A stretch of 64,000 bases of DNA from Halichondria panicea (taxonomy: Eukaryota; Porifera; Demospongiae; Suberitida; Halichondriidae), in the NCBI RefSeq assembly GCF_963675165.1, contig NC_087393.1, positions 1,389,002 to 1,453,001 of the forward strand. Reading direction: 5' to 3'. Below are positions 1 to 64,000 of the stretch, in pieces (position 1 is the stretch's first letter; each line of letters begins with the position of its first letter). The position numbers and the translations under genes are program-made. The notes beneath the pieces were generated by a model that was not told the DNA's origin, did no database searches, and worked only from the letters and a program-made list of their open reading frames with translations.

Positions 1-797
1 CTGCTTGCTTGTAGTGCCCCACTTCACTTGAGGAGCAGTTGCATCCCTAGTCACCCACATTAAGCTAGAGAAATAAACCAATTGAACAGCGCTACAAAGT
101 TGCAGTGTCGATGGCTTACACCATCTCAGTAATGTCGTTGGTGAGAGCAAGATGACCGTGTAGTGGTTCATTGGGATTTTTGAAGCTGATCGGTTTAGAG
201 ACAGCAGCCATAGTGGGTTTATCAAAACCTAAGTTATAGTGGTCGTAGTATAATGCTGAATCACTTATATTATACCTCCTCTAAAAAATCCAAAGCGATT
301 CACTCCACGCATGTTTACAAGGTAAAATTTGAACTTTCCAAAGCCCCAATCCATGTGAGTGTTTGAGACATTGCAATACTGCAGAAAAAGACGGGATTTA
401 AGTAATCACATGTAATAATAGAAACCATTGTTGTTTTAATACCTGATATTTGACAGGTGCTTGTGTCTTTGAGTTGATGTCAGTAGCATTGTCTGGCAGT
501 ACCCACAGGCCAACCCAATCGAGGCTGCTCGGCTTGTCAACACCACTCCAATACACAGTAAGCCAATCTCCACTTCTGTTTAGTGCGTGATGGGACAAAG
601 TAAGCCCAATGGATGGTTCTGCATGGAATCAAAGTAGCGGTTTTACAGGATTGCGATGCAATTACTTTTATGGTTGATATACCTAGATTCACAGTTGCTC
701 TTTCGTGTTTGAAGGATCTCAGTGGGTTGACTTCATAATGGCAGCATACAGAAGTTAGAGTTATCAAGAACACAACAAGCTGTATCAGAGACAACAT
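1..797 (-). CDS. purple acid phosphatase, N-terminal part (partial, runs off the left edge)
   Basis: This gene encodes a metallophosphoesterase of the purple acid phosphatase family, expected to be secreted or lysosomal. I read five exons on the minus strand: 797-683, 618-443, 378-276, 228-120 and 64-1. All have GT-AG borders and keep one frame. Exon 1 starts with a clear signal peptide (MLSLIQLVVFLITLTSVCC). Exons 2-5 match the N-terminal fibronectin-like domain of plant-type and animal PAPs: SGDWLTVYWSGVDKPSSLDW, then WGFGKFKFYLVNMRG, then SKPISFKNPNEPLHGHLAL, then MWVTRDATAPQVKWGT. The Fe/Zn-binding catalytic domain lies outside the window, so activity cannot be judged. The start lies 206 bp from that of the divergent Death-like gene, so the two may share a promoter region. 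Confidence 0.9.
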
Positions 798-940
798 ACT
801 TTATAGATGTAGATCCTGGAGCTGTGAGTTGTTAATAATTGATAATTATTCCGTTAGGAGATCTTTAGCTAGACTCCCGTCTGTTTTCTGGGCAGAGAAC
901 TTTTATTAAAAGGAAAATTCGGCCAGCAAGGAAACTTCTC

Positions 941-947
941 TATAAAA
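941..947 (+). promoter_or_regulatory. TATA-like box of the Death-like gene
   Basis: TATAAAA lies only 6 bp before the first in-frame ATG (953) and 57 bp before the next (1004). With usual TATA spacing, transcription would start near 970, after the first ATG. This favours the ATG at 1004. Inference from spacing only. Confidence 0.45.
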
Positions 948-1003
948 AAGCAATGCTAGGCTCAGTAAAATGTTTCATAGAACATATTTGCAGCGACCTC
1001 TAT

Positions 1004-1366
1004 ATGGCAGATTCACTACCTCCAACCCTGCACTGTCTACTGAGCTTCCAGCTGCACTCATCTGCAGCCCAGAGCCCTATCAACATCCCTCAAGAGATAG
1101 GAACCCACTATAGACAATTTGGAATTCTCCTCCTGCAAGATGACCGAGGAAATCTTGTCGATACAATTATCCACGATGAACCAAACTATGGTGCTGTCAA
1201 TATCAACCTGTCCATCCTGCAGAAGTGGCTCAATGGCCGAGGCAAGCCTCCCACCTGGTCATCCTTGATACAAGTGCTCAGAGATATTGAACTCCGTGTG
1301 TTAGCTCATGACATTGAACAAGAGCTTCAACTATCAAGAGTTAAGAGGACGGAATGTAAAACTTAA
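1004..1366 (+). CDS. small solo Death-domain-like protein (120 aa)
   Basis: This is a single-exon gene. The frame is open from an ATG at 953 (137 aa), but I prefer the ATG at 1004 because a TATA box at 941 would put the transcript start after 953. From about residue 30 the protein reads as a six-helix Death-fold domain. It has the late-helix pattern ILQKWLNGRGKPPTWSSLIQ followed by LRDIELRVLAHDIEQEL, which is typical of the many Death-like domains in sponge and cnidarian proteins. No other domain is present, so it could act only as an adaptor or a decoy by homotypic contacts. It is divergent from the PAP gene and convergent with UQCRC2, whose stop is 238 bp downstream. The partner and pathway are unknown. 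It could instead be one exon of a longer gene, though a stop follows directly. Confidence 0.7.
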   Translation: MADSLPPTLHCLLSFQLHSSAAQSPINIPQEIGTHYRQFGILLLQDDRGNLVDTIIHDEPNYGAVNINLSILQKWLNGRGKPPTWSSLIQVLRDIELRVLAHDIEQELQLSRVKRTECKT

Positions 1367-1603
1367 TGCTTTTTTGTAAAATTTGTGTGTGCCACTTTCC
1401 CTGCTTTCAATTTCTGTTTGTTCCTCACCTTTTTTTAAACGTGTACTGATACGTGTTTTCGTACTGTTTTTCATAAACTATTTCTATAACGTGATAAACT
1501 ATCAGTGATAACACGACAATAAGGGATGAATTTAAATAGACTATGGCCAATAATATTATAATCATCTAAACAGACACATACACAATGAGTCACTAGGCGA
1601 CAG

Positions 1604-4600
1604 CTATTTGAGTGACAACTCAGCTACTAGTTTGTCCAGCCTTGGGGCAGTGGAGAGGTTGCCATAGGCAACGATGCTGGGTCGAGTGCTGAACACAGTC
1701 TTGGCAAACTGGAAAGGGTGAAAAACAGTTTGGTCTCTATCAAGGACACACCAGTAGGTGACGAATAATTATATGGGCATTTGGAGGCAATAATTATGTG
1801 AGTGTGTATATAATTATGTACATGTCAGGCATAGGATCAAATGAATAGGTAGCAATAAGGACAGCTAGAGTTATGATAGACACTTATTGTGCTTCTTGCA
1901 CGCATACAAATGTACACGCATACAAAAATGTATTGTGTCCACTAGAGGCAAACAAAAATGTACATGACATGCGGTGATGCAACCCAAGCAAACTGTAGGC
2001 CAGACACTTACACACAATAAGTTACACATTCAACAATAAGTTACACATTCATACCTTGACAATATCGTCCTTAGTGAGAGAGTCGACATGCTTCATTGTC
2101 TCCTCCAGAGAAGTGTAGCTGCCTTTTAGATTTACCTGAGGGTGGAAAGTTTCATAAGTAAAGTAACATGTACAGATGTATGGAAAACAAGTGATATTTA
2201 CCTGTGCTGCAATATCTTCCACCAACCCAGACTGTGTCTCAGTGCTCATTAGGTAACTAGCCTTGAGCTGGTTTCTGTATGGAATAACAAACACAAAATC
2301 ATCAAACACACCCCCCTTTTAAAGATAACACAACAATGATTCACTGACTTTGCCCTAGTCAACTCCTCATCGCTGACACTGCCTCTGGCCACATCACTGA
2401 AATCTTTCATGATTGCTGGGAGAAGCTGCACATACACATAATAGTATACATGTATATAAACCGTACAATAATGTATAGCGATATCCCGAAATATATTGTT
2501 ATGACCTGTCATGTCAGATCAGGGGGGTGAAAAATTTAATTTACGTGTATAATAATATGTAGGTGGGATGATCCCATGACTCATAATTGACCATAGAAGT
2601 CCTTCGAGTGGAATATTCAATAATCTATTTAGGCTTCATCAACAATAGTGTCTTTCTTCATAACAAAGAAGAGCCAAAATTACACGTGTGCAAATAAATG
2701 TACCTTTCCGGTATCGTCACCATCACAGACTAGGTAGATTCCAAACAGTCCGCTATCAGTGTAGCACAGGTTGAGAGATGATACCTATGGAGTAATATTG
2801 AAATGGTAATAAGATTGTTCAACACGTTTAAATGGTAAATGTTAGGATTCCAGGAAAACAATACTTACAGTAAATGGAGACTCCACTGCTACAGACCCAG
2901 CTTTGAAGAGCCTAGATATAATTTTTTTCTCGAGATAAATTGAAAGAAAATATAAATGCGCATGCAACACCAAACGTCGCTCTATATTGATCACTAATGA
3001 AAAAGCTATCACCATTATGGTTAAGCTTGCAATAATTATTATCAACAATAATTATTCTCTCTCAATCTCTCACCTAGACCCAGTGTTGGCGCCCCAGACC
3101 ACGTTGCCCTGAGGTGCTGCCCCCAGGAGGTTCTGCAGGACCCCAGCAGCAATCAGATCGCCATGTGTGCCCTTCAAGCTATGGGAAGGAAAGGAAAGAC
3201 AAACGATATTTTGAAATTCCAGCGGCAAAGATTATAAATCCTGCTGAACATAAATAATTATAGGGAATGAGGAAAGGCAGCAGAAATTGAAAATCCTAGC
3301 AATAAGCTTTCGATTTTATTCCTGTTTAAACAAATACGGGCTGACTATACTGCTGACTATGTGTATTAGTGTAAGATTAGATAAACAGCAAATCTGCATT
3401 ACCTGGCTCCTTTTGACACGATGGCAGTATGGGTCAGATATGAGGGAGTGGACATACGCACCTCAGCACCTGAAGTGGAACCATGCAAATAATTATAACT
3501 TAGGCAGTAAGCATTGCCACAGATGCACTTCGTGGATGTAAACCACAGAAATCTCCATACACCATTGAGTCGGAAATTGATGAGTCATAACATACACCAT
3601 TGATTTGTGAGCCGCTCCAAAGGACATACCTCCGATATATTCACACTGTTCCTCGCTAGCCCCGATCCCCTCAGGGAGTTCACTAAACCACTGCTCAGCG
3701 AGTTGCACCACTTGATCGTGATTCACTCCTGCAGCAGAAAATACCTATGTTAAGGTTTCAAAAAACCTACACGACAGGATAAGGTTTCCATGTAAAACCA
3801 CGAACTAGTCACTGCCAATGTCTAACAGTGTGGGAAGACCACCACCTATAGGACCAATTATTATGATTCACGTTTTATGAGTTTACCACAGTACCTACAC
3901 TTACATGTATGCCTAGGGAATGGTGGTCGCTTAGTTGCAACCTGATACTGTACGTGGTGTACACATTAACACAACACGAACATTTTACGAGTTCTTCCGT
4001 TTACAAGTACAGTACTACATCCCTCTTTCAGTGTGTCCCCTACCCTAATAGCATAGCACACTCACCGACCCCCACTATGCTCGTCCCCTACCCTAATAAC
4101 ATAGCACACTCACCGACCCCCACTATGCTCGTCCTCTTTCCAGAGTACCACTCGTCCATATACGACTTTAACTGAAGGAAGGAAGAAGTCAGCAAGGTAA
4201 ATCCCATGCTAAGGGTACCGTGGGTGTGTGGTTGTACATGTAGGTATTCTCAAGTTCATGGTCAGCACTAATTACATTAATAACAAAGAACTGGCTTCTA
4301 TTGATCAGCTGTGTGGGTCTAGTCATGAGAATAAATGGTTATAATTATGTAAGTTTATCACTGGAAGGCATCCTTAACTGTTAGAGGGGTTGGAGAAGCT
4401 ACATGACTGTACTGTATGGGCAGAACTACATGTACATGCATGTGTGCGTGTACAGAAATACATGTACAGTACATGTATGCACACCGTCACGTATACAGTA
4501 ATAGTTCTAATTCAAAAACAATTAATTAGAATCTGGAAATTAAGTGCTTATATGGATATGTAAAAGAATTATGGATCTAGAATGGTTCTTCAATTAGAAC

Positions 4601-6279
4601 TGTGGTTCATTACTAAAAGAGCGAATTTGGAACAGTTGAATAGGCGTGGCTTAACAAAGCTCAAACTCAGCTCGAAGAACTGGCCTCTCAGGCTATTAAA
4701 TAAGCAAGTGTAAGCAATGACATGAATTCCTTCTGCATGTTTACTACTTTAAAGAACTTCTTGAGGCCATGGCAGATGCCATGTACGATCTTTTAGCTAA
4801 GCACCACAAAAAAATAATTATTTCGAAATGGTTTTTATTGAGAACAAATTGAATTCCACACACTCGGTGCTTGTATTAGGGTGGTTCTATAATTAGAACG
4901 ACTACGGTACAACAGTTATATACACTTACATCGAGGTTGGTGAGTGTGGCGACATTGTGAGGAGGACAATAGATTGAATTGCTGAGGGTATTTCTGAAAG
5001 CAGCCTGGTGTAATGCCTCCATGACAACTGTAGAGCAAACAACTCCAGGTAAAGATTTGAAACGAGGAATTAAAAATATCAATGTATTTGTATCTTCAGG
5101 GCATAACAATAAATCTGGAAGCAAACAGAATACATCAAGTGTTTTGTCAGCTAAGCATTAATTGATAAATTGCAGTGAGTATTAGATCCCCTACATCACT
5201 AGCAGTGAGTATTAGACCCCCTACATTACTAGCAGTGAGTATTAGACCCTCTAAATCACTTTGCAGGAGTATTAGACACCCTACATCACTTTGCGAGAGT
5301 ATTAGACCCCCTACATCACTTTGCGAGAGTATTAGACCCCCTACATCAATTGCAGCGAGTATTAGACCCCCTACATCACTAGCAGCGAGTATTAGACCCT
5401 ACATCAATTGCAGTGAGTATTAGACCCCCTACATCACTAGCAGCGAGTATTAGACCCCCTGCATCACTAGCAGCGAGTATTAGACCCTCTAAATCACTTT
5501 GCAGGAGTATTAGACCCCCTGCATCAATTGCAGCGAGTATTAGACCCCCTGCATCACTTTGCAGGAGTATTAGACCCCCTGCATCAATTGCAGCGAGTAT
5601 TAGACCCCCTGCATCACTAGCAGCGAGTATTAGACCCCCTACATCACTAGCAGCGAGTACTAGACCCCCTACATCACTAGCAGTGAGTACTAGACCCCCT
5701 ACATCACTAGCAGCGAGTATTAGACCCTCTACATGCACCATACCCACCAGTGTAGGGCTGAGCAGCGGCGATGGCCAGACTGAGTCGTGTCTTGTTGATA
5801 TAGTCCTTTATCTCCCAAGGCTGAAACCGGGGGCAGATCATAGCAGACCCCAGCACATCAAGGGCTTGGCTCCTGTAGGGGACAATCACGCAACCCATAG
5901 TAATATAGTACCCTCAACCTGCATACCCACATGTATATCAAACTGACTCTGAAAAATAAGTGAACAAATTAAAGCACAGCGGTGCTGATGCCTCGGTAGA
6001 GGCACCAAAGCTTTAAGGTAATGAAGCTACAGTACTAGCAGACTATTATTAAATACGAGTAGCTAAGTATATCAACAGATTTCACTACGCAAAAGTCTAA
6101 AGAGTCTGTAACAGCCTTTAAAGTAAACAAAACTAGCCAAACTCAAAAACGAAGCATTATTAATTTTGTAATTCCACTAATTGCAAGCGTAACTAGAAGC
6201 CCATAGAAGCTCTTACTTGCATTACGCAGCTGTAGCAGTCTACACACACAGACACACAGACACACAGGCACACACACAG

Positions 6280-6349
<70 letters not shown>

Positions 6350-7484
6350 ACAACCGTATAACTCGCTGCGCATGCGCACAAGAGGCATAAGAAGAAGAGG
6401 TTTCTAACTCGTAGCTAGCCACCATGCACAGTAAGCGCTACATGTAGTGCTGCTCACTAGTTTCCTTCGCATGATTGGAAAAGTACTTAATTTCGAGTAC
6501 AAAAAGCTGCAGTTGAGCACACACTTAAAATAAAGATACGCTTATAATCGAGTAAGCGCTAATAATCCAGTTTCTACGGTATGGTTTGGAAAGAATGAGG
6601 CTAATGTGAGGGATGTGTTTGACAAGGTCAGAATTGTACAAAATATGATACATTAAAGCACAATCAGTGAATGTTATGTAGCTACCGTATAGCGAGTAAT
6701 TTTTGTTGGTGCAAATTTTCATATGAACTGTCCAATTTGTATTCTAAATAATTATTCGTAGAGCTCAGGATAGTGACGTTACCCCTATTGCGGTAGTAGT
6801 TTTAATTTTCGTGCGATGCTCTAAAATACCAAAATTTCCACCACAATAAAATAACCCACTGTAAGATATATTAATAATGGTAGACAACGACTGTCTTCGT
6901 GCGTGGACTCACTCAGTGTTGTCTCCTCTGAAGAACTGAGAGGAGTAGATCATGTTCTCCCTAGTGGTGGTGGCACTGCAGCAAACACAACGATGACATA
7001 ATATGAGAGGACGACACAATAAACCAAGTCACACAATTATGGAATGAAAGGATGGCAGGTGCTGATGCCTCGCTTCAGTAGAAAGTTAGCTGCACACAAA
7101 GCTAATACTTGTGCATTTCATGCAGGAATGGTGCAAGAGAGTGGTAACTTGATTGTTGCCAAAGTTCATAGTTAATGGCTGGTTGCATTCTCATTAAACG
7201 TACTAGCTTTGCAGTTCTTTTCCCACTCTTATTGCAGCTACCAATAGCTAGCGTTCTAGTGCAGAGCTAGAATAGCCAGCATATTTAGCTATACACAAGT
7301 CTTAAGATACTGCATGCAAATATTAAATGGCTTTCAAAGTAAGCAAACTAGCCATGACTAAGAACAAAGTATTGTTTAGCAAACCTACAAATTAAAATCC
7401 AAGAAAACATGACTAGAAGCCTATACTAGTAGAAGATCTTTCTAGCAATTCATTTATCACTGAGCAATTATAGCAGTCCACGCA

Positions 7485-7557
<73 letters not shown>

Positions 7558-9268
7558 CCGTATACCTCGTTGCGCATGGGCACACCGGCAGGGTTTCATC
7601 TAGGATTAAAAGTTTGGGGGGGGAAGGTTTACGTACGCCGCAAAATATTAGGCCACTACCACATTTGTTGACCTACTCCCTATTACATGCTAGTGCATCA
7701 CAGTACATCTAGTTACATATTGCACATATCGTAGACAGTACTAATGTGATGATGTCTTATTTTACAAACATTTAGGGGTGAAGATGAGCATTTGGGAGGG
7801 GGGGGGGGGGGGAAGGTTCACCCCAGCCCCCTCCACTAGATGAAACCCTGACCGGGGTATAAAAACATTTATAGTCATCACTGACTTTGAAAAGTCTAGG
7901 CAAATCACTGCAATTGTAAGAGCTTACTTGAGTGTCAGACCCATAGCATCACACTCTCTGGCAGTGAGGAAGGTAGTCCTCTTGTCAGTGCTCTATAGAA
8001 ACAACACCACCGCATAACAATACTCTTAGTTAATTATTTCGTGACATTTACACAAAGTCATACAATAAATGCAGTAGTATGTATGAGCATGAAAGAGCTG
8101 GCTAAGCAGCAAGTAACAGGATTAAAGTAGACTAGAGGCATGTGCTAAAACGTTTGAGAATGAGTTTTCGTAGCGCGTTTTTTAGTTGGCTAGCTAGCTA
8201 ACACGCTGCCTTTATTCGAGGTATTTACAGCTGAAGTGATCCTGTACCAAAAAAAGACCATAAAGTAGAAATCTTAACAGCTAGAACTATGATTGTGATT
8301 GTTGCTTCTTTGTTTATCCTACAAATAAACCGATGGACTACTATAACCCGCTGGCCGCTGGTCAATGATTATAATGCACACCAGCATTTGGAGATCACAT
8401 ACATACACACATCACAATGAATCATACACTGTACATAGACTACTGTACCAGCTCAGTACCACTACCACACCACCACCTTACCAGGAAGGCATGCTCTCTG
8501 AGGAGATGGGTGACCCCCAGTTGGTTGTACTTCTCAAAGCGACTGCCCGCCCTCACATACACCGAGATGTTGGACAGGGGGGAGTGGTTCTCCAGGGATG
8601 CTACAGTCACTCCATTGCTCAGCTTGGAGATCTGTGAATAAAATAAAAACTGTGACTTTTGTCACCAATCAGTAGCATTTCTCGAGATGATTCAATTTAT
8701 AGCACTAGACATTGCCACATAATATGTTGGCACTCCTGATAGACAAAAAGAATGAAGTAGTAACTACACAAGGGATATACTGTACTTCTTCTAAAACAAG
8801 GCTGGCACCCTTTGGATTTTTCACCCATAAAAAATACAGCACCATATACATTTGTGTACAGTGTCTTGCAAGGGGACGCTTTATTCAAAGTATGGTACGT
8901 GGTACTTATAAGTACCCTCTGTAGCATTCATAAACAAGTATTCACTAACATTAATTTTGTCTGAAACACACACACACACATACACGATTACCTTCAACTC
9001 TTCTGAAGGTTGCCTAGTAACATTGGGTGGTGCTCCAGCATCTATTGGATCAGTCAGAGGAACAGCAGCCTCCCGCGCCCGGCCCCAAGCCTAGAGAGGG
9101 TCATTAATTGGAATACGACAGTGCAACAAGCTGAACAGCCATTAGTCACACATCCTCGATAGCTACAATAACTAATGTGTGTTATATATGCTCATGGTAT
9201 ATACATACCCTCGAGCTCCTGGCAGACAGAGACAGCCTCCTGCTAAGGACCAAAGACGCAGCCGCCAT
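1604..9268 (-). CDS. UQCRC2: cytochrome b-c1 complex subunit 2 (Core protein 2), complete, 17 exons
   Basis: This is Core 2 of mitochondrial respiratory complex III, on the matrix side of the inner membrane, from the M16 (MPP-like) peptidase family. I trace 17 exons with GT-AG borders and one frame: 9268-9209, 9090-8992, 8631-8482, 7992-7928, 6975-6913, 5872-5748, 5027-4930, 4171-4114, 3728-3630, 3469-3403, 3178-3074, 2911-2869, 2784-2704, 2425-2349, 2274-2202, 2135-2055 and 1708-1604. Together they give 482 aa. The N-terminus (MAAASLVLSRRLSLSARSSR) is a typical mitochondrial presequence. Family landmarks are VRAGSRFEKYNQLGVTHLL, then ALHQAAFRNTLSNSIYCP, then NLCYTDSGLFGIYLV, then NQLKASYLMSTETQSGLVED near the C-terminus. 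No HxxEH zinc site is seen, as expected for a Core 2 protein. Its start is 273 bp downstream of the WDR90 stop, so that gap must hold its promoter. Introns carry a minisatellite, CA repeats and a duplicated splice donor. Confidence 0.95.
4030..4140 (-). repeat. tandem duplication of about 48 bp covering a UQCRC2 splice donor
   Basis: The end of UQCRC2 exon 8, with its GTGAGT donor (exon end at 4114), is repeated 48 bp further into the intron with only a few differences. Both copies carry the same donor context. Using the outer donor keeps frame and continues to VGVNHDQ in exon 9. Using the inner donor would add 48 nt holding an in-frame TAG. Confidence 0.8.
4490..4910. mobile_element. possible MITE with AGTTCTAATT-type ends, in a UQCRC2 intron
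   Basis: AGTTCTAATT near 4502 faces GGTTCTATAATTAGAAC near 4882, with related sequence between (for example CAATTAGAACTGTGG). The copy is decayed and its exact ends are unclear. Confidence 0.35.
5173..5735. repeat. 30-bp minisatellite, about 18-19 units, in a UQCRC2 intron
   Basis: The unit is close to AGTATTAGACCCCCTACATC plus a variable ten bases (ACTAGCAGCG, AATTGCAGCG or ACTTTGCAGG). Because 30 is a multiple of three and the units hold few stops, long open frames run through it on both strands (5413-5946 plus, 5379-5747 minus). These are artefacts of the repeat, which lies wholly within the UQCRC2 intron between 5748 and 5027. Confidence 0.95.
5970..6392 (+). mobile_element. dispersed repeat family R1, copy 1
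   Basis: It starts near AAAGCACAGCGGTGCTGATG followed by CCTCGGTAG, and ends with CGCATGCGCACAAGAGGCAT. Internal landmarks are a line similar to GAAGCATTATTAATTTTG, GAGC/TGTAGCAGTCTACACACA and a long CA tract (6242-6352). Copies with the same order of landmarks occur near 7045, 28551, 30440 (reversed) and 35625. The ends TGCCTCGG and CCGAGGCA in other copies form a short inverted repeat, so this is probably a non-autonomous DNA element. It lies in a UQCRC2 intron. Confidence 0.6.
6242..6352. repeat. CA microsatellite
   Basis: A run of CA dinucleotides with a few interrupting G bases, inside R1 copy 1. It is the source of the long Cys-Val frames on the minus strand, which are not genes. Confidence 0.95.
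7045..7600 (+). mobile_element. dispersed repeat family R1, copy 2
   Basis: GGTGCTGATGCCTCG near 7059, then TACTGCATGCAAATATTAAATG, a block like GAACAAAGTATTGTTTAGC and TAGAAGCC, then TAGCAGTCCACGCACG and a CGCA/CA tract at 7479-7554, and finally GTATACCTCGTTGCGCATG. The order is the same as in the copy at 5970. It lies in a UQCRC2 intron. Confidence 0.6.
7600..7855. mobile_element. small inverted-repeat element with a poly-G tract
   Basis: AGGGTTTCATCTAGGATTAA near 7590 faces CCACTAGATGAAACCCTGAC near 7834. Between them are GGGGGGGAAGGTT and, at 7797-7812, a G run followed by GAAGGTTCACCCC. The end pairing suggests a small foldback element of about 260 bp inside a UQCRC2 intron. Confidence 0.45.
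8070..8335 (+). repeat. dispersed repeat family R2, decayed partial copy
   Basis: It shares GTATGTATGAGCATGAA, GCTGGCTAAGCAGCAAGTAA, GAGGCATGTGCTAAAACG, CAGCTGAAGTGATCCTGTAC and GTGATTGTTGCTTCTTTG with the clearer copies at 14188 and 21640. It lies in a UQCRC2 intron. Confidence 0.45.
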
Positions 9269-9447
9269 CTTTATTTTTGAGGGTTCATGTGATATCAACA
9301 TGGGGGGCGTAAACAAAGAATTAGAGCATGCGCAGTAGGATCAGGAGCACACAAGCAGAGTGTAGATGCTGTTTATGTGAAGAATACAGTCTATACACTG
9401 CATGCCCATTGTAGAGAGACTAATTATAATAGACACTGTCCCTTATA

Positions 9448-9453
9448 TTTATT
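9448..9453 (-). terminator. candidate polyadenylation signal of WDR90
   Basis: TTTATT on the plus strand reads AATAAA on the minus strand, about 90 bp beyond the WDR90 stop and before the UQCRC2 start at 9268. Position and motif fit; nothing else supports it. Confidence 0.4.
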
Positions 9454-9541
9454 CTGTTCTGCCTTATTCAATGTTCTATTAAAAACACATTCACATTACA
9501 CAAACGTCAAAGCACAAACAAATCAAATGCACAGAATGATA

Positions 9542-12500
9542 TTAAAGAGTGATATCCCAGATATGTAACGAGTTACTACTTGCAGAAATAAGTTGTTTGC
9601 CATTTGGAGAAAAATTGATCCTATCTACACTGTCATGATGGCCTGTGTAATCTTGGAAAGCCCCTTCATCTGAATCCATGAGCTTCAAAACTCTCTCTGT
9701 AAAAGAAAATGATGATGAATCTACTTGACAAAAAACACCTTTACATGAAAATACATTAACTAGATGGCTTGCACAGAGTAAATCAAAAGAGGTGGTAAAA
9801 ACTTGAGCCAAATAAATGCTGTTAAAAACTATCGATGTACCCATAGATTGAGCTCTTCAATCTATGATGTGACATGAAATTGTATGAATGTAGACATACC
9901 GTCTCAACATACATCTCTACATGTGTACATGTATGTACCTTCACACCCTATTGCCACTAAGTGACCATCTGGCGATAGGTCCATACTGGTGGCCCAATGT
10001 GTGAGAGAGCAGTTCCTTGTCACGGTTTTCTTGGAGATGCTGTAGAACTGGACACACCTCTCCATACCATAGCCAGTGTAGACAATAGTGTCAGGATTGG
10101 AGGGGCTGAAGCGAGCCAGGCTTGGGGGGAGCAGTTCGTACTGACACTGTAAGGTGGGGTGAAAATCAGGTATATGTAGTGATGACGATGACATCAGCAC
10201 GTACTTGTAGCATAGAACACAACAGCTAAAATGTAGATGCACAATACGTAACATTAGGCTTGTGGATTTGATAAATGGCGATAAGTCCCACTGTAAATTG
10301 TAAATTGTAAGAGTAGAGTGTATAGACGTAGTTACAAAGCTGCACTAGCTTCACCAACCTTATCTCCTTTCTTCAGTCTAGTTCCATTGGGAGCAAAAAA
10401 TGGTCCTGGGAAAGTGAGCCAGTCGACCAGCTGACAACGATCCTTACTCCACTCACTGCTCCACACACTCACTCTACGATCTCCACTGGCCACTAACCAC
10501 AGGTAGCACTCGTCAGCACCAGGGTCAGGAAGCTAGAGCAGGTGTCATGCATGTACTGTATGTAACCAAGGACGCCCTTGATATAACAATGAATTCTAAG
10601 GTACACTTAGGCTCGAGAGATCCATTACAGTCGCACAACAGTGCTTACAAGAAATGCCTTAATTAGCAGCAAAATTCTTGTCGTAATTGTGGGTCTAAAC
10701 TCAGATACCTTAGCAGGTTTGATGGCGATGTGGATATCGGTGATTGGAGCACCCTGATGATCAGTGATGACTCTCACTACCAACCCTGAAGCTGAGTTGC
10801 TAATAGCAACCACTCCAGATGAGCATCCAGAAATTATCACATGCCCTAGATGCAAAGAGAGCAGTGCACAATAAACTCCGAAAAATGCTAATGGAGTTAC
10901 TGAACAGTTACATGTACAGTGTACTACTATGATTCGTATCCATGCTTATGTGCTGGTTAGAATGCTATATGTATGTACACATTAAATATCAAGCAACGCA
11001 TGTACAGATACAGTACTTACCATCTTCAGAGTAGGCTACAGCTCGCACATTTTCCAAGTGTGGCTTCATCTTTCGACTCATTTTTAGACTCTCCAAATCA
11101 AACACTCTCAGCATGCCGTCACTGTACCCAGCCACCACTGACGGGGAAGTCTTCCCCTGCCCCTGCTCGTTAATTGGTGCAAATGCCACACAGTTACAGG
11201 CCGTCCTAGGAGCCTGGAAAAGCACCGTCTGCTCTAGACTATCCATTCTCCACACAGCTACAGATCCATCGGTACTAGCTGTTGCCAGGAGGGAGTTGTC
11301 TCGAGTGATGTCCAGGGAGGAGATTTTTGAGGAGTGGCCACTGACAATGCTGACTTTAGTGGTGTCAGGCCAATTGACGTAGTGCACAGTACCACTGGAG
11401 GTGCCCACTATACCCTGGGTGAATAATTATATGATGCTTATTATTACAGTACGTTGGACTACCGTACTAGACTATAATCATCAAACCATTATACAGCCAT
11501 CTAAATGCACATGTATATTTGTTATTACATTGAGTGTGGTCTTACTAGTTCGAGTTTGCTGTCGAAGCTTGCTGAGAAGACTCCTCCGGGTACATGCATT
11601 GAGTTGAGAAGGGAGACAGTCGGCAGATGCTGACCACTCTCTACACTCCACAGGTGCATACACCCAGCCAGGTCCGCCGAGAACAGTCGACCAGCAGACG
11701 AGAAGAGAGTGCCTGGGGGATGAGTATAGTTAGTGGGAATAAAGTTACACTACTGCATAGAAATAACAGGATCACGTCAATGACGTGCAAGACATTTTTA
11801 AAGTACCTCTTTTAGGAGTGCCGAGTAGAGATACATTAATTGTATTGCAGAGTAATATCAAAATGTGTGCATTGACTTACTGACTTCCAGTAGGTCTGTG
11901 GTCCAGTACATGAGACACTTGTTCCCTTTGGTCTCCCACAGAGTGATCACACCTACAATGACGACAACACCAGCATCATGGTAATGTACATGTGCATGTA
12001 CAATATATTCCTTGCCTAGATACAAAAGTAGCGATATGTGGCCCTATGCTCACCAGTATTTGTGCCGATGAACAGCATTGAGTCAGCTCCATAGCACAAT
12101 GAGGTGAACTCCAGGTTGGATCTGGAGCTGGTCTTTACCACCTCAGCAGGTAACTCAGGCTCATGAACCTAGGAACATATTCAAATTCATTATACAATTT
12201 TTTTACTACAATTACAATAATTATGATAACAGCACACACAACAATGGATGGTTGCATTAAAGTTAAAAGATTAGAATCAAAATCCCCTTGTACCCACCTT
12301 CAGCTCACATGTCCTATTACTCCGGTCCTCCTCAACCAGCCAGAACCTTAGCCCTTCCCCCACACTGGTCAACTCGTAGGCTGTGTGTGGGTCCCAGTCA
12401 GCCTGGTGTACATGGTGGTCTAATGTGGTGGCCGTGAGGAGAGAGTAGTCGTGAGTGCTCCACACTGCCAGGGTGCCATCAAGGTAGGTACCTATGTAGG

Positions 12501-15500
12501 AGAAAAGGGGATATTATTATTTGATCATCAGCATTGTTTTATTGTACACACTTAGCAACACCCTGGTACTGTACTTGAAATACTTGTGACTTGCTGAACT
12601 TTTGTAAGTCAATATATTTGATATGATACGTCTTATAGTTACTTATGTACAATAGTATTTACCAACTGAGAGGAGCAGTCTGTCATCTTTGGAGAAGGCC
12701 ATGCTCTGTACACTGTGACTGTGAACTGTCAGAACCTACCAAAAACACACCATCAACAACAGCCGCAAAACTGAAAATGACTTCACACACCTTGGTACAC
12801 TTGGCTGAGCCGACTCTCCATATCCTAATCTCACAGGGGGTGTGGCCAAAGGCTGGACTGGCACTGGCTATGTCCCTCACGTCATGTTGAGCAGCTAGAG
12901 TCGACACCTCCTCAGTGTGACCTGTAATACAATGTTAAAATGCACGTGTGCAATAGCAAACATGTAACTCTGCATACATACATAGACGGTACGTTTTATT
13001 GTAGTAACAAAATTGAGTCATATTCTTGGTCATACATATAATATAGGTAGTACCATTAATTTGTGCTACAGACATGTGCTTACCCAACATGTGTGTTTGC
13101 TTCCCAGTTGAGAGATCCTCCATCACCACAATACAACCACTGCTGTACACAAACAAACCTGTCCAAAAATAATTATCATCAACAGTCAATATTAGTAAAT
13201 GTGGCAGAGAAGATAAATTATACCAGTACACGAATAAGACATCACTGTACATGCAGCCACATTAGCCATTTCAAATTGTAACAAAAATACGTATGAGTGG
13301 TACTGTGCACTACACACCGCTGTTGGGTTCCCATATCACATTGTTCCTAGCCGCTCCGTTCACTCCTAACACCTTCTGTCGTATTAGACCAGCCTGGTTG
13401 GGTGGGGCCACATAGAGGTGCTCTGCTAGGGTAGCCTTGGGTGGGCGGTGATGGTAGTGAGAGTGTGAGGCTGGTGAGGGAAGTGTGTGTGGGGGAGAGT
13501 ATGGGGGTGGAGAAGGGGAGGGGTGGACACCTTGTCCATTATCCTTATCCTGAATAAAGGAGAGTATGATATGAAATGCTCATCCTTACATTTTTAGAGG
13601 TACGTACTCAATAATTATACATGTAGGAAACCTGTACAAGTTTGTCAAATGCACACTATACACTTGCATACAGCAGCATACATGTACATCTATACGAAAC
13701 ACATGTACGAACGTGAACAAATAAATGAGGTTAATGGCTCAGAATAGTGTGATACACTTACTTGCTGCATAGGCACATCTTCGGATCCAATCTCGCTATC
13801 TTGGTCCTCAAAGTTTTGTTTCTTGAACACATTGATGTTTTCCTCCTGGTCAGCCCCTAGCCTGTTATCTGGCCCCTCCTGGTTATCACTGGAGTGGTCT
13901 GGTGACTGGCTGACAATGTGAGGTTCATACAATGTGTCATCATCAATGAGTGCTGTCGTAGACGCTTGTCGCCGAGAGGTATTACCTACGTAAGTGAGAA
14001 GGAAATGATGTGCTGTATGTACTGCATAACTATCGAATGCACAGTTCCAACAGCTTGGAATGGTACACAATACAGATTGAGAGGCTATCTACTTGTACAA
14101 GCAAATACACTTGCCACTGTATCTTTCTTTAAATTAGTATGTTTCATGTATGAAACATACTAATTATACTGTATTATGTATACATAATACTAGAGCACTG
14201 AAGTGCTAACCCTTGGCTGTTTACAAATAGTATATATGAAGCATGGAAGCTGGCTGTAGCAAGTAACATGAGCAATGAAATTCCAGAGGCATGCTGAAAC
14301 TTTTGAGAATGGAGCTTTAGTACGGATGAGACATGAACTGTGGACTAGGATCACAGCAAAGTCAGTCAGCAAAGAAGCCTAGAGTCTTAGATGGCTCCTG
14401 GTATGTTCTGGGACTAGAGATAAGCAAAGAAGCAACAACCCTGCTTTTCTACTAATAGCCATTGTTCCTGGTACAGGATCACTTCAGGTGTAAAGATGTA
14501 CCTTGAATAAAGGACTCCTGTAGCTAGAGGCCATGCAGCCAACGTGCAAGTTCAGCTTCTTAGCTTTTGCTCACTTCTATACAGGCTATCCATGCTGTAG
14601 ACGCAGTGCTTCGGCATCTAGGTAAGCAGACTAAGAAATTACAAACAAACAAACAAACCAAACGACTACTATACCCGTGGCCACTCACACACGTATCTCG
14701 GGTAATAATCATTATACTGAAAATGTAGTAAACTAAAATAATGTGGTACCTGTTAAGGGCTTGTGCTTTGAAGTAGGAGCTAACGGTGTAAACGAGTGCA
14801 TCTTGATGGGTTCATAGTTCACAGGAGCTGGGGCACTCCGACGAGGTGACACTGACCGTGGGAGAGGTTTGCAAGGGCTGTGTGGGGGCGTGAATGTGGG
14901 AGGGGTATAGCCGAGAAAGTCCCATAGGAAGATGGCGTCTCCACAACTGACCACCTGGTCACCATTGGGGGAGAACAACACCTCTGTGATAGGCTCAGAG
15001 TGACCTATGAACACCTGGTGCAGGGAAACAGCATAATTGAGATTGATAACAAAAACACTCCTTCCTTGTATGTATCGGGTAGCACTAAGAATTTACTATG
15101 TACATATTTTTGTTTTTAGCATCCTACATACAGTGCATGCATGTATGCTATAGTGTATCATACGTTTGAGTATGCATAGCGAAACATTTTAACTCCTACT
15201 CACTTGGAAGTTGAGGTCGAGTGCCATCCCATAGTCCCATACTTTGAGCACATTGTCCCCTGCTGTTAGGAGGTGTCTATTACTGGGGCACACTGCAGTG
15301 CAGCTTGCTCTGTGGATATGGGCCACCTCTGACAGTAGCTGGCCATTGGAGGCACTGAACTTGAGCAGTCGAGAGGTTGAAGTGATAACTAGGAGCTGGT
15401 TGAGGGCTTTATGGGAGAAGGTCACCATCTTGGCTGTTTCTAGTGCTGGGTTGGGTGTGGCAGTTGTGGAGTGGTGGGTGGACATGGGAGTAATGTCCAG

Positions 15501-18500
15501 TCGAAGAACCTACAGTGTGAATTTGAAGTCTCTTAGGCTATCACGTCAATGTGCAGAATTCACTTCATTGGTACTGTACATTCGTTGCTGTTACATAATG
15601 TCCACAAAGAAGAAAAAAATTGGTAAAGGTAAAGTAAAATGAAGCACACAGAGCAGGTGGATTATAGTGTTTGAATAGACAGCCTACAGCGTACAATAGA
15701 CACTCCTACTCACCTCATCCAGGGACTCTGCATCCAGTACTGACACGGTGGAGTCTAGTGGTCCGATGAAGGCCAGTCTCTGTCCCCCCTGACTCACACT
15801 GAGTGCCCTTGGCCCATACCCCTCACCCTTAGCCACTGTGTTAGCCAGCACTCGAATCACCTACATGTACATGTACACGTACGCACAATGTAAGGAGGAT
15901 AAACTGATCAGCGTACAGTACATGCATCTGACCACCCTTTACGGATGTGCTACTGCCTAAGCTTTGACCCAAAACACACATTTGATCCCGTATAGCTGAG
16001 GCACTAAATTTTCGAGGTTTTTCTCCCTTAGAGCTACATGCACAGAATGAATTGTTTTTGAATAAGACTAGTTGGAGACACTCAAACAAATAATTATAGC
16101 GAATAGAATTGACCAGTTTTCAATGCAAAATTTAAAAGGACAACATAATCACATCCGGCACTGACCTTGGCCGCACTGATGTCAGAAAGGTCATACATGG
16201 CAAGTGAGCCAGTACTGGAGCTGCTATAGAGGGCGTGGCCACTTGGGGAGAACACTACTCCTGTAATCACTCCATTGTGGGACCTGCAGGGGAGAGAGTC
16301 AGCAGTCAATACTGTATCTCATAGTGATACATTATAGACAACTATACAGTTAGTAGTCTACAGAAAAACGCATATCATGATGTCATTAATCAGGGTGTCA
16401 TACAGGATTTTGAAGTAGAGGGGGAAATAAGAAAAGTAACCAGAAAGTTTTGCAGGTCAACTGTTATTTCAATACCCAGTTATGGACACTTTGTCATACA
16501 ACTAGTACTTGAATGCAAATTTTAGGGGGGAAATCCCCCCTTCCCCTGTATGACACCCCTGCTAATAGATAAGCCATTGCAATTTACTCACTTGTGCTCA
16601 GAGAGGACTGTGGTGGAGGGCACATGGAAGAGTCTAACGAAACCAGACTTAAACCCACAGGCAAACACTGGGAGACTGGGATGCCACACCACTGCGCAGC
16701 CAATGTCACCAGGAGTGTGGAAATCAAACAACTGTATTCACCAGGGATTTGAGCGGAGAGAGGATATGACTTTGATTGTGTTTTCAAAAAAGCAACTTTT
16801 ACAGCAAGATCAAATACAAAATTTGCACAGCATCAATTTTTAACAATACAAAGTAACTAAATGTACTACATGTATGAGTTCAGCAAACTGTAGCCTGACC
16901 ATGTTCCCACCTACATGTACCTGTTTGCCAGGCTTGCTGTCCCAGACTCTGATGGTGTGGTCCAGGGAGCACGAGACTAGACAGATTTCAGCCACCTCAC
17001 TTCCCGTGACACTCATACACTGTACGACCTCTCGATGGGACCTCATCAGAGTGGAGTAGCTGCTGCTACTGGCATCCAGGAGCCCTATGTTGCCCTGTAT
17101 GGAGAGATAATTATGGAATTAGTATACATATGCATTCCTTCAGGTGTACATTGTAGGTTTATATACAAGAGCATTACGTACAAATGTGGTACTGTACTGC
17201 AGGTGAATTTGGCGAAGAGTTAATTTTAGCAATTTGGCGGGGAGAGTCGCCAAAATTAAAAATTGCCCTCAATGCCTATTATAATAACACTACCTCAGTT
17301 AGTGTTGCCATGTGCAGGGTAACCACACAGTCCCAGTATATCGCATGAGATCAATAATACCATAAAGCATGATCGTCACATTATACAGGGATTTGAGGAG
17401 TTCTTGCAACTGTAATGTCGAGAGCGGAGTATCTGTCACGTGAACCTTGGTAACAAGATTGAATTTTGGCTCATTCCAAACCAATTTTTCTCCAATAGAG
17501 CCTATTCATTTTTGTTAAACTGGGAAAACATCGACTTACATCAGAAAGCTAAGAGCCTTTGGTAAAGGCTTTGCACCACAGCAGGTTGTCAGCTGAAGCT
17601 ATCCTTGAGATTCTAATCGTTTTGTGAGCTACTACTTGCCCCAGCCTGCCTGTAAGCTGTTGAAACTCAAAGTGTATCACTAGTCTCAGTAAAATCTCTC
17701 TTAGGCTAGCTCCAGCTGGATACACAGTTTGTGTGACAGACTAATAGTAGTAGCTCACGATTGGGCTCAAGGATAGCTTTAGCTGTGGTGCAAAGACTTG
17801 CATATGCAGAGTAAAGCCTCCTATAGGTCGATTTTTTCCCAAAATAAACAGGCCTAAAGGCTTTATTGGAGAAAAATTGGTTTGTAATGAGCCATAATTA
17901 CGTAACTGTTCACGTGACAGGTACTTCCGCTCTCGACATTACAGTTGCAAGAACTCCTCAAATCCCTGTATAATATAATAGTTCAATTCCTCATTCGCCA
18001 AATTTACCTGTATTTAGAACTTGTCTATATAATAGTACAAAGAGTGCCTGTAGACAAAGGTTGCAGTTTGCAAATAATATGAATAGTATAACAAGTTCAG
18101 TGGTTGCATCTACTCTATCTACGGTTGCATACCGCAGTGGTTCCAGCCAATATTCTGAGCCCATCTTCACTAATGTCCACTGCACTGACCGGTCCATCGT
18201 GTTCTGTGTGTGTGTGTGTGGGTGGACAATGACATCTTAACCACGACAATATTCATTGCCTAGAAGCATCACATGACATCTTAAAGGGTGACCTGATCAA
18301 AACTTAACTAGAACTAGAAACAGAGAGTGAGTGAGTCTTTACCATTGCATTGGTAGAGTGTACTGCAAAGCTAGGACAAACATTTAATGTGAGTTGTATT
18401 ACAATAGATTGGTCATAAATATTAAAAAAGGATACAAGTACATATAATTATTATACATGTACGTATACGCACGTGTATATTGGTAACAATTTAGGGCGTG

Positions 18501-21500
18501 GCTGTTATTAAATGTACACGCACATATACACAGAAAAATTGGATCTATACATCTGAAAAATGGCTGAACGAGTAACAAAAGAAGCAATTAAGAAACTAGA
18601 TGCAAAACTCGAATGCTCGATTTGCCTAGACCCTTTTAAGCAACCAAAACTCTTGCCATGTTATCACGTATTTTGCAAGTCCCCATGTCTGGAGAAACTA
18701 GTGACCAAAGATGGACGCTCCCTCACTTGTCCTACCTGTCGACACATTGTCCCACTGTCAGAGAGGGGAGTGGCTGGACTGCAATCAGACTTCCACATTG
18801 ACCACTTGTTTGAGATACGAGATGCGTTTAATAAAGCTGCAGAATCAAGTGAGACCCAATGTGGCAATTGCGAGGCAGGGAAAGCAACTGGATACTGCAA
18901 AGATTGTGAAGATTTCTTGTGTGATAATTGCCAAGCAGCCCATCAAGCGCTGAAACTGACAAGGTCTCATCAGATAGTGAGCCGCCAGGAATTTCAAGAA
19001 CAGGCCACAAAAATTATCACAGCCAAGAAAACAAACCCCACTTGTGGCAAACACCGCAAAAATGAGCTGAAGATCTACTGTGACACTTGCAAGGAGCTTA
19101 TCTGCACAGACTGCACCATCCGACTGCATAAAGACCACAATTACGACCTAGTGGATGATGTGTTCCCTAAACATAAGAAAGAGCTTGTCTCAAGTCTCAA
19201 ACCTGTCAAAGAGAAGCTAGACAAAGTCCAACAAGCACTGAAGGTGTTCGATACTCTTGCAAAAGATATTCACGACCGAAGAGCCACTCTTGAAGCCGAT
19301 ATTCACAAAGAGATTGATGAACAACATCTACTATTGGATCAGCGAAGAACTGAGCTTGTGGGAGAGCTGAAGATGCTGACTCAGCAGAACCTAATAGGTC
19401 TAGCTGCACAGAGAGACCAGGTGGAGATTACTCAGGTGAAACTGGCCAGCTGTCTCGAGTACGTTGAGGGGGCGCTTGAAACAGGCACTGTGTGTGAAGT
19501 ACTAGAAACGAAAGCTCCTGTACTCAAGAGAATTGAACAGATATCGACCAAATTTAATCAAGACAAACTTCAACCAGAAATAGAAAACAAAATAAAATTG
19601 ATTACAGACGGAAAAGAAAAATTAAAAAAGTCATGCATATCTTATTTAAGAATACATGATGATGAGATGACTGACAGTTGCAGTCTAGAGGGGGAAAATT
19701 TAACCGGTGTAGAGGTAAACAAGGCTGTGAAATTGAAACTTCGACTCAAGAGGCAGTATCGGAACATTGAGGTAGTTGCAGCAGTCACTCACAGCCACAC
19801 CCAGACCCCAGTCAAATGTGAGATTATCAGGAGAGATAATAAGTACGAAATCGCCTACACGCCCACAAACAGAGGTGAACACGAAATTAACCTGGCCATC
19901 AATGGCACACACGTAAGAGGCAGTCCATTCACTGTAGTAGCCATGCCTCAACCGCACACACTGGGAGCACCAAGCAGAGTGATTAGCAATTTGGAGAAAC
20001 CCTGGGGTGTCGTTGTCAATAGCAAAGGTCGTGTGATTGTCGTTGAATTTGGTAGTGGACGAATAGTGATCTATGATGAAAATTATGAACGAATTCAAGT
20101 AATTGATTCACGAGGTAAGGCTGCAGCAGGAGTGGCTGTTGACAGAGATGATAATATCTACGTTAGTGATTATAAGGACCATAAAGTCCGAAAATTTACC
20201 GCCAATGGAGACTTTCTCAAAGAAGTGGGCACTAAAGGTGACCAGAGGCTTCAGTTCAGCTCACCAACAGGAATAGGCTACAACAAAACTAACGACAAGA
20301 TATATGTCAGTGAAGAGAACAACAATCGAGTTCAAGTGTTGAACCCTGACCTCACATTCCACAGTATCATCAGCGAGAATGAAATTAATAGTCCTCTCAA
20401 TGTTTCATTCGACCGTATTGGCAATGCGTACGTAGCTAACTTTGATAAGCACAATGTGAAGGTATTTCAAAGTAATGGAACGTTGTTGAGAACATTTGCT
20501 GCACACGGTAGTGGTCCAGGACAACTAACTAATCCATGCGCTATAGCTGTCAGCAATACAGACACGGTGTATGTTGTTGAGATGTGGGGACATCGTATCT
20601 CGGTATTTAAAACAAATGGAGAGTTCATTTGCAATTTCGGCACACAAGGAAAAAAAGAAGGAAAATTCGATGGTCCAGCTGGAATAGTCATTGACAGTCA
20701 TGGAAACATCGTAGTTGCAGATCGAGGTAACAGACGACTTCAAGTATTTTAATCTAGGACAATATTATGTACATTGCACATACATGCATGCACCAGTAAA
20801 CTATTTAGTTCGATCAGCACTGTAGAATATTATTCATAAACTTTGTGTCTTGTGCTGTTGGTGAACTTTTCCATATCCCCATTTCTTTCCCACTATTCCC
20901 CAGTCGTAATGACACATCATGATTAAACATTGTATACTACATGCAGTGTACATACAGCCACCATAATTATATTGTTGCAGTACGTAATAAGCATCGCCAT
21001 TGCTATGCATAAGTACTTCACAATGATAATTACCTAATTCTGAAATAGAACAGCTAGCCTTGTTTTCAGGCTGATCTTTCTTTAATAGAACAGATGGAGA
21101 AAAATAGGCCTGCATGGGGAAGATTGTATCTGGGAGTAGTTGGAATTCTCAGTTTTTTTTTTAGAATTCCATTGATAGTAACTAAACGTATTTGAGAGCA
21201 GAGTTTTAGTGGTATGGATATAATAATAATACATTATACTGTGGACTATGATCATAGCAAAGAAGCCTGGAGTCTTAGAGGAGTATGGCTCCTGGAGTCC
21301 TGGTGCTAGGAGCAAAAAAAACCTCCGGAGCTGGACAACAAACCAGTCACAATTCTAGCTTTCTACTTTAGTGACCCATTGTTCCTGGTACGGGATCACT
21401 TCAGCTACAAATAAGTGCCTCGAATAAAGGCCCGGTGTATCTAGGCTCTAGCCATGCAGCCAACGTGCAAGTTCAAGCTTCTTACATGTAGCTTTTATTC

Positions 21501-24500
21501 GACAACGAAGCTTTATCATAAAAATAAAACAGAATGGTCAACCACAAACATTTTCACGATCGCTAAATCAGAACGCGGAGTGTTTCAACCGTTTACACAG
21601 GGAGGCCCGGTCGTTTCCAATCTATGCACAAACAGACAAACTAGAGCACTGAAGTGCTAACCCTCGGCTGTTTACTTGAATACAAATAGTAGTATGTATG
21701 AAGCATGGAAAAGCTGGCTAAGTATATAGCAAGTAACATGAGCAATGAAATTCCATCGTTCCTGGTACAGGATCACTTCAGTTGTAAATACGTACCTCAA
21801 AAAAGGACGCATGTAGAAGCTAGAGGCCAACATGCAAGAAGCTTCTTAGCTTTTGCTTGCTTTCATACGACAACGAAGCTTTAACATCGAAATCTTTTAT
21901 TATTAAATTGCTGTGTGAAGGCTATCCATCCTGTAAACGCAGTGCTATGGCATCCAGGTAAGCAGACTCACAATGCTAACCTTCGGCAGTTGACATAAAT
22001 CATAAAGATCTACATGTATAGAAACCAGAAAAGTGTTATACAATAGTATCAGGAGTGCATGAATATACCGTATAGCGTGTAATTTTCGTGGAGCAAAATT
22101 AATATTCGTGGTTTTCGTGGTTGGAAGTCTGACCACGAATATTTTACGCACGAATGAAGCGACCTTGCCTACCTTTACCTGCAGTGCAAGCAGCAACCAC
22201 GAAAATATTACCCACGAAATGTCTCAATATTGCTGAATCACGAATATTTCGTCCCCCGAAAATTACCCGCTATACGGTATGAATATGAATATTCATGCAC
22301 TCCTGATAGTATGTATGATCATGGAAGCTGGCTAAGCAGCAAGTAACATATGGGAGCAATTAAAGACTCAGAGGCTGAAACTTTTGAGAATGTAAGAATG
22401 GAGTAGTGCACTGTTAGGATCACAGCAAAGAAGCCAGAGTCTTAGAATGGCTGCTGTGGGGTATACTCTAGCAACCACAAGCATAATTCTAGCTTTCTAG
22501 CTTTCTACTTTAGTAACCGTGTTCCATTGTTCCTGGTACGGGATCACTTCAGCTGTAAATACGTAGTTTATCTCAAATAAAGGCCGCGTGCATGAAGCAA
22601 CAAAATACAATCCTGACCTGCTTCCATGAGTCGTGCTGAGAAGTCCAGAGGCCACACCCTTAACACACCGTCCTCCGACCCCGTCACACAGAACCCCTCA
22701 TGGACCGCCAGTGACAGGATAGGCACACCCCCTGGGTTGCTAGGCAACACATGCCATTTTCTCTTGACAGAGATGGATTTGTAGTGGATCTCAAAAATAT
22801 GCCCAGTCTTGGTTGAGGCAAAGCTGTTGTGAGTGAGTGCATAACATTCTTAATATTATTGTGGGCACATTGTCAAGGTAACAAGTATGAAATAAAAATC
22901 TTACAGTTCTTTCTACGTTATAGCTACACGGTCACATAGCCTCCAGGCATGGTTTAGAAAAAATTGTTGTAATGCACATAATTACATGTATAGCATGAGA
23001 ATCCTTGTGTTGAATGCAATATACGGGGTAACTCGCCCTCGGGTTTGTGCGCCTGTATATTTCATCTTATGCACCGTAATTGCCTGGAAACTACCAAAAT
23101 TTGGGTTTCTAAGCTTTCAAAACATGTACAGTGTACATTGCAGATAAACTACACGTACACCTACATGTAAATGATAGAGAGGTTGTTAAGAAGAGAATTA
23201 GCATCTTTACCAGACATTTACTGCACATTAGTGTCACTGTGTACATTATTATTGAGTATATGCTGCAAACGTACAATGTAGTTATCGTAACAGTGGAGAC
23301 TATGTAATAAGGAAGTTTCCACTCACACACTCCTATCAGTGAGGTCGCTCTCATTGTGGAATCCTGGTTGGAACTGTACGTCAGTGAAGTACATCTGGTG
23401 GTGCTTCTCCAGGTTGACAGGACAGGAGCGAAGAGACCCTCCCTTCAGACGCCAGAACCTCACATTATCCCAACCACATGACACCATCCTAGGGTAGAGG
23501 TGGGAGGTGGTTACTTGTGTCAGTGTGCTACAGGCATTTTTATTAAGCTACAATGTACGTGCATGTGTATAGGTATAGAATTAAATTGTCTGAGTATGTT
23601 AATTATGTGAAAGATTTTGCCTATTTTGTTATACAGGACATGTACTTCAGTGTCTACAAAGGACACAAACTACAGTGACACACGTACCTGCTATCATCAA
23701 AGCTAGCGATCCTCATGTGATCGATCCCAGCGTCTGTGTGAGCCTTGGCCAGTACGCTGACGTCCCCAGTACGAGGAGCCTGAGCCGTCCCCCAGAGGAC
23801 CACCTGACCCTTCCCGTGACCGTCCCTACCCACTCCACACAGAACACCACCGGAGTGAGAGAAACTAGAGGGGGAGAGGGGAATCTTACGCTCAAAAGAG
23901 TATTATAAGCCCAAAAGTGTCAAGCCAACCCTCCATGTTGAGTGGAATCAGCCAACAGAACAGAACATAAAAGGCCTCTTATTTTGGAGAGAATAATGCC
24001 TCTGAAAGTCGTCAATTTTGTTTTAAACACACACAACAAGGTGGCACTGTAACTATGTGTACATGTACCTGAGTGAGTGTAGACCCGAGCTGTGAGTCTT
24101 GAACAGGGCTAGACACCTGGCTGACTCCACCCCCCACAGTCGGACTAGGGGGAGGGGACCACTTTGACCAGACGCCAATAGGGATCTAGAGTGGTTGAGG
24201 GCTATGCAGGACACCTGGAGAGAGAGGAAATGGGAACGTACACCTTCCCAAACAACCAAATGCTGGCTATACATGTACACTACACGTAGCTGTCACTGAA
24301 ACCTAAACACATGCTACATTTGTATTTGGACGAGATGAATGACTGTTTCTAGAGCCCTGTTTAACCAAATCCAAGTCAAAGATTTTTCTGAGTAGCGGGA
24401 TAGTAAAACGACCGCTACATGTAATAGCATTTGCCAAACATTGGCTGAAGCTACAGGCTTACTCCACAAACATGTACAACACCTCAGAATTAGTCTTTTG

Positions 24501-26790
24501 TGTTTACTCACAGCTAAAGCGGTTTTGACCCAATCCTCCTGGGTTGGCTAATCCGGATTAGAACCTTATTTCAACCAGGATTAAAGGCCTCGTGTAGACG
24601 GGACTTAGATTACTGTATATGTATGTCACTGCACAAAAATCAAATTTGAAAATCTCAAAACAGTGATTAGATACTTGTAGTACATGTACGTTATAGTCAG
24701 TATTATATACGGTGCAGTACGTGTACCTTGTCAGTATGGCCGATATAGAATATCTGTTCCCCAGTCTTGATCTCCATGGCAATTACCAGACAATGACAGG
24801 GGTAGAACACACTCTCCCCATCTCTTCCGAACAGTAGTTGACCTGTACCATGACCTCCAAATCCTATGACCTTATTGAGCCTCAAGATGGGGTCTGGTTG
24901 GAGACTCTGCATTGAGCATAATTATAAGTATACGCAGAAGATAAAGAAGTTTGAACATAACTTTCTAGTCAAGACGAGTTGAGAGTCGAGATAATATTTT
25001 GTTGAACACATGGAACCAAGTCAACAATAATTTATGCCCATCAATACGACAGTGCTGACGAGAAACATCTTACATGTAGTTTTACAGGTACAGTATGTAC
25101 AAATCCGGACTCACCTGAAACTCTTGTTTCATCCCCTTCACTATCACACTCTTCCGGCTCCCCTCTCTATGCACCGCCACACCACCACCTCCCTCAGTGT
25201 ACACATGCACCTCTTCCAGTTCCTGCTCTGACCTCACTGCTCCACCTGATAACTTCTTTATTCTCTGTTGCTGGGACTTGAGGGCTCTGCCTGCTCTGGG
25301 TGTGGACCTGACAGTTCGACCTACTTTCTCTGTAGCTGTTGATTTTAAAGAGACAATTTCAGGAGCTTCTTTAGATGAGCGAGGTTTAAGCCTCAACACT
25401 CTGCTCTCAAGGTTTGGCTGAAATGAGAAAAATCATTATCATAATCAAGGGTATCAGGCTTAACATGTAACAAATGTACTATTGTAGCGGGACTTACATA
25501 ATTATGTGCACAACTGCATTACCATTACATGTACAGTACCTGTGATTTAGGCAATGTCTTCCCTTCTCTGGTATCAGTATGCTCTTGTCTGGCAGTCTTG
25601 TCAGGAGATGTTGTCCCTCTGTCTGGCTCCGCCGTCATTTCAGAACTCATAGACGGAAGCACTGAGACTTGTGGATGCATGCCTTTCAGTTTACGAGTGG
25701 ATGACCTTTGACTTGAAGACCCGTTCTCGTTAGGCTCATAAGGATACTGCATGTAGTCATACTTGTCAGAAAACTTCTCATCTTTCGTTAGGGGGAGAGC
25801 GATTTCCCTCGGCAAAGGTTGTGCAAATTTAGAACTGTCGAAGGTGAATGGACTGTAGTCAAATTCACTAGTGAAGATGTTTTTCACCAGCAGATTAGCA
25901 CAGATCTTGACATTCTTCAGGTACGAGTACTGTGTGTGGAGGTACTTGGACAGTATTGCTTTGAGGTTGATCTTCAATAGCGTCCATCGTAGAGAGGTTG
26001 GTATAGTGTCTGTGACTTTGGGGTTGTTTTCTTTATCAGAATTACATGCAAAAGGGAATTGCAACCAGGTTGAGGTCGACTTGAACTCCTTGAAGAGATT
26101 TGAGAAGGACAGACGTATGACCATTCCAGATGAATTGACAGTCTCCAAATGCAGCACAAAGTATTTTCCAGGGAGGGGTTTGAATATGGCGTAGAGGTAT
26201 TGTCCTGTGAGGCTGAGAGATTGTGAGGAGGTCTTGGGTATCTGGATGTAGTTGGCTGCAGGGATGGAGCCAAGGACTCGGAACACTGTCGATTTTATGT
26301 CCCTGTCCTGTACAGACGAAACAAAAACATAATAATTAAGAAATTGATTTATTGATAGCACAATTATTATATATTACATGTACATGTACAGTAACATAAT
26401 CATTGTGCATGTATTTTACAGTTCATTTCAGTTATGATGATGTCAAACCACATAAATCCCCGGTTTCCATCTTTGGACTGTCACATTATATACATCATAT
26501 CACGTACATCATTATAATTAGATATGCATTGTATGCGTGTATACCATCATTGACGAGACGTCTCCCTCCTTGCTGCATTTCTTCCACTGTCCCACTCCGA
26601 ATACCTTGAACAGACTCACATGAGGGTGCTGCCAAGCTGTAAATGTTGGTCCATGTACCATACAGATAATTATACAGATATACATATATATATGGAGAGG
26701 ATCTAGGAATAGTACATGTAGCTAGATCTACATGAGTGGCATTAATTAGGAAAATTTGGATGTTCAAGGCAAAGACTTACCACTGCTCAT
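9542..26790 (-). CDS. WDR90: WD repeat-containing protein 90 (centriolar/ciliary POC16 family), about 30 exons
   Basis: WDR90 is a centriole-wall and cilium-assembly protein. The 5' exons are exact: 26790-26781, 26636-26545 and 26307-25540, giving MSSAWQHPHVSLFKVFGVGQ and then SIPAANYIQIPKTSSQSLSL, PLPGKYFVLHLE and SFSNLFKEFKSTSTWLQFPF. That is the N-terminal CFA20/DUF667 domain. A charged linker follows, then WD40 repeats. Further exons lie near 25420-25118, 24911-24728, 24218-24070, 23868-23690, 23488-23325, 22825-22612, 18205-18131, 17096-16923, 16735-16595, 16284-16167, 15861-15713, 15512-15204, 15015-14751, 13986-13765, 13551-13319, 13160-13083, 12921-12793, 12736-12664, 12492-12297, 12171-12056, 11953-11885, 11711-11545, 11411-11025, 10847-10709, 10538-10365, 10149-9942 and 9700-9542. 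The end, FSPNGKQLISASSNSLHIWD, matches the family C-terminus. The 22.6-18.2 kb intron houses an opposite-strand TRIM gene. An X-box lies 128 bp upstream of the start. Confidence 0.94.
14188..14662 (+). repeat. dispersed repeat family R2, best copy (WDR90 intron)
   Basis: About 475 bp starting TAGAGCACTGAAGTGCTAAC and ending GCATCTAGGTAAGCAGACT followed by AAAC repeats. Internal landmarks are AGCTGGCTGTAGCAAGTAAC, CATTGTTCCTGGTACAGGAT and GGCTATCCATGCTGTAGACG. Two longer copies lie at 21240-21965, with fragments at 8070, 22300 and 27165. I see no tRNA-like promoter or clear terminal inverted repeat, so the class is open. Confidence 0.65.
17202..18012. mobile_element. MITE nested in a MITE, in a WDR90 intron
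   Basis: The outer ends are ACTGCAGGTGAATTTGGCGA near 17200 and TTCGCCAAATTTACCTGTAT near 17995, which are inverted copies. Inside, from 17381 to 17971, is a foldback element whose ends pair over most of its length: TATACAGGGATTTGAGGAGT at the left and ACTCCTCAAATCCCTGTATA at the right, then the inner arms (GCTATCCTTGAG versus CTCAAGGATAGC). Confidence 0.75.
18320..18390 (+). other. conserved upstream block of TRIM copy A (possible noncoding 5' exon)
   Basis: The block ends AAGCTAGGACAAACATTTAA then T|GTGAGT, with a donor-like GT at 18389. Equivalent blocks precede the other TRIM copies: donor GT at about 37984, 42442, 48296 and 52550. An acceptor-like ACACAG lies shortly before each ATG. 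It may be a spliced noncoding first exon. Inference from conservation only. Confidence 0.45.
18560..20752 (+). CDS. NHL-TRIM protein, copy A (intact, 730 aa), nested in a WDR90 intron
   Basis: Predicted RING-type E3 ubiquitin ligase of the TRIM2/3/71 (NHL-TRIM) class, cytoplasmic. Domains in order: RING at about 19-60 (C19, C22, C34, H36, C39, C43, C57, C60; note C39-x3-C43 rather than the usual C-x2-C), B-box 1 at 101-137, B-box 2 at 162-193, coiled coil at about 205-330, filamin-type Ig at about 375-465 ending RGSPFTVVAMPQP, and NHL beta-propeller repeats at about 475-730 (for example DDNIYVSDYKDHKVRKF). The coding frame has no intron. It sits on the plus strand inside the WDR90 intron between the exons at 22.6 kb and 18.2 kb, so it is transcribed against its host. 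It groups with copies B and E by its B-boxes and NHL part. The substrate or RNA target is unknown. Confidence 0.93.
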   Translation: MAERVTKEAIKKLDAKLECSICLDPFKQPKLLPCYHVFCKSPCLEKLVTKDGRSLTCPTCRHIVPLSERGVAGLQSDFHIDHLFEIRDAFNKAAESSETQCGNCEAGKATGYCKDCEDFLCDNCQAAHQALKLTRSHQIVSRQEFQEQATKIITAKKTNPTCGKHRKNELKIYCDTCKELICTDCTIRLHKDHNYDLVDDVFPKHKKELVSSLKPVKEKLDKVQQALKVFDTLAKDIHDRRATLEADIHKEIDEQHLLLDQRRTELVGELKMLTQQNLIGLAAQRDQVEITQVKLASCLEYVEGALETGTVCEVLETKAPVLKRIEQISTKFNQDKLQPEIENKIKLITDGKEKLKKSCISYLRIHDDEMTDSCSLEGENLTGVEVNKAVKLKLRLKRQYRNIEVVAAVTHSHTQTPVKCEIIRRDNKYEIAYTPTNRGEHEINLAINGTHVRGSPFTVVAMPQPHTLGAPSRVISNLEKPWGVVVNSKGRVIVVEFGSGRIVIYDENYERIQVIDSRGKAAAGVAVDRDDNIYVSDYKDHKVRKFTANGDFLKEVGTKGDQRLQFSSPTGIGYNKTNDKIYVSEENNNRVQVLNPDLTFHSIISENEINSPLNVSFDRIGNAYVANFDKHNVKVFQSNGTLLRTFAAHGSGPGQLTNPCAIAVSNTDTVYVVEMWGHRISVFKTNGEFICNFGTQGKKEGKFDGPAGIVIDSHGNIVVADRGNRRLQVF
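21240..21965 (+). repeat. two adjoining R2 repeat copies (WDR90 intron)
   Basis: The first copy (about 21240-21480) carries GTGGACTATGATCATAGCAA, CCTGGTACGGGATCACTTCA and CAGCCAACGTGCAAGTTC. The second (about 21640-21965) starts CTAGAGCACTGAAGTGCTAA and ends CGCAGTGCTATGGCATCCAG. Both match the R2 copy at 14188. Confidence 0.6.
22078..22277. mobile_element. MITE of the CCGTATAGCG family, complete, TA target duplication
   Basis: The ends CCGTATAGCG and CGCTATACGG are flanked on both sides by TA (22076-22077 and 22278-22279). The inside is rich in TTTTCGTGG and CCACGAAAA and is largely self-complementary. A TA duplication fits the Tc1/mariner superfamily. It is non-autonomous and lies in the WDR90 intron. 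Confidence 0.8.
22300..22590 (+). repeat. dispersed repeat R2, partial copy (WDR90 intron)
   Basis: It shares AGCTGGCTAAGCAGCAAGTAA-like sequence, GTTCCTGGTACGGGATCACT and CAAATAAAGGCCGCGTGCAT with other R2 copies. Its 3' end runs to within about 25 bp of the WDR90 exon at 22.6 kb. Confidence 0.5.
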
Positions 26791-26917
26791 TGTGTACTTT
26801 GTGACTAGGTAGGTCTCTTCTTAAAATTAGCGTGTTAGTATAGTCGAGTCATATCAGATCATAAAGATTCAGAAGATTAAGATTGCTTAGCTACTTTCCC
26901 GCCACATGCTCTCCTCA

Positions 26918-26931
26918 GTCGCCATGGAAAC
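26918..26931. promoter_or_regulatory. X-box (RFX site) in the WDR90 promoter
   Basis: GTCGCCATGGAAAC fits the ciliary X-box consensus GTHNYYATRRNAAC at every position. It is 128 bp upstream of the WDR90 ATG. The same 14 bases recur at 58579-58592 before UPF0193. RFX factors drive ciliary genes in animals; their use here is inferred. Confidence 0.65.
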
Positions 26932-27029
26932 AAAGATAAAAATGACCATGGCATGCCAGATATTTATATGATGTAGGAGCCTCACTGCAGATCAATTACT
27001 GCAGATCAATTACTGTAGATCAATTATAT

Positions 27030-27110
27030 ATGTCAGCCACAAGACCTGTGGATCAGGGATCAGGGGTCCCCCTAAGCCCCCCACTGGAGCCGCACAACAG
27101 AATGGGGGAA
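27030..27110 (+). pseudogene. dead copy of UPF0193 exon 1 beside the WDR90 promoter
   Basis: ATGTCAGCCACAAGACCTGT at 27030 matches the UPF0193 start at 58692 (ATGTCAGCCACTAGACCTGT), including the upstream GAGCCTCACTGCA. The similarity ends after about 40-50 bp and no later exon follows. It marks where the divergent partner of WDR90 once stood. Confidence 0.75.
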
Positions 27111-29160
27111 TCACACATGTACAACAAGATCGACCCACAACAAAACATGGAAGAAGACGAAGGTTGAGGCTATCCATGCTGTAAACGCAGCACTCTGGTA
27201 TCCAGGTGAGCTCAGACTGAATCACAGACAAACAAACAAACACACTTTGGACCGATTGCTATATAATGCGCGATCGATCGACCCGTACAAGGTTAATCAG
27301 TCCGTAATTGTACAGCGCCAGAAAAAGTTAATTTCACTTCTGAGTGGCGCATCTTTAGAGCACAAAAAATTGCGTTCAGCCCAAGCTAGTGCCTAAATTA
27401 TGGTGCCGCTTATGTTCAACAGCTAGAAAATTAGCGTGGTCTAGCTCAGTTTCACTTGCTAACGTATAGCTGCATCTACTCTGCTGAAAACAGCTCGCCT
27501 AACAAGCGCTTCACTATTATCATAAAAAAATTATTATTAATGAGACTCGGGCACCACAGGAGTGTTTGAGTATATATACTCCTGACACCATAAATCAGTG
27601 AGAGAGAGTGTCCCTTAGTTTATATAAATTGTTTTGAAGTTTAGGGTAGACTTTCCAAAGGTCAGTTAAATCCCACAGTGCATTATGACATATGTGCATA
27701 TAGTTATTGGCACGTACTGCGACAGAGGTCAAAAGGCAACTACTCATGCATGACGTTATGCTATTTTTCTGTCTAGTCACAGCAGTTTCGGATAGCTACT
27801 GGCCACCGAGGAAATGAGCAGTCTGACTTCTTCTTCATGCACTCCCAGCTGCATGTGCAACATTCAGATCACTGCACCATGCATGCAGCTTCTGATTAAA
27901 ATCTCTACTACTGTTTCTCCTATCGCCAAACTACTATAGATGAGAACGAGAGTTTAATTGGCGTGTAGGTGCATGATTCTCTGAATCTTTTATTGCTCAC
28001 CTCTAGCTCTTAATTGATACCTTACGTACAACTAAACTGGACACAAAAATAGCGGGACTCGGCACATTTACTTTAATTGCTTTGTTCACACATGATCTCA
28101 ACAAACTTTTAACCTCCTCTGGGTCACTAGCAGAGGAGGTACGACAGGCACGGTGCATCTCTAGCAATTAATAGTCTTTGAACACTAATTATCTGCCCAC
28201 CCCCCGCCCACACCCTGAGTGTATAATCAGAGGCTAGCTGCACCACGCCTATCGTACCTCCTCTGGGTCACTAGCATGCACTTGTAGTTGTGTAAACTGT
28301 TAGTAATCAGCACAAACCACAGCGTGACTATTATAAAGGCCTTGCATTATGCTAATTATGCTCTAATTTAGCTTTGGAGCTTATCAATTCTGAAGCATAT
28401 AATTATAGAAGCGCTAATACAAATTGGGGAAAATTCTGCGTCACTCTTATCTATTTATGGCATATCCGGTACTTCCATATTTCTGTGAATACGTTGGATA
28501 GATATTGAGTTGCGTGCACTCTTGCCTACATGCAGTTTAGTACTCATACACAATGAAAGCACAGCGGGTGCTGATGCCTCGGTGGATGTGTCAAAGCTAC
28601 TAGCTATTGCTTCATAATATTCTTACAGTAATTTTGCTGCATCTGTAATCACAGGGAAACTTAAAGAAATGATCGACCAATTTGATCCTAAAGGATGCCA
28701 AAAGTACGAAAAAGCTAAAATTAATGGCTGCTGTATCAGTATAGAACCTATAGCTTGCAGCTCTCTTCTCGCTCTTGCAGCTATACCAATAGCTATAGCG
28801 TTCTATATTATAGTGCAGAGCTAACTACTATAAGTAAAATAGCAACACTCCATGGACAAGTTTCGCTACGCACTCTTCTGAAAAGGCTACAATAACATTC
28901 CAAGTAAGCAATACTATATAGGCATAACTCGAGAACAAAGCATTATTTTGCAAATCCACGAATTAAAAACAACAAAACATGACTATAGAAGCCTATATAA
29001 TCATATAGAAACTCTTAGTTACACTTCATTGATCCTTGAGCAGCTGTAGCAGTCTATATACAGACACACCGACAGACAGACAGACAGACATGCACACAAA
29101 CACACTATACCTCGCTTGCGCATGCGCACCGAGGCATAAATATTGCGAATATAATCAGAT
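27111..29160. other. gene-free stretch with repeats
   Basis: 27165-27240 is a short R2 tail (GGCTATCCATGCTGTAAACG, then AAAC repeats). 28110-28275 holds two copies of CCTCCTCTGGGTCACTAGCA with an inverted partner (CAGAGGAGGT). 28551-29137 is an R1 copy, listed separately. I see no coding region; every open frame is short and has no family resemblance. Confidence 0.6.
28551..29137 (+). mobile_element. dispersed repeat family R1, copy 3 (long)
   Basis: It begins GAAAGCACAGCGGGTGCTGA TGCCTCGGTGG and ends GCGCATGCGCACCGAGGCAT. Its ends TGCCTCGGTG and CACCGAGGCA are inverted copies. The internal blocks (CTACGCACTCTTCTGAAAAG, AAAGCATTATTTTGCAAATC, GAGCAGCTGTAGCAGTCTAT) match the copies at 5970 and 35625. 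Confidence 0.65.
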
Positions 29161-29169
29161 CAGTGTTGT

Positions 29170-29665
29170 ATATTCTTCATTTCTGTTTGCAGGGCAATCA
29201 AGTGGAGATTTGAGACTAGTTGGTAAGTAATGGGTTAGCCTCGGCTGGTAGACTGGAGGTCTATTACAATGGACAATGGGGGACAGTGTGTTCTGACAGC
29301 TTCAGGTTTTACTGATGCAGAGGTGGCTTGTCGTCAACTAGGGTTCTCAACGTGTACTCAATATACGGAACAGTTGAAACTCTAGGGTGAGGGTGTAATC
29401 TCAGCATTGATAAATTATTATACTATATAATTTTTATAGTCTTTCATGACTCGCTATATATGCATGTAATTATATTTATATCATACTTTATTTTACTGCA
29501 GTTTCAATGATGAAGTCTCATTGAAATTTCAAACATGGCTGGACAAGCTTCGTTGTTCAGGAAGGGAGAGCAGACTGGTTGATTGTCCTGCTATCACTAT
29601 AATTGGAGTTGGAATTGCAGCCATTCAAAAGACGTGGCCTTAATCTTTACTGCAAGTATTAAAAT
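29170..29665 (+). pseudogene. scavenger receptor cysteine-rich (SRCR) domain relic, frameshifted
   Basis: Two exon-like pieces of one SRCR domain remain. The first (29192-29385) reads GDLRLVG, then in a shifted frame [25 protein letters not shown], then in another frame [14 protein letters not shown]. The second (29500-29655) reads WLDKLRCSGRESRLVDCPA, then after a shift NCSHSKDVALIF. These are the standard start, middle and end motifs of SRCR domains. At least three frame breaks make it dead. SRCR receptors are numerous in sponges, and no intact neighbour is in the window. Confidence 0.75.
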
Positions 29666-30004
29666 AATAATTATATAGAGGAGTATATAGTTTGGCATTG
29701 CTACAGTAATAATTTATGAGCTCGATCCTTTTACATACAGCATGCGTATTATTATGCCTCGAGGCGTAGCCGCACGAGGGATACGGTAAAGCTGACTGTG
29801 TGCAGTGGCGAGTCCAGTGCATACCCCCCCCTTTCTTGCCAGAAGACCAGTAATCACTGTAGATTAGCTAATAATTAAGATCTGTTAGCTCATTTTCTGA
29901 ACGAAGTGGGTGTGGCTTATAGCACAATCATAGAGCAGACGAGCTTTTGAAGCTGAAGAGCAAGATGATTTCTGCTATATCTTGCTACTAGTAATATGTA
30001 TGTA

Positions 30005-30305
30005 CAGTAGAACCTCGATTATCCGGCCCTCCATTATCCGGAACCTCGATTATCCGGCTTGGCAGTTTTCTTGTTATCAGATCAGAAAATGGGCGTGTCC
30101 CTCAAACACGCATGCGCATTGCAGCTGTTACCATGGAGACATGCCTGCTTATCTTCTGCGCATGCGCAGACAACCATGTGGCACTGCTGTTTATCAATAA
30201 AGTGGGTGGATCAAGGCGTGGTTTATCTATTCGATTATCCGGCATATTCACTTATCCAGCCTGCTTCTGGAACCAAGGTGTCCGGATAATCGAGGTTCTA
30301 TTGTG
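30005..30305. mobile_element. pogo/Tigger-like MITE
   Basis: The left end is CAGTAGAACCTCGATTATCC and the right end is GGATAATCGAGGTTCTATTG. TA flanks both sides (30003-30004 and 30306-30307). A CAGT-type end with ACCTCG and a TA duplication are typical of pogo-like elements. It is about 300 bp with no transposase frame. Confidence 0.75.
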
Positions 30306-30439
30306 TATCATATTGTTGATCATTCAATCCATGACCAGATAGCCACTGATAGGGCTTTAAAAAAACAGTTGACCTTTTTTTTTAGTAAAATTGTTTCTTT
30401 CAATTGCCCCCCCCCCCTTTCCAAAGTCCTGGATCTGCC

Positions 30440-30730
30440 CCTGGTGTGTGTGTGTGTGTGTGTGTCTGTCTGTCTGTGTGTTTGTCTGTTCCAGCTGTAA
30501 CTGCTCAACGGTTGCAATGCGATGAAAACTATATAGGCTTCTAGCCACGTTCTCTTGGATTGGATTAGCAAACTAAAGCTTCTTTCTCGAGTTATGGCTA
30601 GTTTGATCCACATTAAAGGCTGTTGCAGCAGTCTCTACAGATTCTTTCGTAGCATCGTCTGCACTTGTTCGCAGAAACTTTCTATTCAACATACGAGTTA
30701 TAGCCTTGCACTAAAGCGCTAGCTTTTCGT
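30440..30730 (-). mobile_element. dispersed repeat family R1, reversed copy
   Basis: GT and GTCT repeats at 30441-30482, then AGCTGTAACTGCTCAACGGT, TATAGGCTTCTAGCCACG and CTCGAGTTATGGCTAGTTTG are reverse complements of R1 internal blocks. The 3' boundary is uncertain. Confidence 0.55.
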
Positions 30731-31864
30731 TAGCTACAAGAGTCAGAAAAGATCTGTTAAAGCAGTAGCCATTTGCGAACTTGATCTCTTTGCAGCGCAG
30801 ACACACCCTTTAATAATTATTCCTGTGTATGTAATGCGCATGCTTGGCTACAGGCCATTTAAATAACATGCAGTTGCTTCAGGTCGTTGAAGATTATTCA
30901 TTATCAGATATAAGGCTTCTGTTTCTATTCATGCAGCTCCTCTCCTATAATGAATTCAGTTCTGTCAGCAATTGCAATCAACCCAGGTCCCAAATTGAAC
31001 AGTTTGTACAAAACAACCTCTCAACAAAGGTCACCTTTGTATAAAGGCCAAAACATTGTTCCCCAAAGGTGTCCGTTATAGAGGGGTTCCACTGTAGCAA
31101 CTCATACAATGCATTGTTGACATACAGTGCCTTCCATGCAGTGGTGACAAAAGGAAGGGGTAGCGTTTGACTATTTGAGAGGCAACAATTCTGTTGTCGT
31201 CAGAACGATTTCTTTTGTATGCATGCAATGTATATTAAACCAGCAATCCTAGTCAGAAACTTGGCTGAACCACTGAATCTATGCATATATACATGCAATT
31301 CAGGTGCAATCCTGTTTCGATATCGGAGCGATAATGGGTGGGGAACGGGGACGGATCAAGTAAATCGATATCTTCATTCCCAATCATTATCACTCGTTCT
31401 TCAGGGGTTGCTGAGTATTATATGAGGCATAATGTGGTGGAAGCATCCTGCAATGTGAGTAGGTGAATGTGCAAAGCAATGCAAGGCACATAAATATTTA
31501 ATTAGTTAAATAAGATTATGAAATGAGAGATACAAAGAGAGAAAAGGCTAAATGAACTATATCTGTCCAGCCAGTTTCTTGATCCGTTAAAAGGATGCTG
31601 TCTCTGCATGTCCTAACAATATATATTCATGCTGTATAATTAGTGCTATATATACAACTTGCAATATAATTATATATATAGTCATTTGTGTGTCAGTACA
31701 CAGCCTCTATATGTATATAGAGCGTGGGTCCTGGGTGACCCAGACCATGCATTCATTAACATGCATGCAGAGCATTTGTGTCCTCTTTTGTGTAATGCTA
31801 AAAATGTCTATATAATTATAGTTTTTAGGAGAGTGTTTCTGTTTAGCGTGTTATATCATGTGGA

Positions 31865-32045
31865 AACTTCCTAAACAGTGTCTAAGCATTTTATATCATA
31901 GCAACCATGAGTATTTAGCCAATCATGCAGATTTGAATGTTCTTATCTAATCTTTGCTACATGATTTTCTAAGTGAAGTACATGATTTCTAAGTAAGTAC
32001 ATGATTTTCTAAATAAGTACATGATGTTCTAAGTTGGATAGAACA
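31865..32045 (+). repeat. dispersed repeat R3, partial copy upstream of CARD exon 1
   Basis: CTTCCTAAACAGTGTCTAAG, then AACCATGAGTATTTAGCCAA and TTCTTATCTAATCTTTGCTA, then three to four tandem units of about 22 bp (GTACATGATTTTCTAA...). The same sequence recurs at 32890-33075 on the other side of CARD exon 1. Confidence 0.8.
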
Positions 32046-32153
32046 ATACCCATGCATACTTGGAGCCAAAGGGTGCATGACACTTCATAATTATCTTGAC
32101 CTATTATAGACTATATAATTATAATAGTAATCTACCTGAAAAAGTAAAGCAAA

Positions 32154-35076
32154 ATGTCTAACATACATCACAGAGTGATTATAGCTTGCCGCTCACAACT
32201 TGTGTCAGAGCTACAAAAAGGAGATTTAAACTCATTAGCAGATTGGTTCTATCAGAATGGGATGCTTGCTCTACCAGAGCTAGGCGACATCCAATCAGAA
32301 AAAGAGCAAGTGGAAAAGGCTAGGAGACTGACTAATGTTCTTGAGAACAGAGTTCACCACGTTACACATCGCTATCAGCACTTTACCAAGATGTTGACAC
32401 AGAGGTCTTCACAATTCCATGGACTAACTGTGATATTGGAGAATAAGAGGTCAGAGCTTGAATTAGAAGGTTTGTTCCCAACATGCATATAATTGAGACA
32501 AATTAATTATTATGCATGGCTCTCTCTTTCGGTCACTTTTTGTCAATATCATGCTTTTATATATATATAGGTGCTTCCTTGCAGTCATTCTTTAAATATA
32601 GATATAACATGGAGTAAAATTGCCCGGCATGCATATTATCGGCCATAAAGTATATATATACTGTAAAGCAAAGTATACTATAACCTTCAGACTATAATTG
32701 TTGTGTGAAGTATATAGGTATATATATATACATGGCCTGCACAGTCATGCACCTCTATACCTATACTTCACACAACAATATAATAGTTAGACACTGTTTA
32801 GGAAGTTTCTACATGATTTAGAAGCCCAAAGGGCTGGTTGTAGTATCCCGAACGCAGTGAGGGTTCTACTAGCCCTGAGGACTTCTAAATCATGTGGAAA
32901 CTTCCTAAACAGTGTCTAAGCATTTTAGATCATAGCAACCATGAGTATTTAGCCAATCAGATTTGAATGTTCTTATCTAATCTTTGCTACATGATTTTCT
33001 AAGTGAAGTACATGATTTTCTATTGAAGTACATGATTTTCTATTGAAGTACATGATTTTCTAAATTGGATGGAACATTTCCTCTAACCAATCAGATTGCA
33101 GTATTTATGACAAACATGATCTAGTTTCCAAACTGACTCACCATGGGGAGCATTAGAATCAGTTTTACGGGGAGGGCTTTAATTTTGAGATGTATATGCA
33201 TTAGACGTATATACACAACATCAATTAAGGTGCGGGAAATGTAGAAGCAACATAAACAACACAAACTTTAATGTAAAAGTACTATACGTGGCGTGAATCT
33301 GCTTCCATTTCTAACCCCCCTCTCTCTCCATGGTATAGTCGTCCTATATATATCCCTGTTAAACAAGCAACAACCTTTTTAGGTATGCTCATACACTGCT
33401 TTTGAACAAATTGAACAACCCCTTGTTAGCGATACGATCTAAGGTTGTTTCCAAAATAATCAATGACTGTTCCAAGACAATGTTGGGGTTGTAATAACTA
33501 CAACCTATATTACCGTGTATAGCGGGTAATTTTCGTGGGGTAAAATATTCCTTATTTTTGTGGGCAAGAAAACGTAGGCGTGGCTTACCGGAACACGTAA
33601 TGATGTGTTCAACATGAGTCAAACAAATTTTTACTCACGAAAATGCATGCATTGCGCAGTATATAGGGCCAGTATATAGTGCAATAGCCCCCTCCCCAAA
33701 TGTATGGCTGGTCATCTGAGAGCACTGAAAACAAACAAAAGCGCAAAGCATGCACAGATTACAAGCATGCATATACGGCTCTTTCTTTGACTAGCTTCGA
33801 GACTAGGCCGTTCATTTAGAAAAAACCGCTTGGGTCATACATATATAAAATAAAGGTGAAACGGGAATATTAACAATAATATAATTATATATTGCCCATA
33901 CATTGTGAACACAGAAGGAGAATCTCGCCGAACTAGTACAAAAACATACATTTCACGAGACTCAGGTCTATCTGAGCTAGAAGACTCATACATCTGCATT
34001 AAGTGCTTTTGCGGGAACTGTGCTACGAACAATTTTGTTCAGGGAGAGAATTGCCCCGACGCACCACCTAAAAGCCCTCCATTCCTCAGTATGTGTTCAC
34101 AAGCTGACGCAAACGGAATGAAATTTTCAGACTATAGACAATCTATTATGGAACAAACTCGTGACATAAACTCGAAACATAAAGCCCTTCTCTTACACAC
34201 TACACAAGAATTGAAAGAGAAAGTGCCACTGGATGTTGTCAAGGACACTGTGCAGTCTCTCCTTACCCCACCTCACGTGAAAAAATCTTTATACACCTGC
34301 ATATACAAGCGTGGTACCAAAGGACGACTTAGAGATGTAGGGACACATGATGATCTCAGATTATATTTAGAAAACAACTTCTGCTGCTGGTTCAACATCC
34401 AATTAATTGCAGACCTCAGAAAAGTGCTTCTTTTAAAAGGGAAACGTGATGACTCTTACATTTGCCACTATAAAGAACACGTAGCACAATACTTGAAAAG
34501 ATGCTGTGTTAAACACACCATATGCGACACAGAGAACGGAAAAGAGTATATGCGCATGGAAATCGTATGCCGAGTATCGACTGACTTCACAAAGCTAAAA
34601 ACTGAGCAAATCAGAATATTTGAATACACTCTCCGGCAGTATGTTAGTATGCCAGATTGCAGTAAGACAGTAGACGAACAAAGTGGGGAGCTGATATTTA
34701 CAGAGAAAGAGCCAACTACAAATCAGGTACACATCATCATAACAGATTCATGCATGCATGCAGTCATAATTTTATATTCATAATTATAGCAAGTGATAAT
34801 TCATCAAGATTTAGGAGCTACAGAAAGTATTGACAACAAAAGTACAGATTCAATCCTCCAAAATGTTCATGGACCTATGGAAATCAGGGTAAGCTAGCAT
34901 AACGCAATCATGACCTGCATGTCATAACAATTATGCATGCACAGGATGATTCTTGCTGCTCAACTAAGAAACTTTGTCTCTGTATAGCTATCATTATACC
35001 ATGTCTTATACCGTGCATAGTATTGTATTACTGCAAGCCTGAGAATAATAGAGACGCAGAGAATCACATAGTTTAA
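32154..35076 (+). CDS. CARD protein with C-terminal transmembrane segment, 452 aa, 4 exons
   Basis: Four exons join in one frame: 32154-32469, 33915-34726, 34790-34888 and 34945-35076. Exon 1 is a CARD-like Death-fold (about residues 4-90), with helix 1 CRSQLVSELQKG, helix 2 LADWFYQNGMLALPELGDIQ, helix 4 KARRLTNVLENR and helix 5 YQHFTKML. Exon 2 holds a cysteine cluster C-x2-C-x-C-x2-C at about 133-141. An all-helical domain follows at about 176-372, with LRLYLENNFCCWFNIQLIAD and YKEHVAQYLKR. I recognise this domain from sponge and cnidarian proteins with Death-fold modules, but I have no family name for it. The last exon encodes a membrane helix (CIAIIIPCLIPCIVLYYC, about 421-439), flanked by cysteines, and a 13-residue tail. 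The order CARD-linker-TM resembles MAVS. A signalling role at a membrane is inference. The exon 1 donor (GTTTGT) is non-ideal, so that junction is the least sure. Confidence 0.8.
32697..32780. repeat. hairpin-forming inverted repeat in CARD gene intron 1
   Basis: ATTGTTGTGTGAAGTATATA near 32697 faces TATACTTCACACAACAAT near 32762, with a loop of about 40 bp rich in TATA. Confidence 0.8.
32788..33075 (+). repeat. dispersed repeat R3, fuller copy in CARD gene intron 1
   Basis: It starts AGACACTGTTTAGGAAGTTT, whose inverse (AAACTTCCTAAACAGTGTCT, allowing a mismatch) lies about 110 bp on, near 32890. This forms a foldback. The same 22-bp tandem units as at 31960 follow. Confidence 0.75.
33520..33665. 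mobile_element. partial MITE of the CCGTATAGCG family (CARD intron 1)
   Basis: CCGTGTATAGCGGGTAATTT, then TCGTGGGGTAAAATA, then GGCGTGGCTTACCGGAA and CTCACGAAAATGCATGC. The right-hand end is eroded. Confidence 0.5.
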
Positions 35077-36339
35077 GGTTTAAGCGAGTTAATTCCTGTT
35101 TTTGCTTTCAAGTCATGCAATATAGCGGTTAATATGTACGTACTTATTATTAATTTTCGGATGTGCATGCACACCTAATTAATTTTTGATCCATTCCTTA
35201 TAGCATACCCTCATTTTGTTATATAATAATTTTATGTTGAAAAGATAATACTAATATATAGATTGGAGAAACAGCCTCACAGTGCATGTGTACAGTATAT
35301 AGACTCTCGCTATTCCGGCTCTCTGAAGTACATGTATAGACTCGTTACATAATTATTATAGCCATGCACTCACTGTCTGCCCCATGCACATCCGCTATAG
35401 AGAAGGGACTGATGGACTGCCTATCAGAGAGTTGTTAATTCAAGTGGAATTTTAACTTATGAGTTGTATGACATCATCATGTGTTTGGTACGTACATGCA
35501 GTCATGCATGCGTAATTATATCAGTCTAACACAACGTGCATGCCTTTACTCTAACTGCGGGCAAAATAAATTATGTCACATGACATTGGTTCTGCACTCT
35601 GATTGCATGCATGCATATCAATATAGATATAGCGTTCTAGACTTCTAGTGCAGAATTATAGCTAATGATTATAAGTAGAGAGCAACACTATAGCTCGATC
35701 CATGGACAAGTTTTGCTACGCACTCTTCTGAAAAGGATATATTATATACAATGGCGGATTAAAGCAAAACTATAGGCATAACTGAAGCATTATTTTGCAA
35801 ATCCATGAATTGAAACGTAGAAGCCTATTATACATAGAAACTCTTGCAGTTCATTGATTCTTGAGCAGCTGTAGCAGTCTACACACACAGACCACACATA
35901 AACATAATTATATACTATCGTATACCTCGCTTGCGCATGCATGCACCGAGGCATTATAAATTATGTCTCTGAGTATATGAGTGCATGCATGCAGCATGTG
36001 AGTTATAGTGCATGTATAATGAAAGGGGAGCCTGTTGTACATCTTCGTCAAGCGCGTGACATATAATAAATTATAGAAATTTTATTTTCAATTTTGCTGT
36101 GTAGCTATATTTCCAGGGGCTATATATTATATCTTCCACAAAATTCTAATTGATTATTTCATTCCGCAAAATATAATTATGATCCTCATAACAACTTTTA
36201 CAGTATAATAATTATCGCTATATAATATCAGGCCTGCAGAGAGCTAGCCTCGATCCCAGGCCGCACTTCCCACTTCACTTGGGAAGTTTTCTTCTTTTCT
36301 ATGAAGGCCGGTTAGCAGAGAGCATATAGCCGCACAAAA
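35077..36339. other. intergenic stretch with an R1 copy (35625-35957)
   Basis: 35625-35957 is an R1 copy: GCGTTCTAGACTTCTAGTGC, CATGGACAAGTTTTGCTACG, GAAGCATTATTTTGCAAATC and GAGCAGCTGTAGCAGTCTAC, ending GCATGCACCGAGGCAT. At 36240-36310 is AGCCTCGATCCCAGGCCG with a short hairpin. TGCATGCA and TATATA runs are frequent. No coding region seen. Confidence 0.55.
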
Positions 36340-36955
36340 GGACCAGGTATAGAGATCACTCAGGTGAAACTGGCTAGGGGGGAGGATTTAAACAGGCACA
36401 AAAATTCTGTGTGACAGAATGTGAAGTGCTGAAATTAAATTCACATGCACCTATATACACAGAGATAATTGCATTCTGAAGGCAGAAAAACTGAACCCGT
36501 GTAGAAGTAAACAAGGCAGTGAAATTGGAAGTCCAACTCAAGAGACAGTAACAAAACATTGAGGTAGTTGCAGCAGTCACTCACATGCACCCACACCCAG
36601 ATCCCGATCAAATGTGGCAGAGATAACAACGAAATCACCAGTCCTACATACACAATGAACCTGCATGACCATCAATGGCACACACGTCCAAGGTATATAG
36701 TCCATGCATGCATTCACTGTGGTAGCCATGCCTCAGCTGGAGCACCAAGCATGCATGCACAGTGTTTAGCAATTTGGAGAGACCCAATAGGGTGTCACTG
36801 TCAATAGCAAACGAAAGGTCATGCATGTGAATATGGTAGTGGACGAATAGTGATTGACAAATTAAAGAGTTTGATTCACAAGGTATATATAAGGCTCCAG
36901 TGGGAGTGACTGTTGACGAAGATTATAATATCTACGTTATATACTGATTGAAATG
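36340..36955 (+). pseudogene. NHL-TRIM fragment, copy F (coiled-coil end to NHL repeat 2)
   Basis: It matches copies A and E in order: GAGATCACTCAGGTGAAACT, GAAGTAAACAAGGCAGTGAA, ACATTGAGGTAGTTGCAGCA, ATCAATGGCACACACGTCCA, GTGGTAGCCATGCCTCAG, AGCAATTTGGAGAGACCC and GTAGTGGACGAATAGTGATT. It has many indels, often inserted TGCATGCA or TATATA. RING and B-boxes are absent, so it is dead. It is a sixth trace of the TRIM family. Confidence 0.9.
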
Positions 36956-37321
36956 AACAAAATTAACTCTTCACACCAGAGCGCTTTGTCTAAATAGTCA
37001 CTACATGCATGTATTACATAATTTTCTTCCAATTGAGCAATCTTTAAGGGGCATTTTCTCAATGCTGCCATTTCACAGCTTCGAGTTTCCAACGCGGGCC
37101 TGAAACGAGGTATATGCAAGCTAAACATGTCATTGTGTATAGTTTTGCTCTATCTATTTCTCTTAATTGGTATATAGATTGCGAAAATTGCGAAAATCAT
37201 AGCTTGACGAAGGCCACAGCCTGTCACGTATAATATAATTATGCTTCACAAATGGTCGTAATGCTACACATGCGCATGATGCTCATGCATTGAGGCATTG
37301 GGCCCCAATCATGTAAATGAC

Positions 37322-37512
37322 AATTGAGTTGTGCATGTTTGCCAGACCTGCTGTCCCAGACCCTGATGTGGTGTGGTCCAGGGAGCATGAGACTAGACAG
37401 ATTTCAGCCACCTCACTGCCCGTGACACTCATACACTGTATGGCTTCTCGATGGGACCTCACCAAGAGTGGAGTATAGCTGCTTTTACTGAGACCTATGT
37501 TGCCCTGTATGG
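37322..37512 (-). pseudogene. dead copy of a WDR90 exon (like 16923-17096)
   Basis: On the minus strand, SHREAIQCMSVTGSEVAEIC then LVSCSLDHT is readable, nearly the same as the live exon at about 17.0 kb. An indel breaks the frame at the IRVWD motif. It lies upstream of TRIM copy B, as the live exon lies upstream of TRIM copy A. Confidence 0.92.
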
Positions 37513-37714
37513 CGAGAGATGGTTGAATAATTATATTAAATACATTCATGCATGCATTCAGGTGTATACATGCAGGATGTACCTGCCGTCGCTACGAGTG
37601 TAGTATCGACATTGTATATACATGTATAGAAGTCATAGGACTATGGTTATTACCATCAGGTCCCTAACATTACGCCAGTAATTTAATACGTAATTTACAA
37701 AGAGTAATTGCATG

Positions 37715-37812
37715 CATGCTGGCTAGTATTCTGAGCCCACCATCACACTGTTCACTGACATTCACTACACTGACCAGTCCATCGTTCTGTGTGCGTGCGT
37801 GCGTGCGTGCGT
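37715..37812 (-). pseudogene. dead copy of a WDR90 exon (like 18131-18205)
   Basis: AGTATTCTGAGCCCACCATC and GACCAGTCCATCGTTCTGTG match the live exon and its flanking GT-rich intron, which here has become a GTGC repeat (37794-37813). Confidence 0.85.
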
Positions 37813-38212
37813 GTGAAATAAATGGTACAACCACAACAATTTGAATGCCTTTATCATTTTTACCACATTCACTACATACCATCACTTGATGATAACTTTT
37901 CACAAGCAAAGGGTGGCAACAATGTATGTATACTGACTGCCCCATTGTAGTATTATGCTGTAAAGCTAGGAGGAATCTTTAATGTGAGTCTAACACTATA
38001 ATTATAGTCACAACATGCATATGCACGATGATACATAACATGACTGGATAAATTACCCCTGATTCAGAAGTGTTTCACATTTCTATACATTTCAGGAAAT
38101 CAATGTATACACATGTAAATCCGTGGATCTACATTAAAATTTGTGCTGCACACGTATTGACAATAAACGCATACATACAGTTACAGAAAAACGGGAGAAA
38201 TTATTACGAAGA

Positions 38213-40405
38213 ATGGGTGAACAAAATATGATAAAAGAAGCTATTAAGAAACTAAATGCAAAACTCGAATGCTCGATTTGCCTTGACACTTTCAAGCAAC
38301 CGAAACTCTTGCCATGCTATCCCGTGTTTTGCAAGTCCCCGTGTCCGGAGAAACTAGTGACCAAGGATGGACGCTCCCTCACTTGTCCTACCTGTCGACA
38401 CATCGTCCCACTGTCAGAGAGGGGAGTGGCTGGACTGCAATTAGACTTCCACATTGACAACTTGTTTGAGATACGAGATGCTTTTGATAAAGCTGCAGAA
38501 TTAAGCAAGACCCAATGTGGTAATTGCGAGGAGAGGAAAGCAACGGGATACTGCCGAGATTGTGGAGATTTCATGTGCAATAATTGCCAAGCAGCTCATC
38601 AAGCGCTGAAACTGACAAGGTCTCATCAGATAGTGAACCTTCGGGACTTTCAAAAAGAAGCCGCAAAAATTATCAACGACAAGAAAACAATCCCCACTTG
38701 TGGGAAAAACATAATGGAAATCAACTCAACATCTACTGTGAAACTTGCAAGGAGCTTATTTGCTACGACTGCACCATCCGACTACATAAAGATCATGCAC
38801 GATTACGATCTAGTGGCTGATGTGTTCCCAAGGCACAAGGAAGAGTTTGTTTCAAGTCTCAAACCTGTCAAAGAGAAGCTAGACAAAGTCCAACAAGCAC
38901 TGAAGATACCCTTGCAAAAGATATTCACGACCAAAGAACCACCCTTGAAGCCGAAATTCATAAGGAAATTGACGAGCAACATCTACTGTTGGATCAGCGT
39001 AAAGCAGAGCTTGTGGGAGAGCTGGAAATGATGACTCAGCAAAAGCTAAAAGGCCTAGCCGCACAAAGAGACCAGGTGGAGATCACTCAGGTGAAACTGG
39101 CCAGCTGTCTCGAGTATGCTGAGGGCGCTTGAAACAGGCACAGAATGCGAAGTACTGGAAATTAAAGCTCCTGTACTCAGGAGAATTGAACAGTTAACAA
39201 TTGAATTTGATCAAGACAAACTTCAACCAGAAATAGAGATCACAATGAAATTGAACATGGATAGAAACCTTACAAATGTTACAAGTAGTGTTTAGCAATT
39301 CATGATGAGATGATTGACAGTTGCAGTTTAGAGGGGGAAAATTTGACCAGCACAGAGGTACACAAGGCAGCGAAATTGGAACTTCAACTCAAGAGAGAAT
39401 ATCGGAACATTGAGGTAGTTGCAGCAGTCACTCACAGCCACACCCAGATTCCGGTCAATTGCGAAATTATCAGGAGAAAAAACAAGTACGAAATCACCTA
39501 CACACCAACAAACAGAGGTAAACACGAAATAGACCTGACCATCAATGGCATACACGTCCGAGGTAGTCCATTCACTGTGGTAGCCATGCCTCAGCCGCAC
39601 ACACTGGGAGCATCAAGCAGAGTGATTAGCAATTTGGAGAAACCCTGGAGTGTCGTTGTCAATAGCAACGATTGTGTGATTGTCGTCGAATAATATAGTA
39701 GCAGGTGAATATACTGATCTATGATGAAAATTATAAACAGATTCAAGTATTTAATTCACGATGTAAGGCTCCAGTGGGAGTGGCTGTTGACAGAGATGAT
39801 AATATCTACGTTAGTGATTATAATGACCATAAAGTCCAAAAATTTACCGCCAATAGAGACTTTCTCAAAGAAGTGGGCACTAAAGGTGACCAGATGCTTC
39901 AGTTCAGCTCACCAACAGGAATAGGCTACAACAAAACCAACAACAAGATATATATCAGTGAAAAGAACAACAATCGAGTTCAAGTGTTGAACCCTGACCT
40001 CACATTCCACAGTATCATCAGCGATAATGAATTTAATCATCCTCTTGATGTTTCATTCGATCATATCGGCAATGCATACATACATAGCTAACTGGGCTAG
40101 TCATAATGTGAAGGTATTCCAAAGTAATGGAACGTTGTTGAGAACATTTGCTGCACACGGTAGTGGTCCAGGACAACTAACTAACCCAGCCGCTATAGCT
40201 GTCAGCAATACAGACACGGTGTATGTTGTTGAGATGAGAGGAAGTCGTATCTCGGTATTCAAAACAAATGGAGAGTTCATTTGCTCCTCCGGCAAAATAG
40301 GTAAAAGAGGAGGACCATTCAACTATCCAACTGGAATAGATATATTGACAGTCATGGAAACATTGTAGTTGCAGATCTAGATAACAGACGCCTTTAAGTT
40401 TTTAA
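38213..40405 (+). pseudogene. NHL-TRIM, copy B (full length, several frameshifts)
   Basis: The start (MGEQNMIKEAIKKLNAKLEC) and RING are in frame. A break in B-box 2 near 38705 splits TCGKN from the other frame NQLNIYCETCKELICYDCT. Further breaks lie near 38905 (coiled coil) and 39121. A piece is lost near 39270-39300, a stop (GAATAA) falls near 39690, and further shifts lie near 40080 and 40340. Two RING-region residues also differ from the other copies: CYPVFC instead of CYHVFC loses the zinc-binding His, and PCPEKL replaces PCLEKL. It belongs to the A/E subgroup. No full-length product is possible. Confidence 0.93.
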
Positions 40406-41160
40406 GAACAATATTTACATGCATGTACATAATTATATTATATACGAACACAATAATATTATTTTGTTCAGAAGCTATTCACAATTTTCAACACAGGTAT
40501 TATCTTCTCTGATCTTATGTTGTTGGTAAACTTTTCGAATACCGTATACTGGGTTTCAAACGCGTATAGGTAATTAATTGTGAGTATTGCATTCCTAACT
40601 ATTGTATGCACTTTCCTTTCAAAATGTTAATTTGTTTGCAACCTACGTATATGCCTGCATTCGAAAAACTTAGTATACTATATACATCACTGCCGCCACA
40701 TATTAAGAAAAATGTATTATACATGTGAATGACGTTGTAACGGATTGGAGTTATGCTCTCGCCGGATTTTTTACTTCTACACTTTTTGGTGTTTTCCCCG
40801 GCCAATCCTAGGAACTTTTCACATTGCAAAGTTGAAATTTGACAATAATTATCATCGTGCACATCTGATTTCGTGAGACAGATTGTGGCATGCACAGTCC
40901 TATAGCATTGGCGAATTACTAATTCGATGATCCTACCTATATATAGAACCAAATTGCCAAATTTATATCTTCTAAATTTACAAACTATGTCTGAAAGACA
41001 ATAGGAGCCGGCCAATACTATAATTATGACAGATAAAACATGCTGGAAATTGTATACACTCTCAGAGAACGTTATAGCTATAGTGCTTTGTTATGCTGTA
41101 CTTGTATACATAATATATATAATATATATACCAAAATGGTACAGGCACATGCATGCATGC
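40406..41160. other. stretch without a recognised gene
   Basis: AT-rich DNA between TRIM copy B and the next WDR90 footprint. A frame of 138 codons at 40599-41015 (minus) has no recognisable motif, and I treat it as chance. Confidence 0.5.
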
Positions 41161-41164
41161 AACA

Positions 41165-41310
41165 ATCCTTATATACCTGCTTCCATGACTTCGGCGTGTT
41201 AAGAAGTCCAGAAGCTATATACACCCTCAACACACCATCCTCTGACCCCGTCACACAGAACCCCTCATGGACCGCCAGTGACAGGATGGCCATATTCGCT
41301 TGATGGAAAC
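41165..41310 (-). pseudogene. dead copy of a WDR90 exon (like 22612-22825)
   Basis: On the minus strand, ILSLAVHEGFCVTGSEDGVL then RV is readable, the same as the live exon. It is followed by decay and a TATA insertion. It lies downstream of TRIM copy B, as the live exon does for copy A. Confidence 0.92.
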
Positions 41311-41546
41311 TATGAGTTTTGTGACTGCATGGTGTGAAAAGAAAGAGTATATATGCTATCAGGAGTGGTGCTCCTGATAAATCTATAAAAATGCTTGTTG
41401 CCCAGTGAGTGGGCAGATCAAAGCAATCCAGTGCTCTGTTGTTGCATCACTACCATAGCAACCATTAATATTATGGCATGTTGCACTGTATGTAATGCGA
41501 AATCTCCTTTTTCCACTGCATTTACACACATGCATGCAGTGCAATA

Positions 41547-42197
41547 CCGTATAGCAGGAAATTTTCACGGGTGCACATTTTCGCTCTTCATGCAGAGCCC
41601 TCAGCAAATGTGACAGGGCCTATAGGAAAACAACCCTTATGGAGCAAACTAATAATTTTCAGTACATGCAAAACAAAAAATGTTGAGCTATTCTTGGATT
41701 TTGGTTTTATTTCACAAGAAGCAACTTCAATGTCTTCTCTACATTTTCACAAAATTTTAAATCCTGAATTGCTTTTGTATAGCCGTTACAGAGCAGCCAT
41801 TGAACTTCGTTATTACTGTTCTTGCATGCAGATAGAACTTTGAACCTTAGTTTCTCAAAACGGTAGGGCAACACCTCCGCCTATTCACTCGAAGATATAT
41901 TGGGGTAGGAAGGTGCTAGGAAGGTGATCTTGTAATCATTATGAAGCTTATAAGCACTGCTTTATTTGATTAAACAATAAAATGCAATTAATTAGTTTGC
42001 TCCATAAGGGTTGTTTTCCTAGGCCCTGTCACAAATATTTAAATATTTGCGGTTCAATGCCAGGAAACCACACCCACAAATACCTTTGCATGTGAAATAC
42101 GTGCGTGGGAGTTTATCTCACTTTTAATTTTGGCGTTAATTAACTTCTCTTCGAAAAAGCGAAATTTTGCACCCCACAAAAATTTCCCACTATACGG
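41547..42197. mobile_element. CCGTATAG-family MITE carrying a second MITE inside
   Basis: The outer ends are CCGTATAGCAGGAAATTTTC (41547) and AAATTTCCCACTATACGG (ending 42197). The inner element runs 41609-42033. Its ends, TGTGACAGGGCC...AGGAAAACAACCCTTATGGA and the inverse TCCATAAGGGTTGTTTTCCT...GGCCCTGTCACA, pair over about 45 bp. The open frame at 41571-41843 is inside these elements and is not a gene. Confidence 0.85.
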
Positions 42198-42699
42198 TGT
42201 ATGGCATTGTTGCACTGTGTGAAATTAAATGCAGTGGATGAAATCTGCTTTTTGGCCATGCACCTGCAATTACTCATTGCAGAGGAAGTGGGTGTGGAGT
42301 CAGGGCTACATCACATGACATGATATGCACAGCAGGCTGTCCACTTGTTTGATTTCTTCTAGCTGCTATTATAAAATCACTGACAACTAGAAACAGATCA
42401 ACATTGTAGAGTGTGCTGTAAAGCTAAGAGGAACATTTAATGTGAGTTTCAATCGATTGAGAAATGATACATTTCTAGTACATCAAGTACATGTAGAGCT
42501 AGTCTACACGTACATAACTGATAATTATGTCTAGAACATGACCATTTAATATTTACACAACAGTTCAGGCAACAGCATGGCTGTCCTGTGTGCTTATACA
42601 TATACCAGAGAGTTTCACAAAACTGTACAGAGTTATTACTCTAGATACGTACGAGTTTTGAAATACATACACACACAAACACAGGAGAGCATACGAAGA

Positions 42700-44913
42700 A
42701 TGGACAAACAAATGACAAAAGATGCAATCAAGAAACTGGACACGAAACTCGAATGTTCGATTTGCCTTGACACTTTCAAGCAACCAAAACTCTTACCATG
42801 CTATCACGTATTTTGCACGTCCCCGTGTCTGGAGAAACTAGCAACCAAGGATGGACGCTCCCTCACTTGTCCCACTTGTCGACACATCGTCCCACTGTCA
42901 GAAAGGGGAGTGGCTGGACTGCAATCAGACTTCCACATCGACCACTTGTTTGAGATACGAGATGCATTCGATAAAGCTGGCAATACTAACTGTGAGAACT
43001 GTGAAGACGAGAAAGCAACAGGGTACTGCTGTGACTGCAAGAACCTTGTGTGTGATGATTGCCAAGGTATTCATTCGAGACTGAAACTAACAAAATCCCA
43101 CAAAATCATTTCTCTTGAGAAGTTTGAGGGGACTATTCCAGTGTCCGAGAAAACTGCTTCTTATTGCCCAAAGCATCCAACAAAGACGCTATCACTAATT
43201 TGTGAAACTTGCTCTGTACTTACTTGTATCTACTGTGCACGAAGTGATCATCAAGGGCACAATTACGAACTGATCAGTGATGTTTTCCCCCACCACAAAA
43301 AAGACATAGTGCTGGCTTTAGAACCGCTCAAACAGAAGATAGGAAATGCACAGACAATTCTCCTATCAATCAATACTGCAGTCAAAGAAATTCAAAACCA
43401 AAGGGTCACCGTTGAAGCAAACATACACAGAGAGATTGACGAGCAACATCAACTGTTAGATCAGCGCAAAATAGAACTTGTAGGAGAGCTAGAGATGATG
43501 ACTCAGCAGAAACTAAAGGACCTGGCCACAAAGAAGGACCAGGTGGAGCTGAGCAAGGCGAACATTGTTGGTTGTCTAGACAACACAAGTAGTGTCCTTG
43601 AAACAGGCCCTAAGGGTGAAGTTCTCACAAAGAAGGAAACCCTCTTACGTCAAATCGAAGAAGCAGTTACTGATTATCTCCCAGAGGTGATTGTAGAGAC
43701 AAGAGCTGATATCGAACTGGTCACTGATGGAAAGGAAAAGTGTCAACAAAACTGTCGAGAGTTTCTGGAAATTCGAAAAGGAGGACCTGTAAGTCTCAAA
43801 AACTGTCGTATCTCAGAAGGGGTAAAAAATCCCATGTACATAGTGACTGGAGAAGAACAAACGATAGTATTTCAAGCCAAAAATGAACAAAATGAAATAT
43901 TTGAAGGCAAGCTCCGACTTGAAGCCAATGTTATACACTCTGACACCCAAAACGAGCCAGTTAACAGACACGAAATAATCAAGCAACAAAATGGACAGTA
44001 TTATATTATTTATCGACCTGTGAAAAGAGGGAAGCATATGCTATATCTTACTGTCAACGGGCACCAATTTCAAGACAAACCCTTTCCAATTGTAGTTCTT
44101 CCCTCATCCAAACAAGTCCAGGTTGTGAGAAAATTAGACAAAGTGAGAGGAGTAGCTATCAACAGCACGGGAGAGATGATCGTTGTGAATAAAAATGGAA
44201 CTCAAATATCTGTGCTGAAACCGACTGGAGAGAAAATACGTACATTCGGTACACAAGGTATAGAGAATGGACAACTATCAAATGCATACGGAGTAACTGT
44301 CGATAAACATGACAACATTTATGTGTCTGATTATGGAAATAATCGTATTCAGAAGTTTAAACGAGGAGGGCAGTTTGTGAAAGCAGTTGGAAACACAGGA
44401 AATCAAGCATTGGAATTTCAATCGGCTGTTGACATATGCTATAACCACGTAGATAACAATCTGTATGTTGTTGATCAAAACAACCACCGAATACAAGTGT
44501 TGTCAACGGAGCTGCAATTTGTAAGCACTTTCGGAACACAAGGAGCACAATATGGGCAGCTCAAACATCCCATAAGCTGTGCTTTTGATAGTGCGAACAA
44601 CTTGTATGTGACAGAATGGGACAACAGCCGTGTACAGGTCTTCACCACAGAGGGAGAATTTCTTAGCGCATTTAGCAACAAAGCTAATAATGTAACGTTA
44701 TATCATCCACTGTCAATTGCTATAGACAGTAATGATACAGTATTTGTGAGCGAAGAAGGCAAGAAGTACGTGAATATCTTCAACACCCAAGGAGAATATA
44801 TAACAGCTATCGATATAGAAGAACAATTTGGAAATATTTACGGATTGGTGACCAACCAAAATGATCAACTCATAGTTTCAGACCGAAGCTATGGATATCT
44901 GAAAGTGTATTAG
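42700..44913 (+). CDS. NHL-TRIM protein, copy C (intact, 737 aa)
   Basis: Intact RING (C-x3-C variant, CYHVFCTSPC), B-box 1 (NCENCEDEKATGYCCDCKNL), B-box 2 (YCPKHPTKTLSLICETCSVL), coiled coil with REIDEQHQLLDQRK, filamin-type Ig ending FQDKPFPIVVLPSS, and NHL repeats such as DNIYVSDYGNNRIQKF. I take the ATG at 42700 (MDKQMTKDAIKKLD), which aligns with the starts of all other copies. The frame is open upstream to 42577, but that part crosses an acceptor-like CACAG and is unlikely to be coding. It forms a subgroup with copy D and differs strongly from A/E in B-boxes and NHL, while the RING-coding DNA is almost the same. Predicted E3 ligase; target unknown. An AATAAA near 45060 could be its poly(A) signal. 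Confidence 0.93.
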   Translation: MDKQMTKDAIKKLDTKLECSICLDTFKQPKLLPCYHVFCTSPCLEKLATKDGRSLTCPTCRHIVPLSERGVAGLQSDFHIDHLFEIRDAFDKAGNTNCENCEDEKATGYCCDCKNLVCDDCQGIHSRLKLTKSHKIISLEKFEGTIPVSEKTASYCPKHPTKTLSLICETCSVLTCIYCARSDHQGHNYELISDVFPHHKKDIVLALEPLKQKIGNAQTILLSINTAVKEIQNQRVTVEANIHREIDEQHQLLDQRKIELVGELEMMTQQKLKDLATKKDQVELSKANIVGCLDNTSSVLETGPKGEVLTKKETLLRQIEEAVTDYLPEVIVETRADIELVTDGKEKCQQNCREFLEIRKGGPVSLKNCRISEGVKNPMYIVTGEEQTIVFQAKNEQNEIFEGKLRLEANVIHSDTQNEPVNRHEIIKQQNGQYYIIYRPVKRGKHMLYLTVNGHQFQDKPFPIVVLPSSKQVQVVRKLDKVRGVAINSTGEMIVVNKNGTQISVLKPTGEKIRTFGTQGIENGQLSNAYGVTVDKHDNIYVSDYGNNRIQKFKRGGQFVKAVGNTGNQALEFQSAVDICYNHVDNNLYVVDQNNHRIQVLSTELQFVSTFGTQGAQYGQLKHPISCAFDSANNLYVTEWDNSRVQVFTTEGEFLSAFSNKANNVTLYHPLSIAIDSNDTVFVSEEGKKYVNIFNTQGEYITAIDIEEQFGNIYGLVTNQNDQLIVSDRSYGYLKVY

Positions 44914-45231
44914 ACAAAATGTTGTGTTTACCGATAGAATGTATATACATGGTTACATTGCAATTATGTAATCTAAGCAAAGGACATGAGTGTTTATTTT
45001 TGGGCAGCAGTATTATAATTATCTGATCTGTACGTACATGTTTGTACAGTGCATATGCAATAAACAGCTGAGCATATATACGTGTATATACTGCATGGTT
45101 TATATCTATACGTATTACGTATACCTGCAGTGATCATTCACAAAATTAAGGCGAAGCAAAATAATGTACATGTAGCTATTGATGCGAACCGTAACAGCAC
45201 GTATATAAGCCTATTATAGTAACGTAAGGCC

Positions 45232-45520
45232 ACAACTATAGCCTCAATTCCAGGCCGCTCTCAGTTGAGAAAGACGGCCTGGTATACACTGTCTGCGCAT
45301 GCGTCAGTTGCCCCAAGATTCTTGAGATATCAGTCAGTACATTGTATATTTTACAATGATGTCATTGCACAAATCACAGCAGAATAACACAGCTACTTAC
45401 AACATTTACGACCTAGACTAGTGACTAGTGTGAGAGGGGCTGGGATCGAGGCTAGGCCACAACTAGCCTCGATTCCAGGCCGATTAAAATACGTCGGCCT
45501 TGAATCGAGGCTAGGCCACA
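45232..45520. mobile_element. repeats of the TAGCCTCGATTCCAGGCC type
   Basis: AGCCTCAATTCCAGGCCGCT (45240) faces GGCTGGGATCGAGGCTAGG (45437), and a short foldback follows (TAGCCTCGATTCCAGGCCGA at 45464, TCGGCCTTGAATCGAGGCTA at 45495). The same end sequence occurs at 36245, 57971 and 58920. Confidence 0.6.
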
Positions 45521-45532
45521 ACAAGAGGTACC

Positions 45533-46040
45533 GTATGGGTAGAAAATTTCGAGGTGTTTTTAATTTCGCGTTTTTTGTGGGTGGCTGCAGAACACGAAAA
45601 TTAAAACCCGCGAAAGGCTTTGTTTACGCATGCGAGATAGTGAAATTTACTACCCGCGAAATTTTCCAAATATCGGTAAGACAGAATATTGAATTGCACG
45701 AAAATGTACACCCTCGAAATTCACTTTAGGTTGAGTGGGTGTTGCAATAATTATTGCAACACCCACTCAACCTAAAGTGAGTGGTGTGGTTTGCGCATGC
45801 GCATTAGGTGTGTTGCTGAAAAAACAGAATTGAGCGGCGGATGGACCAGAAACAGAACTACCGTATGGGTAGAACATTTCGAGGGTGTAAATTTTCGTGC
45901 AATTCAATATTCTGTCTTACCGGTATTTGGAAAATTTCGCAGGTAGTAAATTTCACTATCTCGCATGCGTAAACAAAGCCTTTCGCGGGTTTTAATTTTC
46001 GTGTTCTGCAGCCACCAACAAAAAACGCGAAACAATGGCT
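45533..46040. mobile_element. two inverted copies of a CCGTATGGG element around a perfect 60-bp palindrome
   Basis: The left arm includes GTGGCTGCAGAACACGAAAA and GAAATTTACTACCCGCGAAA. The right arm (about 45868-46035) carries the inverses, TTTTCGTGTTCTGCAGCCAC and TTTCGCAGGTAGTAAATTTC. Both begin TACCGTATGGGTAGAA. At 45721-45780 every base pairs with its partner, giving a 30+30 bp palindrome with no loop. The frames at 45421 and 45858 are mirror artefacts. Confidence 0.85.
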
Positions 46041-46614
46041 CAAGCTAGTGCAATGACATAATTATATAGGTGTTTGATATGGAGACAATTCTCAGTTCAA
46101 TGTTCTGGTTGCCAAAGCCTAAAATACCTCTTCCTGTATAAATTATATGTTATTTATTATTGTGTTGTAAACCGTTTTTAAAGACAAACTGTGAAAAATA
46201 AAAAAAGTGATGACACTGCAAACAGTATGTGTGGCTCAGTTGCTGTTGTCCCTCCTGGCCTCACGTAATCAGGGAAGCAACTTGACCAGAAACAGAACTA
46301 CCTCTTGTTGTGGCCTAACCACATTCCTAATCAATTTTTCACTTTACATGCAGTCCTAGAGGTAAGCAACAATAAGTGTACAGAATCCACATGCACACAT
46401 TGCATTCAGATTGCTATCCAGACAGATTATTCTGAGCAAGGAATTGTGAATGACTGAACAGATTACCGTACAGAACATCACTGATAAGCGTTTCCATGCA
46501 GTCAATCAATTAAACTACGTATGCAAACCAAAATACAGTGGAACCCCTTATTGGGGAACACCATTATACACAGAGGTGGCATTTGTTGCGTTTTTAAAGC
46601 CCTAGTAGTAGTTT

Positions 46615-46750
46615 TATTTATGAGCCGTGCTGAGAAGTCCAGAGGCCACACCCTCAACATGCACCCTGTCCTCTGAAACACACATGTATTGACAAACAGG
46701 ATGGATTTGTAGTGAGCCTCAAAATTATGTTCAGTCTTGTGGCTGCATGT
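46615..46750 (-). pseudogene. dead copy of a WDR90 exon (like 22612-22825)
   Basis: TGAGCCGTGCTGAGAAGTCC then AGAGGCCACACCCTCAACA and TGGATTTGTAGTGAGCCTCA match the live exon; the middle is deleted. It lies downstream of TRIM copy C. Confidence 0.88.
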
Positions 46751-46904
46751 TGAAACAAAAACATTTTTTTACACTCTTTTATGTGCTTCGTGCTTTTCAG
46801 GTTCAGGTGTAAAAATAATAAATGAACAATCTGTTATTATAAGCATTATGTCTACGTGTATAGTAAAACAGCGAAAGCAACATCTATATTGCTTCAACTA
46901 AGCA

Positions 46905-47040
46905 GACTAACATGATTCTAGCCAGTACTCCAGCCCATCTTCATTGACTTCTATTGTACTGACTGATGGACCTCCAGTGACAGGATGGCTATACCCCCTG
47001 GTTCGCTATGCCATATATATTATAATTATTATCTTGAGAG
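46905..47040 (-). pseudogene. chimeric WDR90 relic (two exon types fused)
   Basis: AGCCAGTACTCCAGCCCATC then TTCATTGACTTC is like the live exon at 18.15 kb. It runs straight into CCAGTGACAGGATGGCTATA CCCCCTGG, which is from the exon at 22.7 kb. The two are 4.4 kb apart in the live gene with TRIM A between them, so this relic records a deletion of a TRIM copy. Confidence 0.75.
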
Positions 47041-47394
47041 ATGGAAAATATGGTTGAAAAAAGTTGGTGGGAAAAGAGGAGCATTTAACATTAATTAACA
47101 CATGTAAAAGAGCTTCTACACGTACATGCATGTACTGCAAATTGGTGACTGTATTTTTGGAAGTGAAAAACCTTGCGAATGAGCCAAATCACAGCATAAA
47201 AATTGACTTTGCGATTTAACTGCAAGGATCGTGTGGTAAATACGGTACTACTTTATAGGTTTTGCGATTTTATTATTGCAAATTGATCAACCCTCGCAAA
47301 CTTCGCATATGTTTGATACTCGCAAAACATTCTAGTAATACGGTAGTTGCATATATGTAGTTCTCAGCACAGATAGCCACAGACACCACCCACC

Positions 47395-47520
47395 TAACTG
47401 TTCACTATAGACCTACTGTCCCAGACACTTGGTCCAGGACTGAGGTAGCACAAGACCAGACATCGATGGGTCCCATCAGACTGGCTCCAGAAGCCCTATG
47501 TTGCCCTATGGGAGAGATGA
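47395..47520 (-). pseudogene. dead copy of a WDR90 exon (like 16923-17096), shortened
   Basis: GACCTACTGTCCCAGACACT, CATCGATGGGTCCCATCAGA and GCCCTATGTTGCCCTATGG correspond to the live exon with internal deletions. It lies upstream of TRIM copy D. Confidence 0.82.
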
Positions 47521-47994
47521 TTGAATTTGTGTACATGCTTGATTCATGTTCAGGTTATATACCGTAGTTACAGCACTGCCGTAATTTAAGCGCCAACTCA
47601 GACTGTGAACGCAATTTTTTAGGTGCTAAAAAGCGCTAACGGTCAATGTACACGTTTTTAAAAGGTATGCAAAGGCAAGTCGCCTATACTTTTTGGCCTA
47701 TATAATTATAACAATTATTATGTTCATGCATTTGAGCTGTAACTACACTAGATTCACCTATGTACCACTGCACTAGCTGTAGCGCTGTAGCGCATAAGCG
47801 CCAGCTCGGATTGAACACAATTCTTGCGATTCTAAAAGCGCCACTCCAAAGTGTAGTTTACATCAACTATATCCTACCACATAAGTAAATCTAAGGTTAT
47901 TATGCTAATATTGCGTCGAGTGGAAGAATATTAATTGCATTGCCATAGAGAATCCATGTGATGTAGCATAAGAATATTAATTGCCATACTAGTA

Positions 47995-48080
47995 CTGCAG
48001 TGGTTCAGTGGTTCCAGCCAATATTATTCAGATTTCCACTGCACTGCATGACGACCATATACAGTCGGTCCCCATGTGAA
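47995..48080 (-). pseudogene. dead copy of a WDR90 exon (like 18131-18205)
   Basis: GTGGTTCCAGCCAATATTAT and TCCACTGCACTGC match the live exon, with a short duplication of GTGGTTC and insertions. Confidence 0.75.
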
Positions 48081-48380
48081 ATTGTATAACCACGACAATA
48101 TTCATTGCATTGTTTAATGTTTAATGAATAACCACAATATTTACTATAGCATCATGTGATGTAGCTTTGTCCCCACGCCCTTGAGCTATTGATTCCTATG
48201 ATTCTCTATTAATTAATAATTAAACATTAATTTATAGAAACAGATCTTCATTGTAGAGTGTGGCAGTGCTGTGAAGCTAAGAGGAACAATTCAGTGTGAG
48301 TTTCATTAGACAGAAACGATATAACCATAAGTTTTTACATGTAGATACGTAGGCGCAGGTATGTATGTACATAGTCAATA

Positions 48381-48722
48381 CCGTAAGACCTCGATTTAAG
48401 GCGACCCTCCAAATATGCGACACCCAGGAGCTTCAGCAATTTTCTGACCTCTAAAAATAGCGACAGCTTCGTTGACAATTATGTTTTAATGTCGCGTTCT
48501 AAATAGAGGTAAATCTAGCCACTCCCTAGCCTCGGTTGTAGCCCATTGGAAAATCAGTGTTTTTAAGCGGCCTAAAATCGAGGCAAATAGACTCTGTAAA
48601 GTTAGATGCGACCGTCTAAATATGTGACACCAGGACTTCAATATAATTTTTCAACCTCTAAAAGAAGCGACCTCTGGCTTCGTAATTATTAAAAAGTGTC
48701 GCTTTAAATCGAGGTATTACGG
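48381..48722. mobile_element. MITE with CCGTAAGACCTCGATTTAA ends, just before TRIM copy D
   Basis: The left end is CCGTAAGACCTCGATTTAAG and the right end is TTAAATCGAGGTATTACGG, flanked by TA on both sides. It ends 26 bp before the TRIM D ATG, between the conserved upstream block (donor at 48296) and the acceptor-like ACACAG, so it would lie in the proposed 5' intron. A decayed relative lies at 58805-59090. Confidence 0.8.
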
Positions 48723-48748
48723 TACATACATGTACATACACAGGAAGA

Positions 48749-50960
48749 ATGGCTGAACAAATGACAAAAGATGTGATTAAGAAACTGGACACAAAACTCG
48801 AATGCTCGATTTGCCTTGATACTTTCAAGCAACCGAAACTCTTGCCATGCTATCACGTATTTTGCAAGTCACCATGTCTAGAGAAACTAGTGACCAAGGA
48901 TGGACGCTCCCTCACTTGTCCCACCTGTCGACACATCGTCCCACTGTCAGAGAGGGGAGTGGCTGGACTGCAATCAGACTTTCACATCGACCACTTGTTT
49001 GAGATACGAGATGCATTTGATAAAGCTGGCAATACTAACTGTGAGAACTGTGAAGACGGGAAAGCAACAGGGTACTGCTGTGACTGCAAGAACCTTGTGT
49101 GTGATGATTGCCAAGGTATTCATTCGAAACTGAAACTAACCAAATCCCACAAAATCATTTCTCTTGAGAAGTTTGAGGGGACTATTCCAGTGTCCGAGAA
49201 AACTGCTTCTTACTGCCCAAAGCATCCAACAAAGACGCTATCACTAATCTGTGAGACTTGCTCTGTACTTTCTTGTATCTACTGTATACTAAGTGATCAT
49301 CAAGGACATAAGTGTGAACTGATCAGTGATGTTTTTCCCTATCACAAAAAAGACATATTGCTAGCTCTAGAACCGCTCGAACAGAAGATAGAAAACGCAC
49401 ATAAAATGCTTCAATCAATCGCTAACGTGGTAAAAGAAATCCGAGACCAAAGAGCCACCCTTGAAGCCAACATACACAAAGAGATTGACGAGTAACATTA
49501 ACTGTTAGATCAGCGCAGGACAGAGCTTGTGGGAGAGCTAGAAATGATGACTCAGCAGAAACTAAAGGACCTGGCCACAAAGAGGGACCAGGTGGAGCTG
49601 AGCAAGGCGAACATTGTTGGCTGTCTGGAAAACACAAGTAGTGTCCTTGAAACAGGCCCTGAGGGTGAAGTGCTCACAAAGAAAGAAACTCTCTTACGAC
49701 AAATCGAAGAAGCAGTTACTGATTATCTCCCAGAGGTGATTACAGACACTAGAGCCGATATCGAACTGGTCACTGATGGAAAGAACGAATGTCAACAAAA
49801 CTGTAGAGAGTTTTTGGAAATTCGAAAAGGAGGACCTGTAAGTCTCAAAAACTGTCGTATCTCAGAAGGGGTAAAAAATCCCATGTACATAGTGACTGGA
49901 GAAGAACAAACGATAGTATTTCAAGCCAAAAAGGAACAAAACGGAATATTTGAAGGCAAGCTCAAACTTGAAGCCAATCTTATACACTCCGACACCCGAA
50001 ACGAGCCAGTTAACACACACAAAATAATCAAGCAACGAAATGGACAGTATAATATTATTTATCGACCCATAAAAAGAGGGAAACATATGCTGCATATCAC
50101 TGTCAACGGGCACCAATTTCAAGACAAACCCTTTCCAATTGTAGTTCTTCCCTCATCCAAACAAGTCCAGGTTGTGAGAAAATTAGACAAAGTGAGAGGA
50201 GTAGCTATCAACAGCACGGGAGAGATGATTGTTGTGAATAAAAATGGAACCTCAAATATCTGTGCTGAAACCAACTGGAGAGAAAATACGTACATTCGGT
50301 ACACGTATAGAGAATGGACAACTATCAGATGCATACGGAGTAACTGTCGATAAACATGACAACATTTATGTGTCTGATTATGGAAATAATCGTATTCAGA
50401 AGTTTAAACGAGGAGGGCAGTTTGTGAAAGCAGTTGGAAACACAGGGAATCAAGCATTGGAATTTCAATCGGCTGTTGACATATGCTATAACCACGTAGA
50501 TAACAATCTGTATGTTGCTGATCAAGGCAACCACAGAATACAAGTGTTGTCAACAGAGCTGGAATTTATAAGGGCTTTCGGAACACAAGGAGAACAAAAT
50601 GGACAATTTACAAATCCCGCAGGTTGTGCTTTTGATAGTGCGAACAACTTGTATGTGACAGACTGGGGCAACAGCCGTGTACAGGTCTTTACAACAGAGG
50701 GAGAATTTCTTAGCGCATTTAGCAACAAAGCTAATGATGAAACGTTATATCATCCACTGTCAATTGCTATAGACAGTAATGATACAGTATTTGTGAGCGA
50801 AGAAGGCAAGAAGTACGTGAATATCTTCAATACCCAAGGAGAATATATAACAGCTATCGATATAGAAGAACGATTTGAAGATATTTACGGATTGGTGACC
50901 GACCACAATGATCAACTTATAGTTTCAGATCGAAATTATGGATATCTGAAAGTATACTAG
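48749..50960 (+). pseudogene. NHL-TRIM, copy D (one stop codon and one frameshift, otherwise near-identical to C)
   Basis: RING and both B-boxes are intact, then a TAA at 49493 falls where copy C has CAA (in ...EIDEQ). The frame reopens and continues through the coiled coil and filamin domain. One extra C near 50250 shifts it again in the first NHL repeat, after which NHL repeats run in the new frame to a stop at 50960. The rest of the sequence stays very close to copy C, so the damage is recent. A 248-aa RING-B-box protein could still be made from 48749-49495 and might act as a dominant fragment; that is speculation. A sequencing error at one site cannot be excluded, but two are less likely. 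Confidence 0.88.
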
Positions 50961-51469
50961 ACTAGACAAACTGTTGTTGTGTGATGTAATAATAATTGTA
51001 CAGAAAAGAAAAGAAACCATTTGGGGTAGCCAAAGTCAATGTTGCACGTATGAATGCAAACCAAAATAACAGTGGAACTCCTATACAAAAGACATGCATG
51101 CATGCATAGGGGAATAAAATTGTGTCCATTACACATGCAGAGGTGCATGCATGTCCTTTATTGAGGGGTGTTTTTATTATATTCATTTGATATCTGAGAA
51201 CCTCGCATGCATGTGTACCCCAAAATGGCGGCTATCAAAACGTGACGTCAGAACTACATGCACCCACTGCATGCAATAAGTCTTGGATTTTTCTTCAAGG
51301 CTTTAGGGTGGCCGTTAAAAAGGGTCCCACTACAGATACAAATCATGCTCTAAGCTCACGAAAAAGAGAAAATAACTTTCTATATGTTATCTAGATCTAC
51401 TGTGATAAAAAAATAATGGTGTGTGCACCTTGAACATAGTGCACCAAAGAAACACCACCCACCTACCTG

Positions 51470-51655
51470 TTAGACCTGATATCCCAGATGGTGTGGTCCA
51501 GGGAGCACAAGACTAGACAGACCTCAGTCACCTCACTTCCCGTGACACTCATATACCCGGCCTCTCGATGGGACCTTATCAGAATGGAGTAGCGCTGCTT
51601 CTACTGTCATTGACATCTAGGAGCCCTATGTTGCCTTGTATGGGAAAGCATGTAT
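51470..51655 (-). pseudogene. dead copy of a WDR90 exon (like 16923-17096)
   Basis: GGTGTGGTCCAGGGAGCACA then AGACTAGACAGACCTCAGTC and GAGCCCTATGTTGCCTTGTA match the live exon; a few indels break the frame. It lies between TRIM copies D and E. Confidence 0.9.
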
Positions 51656-51781
51656 AATTCATTCAGGTCAGTGTTCAGATATAATGAAAATATACGAGGT
51701 TATTATGAGGTTCCTGATATTGCGCCTCTGAGTGCAAAAGCCCGGAGACGAAGGAAATAACAATTGGCAAAATTACTTACA

Positions 51782-51862
51782 GTGTTCCAGCCAGTATTCT
51801 GAGCCCGAGCTCTTCTTCACTGATTTTTCTACTACCGACTGATCCATCGCGTTCTGTGTGTG
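51782..51862 (-). pseudogene. dead copy of a WDR90 exon (like 18131-18205)
   Basis: TTCCAGCCAGTATTCTGAGC and GACTGATCCATCGCGTTCTG match the live exon and its GT-rich edge. Confidence 0.82.
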
Positions 51863-51879
51863 GGTGAATCATGTATCAA

Positions 51880-52025
51880 GAGTGTCCGAGAAAACTGCTT
51901 TTTACTGCCCAAAGCATCCAAAAAAGACGTTATCACTAATTTGTAAGACTTTGTTCTGTACTTACTTGTATCTACTGTATACTAAGTGATCATCAAGGAC
52001 TGAAGTGCGAACTGATCAGTGACTA
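51880..52025 (+). pseudogene. B-box 2 fragment of a C/D-type TRIM
   Basis: GTGTCCGAGAAAACTGCTTT then TTACTGCCCAAAGCATCCAA and AGTGATCATCAAGGACTGAA match copy D around 49190-49330. Only about 145 bp remain, wedged between two WDR90 exon relics. It suggests one more duplication followed by deletion. Confidence 0.88.
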
Positions 52026-52107
52026 TAACACCCTCTTTCCTAGGCCAATTTAATATAGAGCAGTGTTTATACGGCTTGGGAATGAGGCTAATGGTAATAT
52101 AGCTACT

Positions 52108-52195
52108 AGCTCAGTGGTTGCATACTGTACTGCAGTAGTTCCAAGTATTCTGACCCATTTTCACTGACATCCACTGCACAGGCCAGTCCATCATG

Positions 52196-52200
<5 letters not shown>
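52108..52200 (-). pseudogene. dead copy of a WDR90 exon (like 18131-18205), second in this block
   Basis: AGTATTCTGACCCATTTTCA and CAGGCCAGTCCATCATGTTC match the live exon. It runs into a TG tract exactly where the live intron has GTGTGTGTG. Confidence 0.85.

Positions 52201-52271
<71 letters not shown>
52199..52271. repeat. TG microsatellite, about 36 units
   Basis: A nearly pure TG run, an expanded form of the short GT run next to the live WDR90 exon at 18.2 kb. It creates false His-Thr and Cys-Val frames. Confidence 0.95.
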
Positions 52272-52273
<2 letters not shown>

Positions 52274-52621
52274 GTGGATGGATGTGTGTATTAAGTGTGT
52301 ATATAGGTGGATGGATGTAAACAGAGTAAGAGTGGGTAGTGACACAACAATATTCATTACCTATCTCAACCACATTCGATATTCATAGCAGTATCACATG
52401 ACATTCATGGCAAATCACAACTCTTGGAAATCAGAATCTGCTTGGAAATATACTATATAGTGGACAGAGACTGAGTGAGTCATGATAGAGTCTACAACTG
52501 TATACCCTAAATTGTAGAGTGTATTGTAAAGCTAAGAGAAACTTTTAATGTGAGTTAACATTTTGATACTAAATAACATCAGGAGCGCATGAATACATGA
52601 ATTGATCATAATTATGCCAAA

Positions 52622-52735
52622 AAGGGTTTTGCACTAGTCTCATGAATCAGCCGCCCTTAACCTTCTATGGGATAGGAGTCCTCTCCCATGGAAGGGTGGC
52701 TGATTCATGAGACAAGGGTTTCGCATGACATTTTC
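52622..52735. mobile_element. small foldback element
   Basis: CTAGTCTCATGAATCAGCCG near 52632 faces GGCTGATTCATGAGACAAGG near 52689, with a short unpaired centre. Confidence 0.7.
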
Positions 52736-52783
52736 TGGCTATAATTATACATGTATAGACTATAGCCTCGTTCCCAGGCCTTA

Positions 52784-53122
52784 TGCACCTATCAATTTCA
52801 GTCCCTACTACCCCCATGCGGGGGGGGGGATGTCAGGGTTTAGTGGGATTTGATTTGCAATTAACCTGGGGGACTGGTTGAAATCAAATACCCACTTCCC
52901 CTCTCATACCACCCCCACTTAACAACCCCGGGATTTGATACACACGTGCATGCATCATGTGCTACATTTTTCTGGATATTACTATTACAAGTTTGTATAT
53001 TGAGGAAGTCAAATTCCCCACCATATCCCGCACCTCAGTGTTACTTGCTGAATTATAACCCCATTATGTCCCCACTATGTCCTGCGGGGGGGGGGTAGTG
53101 GGGACTGACATTGATAGGTGCA
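52784..53122. mobile_element. MITE with TGCACCTATCA ends and TTA target duplication (Harbinger-like)
   Basis: The left end is TGCACCTATCAATTTCAGTC and the right end is GACTGACATTGATAGGTGCA. TTA flanks both sides (52781-52783 and 53123-53125). A 3-bp TTA duplication is typical of PIF/Harbinger elements. No transposase. Confidence 0.75.
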
Positions 53123-53129
53123 TTACTTT

Positions 53130-54470
53130 TTCTTGCTGTTGTAATTGTTCATCCATAAACAAAAAAGAATGAGGCAGCGAAGAAAGAAATGGGCGTATAC
53201 AGTTAAGAAAAAGTAAGGCCTGATTTGGGAAATCGCGTGATCCACAGGAATTTTTATGAACGTGGGCGATATTTAGCCCACAATCGTAACGTAAGGTATT
53301 CCCACGCATTCAGAGTTAATTAATAAGACTGTACTGAGACACTGCCCAAGGTACCAAGCTACTGCACTGCAAGTCAGGGAACCAGCGTGGCCAGTTCTGC
53401 ATGGTGACAGTATATCTACCTGCTAGATGATAATGATGACTAAGCTACATGTATTAGTTTAGATCTAGCATTTAGATATTAGAATCTAAATACACGATCT
53501 AGACTAGTAGATCTAGCTAGCTAGCTTGTATAAACAGCTTGCAAACTTCCAGTTTCAAGTCCATGTCCAGCCATGGTATTATTAGTTATAGATCTCTACG
53601 TGGGCAGTCCAACATCTCTAGCACAGCATGCCCACGCTCATTTTCACCATTATTTTCATGCGACTTCCCGATACAGGCTCTCCTTTTTCCTAACTCTACC
53701 TCTTTTCTTCTTTATTCCTCCAATTAATACCGTATTTTATCTTATTGACCGATTAATACAGTTATTGAACGATTGTGATAAAGACCAGAAAAAGGAGAGC
53801 CTGTGTAGAGGCTACATGTAGACTTATTTACAATGTCATGTAGACTAGACTAAAATTGCTTACCATTGTGAGCCTACAGACGAGGTTGGTCACATTTCAA
53901 CGGAGGAATGTGCGTGCACGGAGAAAAAAGAAAAGATTTACGGAAACCTACAGGAAAAAGCATGAAAAGTAGCTATCCTAGCTAAAGCCAAAAGGTTGCA
54001 AACGATTGTAGCACTCTATACTAGTAGCAAATGATGCTAACAATCAATACCCAGTCACACTAGAAAGTGAGTAGTATAGAAGCAATGAATGAGCCAGAAA
54101 CTAAGTTAATCACAAACTTCCAGTTGTTGCTGCACTTTCCTTGATTTTTTGACTCCTGTCCTAATGTAGCAGGTATAGCAATGATAGGTTTACAACACTA
54201 CTACGATTCATTAACAGGAGATGTAATACAGAGAGCTTAGGAATGCGACAAAAGTGCTGACTCAGCGGGTTGAAGGCGAATTCGAGGCCTAACACTGTTT
54301 GCATGGCATGTTTCGCCGCGGTTTAAAAACGTGACTAACCTCCTCTGGTGAGCCTATATCTATATTACAATAGGGCTTGTCATGTATCTCTGCATGGTTT
54401 AACACTAATTAACCGCCCACATACAATGTTATTTTTAAAATAGGCTGAATACAGTATAAACAGCTGTATG
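53130..54470. other. stretch without a recognised gene, upstream of TRIM copy E
   Basis: It holds an inverted repeat (ACAGGCTCTCCTTTTTC near 53673, GAAAAAGGAGAGCCTGT near 53787), dense GATCTAG words at 53460-53525, and AACCTCCTCTGG near 54342, shared with 28112. Short frames here look like chance. Confidence 0.5.
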
Positions 54471-54534
54471 GAAACAATACATACACACAGAAAGACAGAA
54501 GAAGAAAATTGTATTTGGTACGGATGTTGGTGAA

Positions 54535-56706
54535 ATGGCTAAACAAGTTACGAAAGATGCGATTAAAAAACTAGACACGAAACTCGAATGCTTGATTTGC
54601 CTCGATACTTTTAAGCAACCAAAACTCTTGCCATGCTATCACGTATTTTGCAAGTCCCCATGTCTAGAGAAACTAGTGACCAAGGATGGACGCTCCCTCA
54701 CTTGTCCCACATGTCGACACATTGTCCCATTGTCAGAGAAGGGAGTGGCTGGACTGCAATCAGACTTCCACGTCGACCACTTGTTTGAGATACGAGATGC
54801 ATTCGATAAAGCTGCAGAATCAAGCAAGACCCAATGTGGTAATTGCGAGGAGAGGAAAGCAACCGGATACTGCCGAGATTGTAGAGATTTCTTGTGCAAT
54901 AATTGCCAAGCAGCCCATCAAGCGCTGAAACTGACAAGGTCTCATCAGATAGTGAGCCGCCAGGAATTTCAAGAACAGGCCACAAACATTAGCACAGCCA
55001 AGAAAACGATCCCCACTTGTGGGAAACATGGAAATCAACTCAAGATTTACTGTGACACTTGCAAGGAGCTTATCTGCACTGACTGCACCATCCGACTGCA
55101 TAAAGACCACAATTACGACCTAGTGGCTGATGTGTTCCCAAGGCACAAGGAAGACTTTGTCTCAAGTCTTAAACCTGTCAAAGAGAAGCTAGACAAAGTC
55201 CAACAAGCACTGAAGGATTTTGATACCCTTGCAAAATATATTCACAACCAAAGAGCCACCCTTGAAGCCGAAATTCACAAGGAGATTGATGAACAGCATC
55301 TACTGTTGGATCAGCGAAGAACTGAGCTTGTGGGAGAGCTGGAAATGATGACTCAGCAGAAGTTAAAAGACCTGGCCACACAAAAGGACCAGGTGGAGAT
55401 CACTCAGGTGAAACTGGCCAGCTGTCTCGAGTATGCTGAAGTGGCTTTTGAAACAGGCACAGAATGCGAAGTACTGGAAATGAAAGCTCCTGCACTCAAG
55501 AGAATTGAACAGATATTGACTGAATTCGACCAAGACACTATTCAACCGGAAATAGATACCAAAATGAAATTGATTACAAATGGAAAAGAACAACTAAAGA
55601 AGTCATGCAAATCCTATTTAAGAATACGTGATGATAAGATACGTTATAGTCTAAAAGGGGAAAACTTAGCCGGTGTAGAAGTAAACATGGCAATGGAATT
55701 CGAACTTCAACTCAAGAAGGAGTATCAAAACGTTGAGGTAGTTGCAGCAGTCACCCAGACCCCGATCAAATGTGAGATTATCAGGAGAGATAATAAGTAC
55801 GAAATCACCTACACACCCACAAACAGAGGTAAACACAAATTGGACCTGACCATCAATGGCGAACACGTCAAAGGTAGTCCATTCACTGTGGTAGCCATGT
55901 CTCAGCCACACACACTGGGAGCACCAAGCAGAGTGATTAGCAATTTGAAGAGACCATCGGGTGTCGCTATTAGTAACAGCTGTCATGTGATTGTAGCAGA
56001 GCGTGGTAGTGGTCAAATACTAATCTACAATGGCCTCTATGAACAGATTCAAGCATTTGATTCACGAGGTAAGGCTCCAGTGGGAGTGGCTGTTGACAAA
56101 GATGATAATATCTACATCAGTGATCGGGATAATAACAAAATTAGAAAATTTACCGCCAATGGAGATTTTCTCAAAGAAGTGGGCACTAAAGGTGACCAGA
56201 GGCTTCAGTTCAACAAACCAAGCGGAATAGGCTACGACAAAACTAATGACAAGATATATGTTGGTGACCAGTATAACAATCGAATTCAAGTATTGAACCC
56301 TGACCTAACGTTCCACAGTACCATCAGCGATAATGAATTTAAAAACCCTCTCGATGTATCATTTGACCGTACTGGCAATGCGTATGTAGTTAATTGGGCT
56401 AGCCACACTGTGAAGGTGTTTCAAAAGAACGGAAAGTTGCCGAGAACATTTGGAACATACGGTAGTGGTCCTGGACAATTAAGTAACCCAGCCGCTATAG
56501 CTGTCAGCAATACAGACACGGTGTATGTTGTTGAGATGTACGGACATCGTATCTCGGTATTCAAAACAAATGGAGAGTTCATTTGTTCTTTTGGCAATAA
56601 GGGGAAGAAAGGAGGACAATTCAATGATCCAACTGGAATAGCTATCGACGATTACGGAAACATTGTAGTTGCAGATCGAGGAAATGAACGACTTCAAGTA
56701 TTTTAA
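54535..56706 (+). CDS. NHL-TRIM protein, copy E (intact, 723 aa)
   Basis: Intact RING (ECLICLDTF...CYHVFCKSPC, with the family's C-x3-C spacing), B-box 1 (QCGNCEERKATGYCRDC), B-box 2 (TCGKHGNQLKIYCDTCKEL), coiled coil, filamin-type Ig (ending KGSPFTVVAMSQPHTLGAPS) and about five to six NHL repeats (for example DDNIYISDRDNNKIRKF), ending IVVADRGNERLQVF. It starts MAKQVTKDAIKKLD, as in the other copies. By protein it groups with A and B, but in the coiled-coil stretch GELEMMTQQKLKDLAT it agrees with C and D rather than A, a sign of gene conversion. Predicted E3 ligase or RNA-binding regulator; target unknown. It is the last TRIM of the array. Confidence 0.93.
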   Translation: MAKQVTKDAIKKLDTKLECLICLDTFKQPKLLPCYHVFCKSPCLEKLVTKDGRSLTCPTCRHIVPLSEKGVAGLQSDFHVDHLFEIRDAFDKAAESSKTQCGNCEERKATGYCRDCRDFLCNNCQAAHQALKLTRSHQIVSRQEFQEQATNISTAKKTIPTCGKHGNQLKIYCDTCKELICTDCTIRLHKDHNYDLVADVFPRHKEDFVSSLKPVKEKLDKVQQALKDFDTLAKYIHNQRATLEAEIHKEIDEQHLLLDQRRTELVGELEMMTQQKLKDLATQKDQVEITQVKLASCLEYAEVAFETGTECEVLEMKAPALKRIEQILTEFDQDTIQPEIDTKMKLITNGKEQLKKSCKSYLRIRDDKIRYSLKGENLAGVEVNMAMEFELQLKKEYQNVEVVAAVTQTPIKCEIIRRDNKYEITYTPTNRGKHKLDLTINGEHVKGSPFTVVAMSQPHTLGAPSRVISNLKRPSGVAISNSCHVIVAERGSGQILIYNGLYEQIQAFDSRGKAPVGVAVDKDDNIYISDRDNNKIRKFTANGDFLKEVGTKGDQRLQFNKPSGIGYDKTNDKIYVGDQYNNRIQVLNPDLTFHSTISDNEFKNPLDVSFDRTGNAYVVNWASHTVKVFQKNGKLPRTFGTYGSGPGQLSNPAAIAVSNTDTVYVVEMYGHRISVFKTNGEFICSFGNKGKKGGQFNDPTGIAIDDYGNIVVADRGNERLQVF

Positions 56707-57285
56707 TCGCAATCAAACTCACAACAAGAAAACTCACAACAAGAACATCATTATATTCACAAGGTTAATTGTTAGCAGAATAATTACAATACATGTTAAT
56801 TAATAGAGTATACCAGCACGTATCGTATATTTAATTATTATTACAGTAACAATTGACAGTTAAGAATAAGTTAAATGTATTATACGTAATTGTAAATGTA
56901 TCGGTTCTAAATTTTTGGGCACTGCAAATCACAATGCGCATGTATGTAAAATTAATTACGGTAGTATAATAATATATAATTATTACTAAGGAGCCAATGT
57001 CAATTATGTAAGCTCTCTAATGCCTTTATTAGTGCTATTGCAGTATTAAGAAAGCTATCTAGTTTGATAAATTATCGTATAATTATATCGATTACGGACG
57101 TGGTTTAATAGTCAATCATATGCGAATGATTCTGCACAATCCCTATTGCGTTTCTACTAGCATGGTCAGTCACTCTTCGCGTGTCTTTTATTTGTGATTG
57201 CGAAAAATAGCAATTTTCAATCGAAAAGAGCCTAGCATTCTCAACCCAGTATACGACGGTTACGTATACGGGTAGCTGTTAGATG
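56707..57285. other. AT-rich stretch without a recognised gene
   Basis: It lies between TRIM copy E and the next WDR90 footprint. I see no coding potential and no clear repeat. Confidence 0.5.
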
Positions 57286-57289
57286 TCAG

Positions 57290-57520
57290 CAACAATCCTG
57301 ACCTTCCTTTCATGAGTTGTGCTGATAAGTACAGAGGCCACACCCTCAATACAACACCATCCTCTGACCCCGTTAAGCCGTCACACAAAACCCCTCTTGG
57401 ACTGCGAGTAATATACAGGATGGACACACACCGTGGGTTGCTAGGCAACGTATGTCTTATGTATTTGTAGTGGATCTCAAAAATAATTATGCTCAGTCTT
57501 GGTTGAAGCAAAGCTGTTGG
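57290..57520 (-). pseudogene. dead copy of a WDR90 exon (like 22612-22825), longest relic
   Basis: TGACCTTCCTTTCATGAGTT through GTTGCTAGGCAACGTATG and TTTGTAGTGGATCTCAAAAA follows the live exon along its whole length, with indels. It lies downstream of TRIM copy E. Confidence 0.93.
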
Positions 57521-57894
57521 GAAAGAGGAAGTACATAACATTAGGAGTGCATGATACGCGTAGAGCTGATGCTACTATACATGTGCAATGTTCATGTACA
57601 CAGCATGCGTTAAAGCAGCACCATCGTTGACAAGACATTATAATCAATCAATCACTGAATAATTAATCAATTGGATTAACAGAGAGGGTAGGCACAATAG
57701 GCTCATAGCCTCTCAAGGTGCTCCCCGAGTATACATGAAATGATCAATAATAATCATGGAAATAAAATTATAGTCAGTGAGTAAAAAGATGTTGTTTCCT
57801 AATTGATTTATATTACTTGTGAGTGCGTTCCATAAAAACAGCTATTTTATATAGTTTACAGAGTGAAACAGTTAAAATATTTTGTCTATATCCC

Positions 57895-58175
57895 TCTTTG
57901 TTGAATCTCTTCTACTTTTTCCCACTTCGAACATTTTGAACAAGTTCATATTATGAGGGTGCTGCAATGTAGCCTCGAGACCAGGCCGTTCGTTGTCTGA
58001 AAGAACGCCTGGTCAATCCAATGTAAAACTCGTCTAATTGCATGGTCCAGGAATTTCTTGGATCGATAATTGCTCGCAACAAGATGTAAAACCGTACCTA
58101 CACTGGAACTTGACCAAGCATTCTTTCAGACAACGAATGGCCTGGTTTACGTCTCGAGGCTAGCTGCAATGTTGG
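57895..58175 (-). pseudogene. dead copy of WDR90 exon 2, interrupted by a foldback element
   Basis: Read on the minus strand, CAGCACCCTCATAATATGAA then CTTGTTCAAAATGTTCGAAG corresponds to live exon 2 (CAGCACCCTCATGTGAGTCT, GTTCAAGGTATTCGGAGTG). A foldback at 57971-58162 (AGCCTCGAGACCAGGCCGTT / GGCCTGGTTTACGTCTCGAG) has inserted at its edge and duplicated GCTGCAATGT on both sides. Confidence 0.85.
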
Positions 58176-58480
58176 TGCATATAATTTTTAATATGTGCAC
58201 AATGCTGCATGTTTACGTAGTCTCGTGATACCAGCCGGTTCTCATTAGTACTGTGGGAGGGAGAGAACCGTCTGGTTACTCAGGGGCATACTTTTCTGTC
58301 GTCGTGTGTGCAATGCTGGTGGAGTATAATATTCATTGTGAGCCTTTACCCACAAAAATGTAAGACAGTCTACATGTAGTCTAGTAGTTTTTTACGTGTA
58401 AGAATAGATCTACTAGCTAGTGCATATTAAATTGTGGGTTTATCAAATAGTGGATGATTTTACATTCAACAAAGACGTAC

Positions 58481-58494
58481 TTACCATTGCTCAT
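58481..58494 (-). pseudogene. dead copy of WDR90 exon 1
   Basis: On the minus strand, ATGAGCAATG|GTAAGTAC matches live exon 1 (ATGAGCAGTG|GTAAGTCT) in start codon, length and donor. It stands in front of a matching promoter copy, but only a broken exon 2 follows. Confidence 0.88.
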
Positions 58495-58578
58495 CTAGCT
58501 CGCGGAAGCCAGAGCTAGAGCTAGAGCTAGAGAGACCCAAAACAATACATCTACTTTCCCGCCACATGTCTTTCTTTA

Positions 58579-58592
58579 GTCGCCATGGAAAC
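58579..58592. promoter_or_regulatory. X-box (RFX site) in the UPF0193 promoter
   Basis: GTCGCCATGGAAAC is identical to the site at 26918 and fits GTHNYYATRRNAAC. It is 100 bp upstream of the UPF0193 ATG. It sits in a wider block shared by both promoter copies (CTACTTTCCCGCCACATG upstream, AAAGATAAA downstream). Confidence 0.65.
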
Positions 58593-58691
58593 AAAGATAA
58601 AGCACAAAGAAATGCTGACCTAAGCACTGAGTCCCATTGTTGATCGACCAGAGAACACTAGCACTAGCACTAGAAGGAGCCTCACTGCAAA

Positions 58692-59959
58692 ATGTCAGCC
58701 ACTAGACCTGTGGCTCAGGGTGGAGCAATGTTCTCGTCTGCTAGGGCACCAGTCAGCAAGGAAACACAACAATTGCTCAAAGGTACTACATAATTATCTA
58801 CGTAATTAGCGATTTAAGGTGACCCTCCAAATATATGCTGACACCCTCGATCTTAGGTAATTTTCTGACTGACCTCTAAAAGTAGCGACTGCTGTTTTTT
58901 TTTTGTCGCGTCCTAAATACTATAGCCTCGATTCCAGGCCTCTAGAAACACAATGTACTTTAACGGCCTCTAATTGAGGAGAGTAGGGTAACCTCCAATT
59001 AGATGTAACACCAAGACTTCAACATAATTTTTCAATCTCCAAAAGAAATGACCTCCGGATTTTTAAAGTGTCGCCTTAAATCAGTAATACTCATACTCAC
59101 TGCCATAGCTAATTATACACATGACGTATATATAATTCCCCTGTAGTGATGATGAGCGAGTCGAAGCTGACCAGTTTCCAGCAGCGTCAGTTGAAAGAAA
59201 CGATGAGAAGTGGAGGCAGTCTCCCACTCAATTGTAATCCGACCACCAGTAGTCCGGGACGGGGGACTCAGAAAAAGGGCAGCTCAAAGACCTCACGTCA
59301 GCCATCAGTTCAGGGGATTAGAACCAAACAGACGATTGAGAAGCGTGTAGATCCTGAGCCAGAGTATAGACCCACTCCCTCCCGTAAGCCAATTCACAGA
59401 TTATTTAACTTGAAATTGATAGTGTGTGTAGAGCAAAGGTACAAGTACATGTACATGTTGATCTAGTTGCACTGTCATAAGCCCAATGCCTCTGAGTTCG
59501 CTGATTTTTTACTTTTAATAAGTACACGTACAGTTTAATACAGACTGTATACTATAACAGGCGGACTATTTGCATTATTTCACTCTTTCAGGATACAACT
59601 CCACTGTTGAGAAGCAAAAGTTACAGAATGTGATGGCTTTTGGAGTTGACACAGAGCCAAAGCCAGTACACAGAGTATCATCAACGATGGTGCCTGAACA
59701 AGAAGTCGACAGATTTGATGAAATCTTGCAAGAAATTGGAGAGAGAAAGGAATTTCTCAACGAAATGGAATCCCTCGGACAAGGCCACAAATTCAGGAGC
59801 AGAATTATGACAGAAATTTCACAGGTAGAATAATTACTATGTTTATATATATAATACATTGATTTTCACTCCGTTTTTTCTTTATCACAGAAAATCCATG
59901 AACTGGAAATTTTAGACAGACAAAGATGCAAGGAACTAAGTTCAGAGCTCAACAGTTAA
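58692..59959 (+). CDS. UPF0193 / EVG1 family protein (C22orf23-like), 209 aa, 4 exons
   Basis: Exons 58692-58782, 59147-59383, 59592-59824 and 59891-59959 join in one frame with GT-AG borders to give 209 aa, close to the length I recall for the vertebrate family members. Family landmarks are KETQQLLK and then MMSESKLTSFQQRQLKETMR, SLPLNCNPTTS, KQKLQNVMAFG, DRFDEILQEIGERKEFLNEM and LGQGHKFRSRIMTEISQKI, ending in a helical tail. The molecular role is not well known; I infer a link to cilia from its X-box and its original pairing with WDR90. It was once head to head with WDR90: dead WDR90 exon 1 lies 198 bp upstream. It is tail to tail with FBF1, with 119 bp between stop codons. Confidence 0.92.
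58805..59090. mobile_element. decayed MITE related to the one at 48381 (UPF0193 intron 1)
   Basis: GCGATTTAAGGTGACCCTCC at the left and AGTGTCGCCTTAAATCAGTA at the right match that family. The middle holds a piece of the TAGCCTCGATTCCAGGCC repeat (58923). Confidence 0.6.
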
Positions 59960-60078
59960 AATGTTTATAATTTTTCAACAAGAAATAGCATTATTTTGTC
60001 AGGACACCATCATACATTAACTTATTGTACCTGTACATGATTTTTAACGTTCTACATGGTTCTATAATCTAGTAAATT

Positions 60079-63000
60079 CTAGTAAACGTATGGATTGGAT
60101 TGCAGGCTCTGTATAAAGTTTGTTTCTTGCTCGAGATATTCATCATCCTATTGTGTGTGTGTGTGTGTGTGTGTGTAGAAAGACATGCACAGTGAGAGAC
60201 TGAATGTTAATCAATCCAACAAACATAAATTAATTATTATCACACGAGCCCCACCCCCCCTAAAAATGACTGATCGAGCTACAATTTAATTGTATGTGCA
60301 CACGTGGCAAGCTCATTTACGTACCTTCTTTGCTTCAAGCACCCACTGTCTGACGTTGCGGCTGTGGTCCATCTTGGTGAGGAGGGTGTTGACATGAGTA
60401 GTCTTATTGAGGGCAGACACATGGAGAGGACTGGCTCTGGGACTGTAGCTCTGGTAAGCTGAGGCTGACAGTGTTTCAATCGGCCCTATAAGAAAAAGGA
60501 ATACAAGATAATAGTTAAACATACGTGACAGCCTATACCCTACGTATCAATAGACACAATTAATGACATGAACTTCATGATAAAGTGTTACAATCTAAAT
60601 GTATACAGCCGAAGTATCGGTATCCCAATAAAACTTAGACACACACAGGGTGTTAGTATAGTGCTGTCCTCTGCATGACATGAGAAATGTATGGGTTCAA
60701 AACTCTGTACAATGTAAATGTACGTACCTTTATAGCTCAATAGACTAGCATTAGAGACACTCAACAAGGACTCCTGTGATTCCTGCGCTCTCAGCGAAGA
60801 AAGCAGTAGTGGGTTGGTGTGATTCACCTCCTCCGTGGGTGGTTCAGGAACGGAGGAGCTCAAGGACATCACCTTGTGGTGCTGGAGCCTCCTCTCCTGG
60901 GCTACAGACAATTGCTCCTGTAGTAAGGAACATACGTATAACAAATTATAACGGCAGATACATGTACACGTACGTGAACTGTATACAACCCCAATCAAAG
61001 CCTCCGCATTATGAACTTTGGATTATGAACTTTGGAATTAGTGAAGGTGTATAATTATGCACAATTAGCTATTTTGATATACTGTACAGTCAAGGACTAA
61101 GCCCTTGGTACAGTGTATAATTATGTGTGCATGTACTTATAAAAGCTCTCCCATCATCATTAACAATCCAACAATCCTGAGATAATTGACTTACCAGAGC
61201 GAGTTGTTTCTCTCTATCCACAAGATCCCCTTTCCGTGTCCGTAGTGCTTGCTCCTGTTGTGAGAGCTCTTCCTGTAGCCTCTGACTTTCAGCCAGACTC
61301 TGTTCACCCTTCTCCCTCACGATCAGGGCAGTCTATACGACGAGGGGGTGGGGGAAGCAATGATTAAATGTAACTTGTATACATGTACAATGTACGTGGT
61401 TCTCAATAACAAGTACATAATGTGTACATTATTGATATTGATATTGATTTATCTAAAATTGAATAGTCCTGTTTTCGTAAAATGCATGGGTCTAACTCTG
61501 AGATCTGACCATGGTACTTGAATTTACAGTACCTGTACATGTACATACATACATGCATGTACAAAAAAGTACCTCAGTAATCTGCTCAATCTCTTGAGAG
61601 CGTTGCTGTATCTCTGCTCCATACGCCTCCAGTTTTTCCCTGTCCCTAGCAGCAGCCTCTCTGTTCAGTTTTAGCTGCTCCTGCTCTTCCCTTAGTGCTG
61701 TTCTCTCGGCCACCAACTGACTTCTATCCTCCATCATTTGATTGGACAATGTCTCTCTCTCTGCCTCACTCTGTGAATATGGTTTAATAGCTGTTCTGAC
61801 TTTGTGTATAATAATTACTAAGCGTTTATTTAAAATAATACATGACTGTACATGCAAGTTAGGCCAGAATTAATTTACATATATGTACGTACCTGTATGT
61901 TAAGTTGCTTGTTACTCCGTTCCCTCTCCAAAGCTTTCTTCTGCAGTATAGACAGTTCAGCTCTCTCACTCGCAATCGACCGCCTCTCTCCGTAACACTT
62001 CGATAAAATCTCTTGCTGCTCGGAAAGAAACTTCTCCTTGGCTTGTTCCAATCTTTCCCGCTCTGTTTCAAATTTCATTAGCGTTGTGGTCCTCTCATCT
62101 TCAAAAGCATTTTGTTGAGCTGTACGTTTGGCCATGTCTTGTTGTAGCTGCCACCTCTCGTGCTCCATTTGCTTTTTTTGCTGTGAGACATGAGACTCCA
62201 TTTTGGCTATGAGTGACTGAAGTTGGTCTCTCTCAGTGTTGTTCTCAGATTTTTGCTTCATCAGTTGAGCTTCCAATACTGTATTAGGTATTTAATGTGC
62301 ATAAAGGCGAGCTGTACTGTACTTAGCAGACAGTACATCTATAATAGTAAAGTGAGTGCAATGTACAACACTGTACACTGGTGCAGATAAATCTATGTAG
62401 TCAGTCTCACGTGCACAGAATTTACTTTTCAAGTGTTCCTCATGAGTTTTAACTCTCTGCATTCTTTCGTCAAGTTCTGTTGAGTGTGTATTCTCCAGTT
62501 TTGCCTGCAACTGAGACATGTCCCTTGTAGATACCTCAACCTTACGACTGAGGTCTGAGAGCATTCTAATGTGGAAAAAAGTATACTCAAAATAAAATTT
62601 GCCGCAGTATAAAAAAATAATAGCAGAAAACTAAAAAATAACACCTAACGTGGGGCTCGAACCCACGACCCTCAGATTAAGAGTCTGATGCTCTACCGAC
62701 TGAGCTAGTCAGGCTTCACAGAAAACTACGACATGCTGTACACCCTTGACAGTTTCGCATGCAGAATAATTATAGTGTCATAGCACAAAAATTGCACAAA
62801 TAAACAAAATGAACGCCCAACGTGGGGCTCGAACCCACGACCCTCAGATTAAGAGTCTGATGCTCTACCGACTGAGCTAGCCAGGCTTTACAGAAAACGA
62901 TGACACGCTGTACACCCTCGACAGTGTTCGCATGCACAATAATTATTGTAGTATCATAGTACAAAAATTGCACAATTAAACAAAAGGAACGCCCAACGTG

Positions 63001-64000
63001 GAACCCACGACCCTCAGATTAAGAGTCTGATGCTCTACCGACTGAGCTAGCCAGGCTTTACAGAAAACGATGACACGCTGTACACCCTCGACAGTGTTCG
63101 CATGCACAATAATTATTGCAGTATCATAGTACAAAAATTGCACAATTAAACAAAAGGAACGCCCAACGTGGGGCTCGAACCCACGACCCTCAGATTAAGA
63201 GTCTGATGCTCTACCGACTGAGCTAGCCAGGCTTCACAGATAACGATGACACGCTGTACACCCTCGACAGTGTTTGCATGCACAGACTACTACATATAAG
63301 TATTGCATGTAATTATACTGCACTCATTCAATACACATCTTGTACTAAACGTTGTACCTTGTGTGGGAGTGGGCAGCTTTGATTGCTTCAAGCTCTTGCC
63401 TGTGTAAGTTCAATAGGTGCTGTTTGTCCAGCTCATGCTCTCTCTTCAGGTCTTCAATGGCTGAGCTGCACATGAAAAATGTCTTAACATACTGAGAGAA
63501 TAGATACAAAAACAGTTCCTTTGTCGTTTCTATACATGTAGCTACATGTATATGTGTGTGTGAAATACCGTATAGCGCAAAATGCTCGAGGCACCTATAT
63601 TTCGTGGATTAGCCTCTAAAAGCATTTCGTTGCACAATGTTTGCGGAATGACTGCTTACCGGAAGCCACGCCTTTAATGTTTGCATGTTATAGCTAATTA
63701 AAGAACAATTTTTTTGTGGACTTAATTTTTGTGTAGGATTGCTAACCCACGAAATCCGCGAAAATTTCGCGCTATACGGTAATTAAGTGCTTACATGTGA
63801 GACTAGTGCATGTACATATTTAACTGGCTACACTGTATGCAACACAACCTCAAACATTAATTTTCGAAACACACAAATAGGTCTGTAAGTTAAACTTACT
63901 AATGCACATCTTTGAGACGACCAATTTCATTCGTCTTGCTGATTTCCAATGTGTCAATCCTTTTCTTTAACGCTAAAACAGCATCTGTTTTCTCATGCTC
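60079..64000 (-). CDS. FBF1: Fas-binding factor 1, C-terminal part (partial, runs off the right edge)
   Basis: FBF1 is a coiled-coil protein of centriolar distal appendages (transition fibres), needed for ciliary gating. Nine exons are in the window: 64000-63900, 63465-63358, 62565-62426, 62278-61893, 61770-61573, 61334-61195, 60917-60728, 60485-60325 and 60147-60079. Almost the whole product is coiled coil. Recognisable stretches are KREHELDKQHLLNLHRQELE, KMESHVSQQKKQMEHERWQL and REEQEQLKLNREAAARDREK. The last exon encodes DDEYLEQETNFIQSLQSNPY then VY and stop, a good match to the conserved acidic-aromatic FBF1 C-terminus. This is why I splice at 60325 instead of stopping at 60313. A tandem tRNA array lies in the intron 63357-62566, and a complete MITE lies in the intron 63899-63466. 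Confidence 0.85.
60154..60177. repeat. short TG microsatellite in the last FBF1 intron
   Basis: About 12 TG units, just upstream of the final FBF1 acceptor when read on the minus strand (a CA tract before ATAG). Confidence 0.85.
62642..62714 (-). tRNA. tRNA-Lys (CTT), copy 1
   Basis: 73 nt on the minus strand. Acceptor GCCTGAC pairs with GTTAGGT, partly by G-U pairs. The anticodon stem TCAGA/TCTGA holds the loop CTCTTAA (anticodon CTT). The T arm has GGGTTCGAGCCCC, and the discriminator base is G. A T run follows (pol III stop). Slightly diverged in the acceptor stem from copies 2 and 4. It lies in an FBF1 intron. Confidence 0.92.
62814..62886 (-). tRNA. tRNA-Lys (CTT), copy 2
   Basis: 73 nt on the minus strand. 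Acceptor GCCTGGC pairs with GTTGGGC, the anticodon is CTT, boxes A and B are intact, and TTTT follows. It starts 172 bp from copy 1. Confidence 0.95.
62990..63056 (-). pseudogene. tRNA-Lys (CTT), copy 3, with a 6-nt loss in the T arm
   Basis: Identical to copy 2 except that GGCTCG (plus strand) is missing. The T loop and the internal B box collapse to GGGTTCCACG. At 67 nt it should be neither well transcribed nor foldable. Confidence 0.9.
63160..63232 (-). tRNA. tRNA-Lys (CTT), copy 4
   Basis: 73 nt on the minus strand, same sequence as copy 2, anticodon CTT, TTTT downstream. It starts 170 bp from copy 3. The spacer (about 100 bp with TGACACGCTGTACACCCTCG) is repeated with each unit. Confidence 0.95.
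63568..63779. mobile_element. MITE of the CCGTATAGCG family, complete, in an FBF1 intron
   Basis: The ends CCGTATAGCGC and GCGCTATACGG are flanked by TA on both sides (63566-63567 and 63780-63781). About 210 bp, much like the copy at 22078. Confidence 0.82.

Follow-up and report, generated by a model that had tools for sequence, protein, structure and literature searches.

Part of the WDR90 gene of Halichondria panicea and an NHL-TRIM gene nested antisense in one of its introns were probably duplicated together in tandem, after which the copied host exons decayed and the bodies of some TRIM copies may have been replaced. The analysed window was the 64,000-nucleotide stretch C17:1389002-1453001, and the searched genome comprised 131 Mb in 39 contigs. 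The host gene, its exons used below and the nested TRIM lie at the following window positions.

9545-26635, reverse strand: WDR90 host gene (PF05018, PF23393 and exon peptides).
~26.63-26.55 kb, reverse strand: probable WDR90 exon 1 (resemblance, and a DNA match to 57891-57965).
22617-22830, reverse strand: WDR90 exon X (spliced at 22617, opposite end approximate).
18133-18203, reverse strand: WDR90 exon Y (in-frame GT-AG solution).
16921-17094, reverse strand: WDR90 exon Z (exon peptides and GT-AG solution).
18560-20752, forward strand: TRIM A (open; RING, two B-boxes, filamin and NHL by Pfam).

The host was identified as WDR90/POC16 from an N-terminal CFA20 domain and WDR90-type propellers in one gene. 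The CFA20 domain was located by Pfam search in the exon at 26373-25528 (PF05018, E 4.7e-28). Joined exon peptides matched the WDR90/POC16 second propeller (PF23393, E 1.4e-43), and the WD40 exons run down to ~9.5 kb as judged by exon peptides. Genome-wide, PF05018 gave 7 matches, the 6 besides that of WDR90 lying on contigs C10 and C13. Six of 32 PF23393 matches, including the best four, fell at the WDR90 locus, and the remainder are taken to be other WD40 genes. Solved structures were searched with the joined peptides utilizing phmmer, which returned FAP52 and other proteins, with no chain named WDR90 among the best 60 of 337 matches. The stretch at ~26.63-26.55 kb is presumably exon 1, judged by resemblance.

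The host gene runs opposite to the TRIMs, a point absent from the preliminary description. In-frame joining of exons X, Y and Z had exactly one GT-AG solution (found by script), which places TRIM A antisense within the X-Y intron at 18204-22616, in agreement with the preliminary description, which had put it in a WDR90 intron. By this predicted splicing TRIM A is nested inside a single intron of a spliced host.

The region to the right of the host was searched with WDR90 sequences utilizing lenient blastn and tblastn. Thirteen WDR90-derived pieces were recovered (three of Z, four of Y, four of X, one of probable exon 1 and one of the upstream stretch), 13 of 13 keeping the host orientation relative to the TRIMs.

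37330-37566, reverse strand: Z relic, unit B (82% over 247 columns, E 3e-53).
37722 to ~37835, reverse strand: Y relic, unit B (alignment with the host continues into TRIM B).
41162-41292, reverse strand: X relic, unit B (82% over 131 columns, E 1e-26).
46620-46739, reverse strand: X relic with internal deletion, unit C (88% over 57 and 84% over 45 columns).
46963-47045, reverse strand: second, separate X relic, unit C (73% over 85 columns, E 1e-7).
47480-47555, reverse strand: Z relic, unit D (78% over 81 columns, E 1e-7).
48006-48108, reverse strand: weak Y relic, unit D (64% over 125 columns, E 7e-6, local search).
51455-51643, reverse strand: Z relic left of unit E (79% over 204 columns, E 5e-39).
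51780-51866, reverse strand: first of two Y relics (77% over 90 columns, E 8e-10).
52103-52218, reverse strand: second Y relic, unit E (78% over 120 columns, E 2e-18).
57292-57542, reverse strand: X relic, unit E (75% over 266 columns, E 2e-43).
57891-57965, reverse strand: relic of probable WDR90 exon 1, unit E (75% over 75 columns to 26563-26632).
58551-58720, reverse strand: copy of the stretch upstream of WDR90 (66% over 179 columns to 26891-27058).

The TRIM copies of the array and the leader elements that precede the TRIMs are as follows.

36327-36962, forward strand: A-type TRIM fragment of a further unit (71% over 542 columns to A; tblastn).
38213-40405, forward strand: TRIM B, broken (9 frameshifts and 3 stops relative to A).
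42700-44913, forward strand: TRIM C, open (A-like RING, different body).
48749-50960, forward strand: TRIM D, broken (1 frameshift and 2 stops relative to C).
51881-52041, forward strand: C/D-type TRIM fragment flanked by the two Y relics (92% to D over 142 bp; tblastn), the remains of another unit.
54535-56706, forward strand: TRIM E, open and A-type (intact relative to A).
18353-18398, forward strand: leader of TRIM A, ending in donor-like TGTGAGT.
37948-37993, forward strand: leader of TRIM B (35/46 to C, 31/46 to A and E).
42406-42451, forward strand: leader of TRIM C (ungapped count).
52514-52559, forward strand: leader of TRIM E, ~2 kb before its ORF.

From left to right the array reads TRIM fragment; Z, Y, B, X; C, X, X; Z, Y, D; Z, Y, C/D-type TRIM fragment; Y, E, X, exon 1, upstream stretch. 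This amounts to six TRIM-bearing units with later deletions, two units beyond those previously reported. Every relic position given in the preliminary description was recovered in the same order and on the same strand, and the pieces at 57891-57965 and 58551-58720 are additions to that description. Its statement that B-E are each flanked by host exons holds on both sides for B and E, but unit C has relics on the right only and unit D on the left only.

Matches to the host were controlled for chance. In the TRIM-masked array, 27 WDR90 exon peptides gave 8 tblastn matches at E<=0.01, all to X, Y or Z; 40 shuffled peptide sets gave 0-2 matches each and 10 together. One extra tblastn match beyond 27 kb and outside X, Y and Z fell within the TRIM C ORF (E 0.01). 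No array relic was detected by tblastn for the 7 exon peptides from 23.1 kb through the CFA20 exon, or for the 17 downstream of Z (16.7 to 9.5 kb), and by the latter result the unit begins, at its left, somewhere from exon Z to the 16.7 kb exon. Unit E extends to at least 27.06 kb of the host locus.

The X, Z and upstream-stretch pieces are confined to this window. X-exon DNA had 5 matches in the genome, one to itself and 4 spread over three places in the array, the second X relic (46963-47045) being below the sensitivity of that search. Z-exon DNA had 3, its own exon and two array places, with the unit D piece likewise below sensitivity, and DNA of 26.55-27.10 kb had 2, itself and 58.55 kb. 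The array thus consists of same-orientation units with colinear partial copies of an otherwise single-copy neighbour, the arrangement of an RCCX-like segmental tandem duplication. The earlier proposal that a portion of WDR90 was duplicated along with the TRIM nested in it is supported by pieces that lie in order, on one strand and in this array only. Comparison of sequence left of Z with sequence right of X revealed no repeated unit junction beyond chance; unconstrained sequence here is too diverged to show one reliably.

The WDR90 relics of units B and E are dead sequence, with substitutions spread nearly flat over codon positions 1, 2 and 3: 16/121, 16/121 and 20/121 between host and B, 19/133, 19/134 and 25/134 between host and E, and 22/117, 25/118 and 22/118 between B and E. 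Frame-breaking indels are present in both units, so the host exon copies have decayed as previously suggested. With intron sequence retained, no codon constraint and broken frames, these relics are unprocessed pseudogenes, a count from which the short relics of C and D were omitted. TRIM Ks was 0.27 for A-B, 0.33 for A-E and 0.35 for B-E. These values are of the same order as, and somewhat higher than, the uncorrected B-E relic divergence of 0.195, consistent with TRIM and host pieces having been copied together in A, B and E. Flanks and leader were copied too, unlike in a retrogene array, where copies lack flanking genomic sequence.

Within the array, frames are open in C and E only; A in WDR90 is open as well, and B and D are broken. 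RING, B-boxes, filamin and NHL occur in that order in A, C and E by Pfam, a type that the available text of PMC3503706 assigns to TRIM subfamily C, class VII. The leader stands at the same place in five units (A-E) and ends in TGTGAGT in all five by ungapped count. Its identity is 39/46 for A-C and C-E and 38/46 for A-E, against 10-16/46 in adjoining stretches. From its sequence the leader is probably a 5′ untranslated exon with TGTGAGT as splice donor. A genome-wide leader search gave matches in this window only, with none in the C6 locus or the fetched C3 loci.

Several other repeats were observed in the window. A fold-back element (45564-45720 / 45876-46032, 157-base arms 97.5% alike) lies between TRIM C and its X relics. 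The stretch 48392-48710 before TRIM D matches 58810-59082 beyond unit E at 66% over 326 columns; weaker matches on C6 suggest a dispersed repeat or another unit edge. Minisatellite-like direct repeats occur at 5165-5738 and 62634-63284.

Beyond ~codon 92, recent copying from A cannot account for TRIMs C and D. Between C/D and A/B/E/C6, Ks was 1.6-3.0 over the ORF and 0.23-0.45 in codons 2-92. Synonymous sites of A and C are saturated or nearly so beyond ~codon 92, and A-C identity falls after ~nt 300, with a second patch of 76% at nt 721-840. Body trees were built from 25 and 21 of 46 prepared rows, omitting fragments, a duplicate and most C3 copies, and in the second tree also C13, C11, C14b and C3earlyC. 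C/D grouped with C3late, C15 and C14a in both (support 97/95 in the first, 98/99 in the second). Forcing A/B/E/C6 and C/D into one clade cost 16.3 log units, a marginal rejection (AU p 0.048).

The first X relic of unit C is 84-88% identical to the host exon and the second 73%. Given the young X relic and a leader shared with A, B and E, unit C looks as young as the others and its body old relative to that of A. The comparison of TRIM synonymous with relic divergence, proposed in the preliminary description, is consistent with joint copying of A, B and E, and in unit C it shows an old TRIM body beside a young WDR90 relic. Replacement of the TRIM body downstream of the RING would be the simplest account of unit C. 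In codons 180-320, Ka to a C3 copy was 0.11 for A and 0.35 for C, and in codons 320-731 C was nearer to the C3 copy (0.38) than A was (0.55). The body of A is thus a mosaic too, so that the body tree mixes histories and either type could be the newcomer.

The main rival to body replacement, which we consider rather unlikely, is that the WDR90 intron already housed two old TRIM types when it was duplicated, that units each kept one of them and that conversion kept leader and RING alike. It would suit the age of both A-type and C/D-type bodies and the failure to find a close donor in the scored subset of matches, where the best match of C outside the array was 56% at the amino acid level. The marginal rejection of a single clade and the 76% A-C patch, which fits repeated conversion, also speak for it. 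Masked tblastn, however, found no C/D-type remnant in the introns of A, B and E and no A-type remnant beside C or D, and separate Y relics precede TRIM E and the C/D fragment at 51.9 kb, as would be seen with one TRIM per unit.

Likeness in the RING segment extends across the family. In codons 2-92, Ks of A or C against C3, C9 and C15 copies was 0.49-0.65 (0.49-0.62 for A alone; 0.75 for A against C11); the same C3, C9 and C15 pairs were saturated in codons 92-180 and 320-731 (pS 0.76-1.00), with Ks of 1.1-2.4 in codons 180-320. DNA of nt 121-240 is 93-98% identical among A, C and the C3 and C15 copies, across contigs. This could stem from conversion across chromosomes or from strong synonymous constraint. 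Being alike across contigs, the RING by itself is poor evidence for a local origin of C/D, which is shown by leader and relics. In the vicinity of the C15 TRIM a second RING-like stretch was observed (L050:2463-2739, 74-80% to the array RINGs).

Conversion within the family, as suggested by the cross-chromosome RING likeness, could also have placed TRIM A into an intact WDR90 from a copy in an array that came first, and A and B are sisters in the body tree (99/97). We hold this to be improbable, as it needs extra steps and as the TRIM already lies between Y and X wherever both survive. Duplication of WDR90 first, followed by independent TRIM insertions into several dead copies, would agree with TRIM ORFs that are single open frames and with a C6 copy that shares little outside its ORF, but is very hard to reconcile with a leader at the same place in all five units and an A-B alignment that runs unbroken over exon Y, intron and TRIM. 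An assembly or haplotype artefact has no observation in its favour and can be dismissed almost entirely, as the TRIM copies differ by 7% (C-D) to 16% (B-E) in DNA and carry private frameshifts and stops.

The preferred history is joint tandem duplication followed by decay and body replacement. An NHL-TRIM with its own leader would have sat antisense in the WDR90 X-Y intron, A's locus being the putative founder and an A-first direction the parsimonious one. A tandem segmental duplication, presumably by tandem exchange, would have taken a WDR90 block and the TRIM, with the left edge just past exon Z and the right edge, as preserved in unit E, beyond probable exon 1 to 27.06 kb or further. Smaller units would then have been copied again. 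The WDR90 at the left would have stayed open as its partial duplicates decayed, with open TRIM frames persisting, apart from A, in C and E alone. In some units the TRIM body downstream of ~codon 92-97 would have been swapped for another type, most simply in the C/D ancestor by recombination in the RING segment that is alike family-wide. Against this account, exons at 22.85-26.5 kb have no detected relic, so that later deletions are needed. The mosaic body, the marginal one-clade rejection, the C6 copy without WDR90 flanks, the failure to detect a repeated junction, the RING likeness elsewhere, TRIM Ks above relic divergence and the 73% second X relic also count against it.

The NHL-TRIM family was surveyed outside the array. 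NHL-repeat searching gave 830 first-look candidates, several repeats to a gene, of which 150 were scored. TRIM A had at least 62 matches in the genome (61 of 336 candidates scored). On contig C3, 31 related ORFs or fragments form one array at 5.88-6.31 Mb with 54-62% identity to TRIM A. Since the family is large outside the array, it was not born at the WDR90 locus.

One A-type copy, 79% identical to TRIM A, lies on C6. Its locus yielded no trace of WDR90 beyond background tblastn matches with E of 0.005 or higher. A four-row DNA tree paired A with B and E with C6 at maximal bootstrap support over 200 replicates, making the C6 copy about as old as the array's own splits; A, B and E grouped without C6 had an AU p of 0.30. 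The copy may be either parent or daughter of the array. Its likeness to the array is nearly limited to the ORF, with ~45 bases before the ATG alike by eye, for which reason retroposition, though a conceivable source, was not adopted. The earlier proposal that a nested gene turned into a family by copying its host is not supported, given the family's size elsewhere, the few open frames in the array, this A-type copy without WDR90 pieces and C/D bodies that are not recent A copies.

A second array with gene fragments as cargo is found on C3. The passenger scan covered one C3 unit (L022), the left edge of the C3 array and this window. In L022 an ILVD/EDD dehydratase C-terminal domain (E 2.9e-42) precedes the TRIM, and no passenger domain was found in the stretch after it. 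This domain, from the 3′ end of the gene, occurs at ten places in C3:5.88-5.96 Mb and one on C9 at 3.95 Mb (19 rows when second exons are counted). In every case a TRIM follows it on the same strand, mostly ~1 kb away and in one unit ~5 kb. The other 21 of 31 C3 members, at 5.99-6.31 Mb, gave no ILVD/EDD match. Pfam matches to the N-terminal domain before profile position 273 (from ~125) were confined to the leftmost C3 unit, where some matches are interrupted by in-frame stops. A 74% DNA copy of the ILVD/EDD upstream stretch in one further unit (L058:6556-6980 against L057:7235-7649) indicates that longer pieces decayed in at least one other unit. No complete or intact ILVD/EDD gene was found in the genome; this dehydratase family is usually absent from animals. 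The C9 copy is 91.7% identical to a C3 unit over 3.76 kb, passenger included. Seven C-terminal pieces had no stops and differed at 88/12/161 codon positions 1/2/3 over 21 pairs, so that they may be constrained, unlike the WDR90 relics.

The ILVD/EDD fragments come from a gene that does not enclose its TRIMs, and nesting may therefore be incidental. The best reading is that the NHL-TRIM arrays of this genome expand through segmental duplications in which truncated neighbours are carried along, and a second array with another passenger gene suggests that this is a more general mode of growth for the family. We tentatively propose, as a broader possibility, that the arrays are modular: leader and alike RING would stay at the locus, B-box/filamin/NHL bodies would be swapped between lineages at the RING, and segmental duplications with truncated neighbours (WDR90, ILVD/EDD) would leave a datable record of expansion, with units moving between chromosomes (C3, C9). 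The dead WDR90 pieces allow a family expansion to be dated from within and its units to be mapped, a resource that most tandem arrays lack. They expose what would stay hidden in the TRIM sequences by themselves, bodies of very different age within similarly old units, and this makes body exchange at the RING testable.

A literature search of partial coverage found no description of a tandem array in which a nested gene is accompanied by relics of host exons, and none of sponge NHL-TRIM arrays; literature on the TEX28/opsin array held nothing usable for comparison. Sdic of Drosophila arose as a fusion of two adjacent genes and so differs from a nested gene copied together with its host. As far as the accessible part of PMC7475035 describes it, Sdic resembles the present array in its tandem repeats, widespread gene conversion and differing 3′ ends. 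The zebrafish NLR-B30.2 genes are likewise a large family with conversion differing by domain, but NACHT is alike only within groups there, whereas here the RING is alike across chromosomes and the body diverged (PMC4852459, sections available). In the human RCCX modules, breakpoints inside neighbours leave an opposite-strand truncated TNXA and a 914-base STK19 3′ end (STK19B), a module duplication with passenger fragments by the same process as the WDR90 pieces; according to the portion of PMC8362596 at hand, the passengers there overlap the module genes or lie beside them instead of enclosing them, and RCCX is a copy-number polymorphism. Human F8A1/F8A2/F8A3 in the int22h repeats share the nesting, with a single-exon gene antisense in a host intron copied outside the host within a larger repeat; from the excerpted text of PMC7725122, those repeats are ~10 kb, near-identical and kept so by conversion, with outer copies 495 and 571 kb away, whereas the copies here are diverged, close by and bordered left and right by decayed host exons. 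The process, segmental duplication with truncated passengers, is already known from RCCX and, for a nested gene, from F8A/int22h. New here are the different passengers of two arrays within one genome, host exons that serve as a clock and chimeric TRIMs exposed by that clock.
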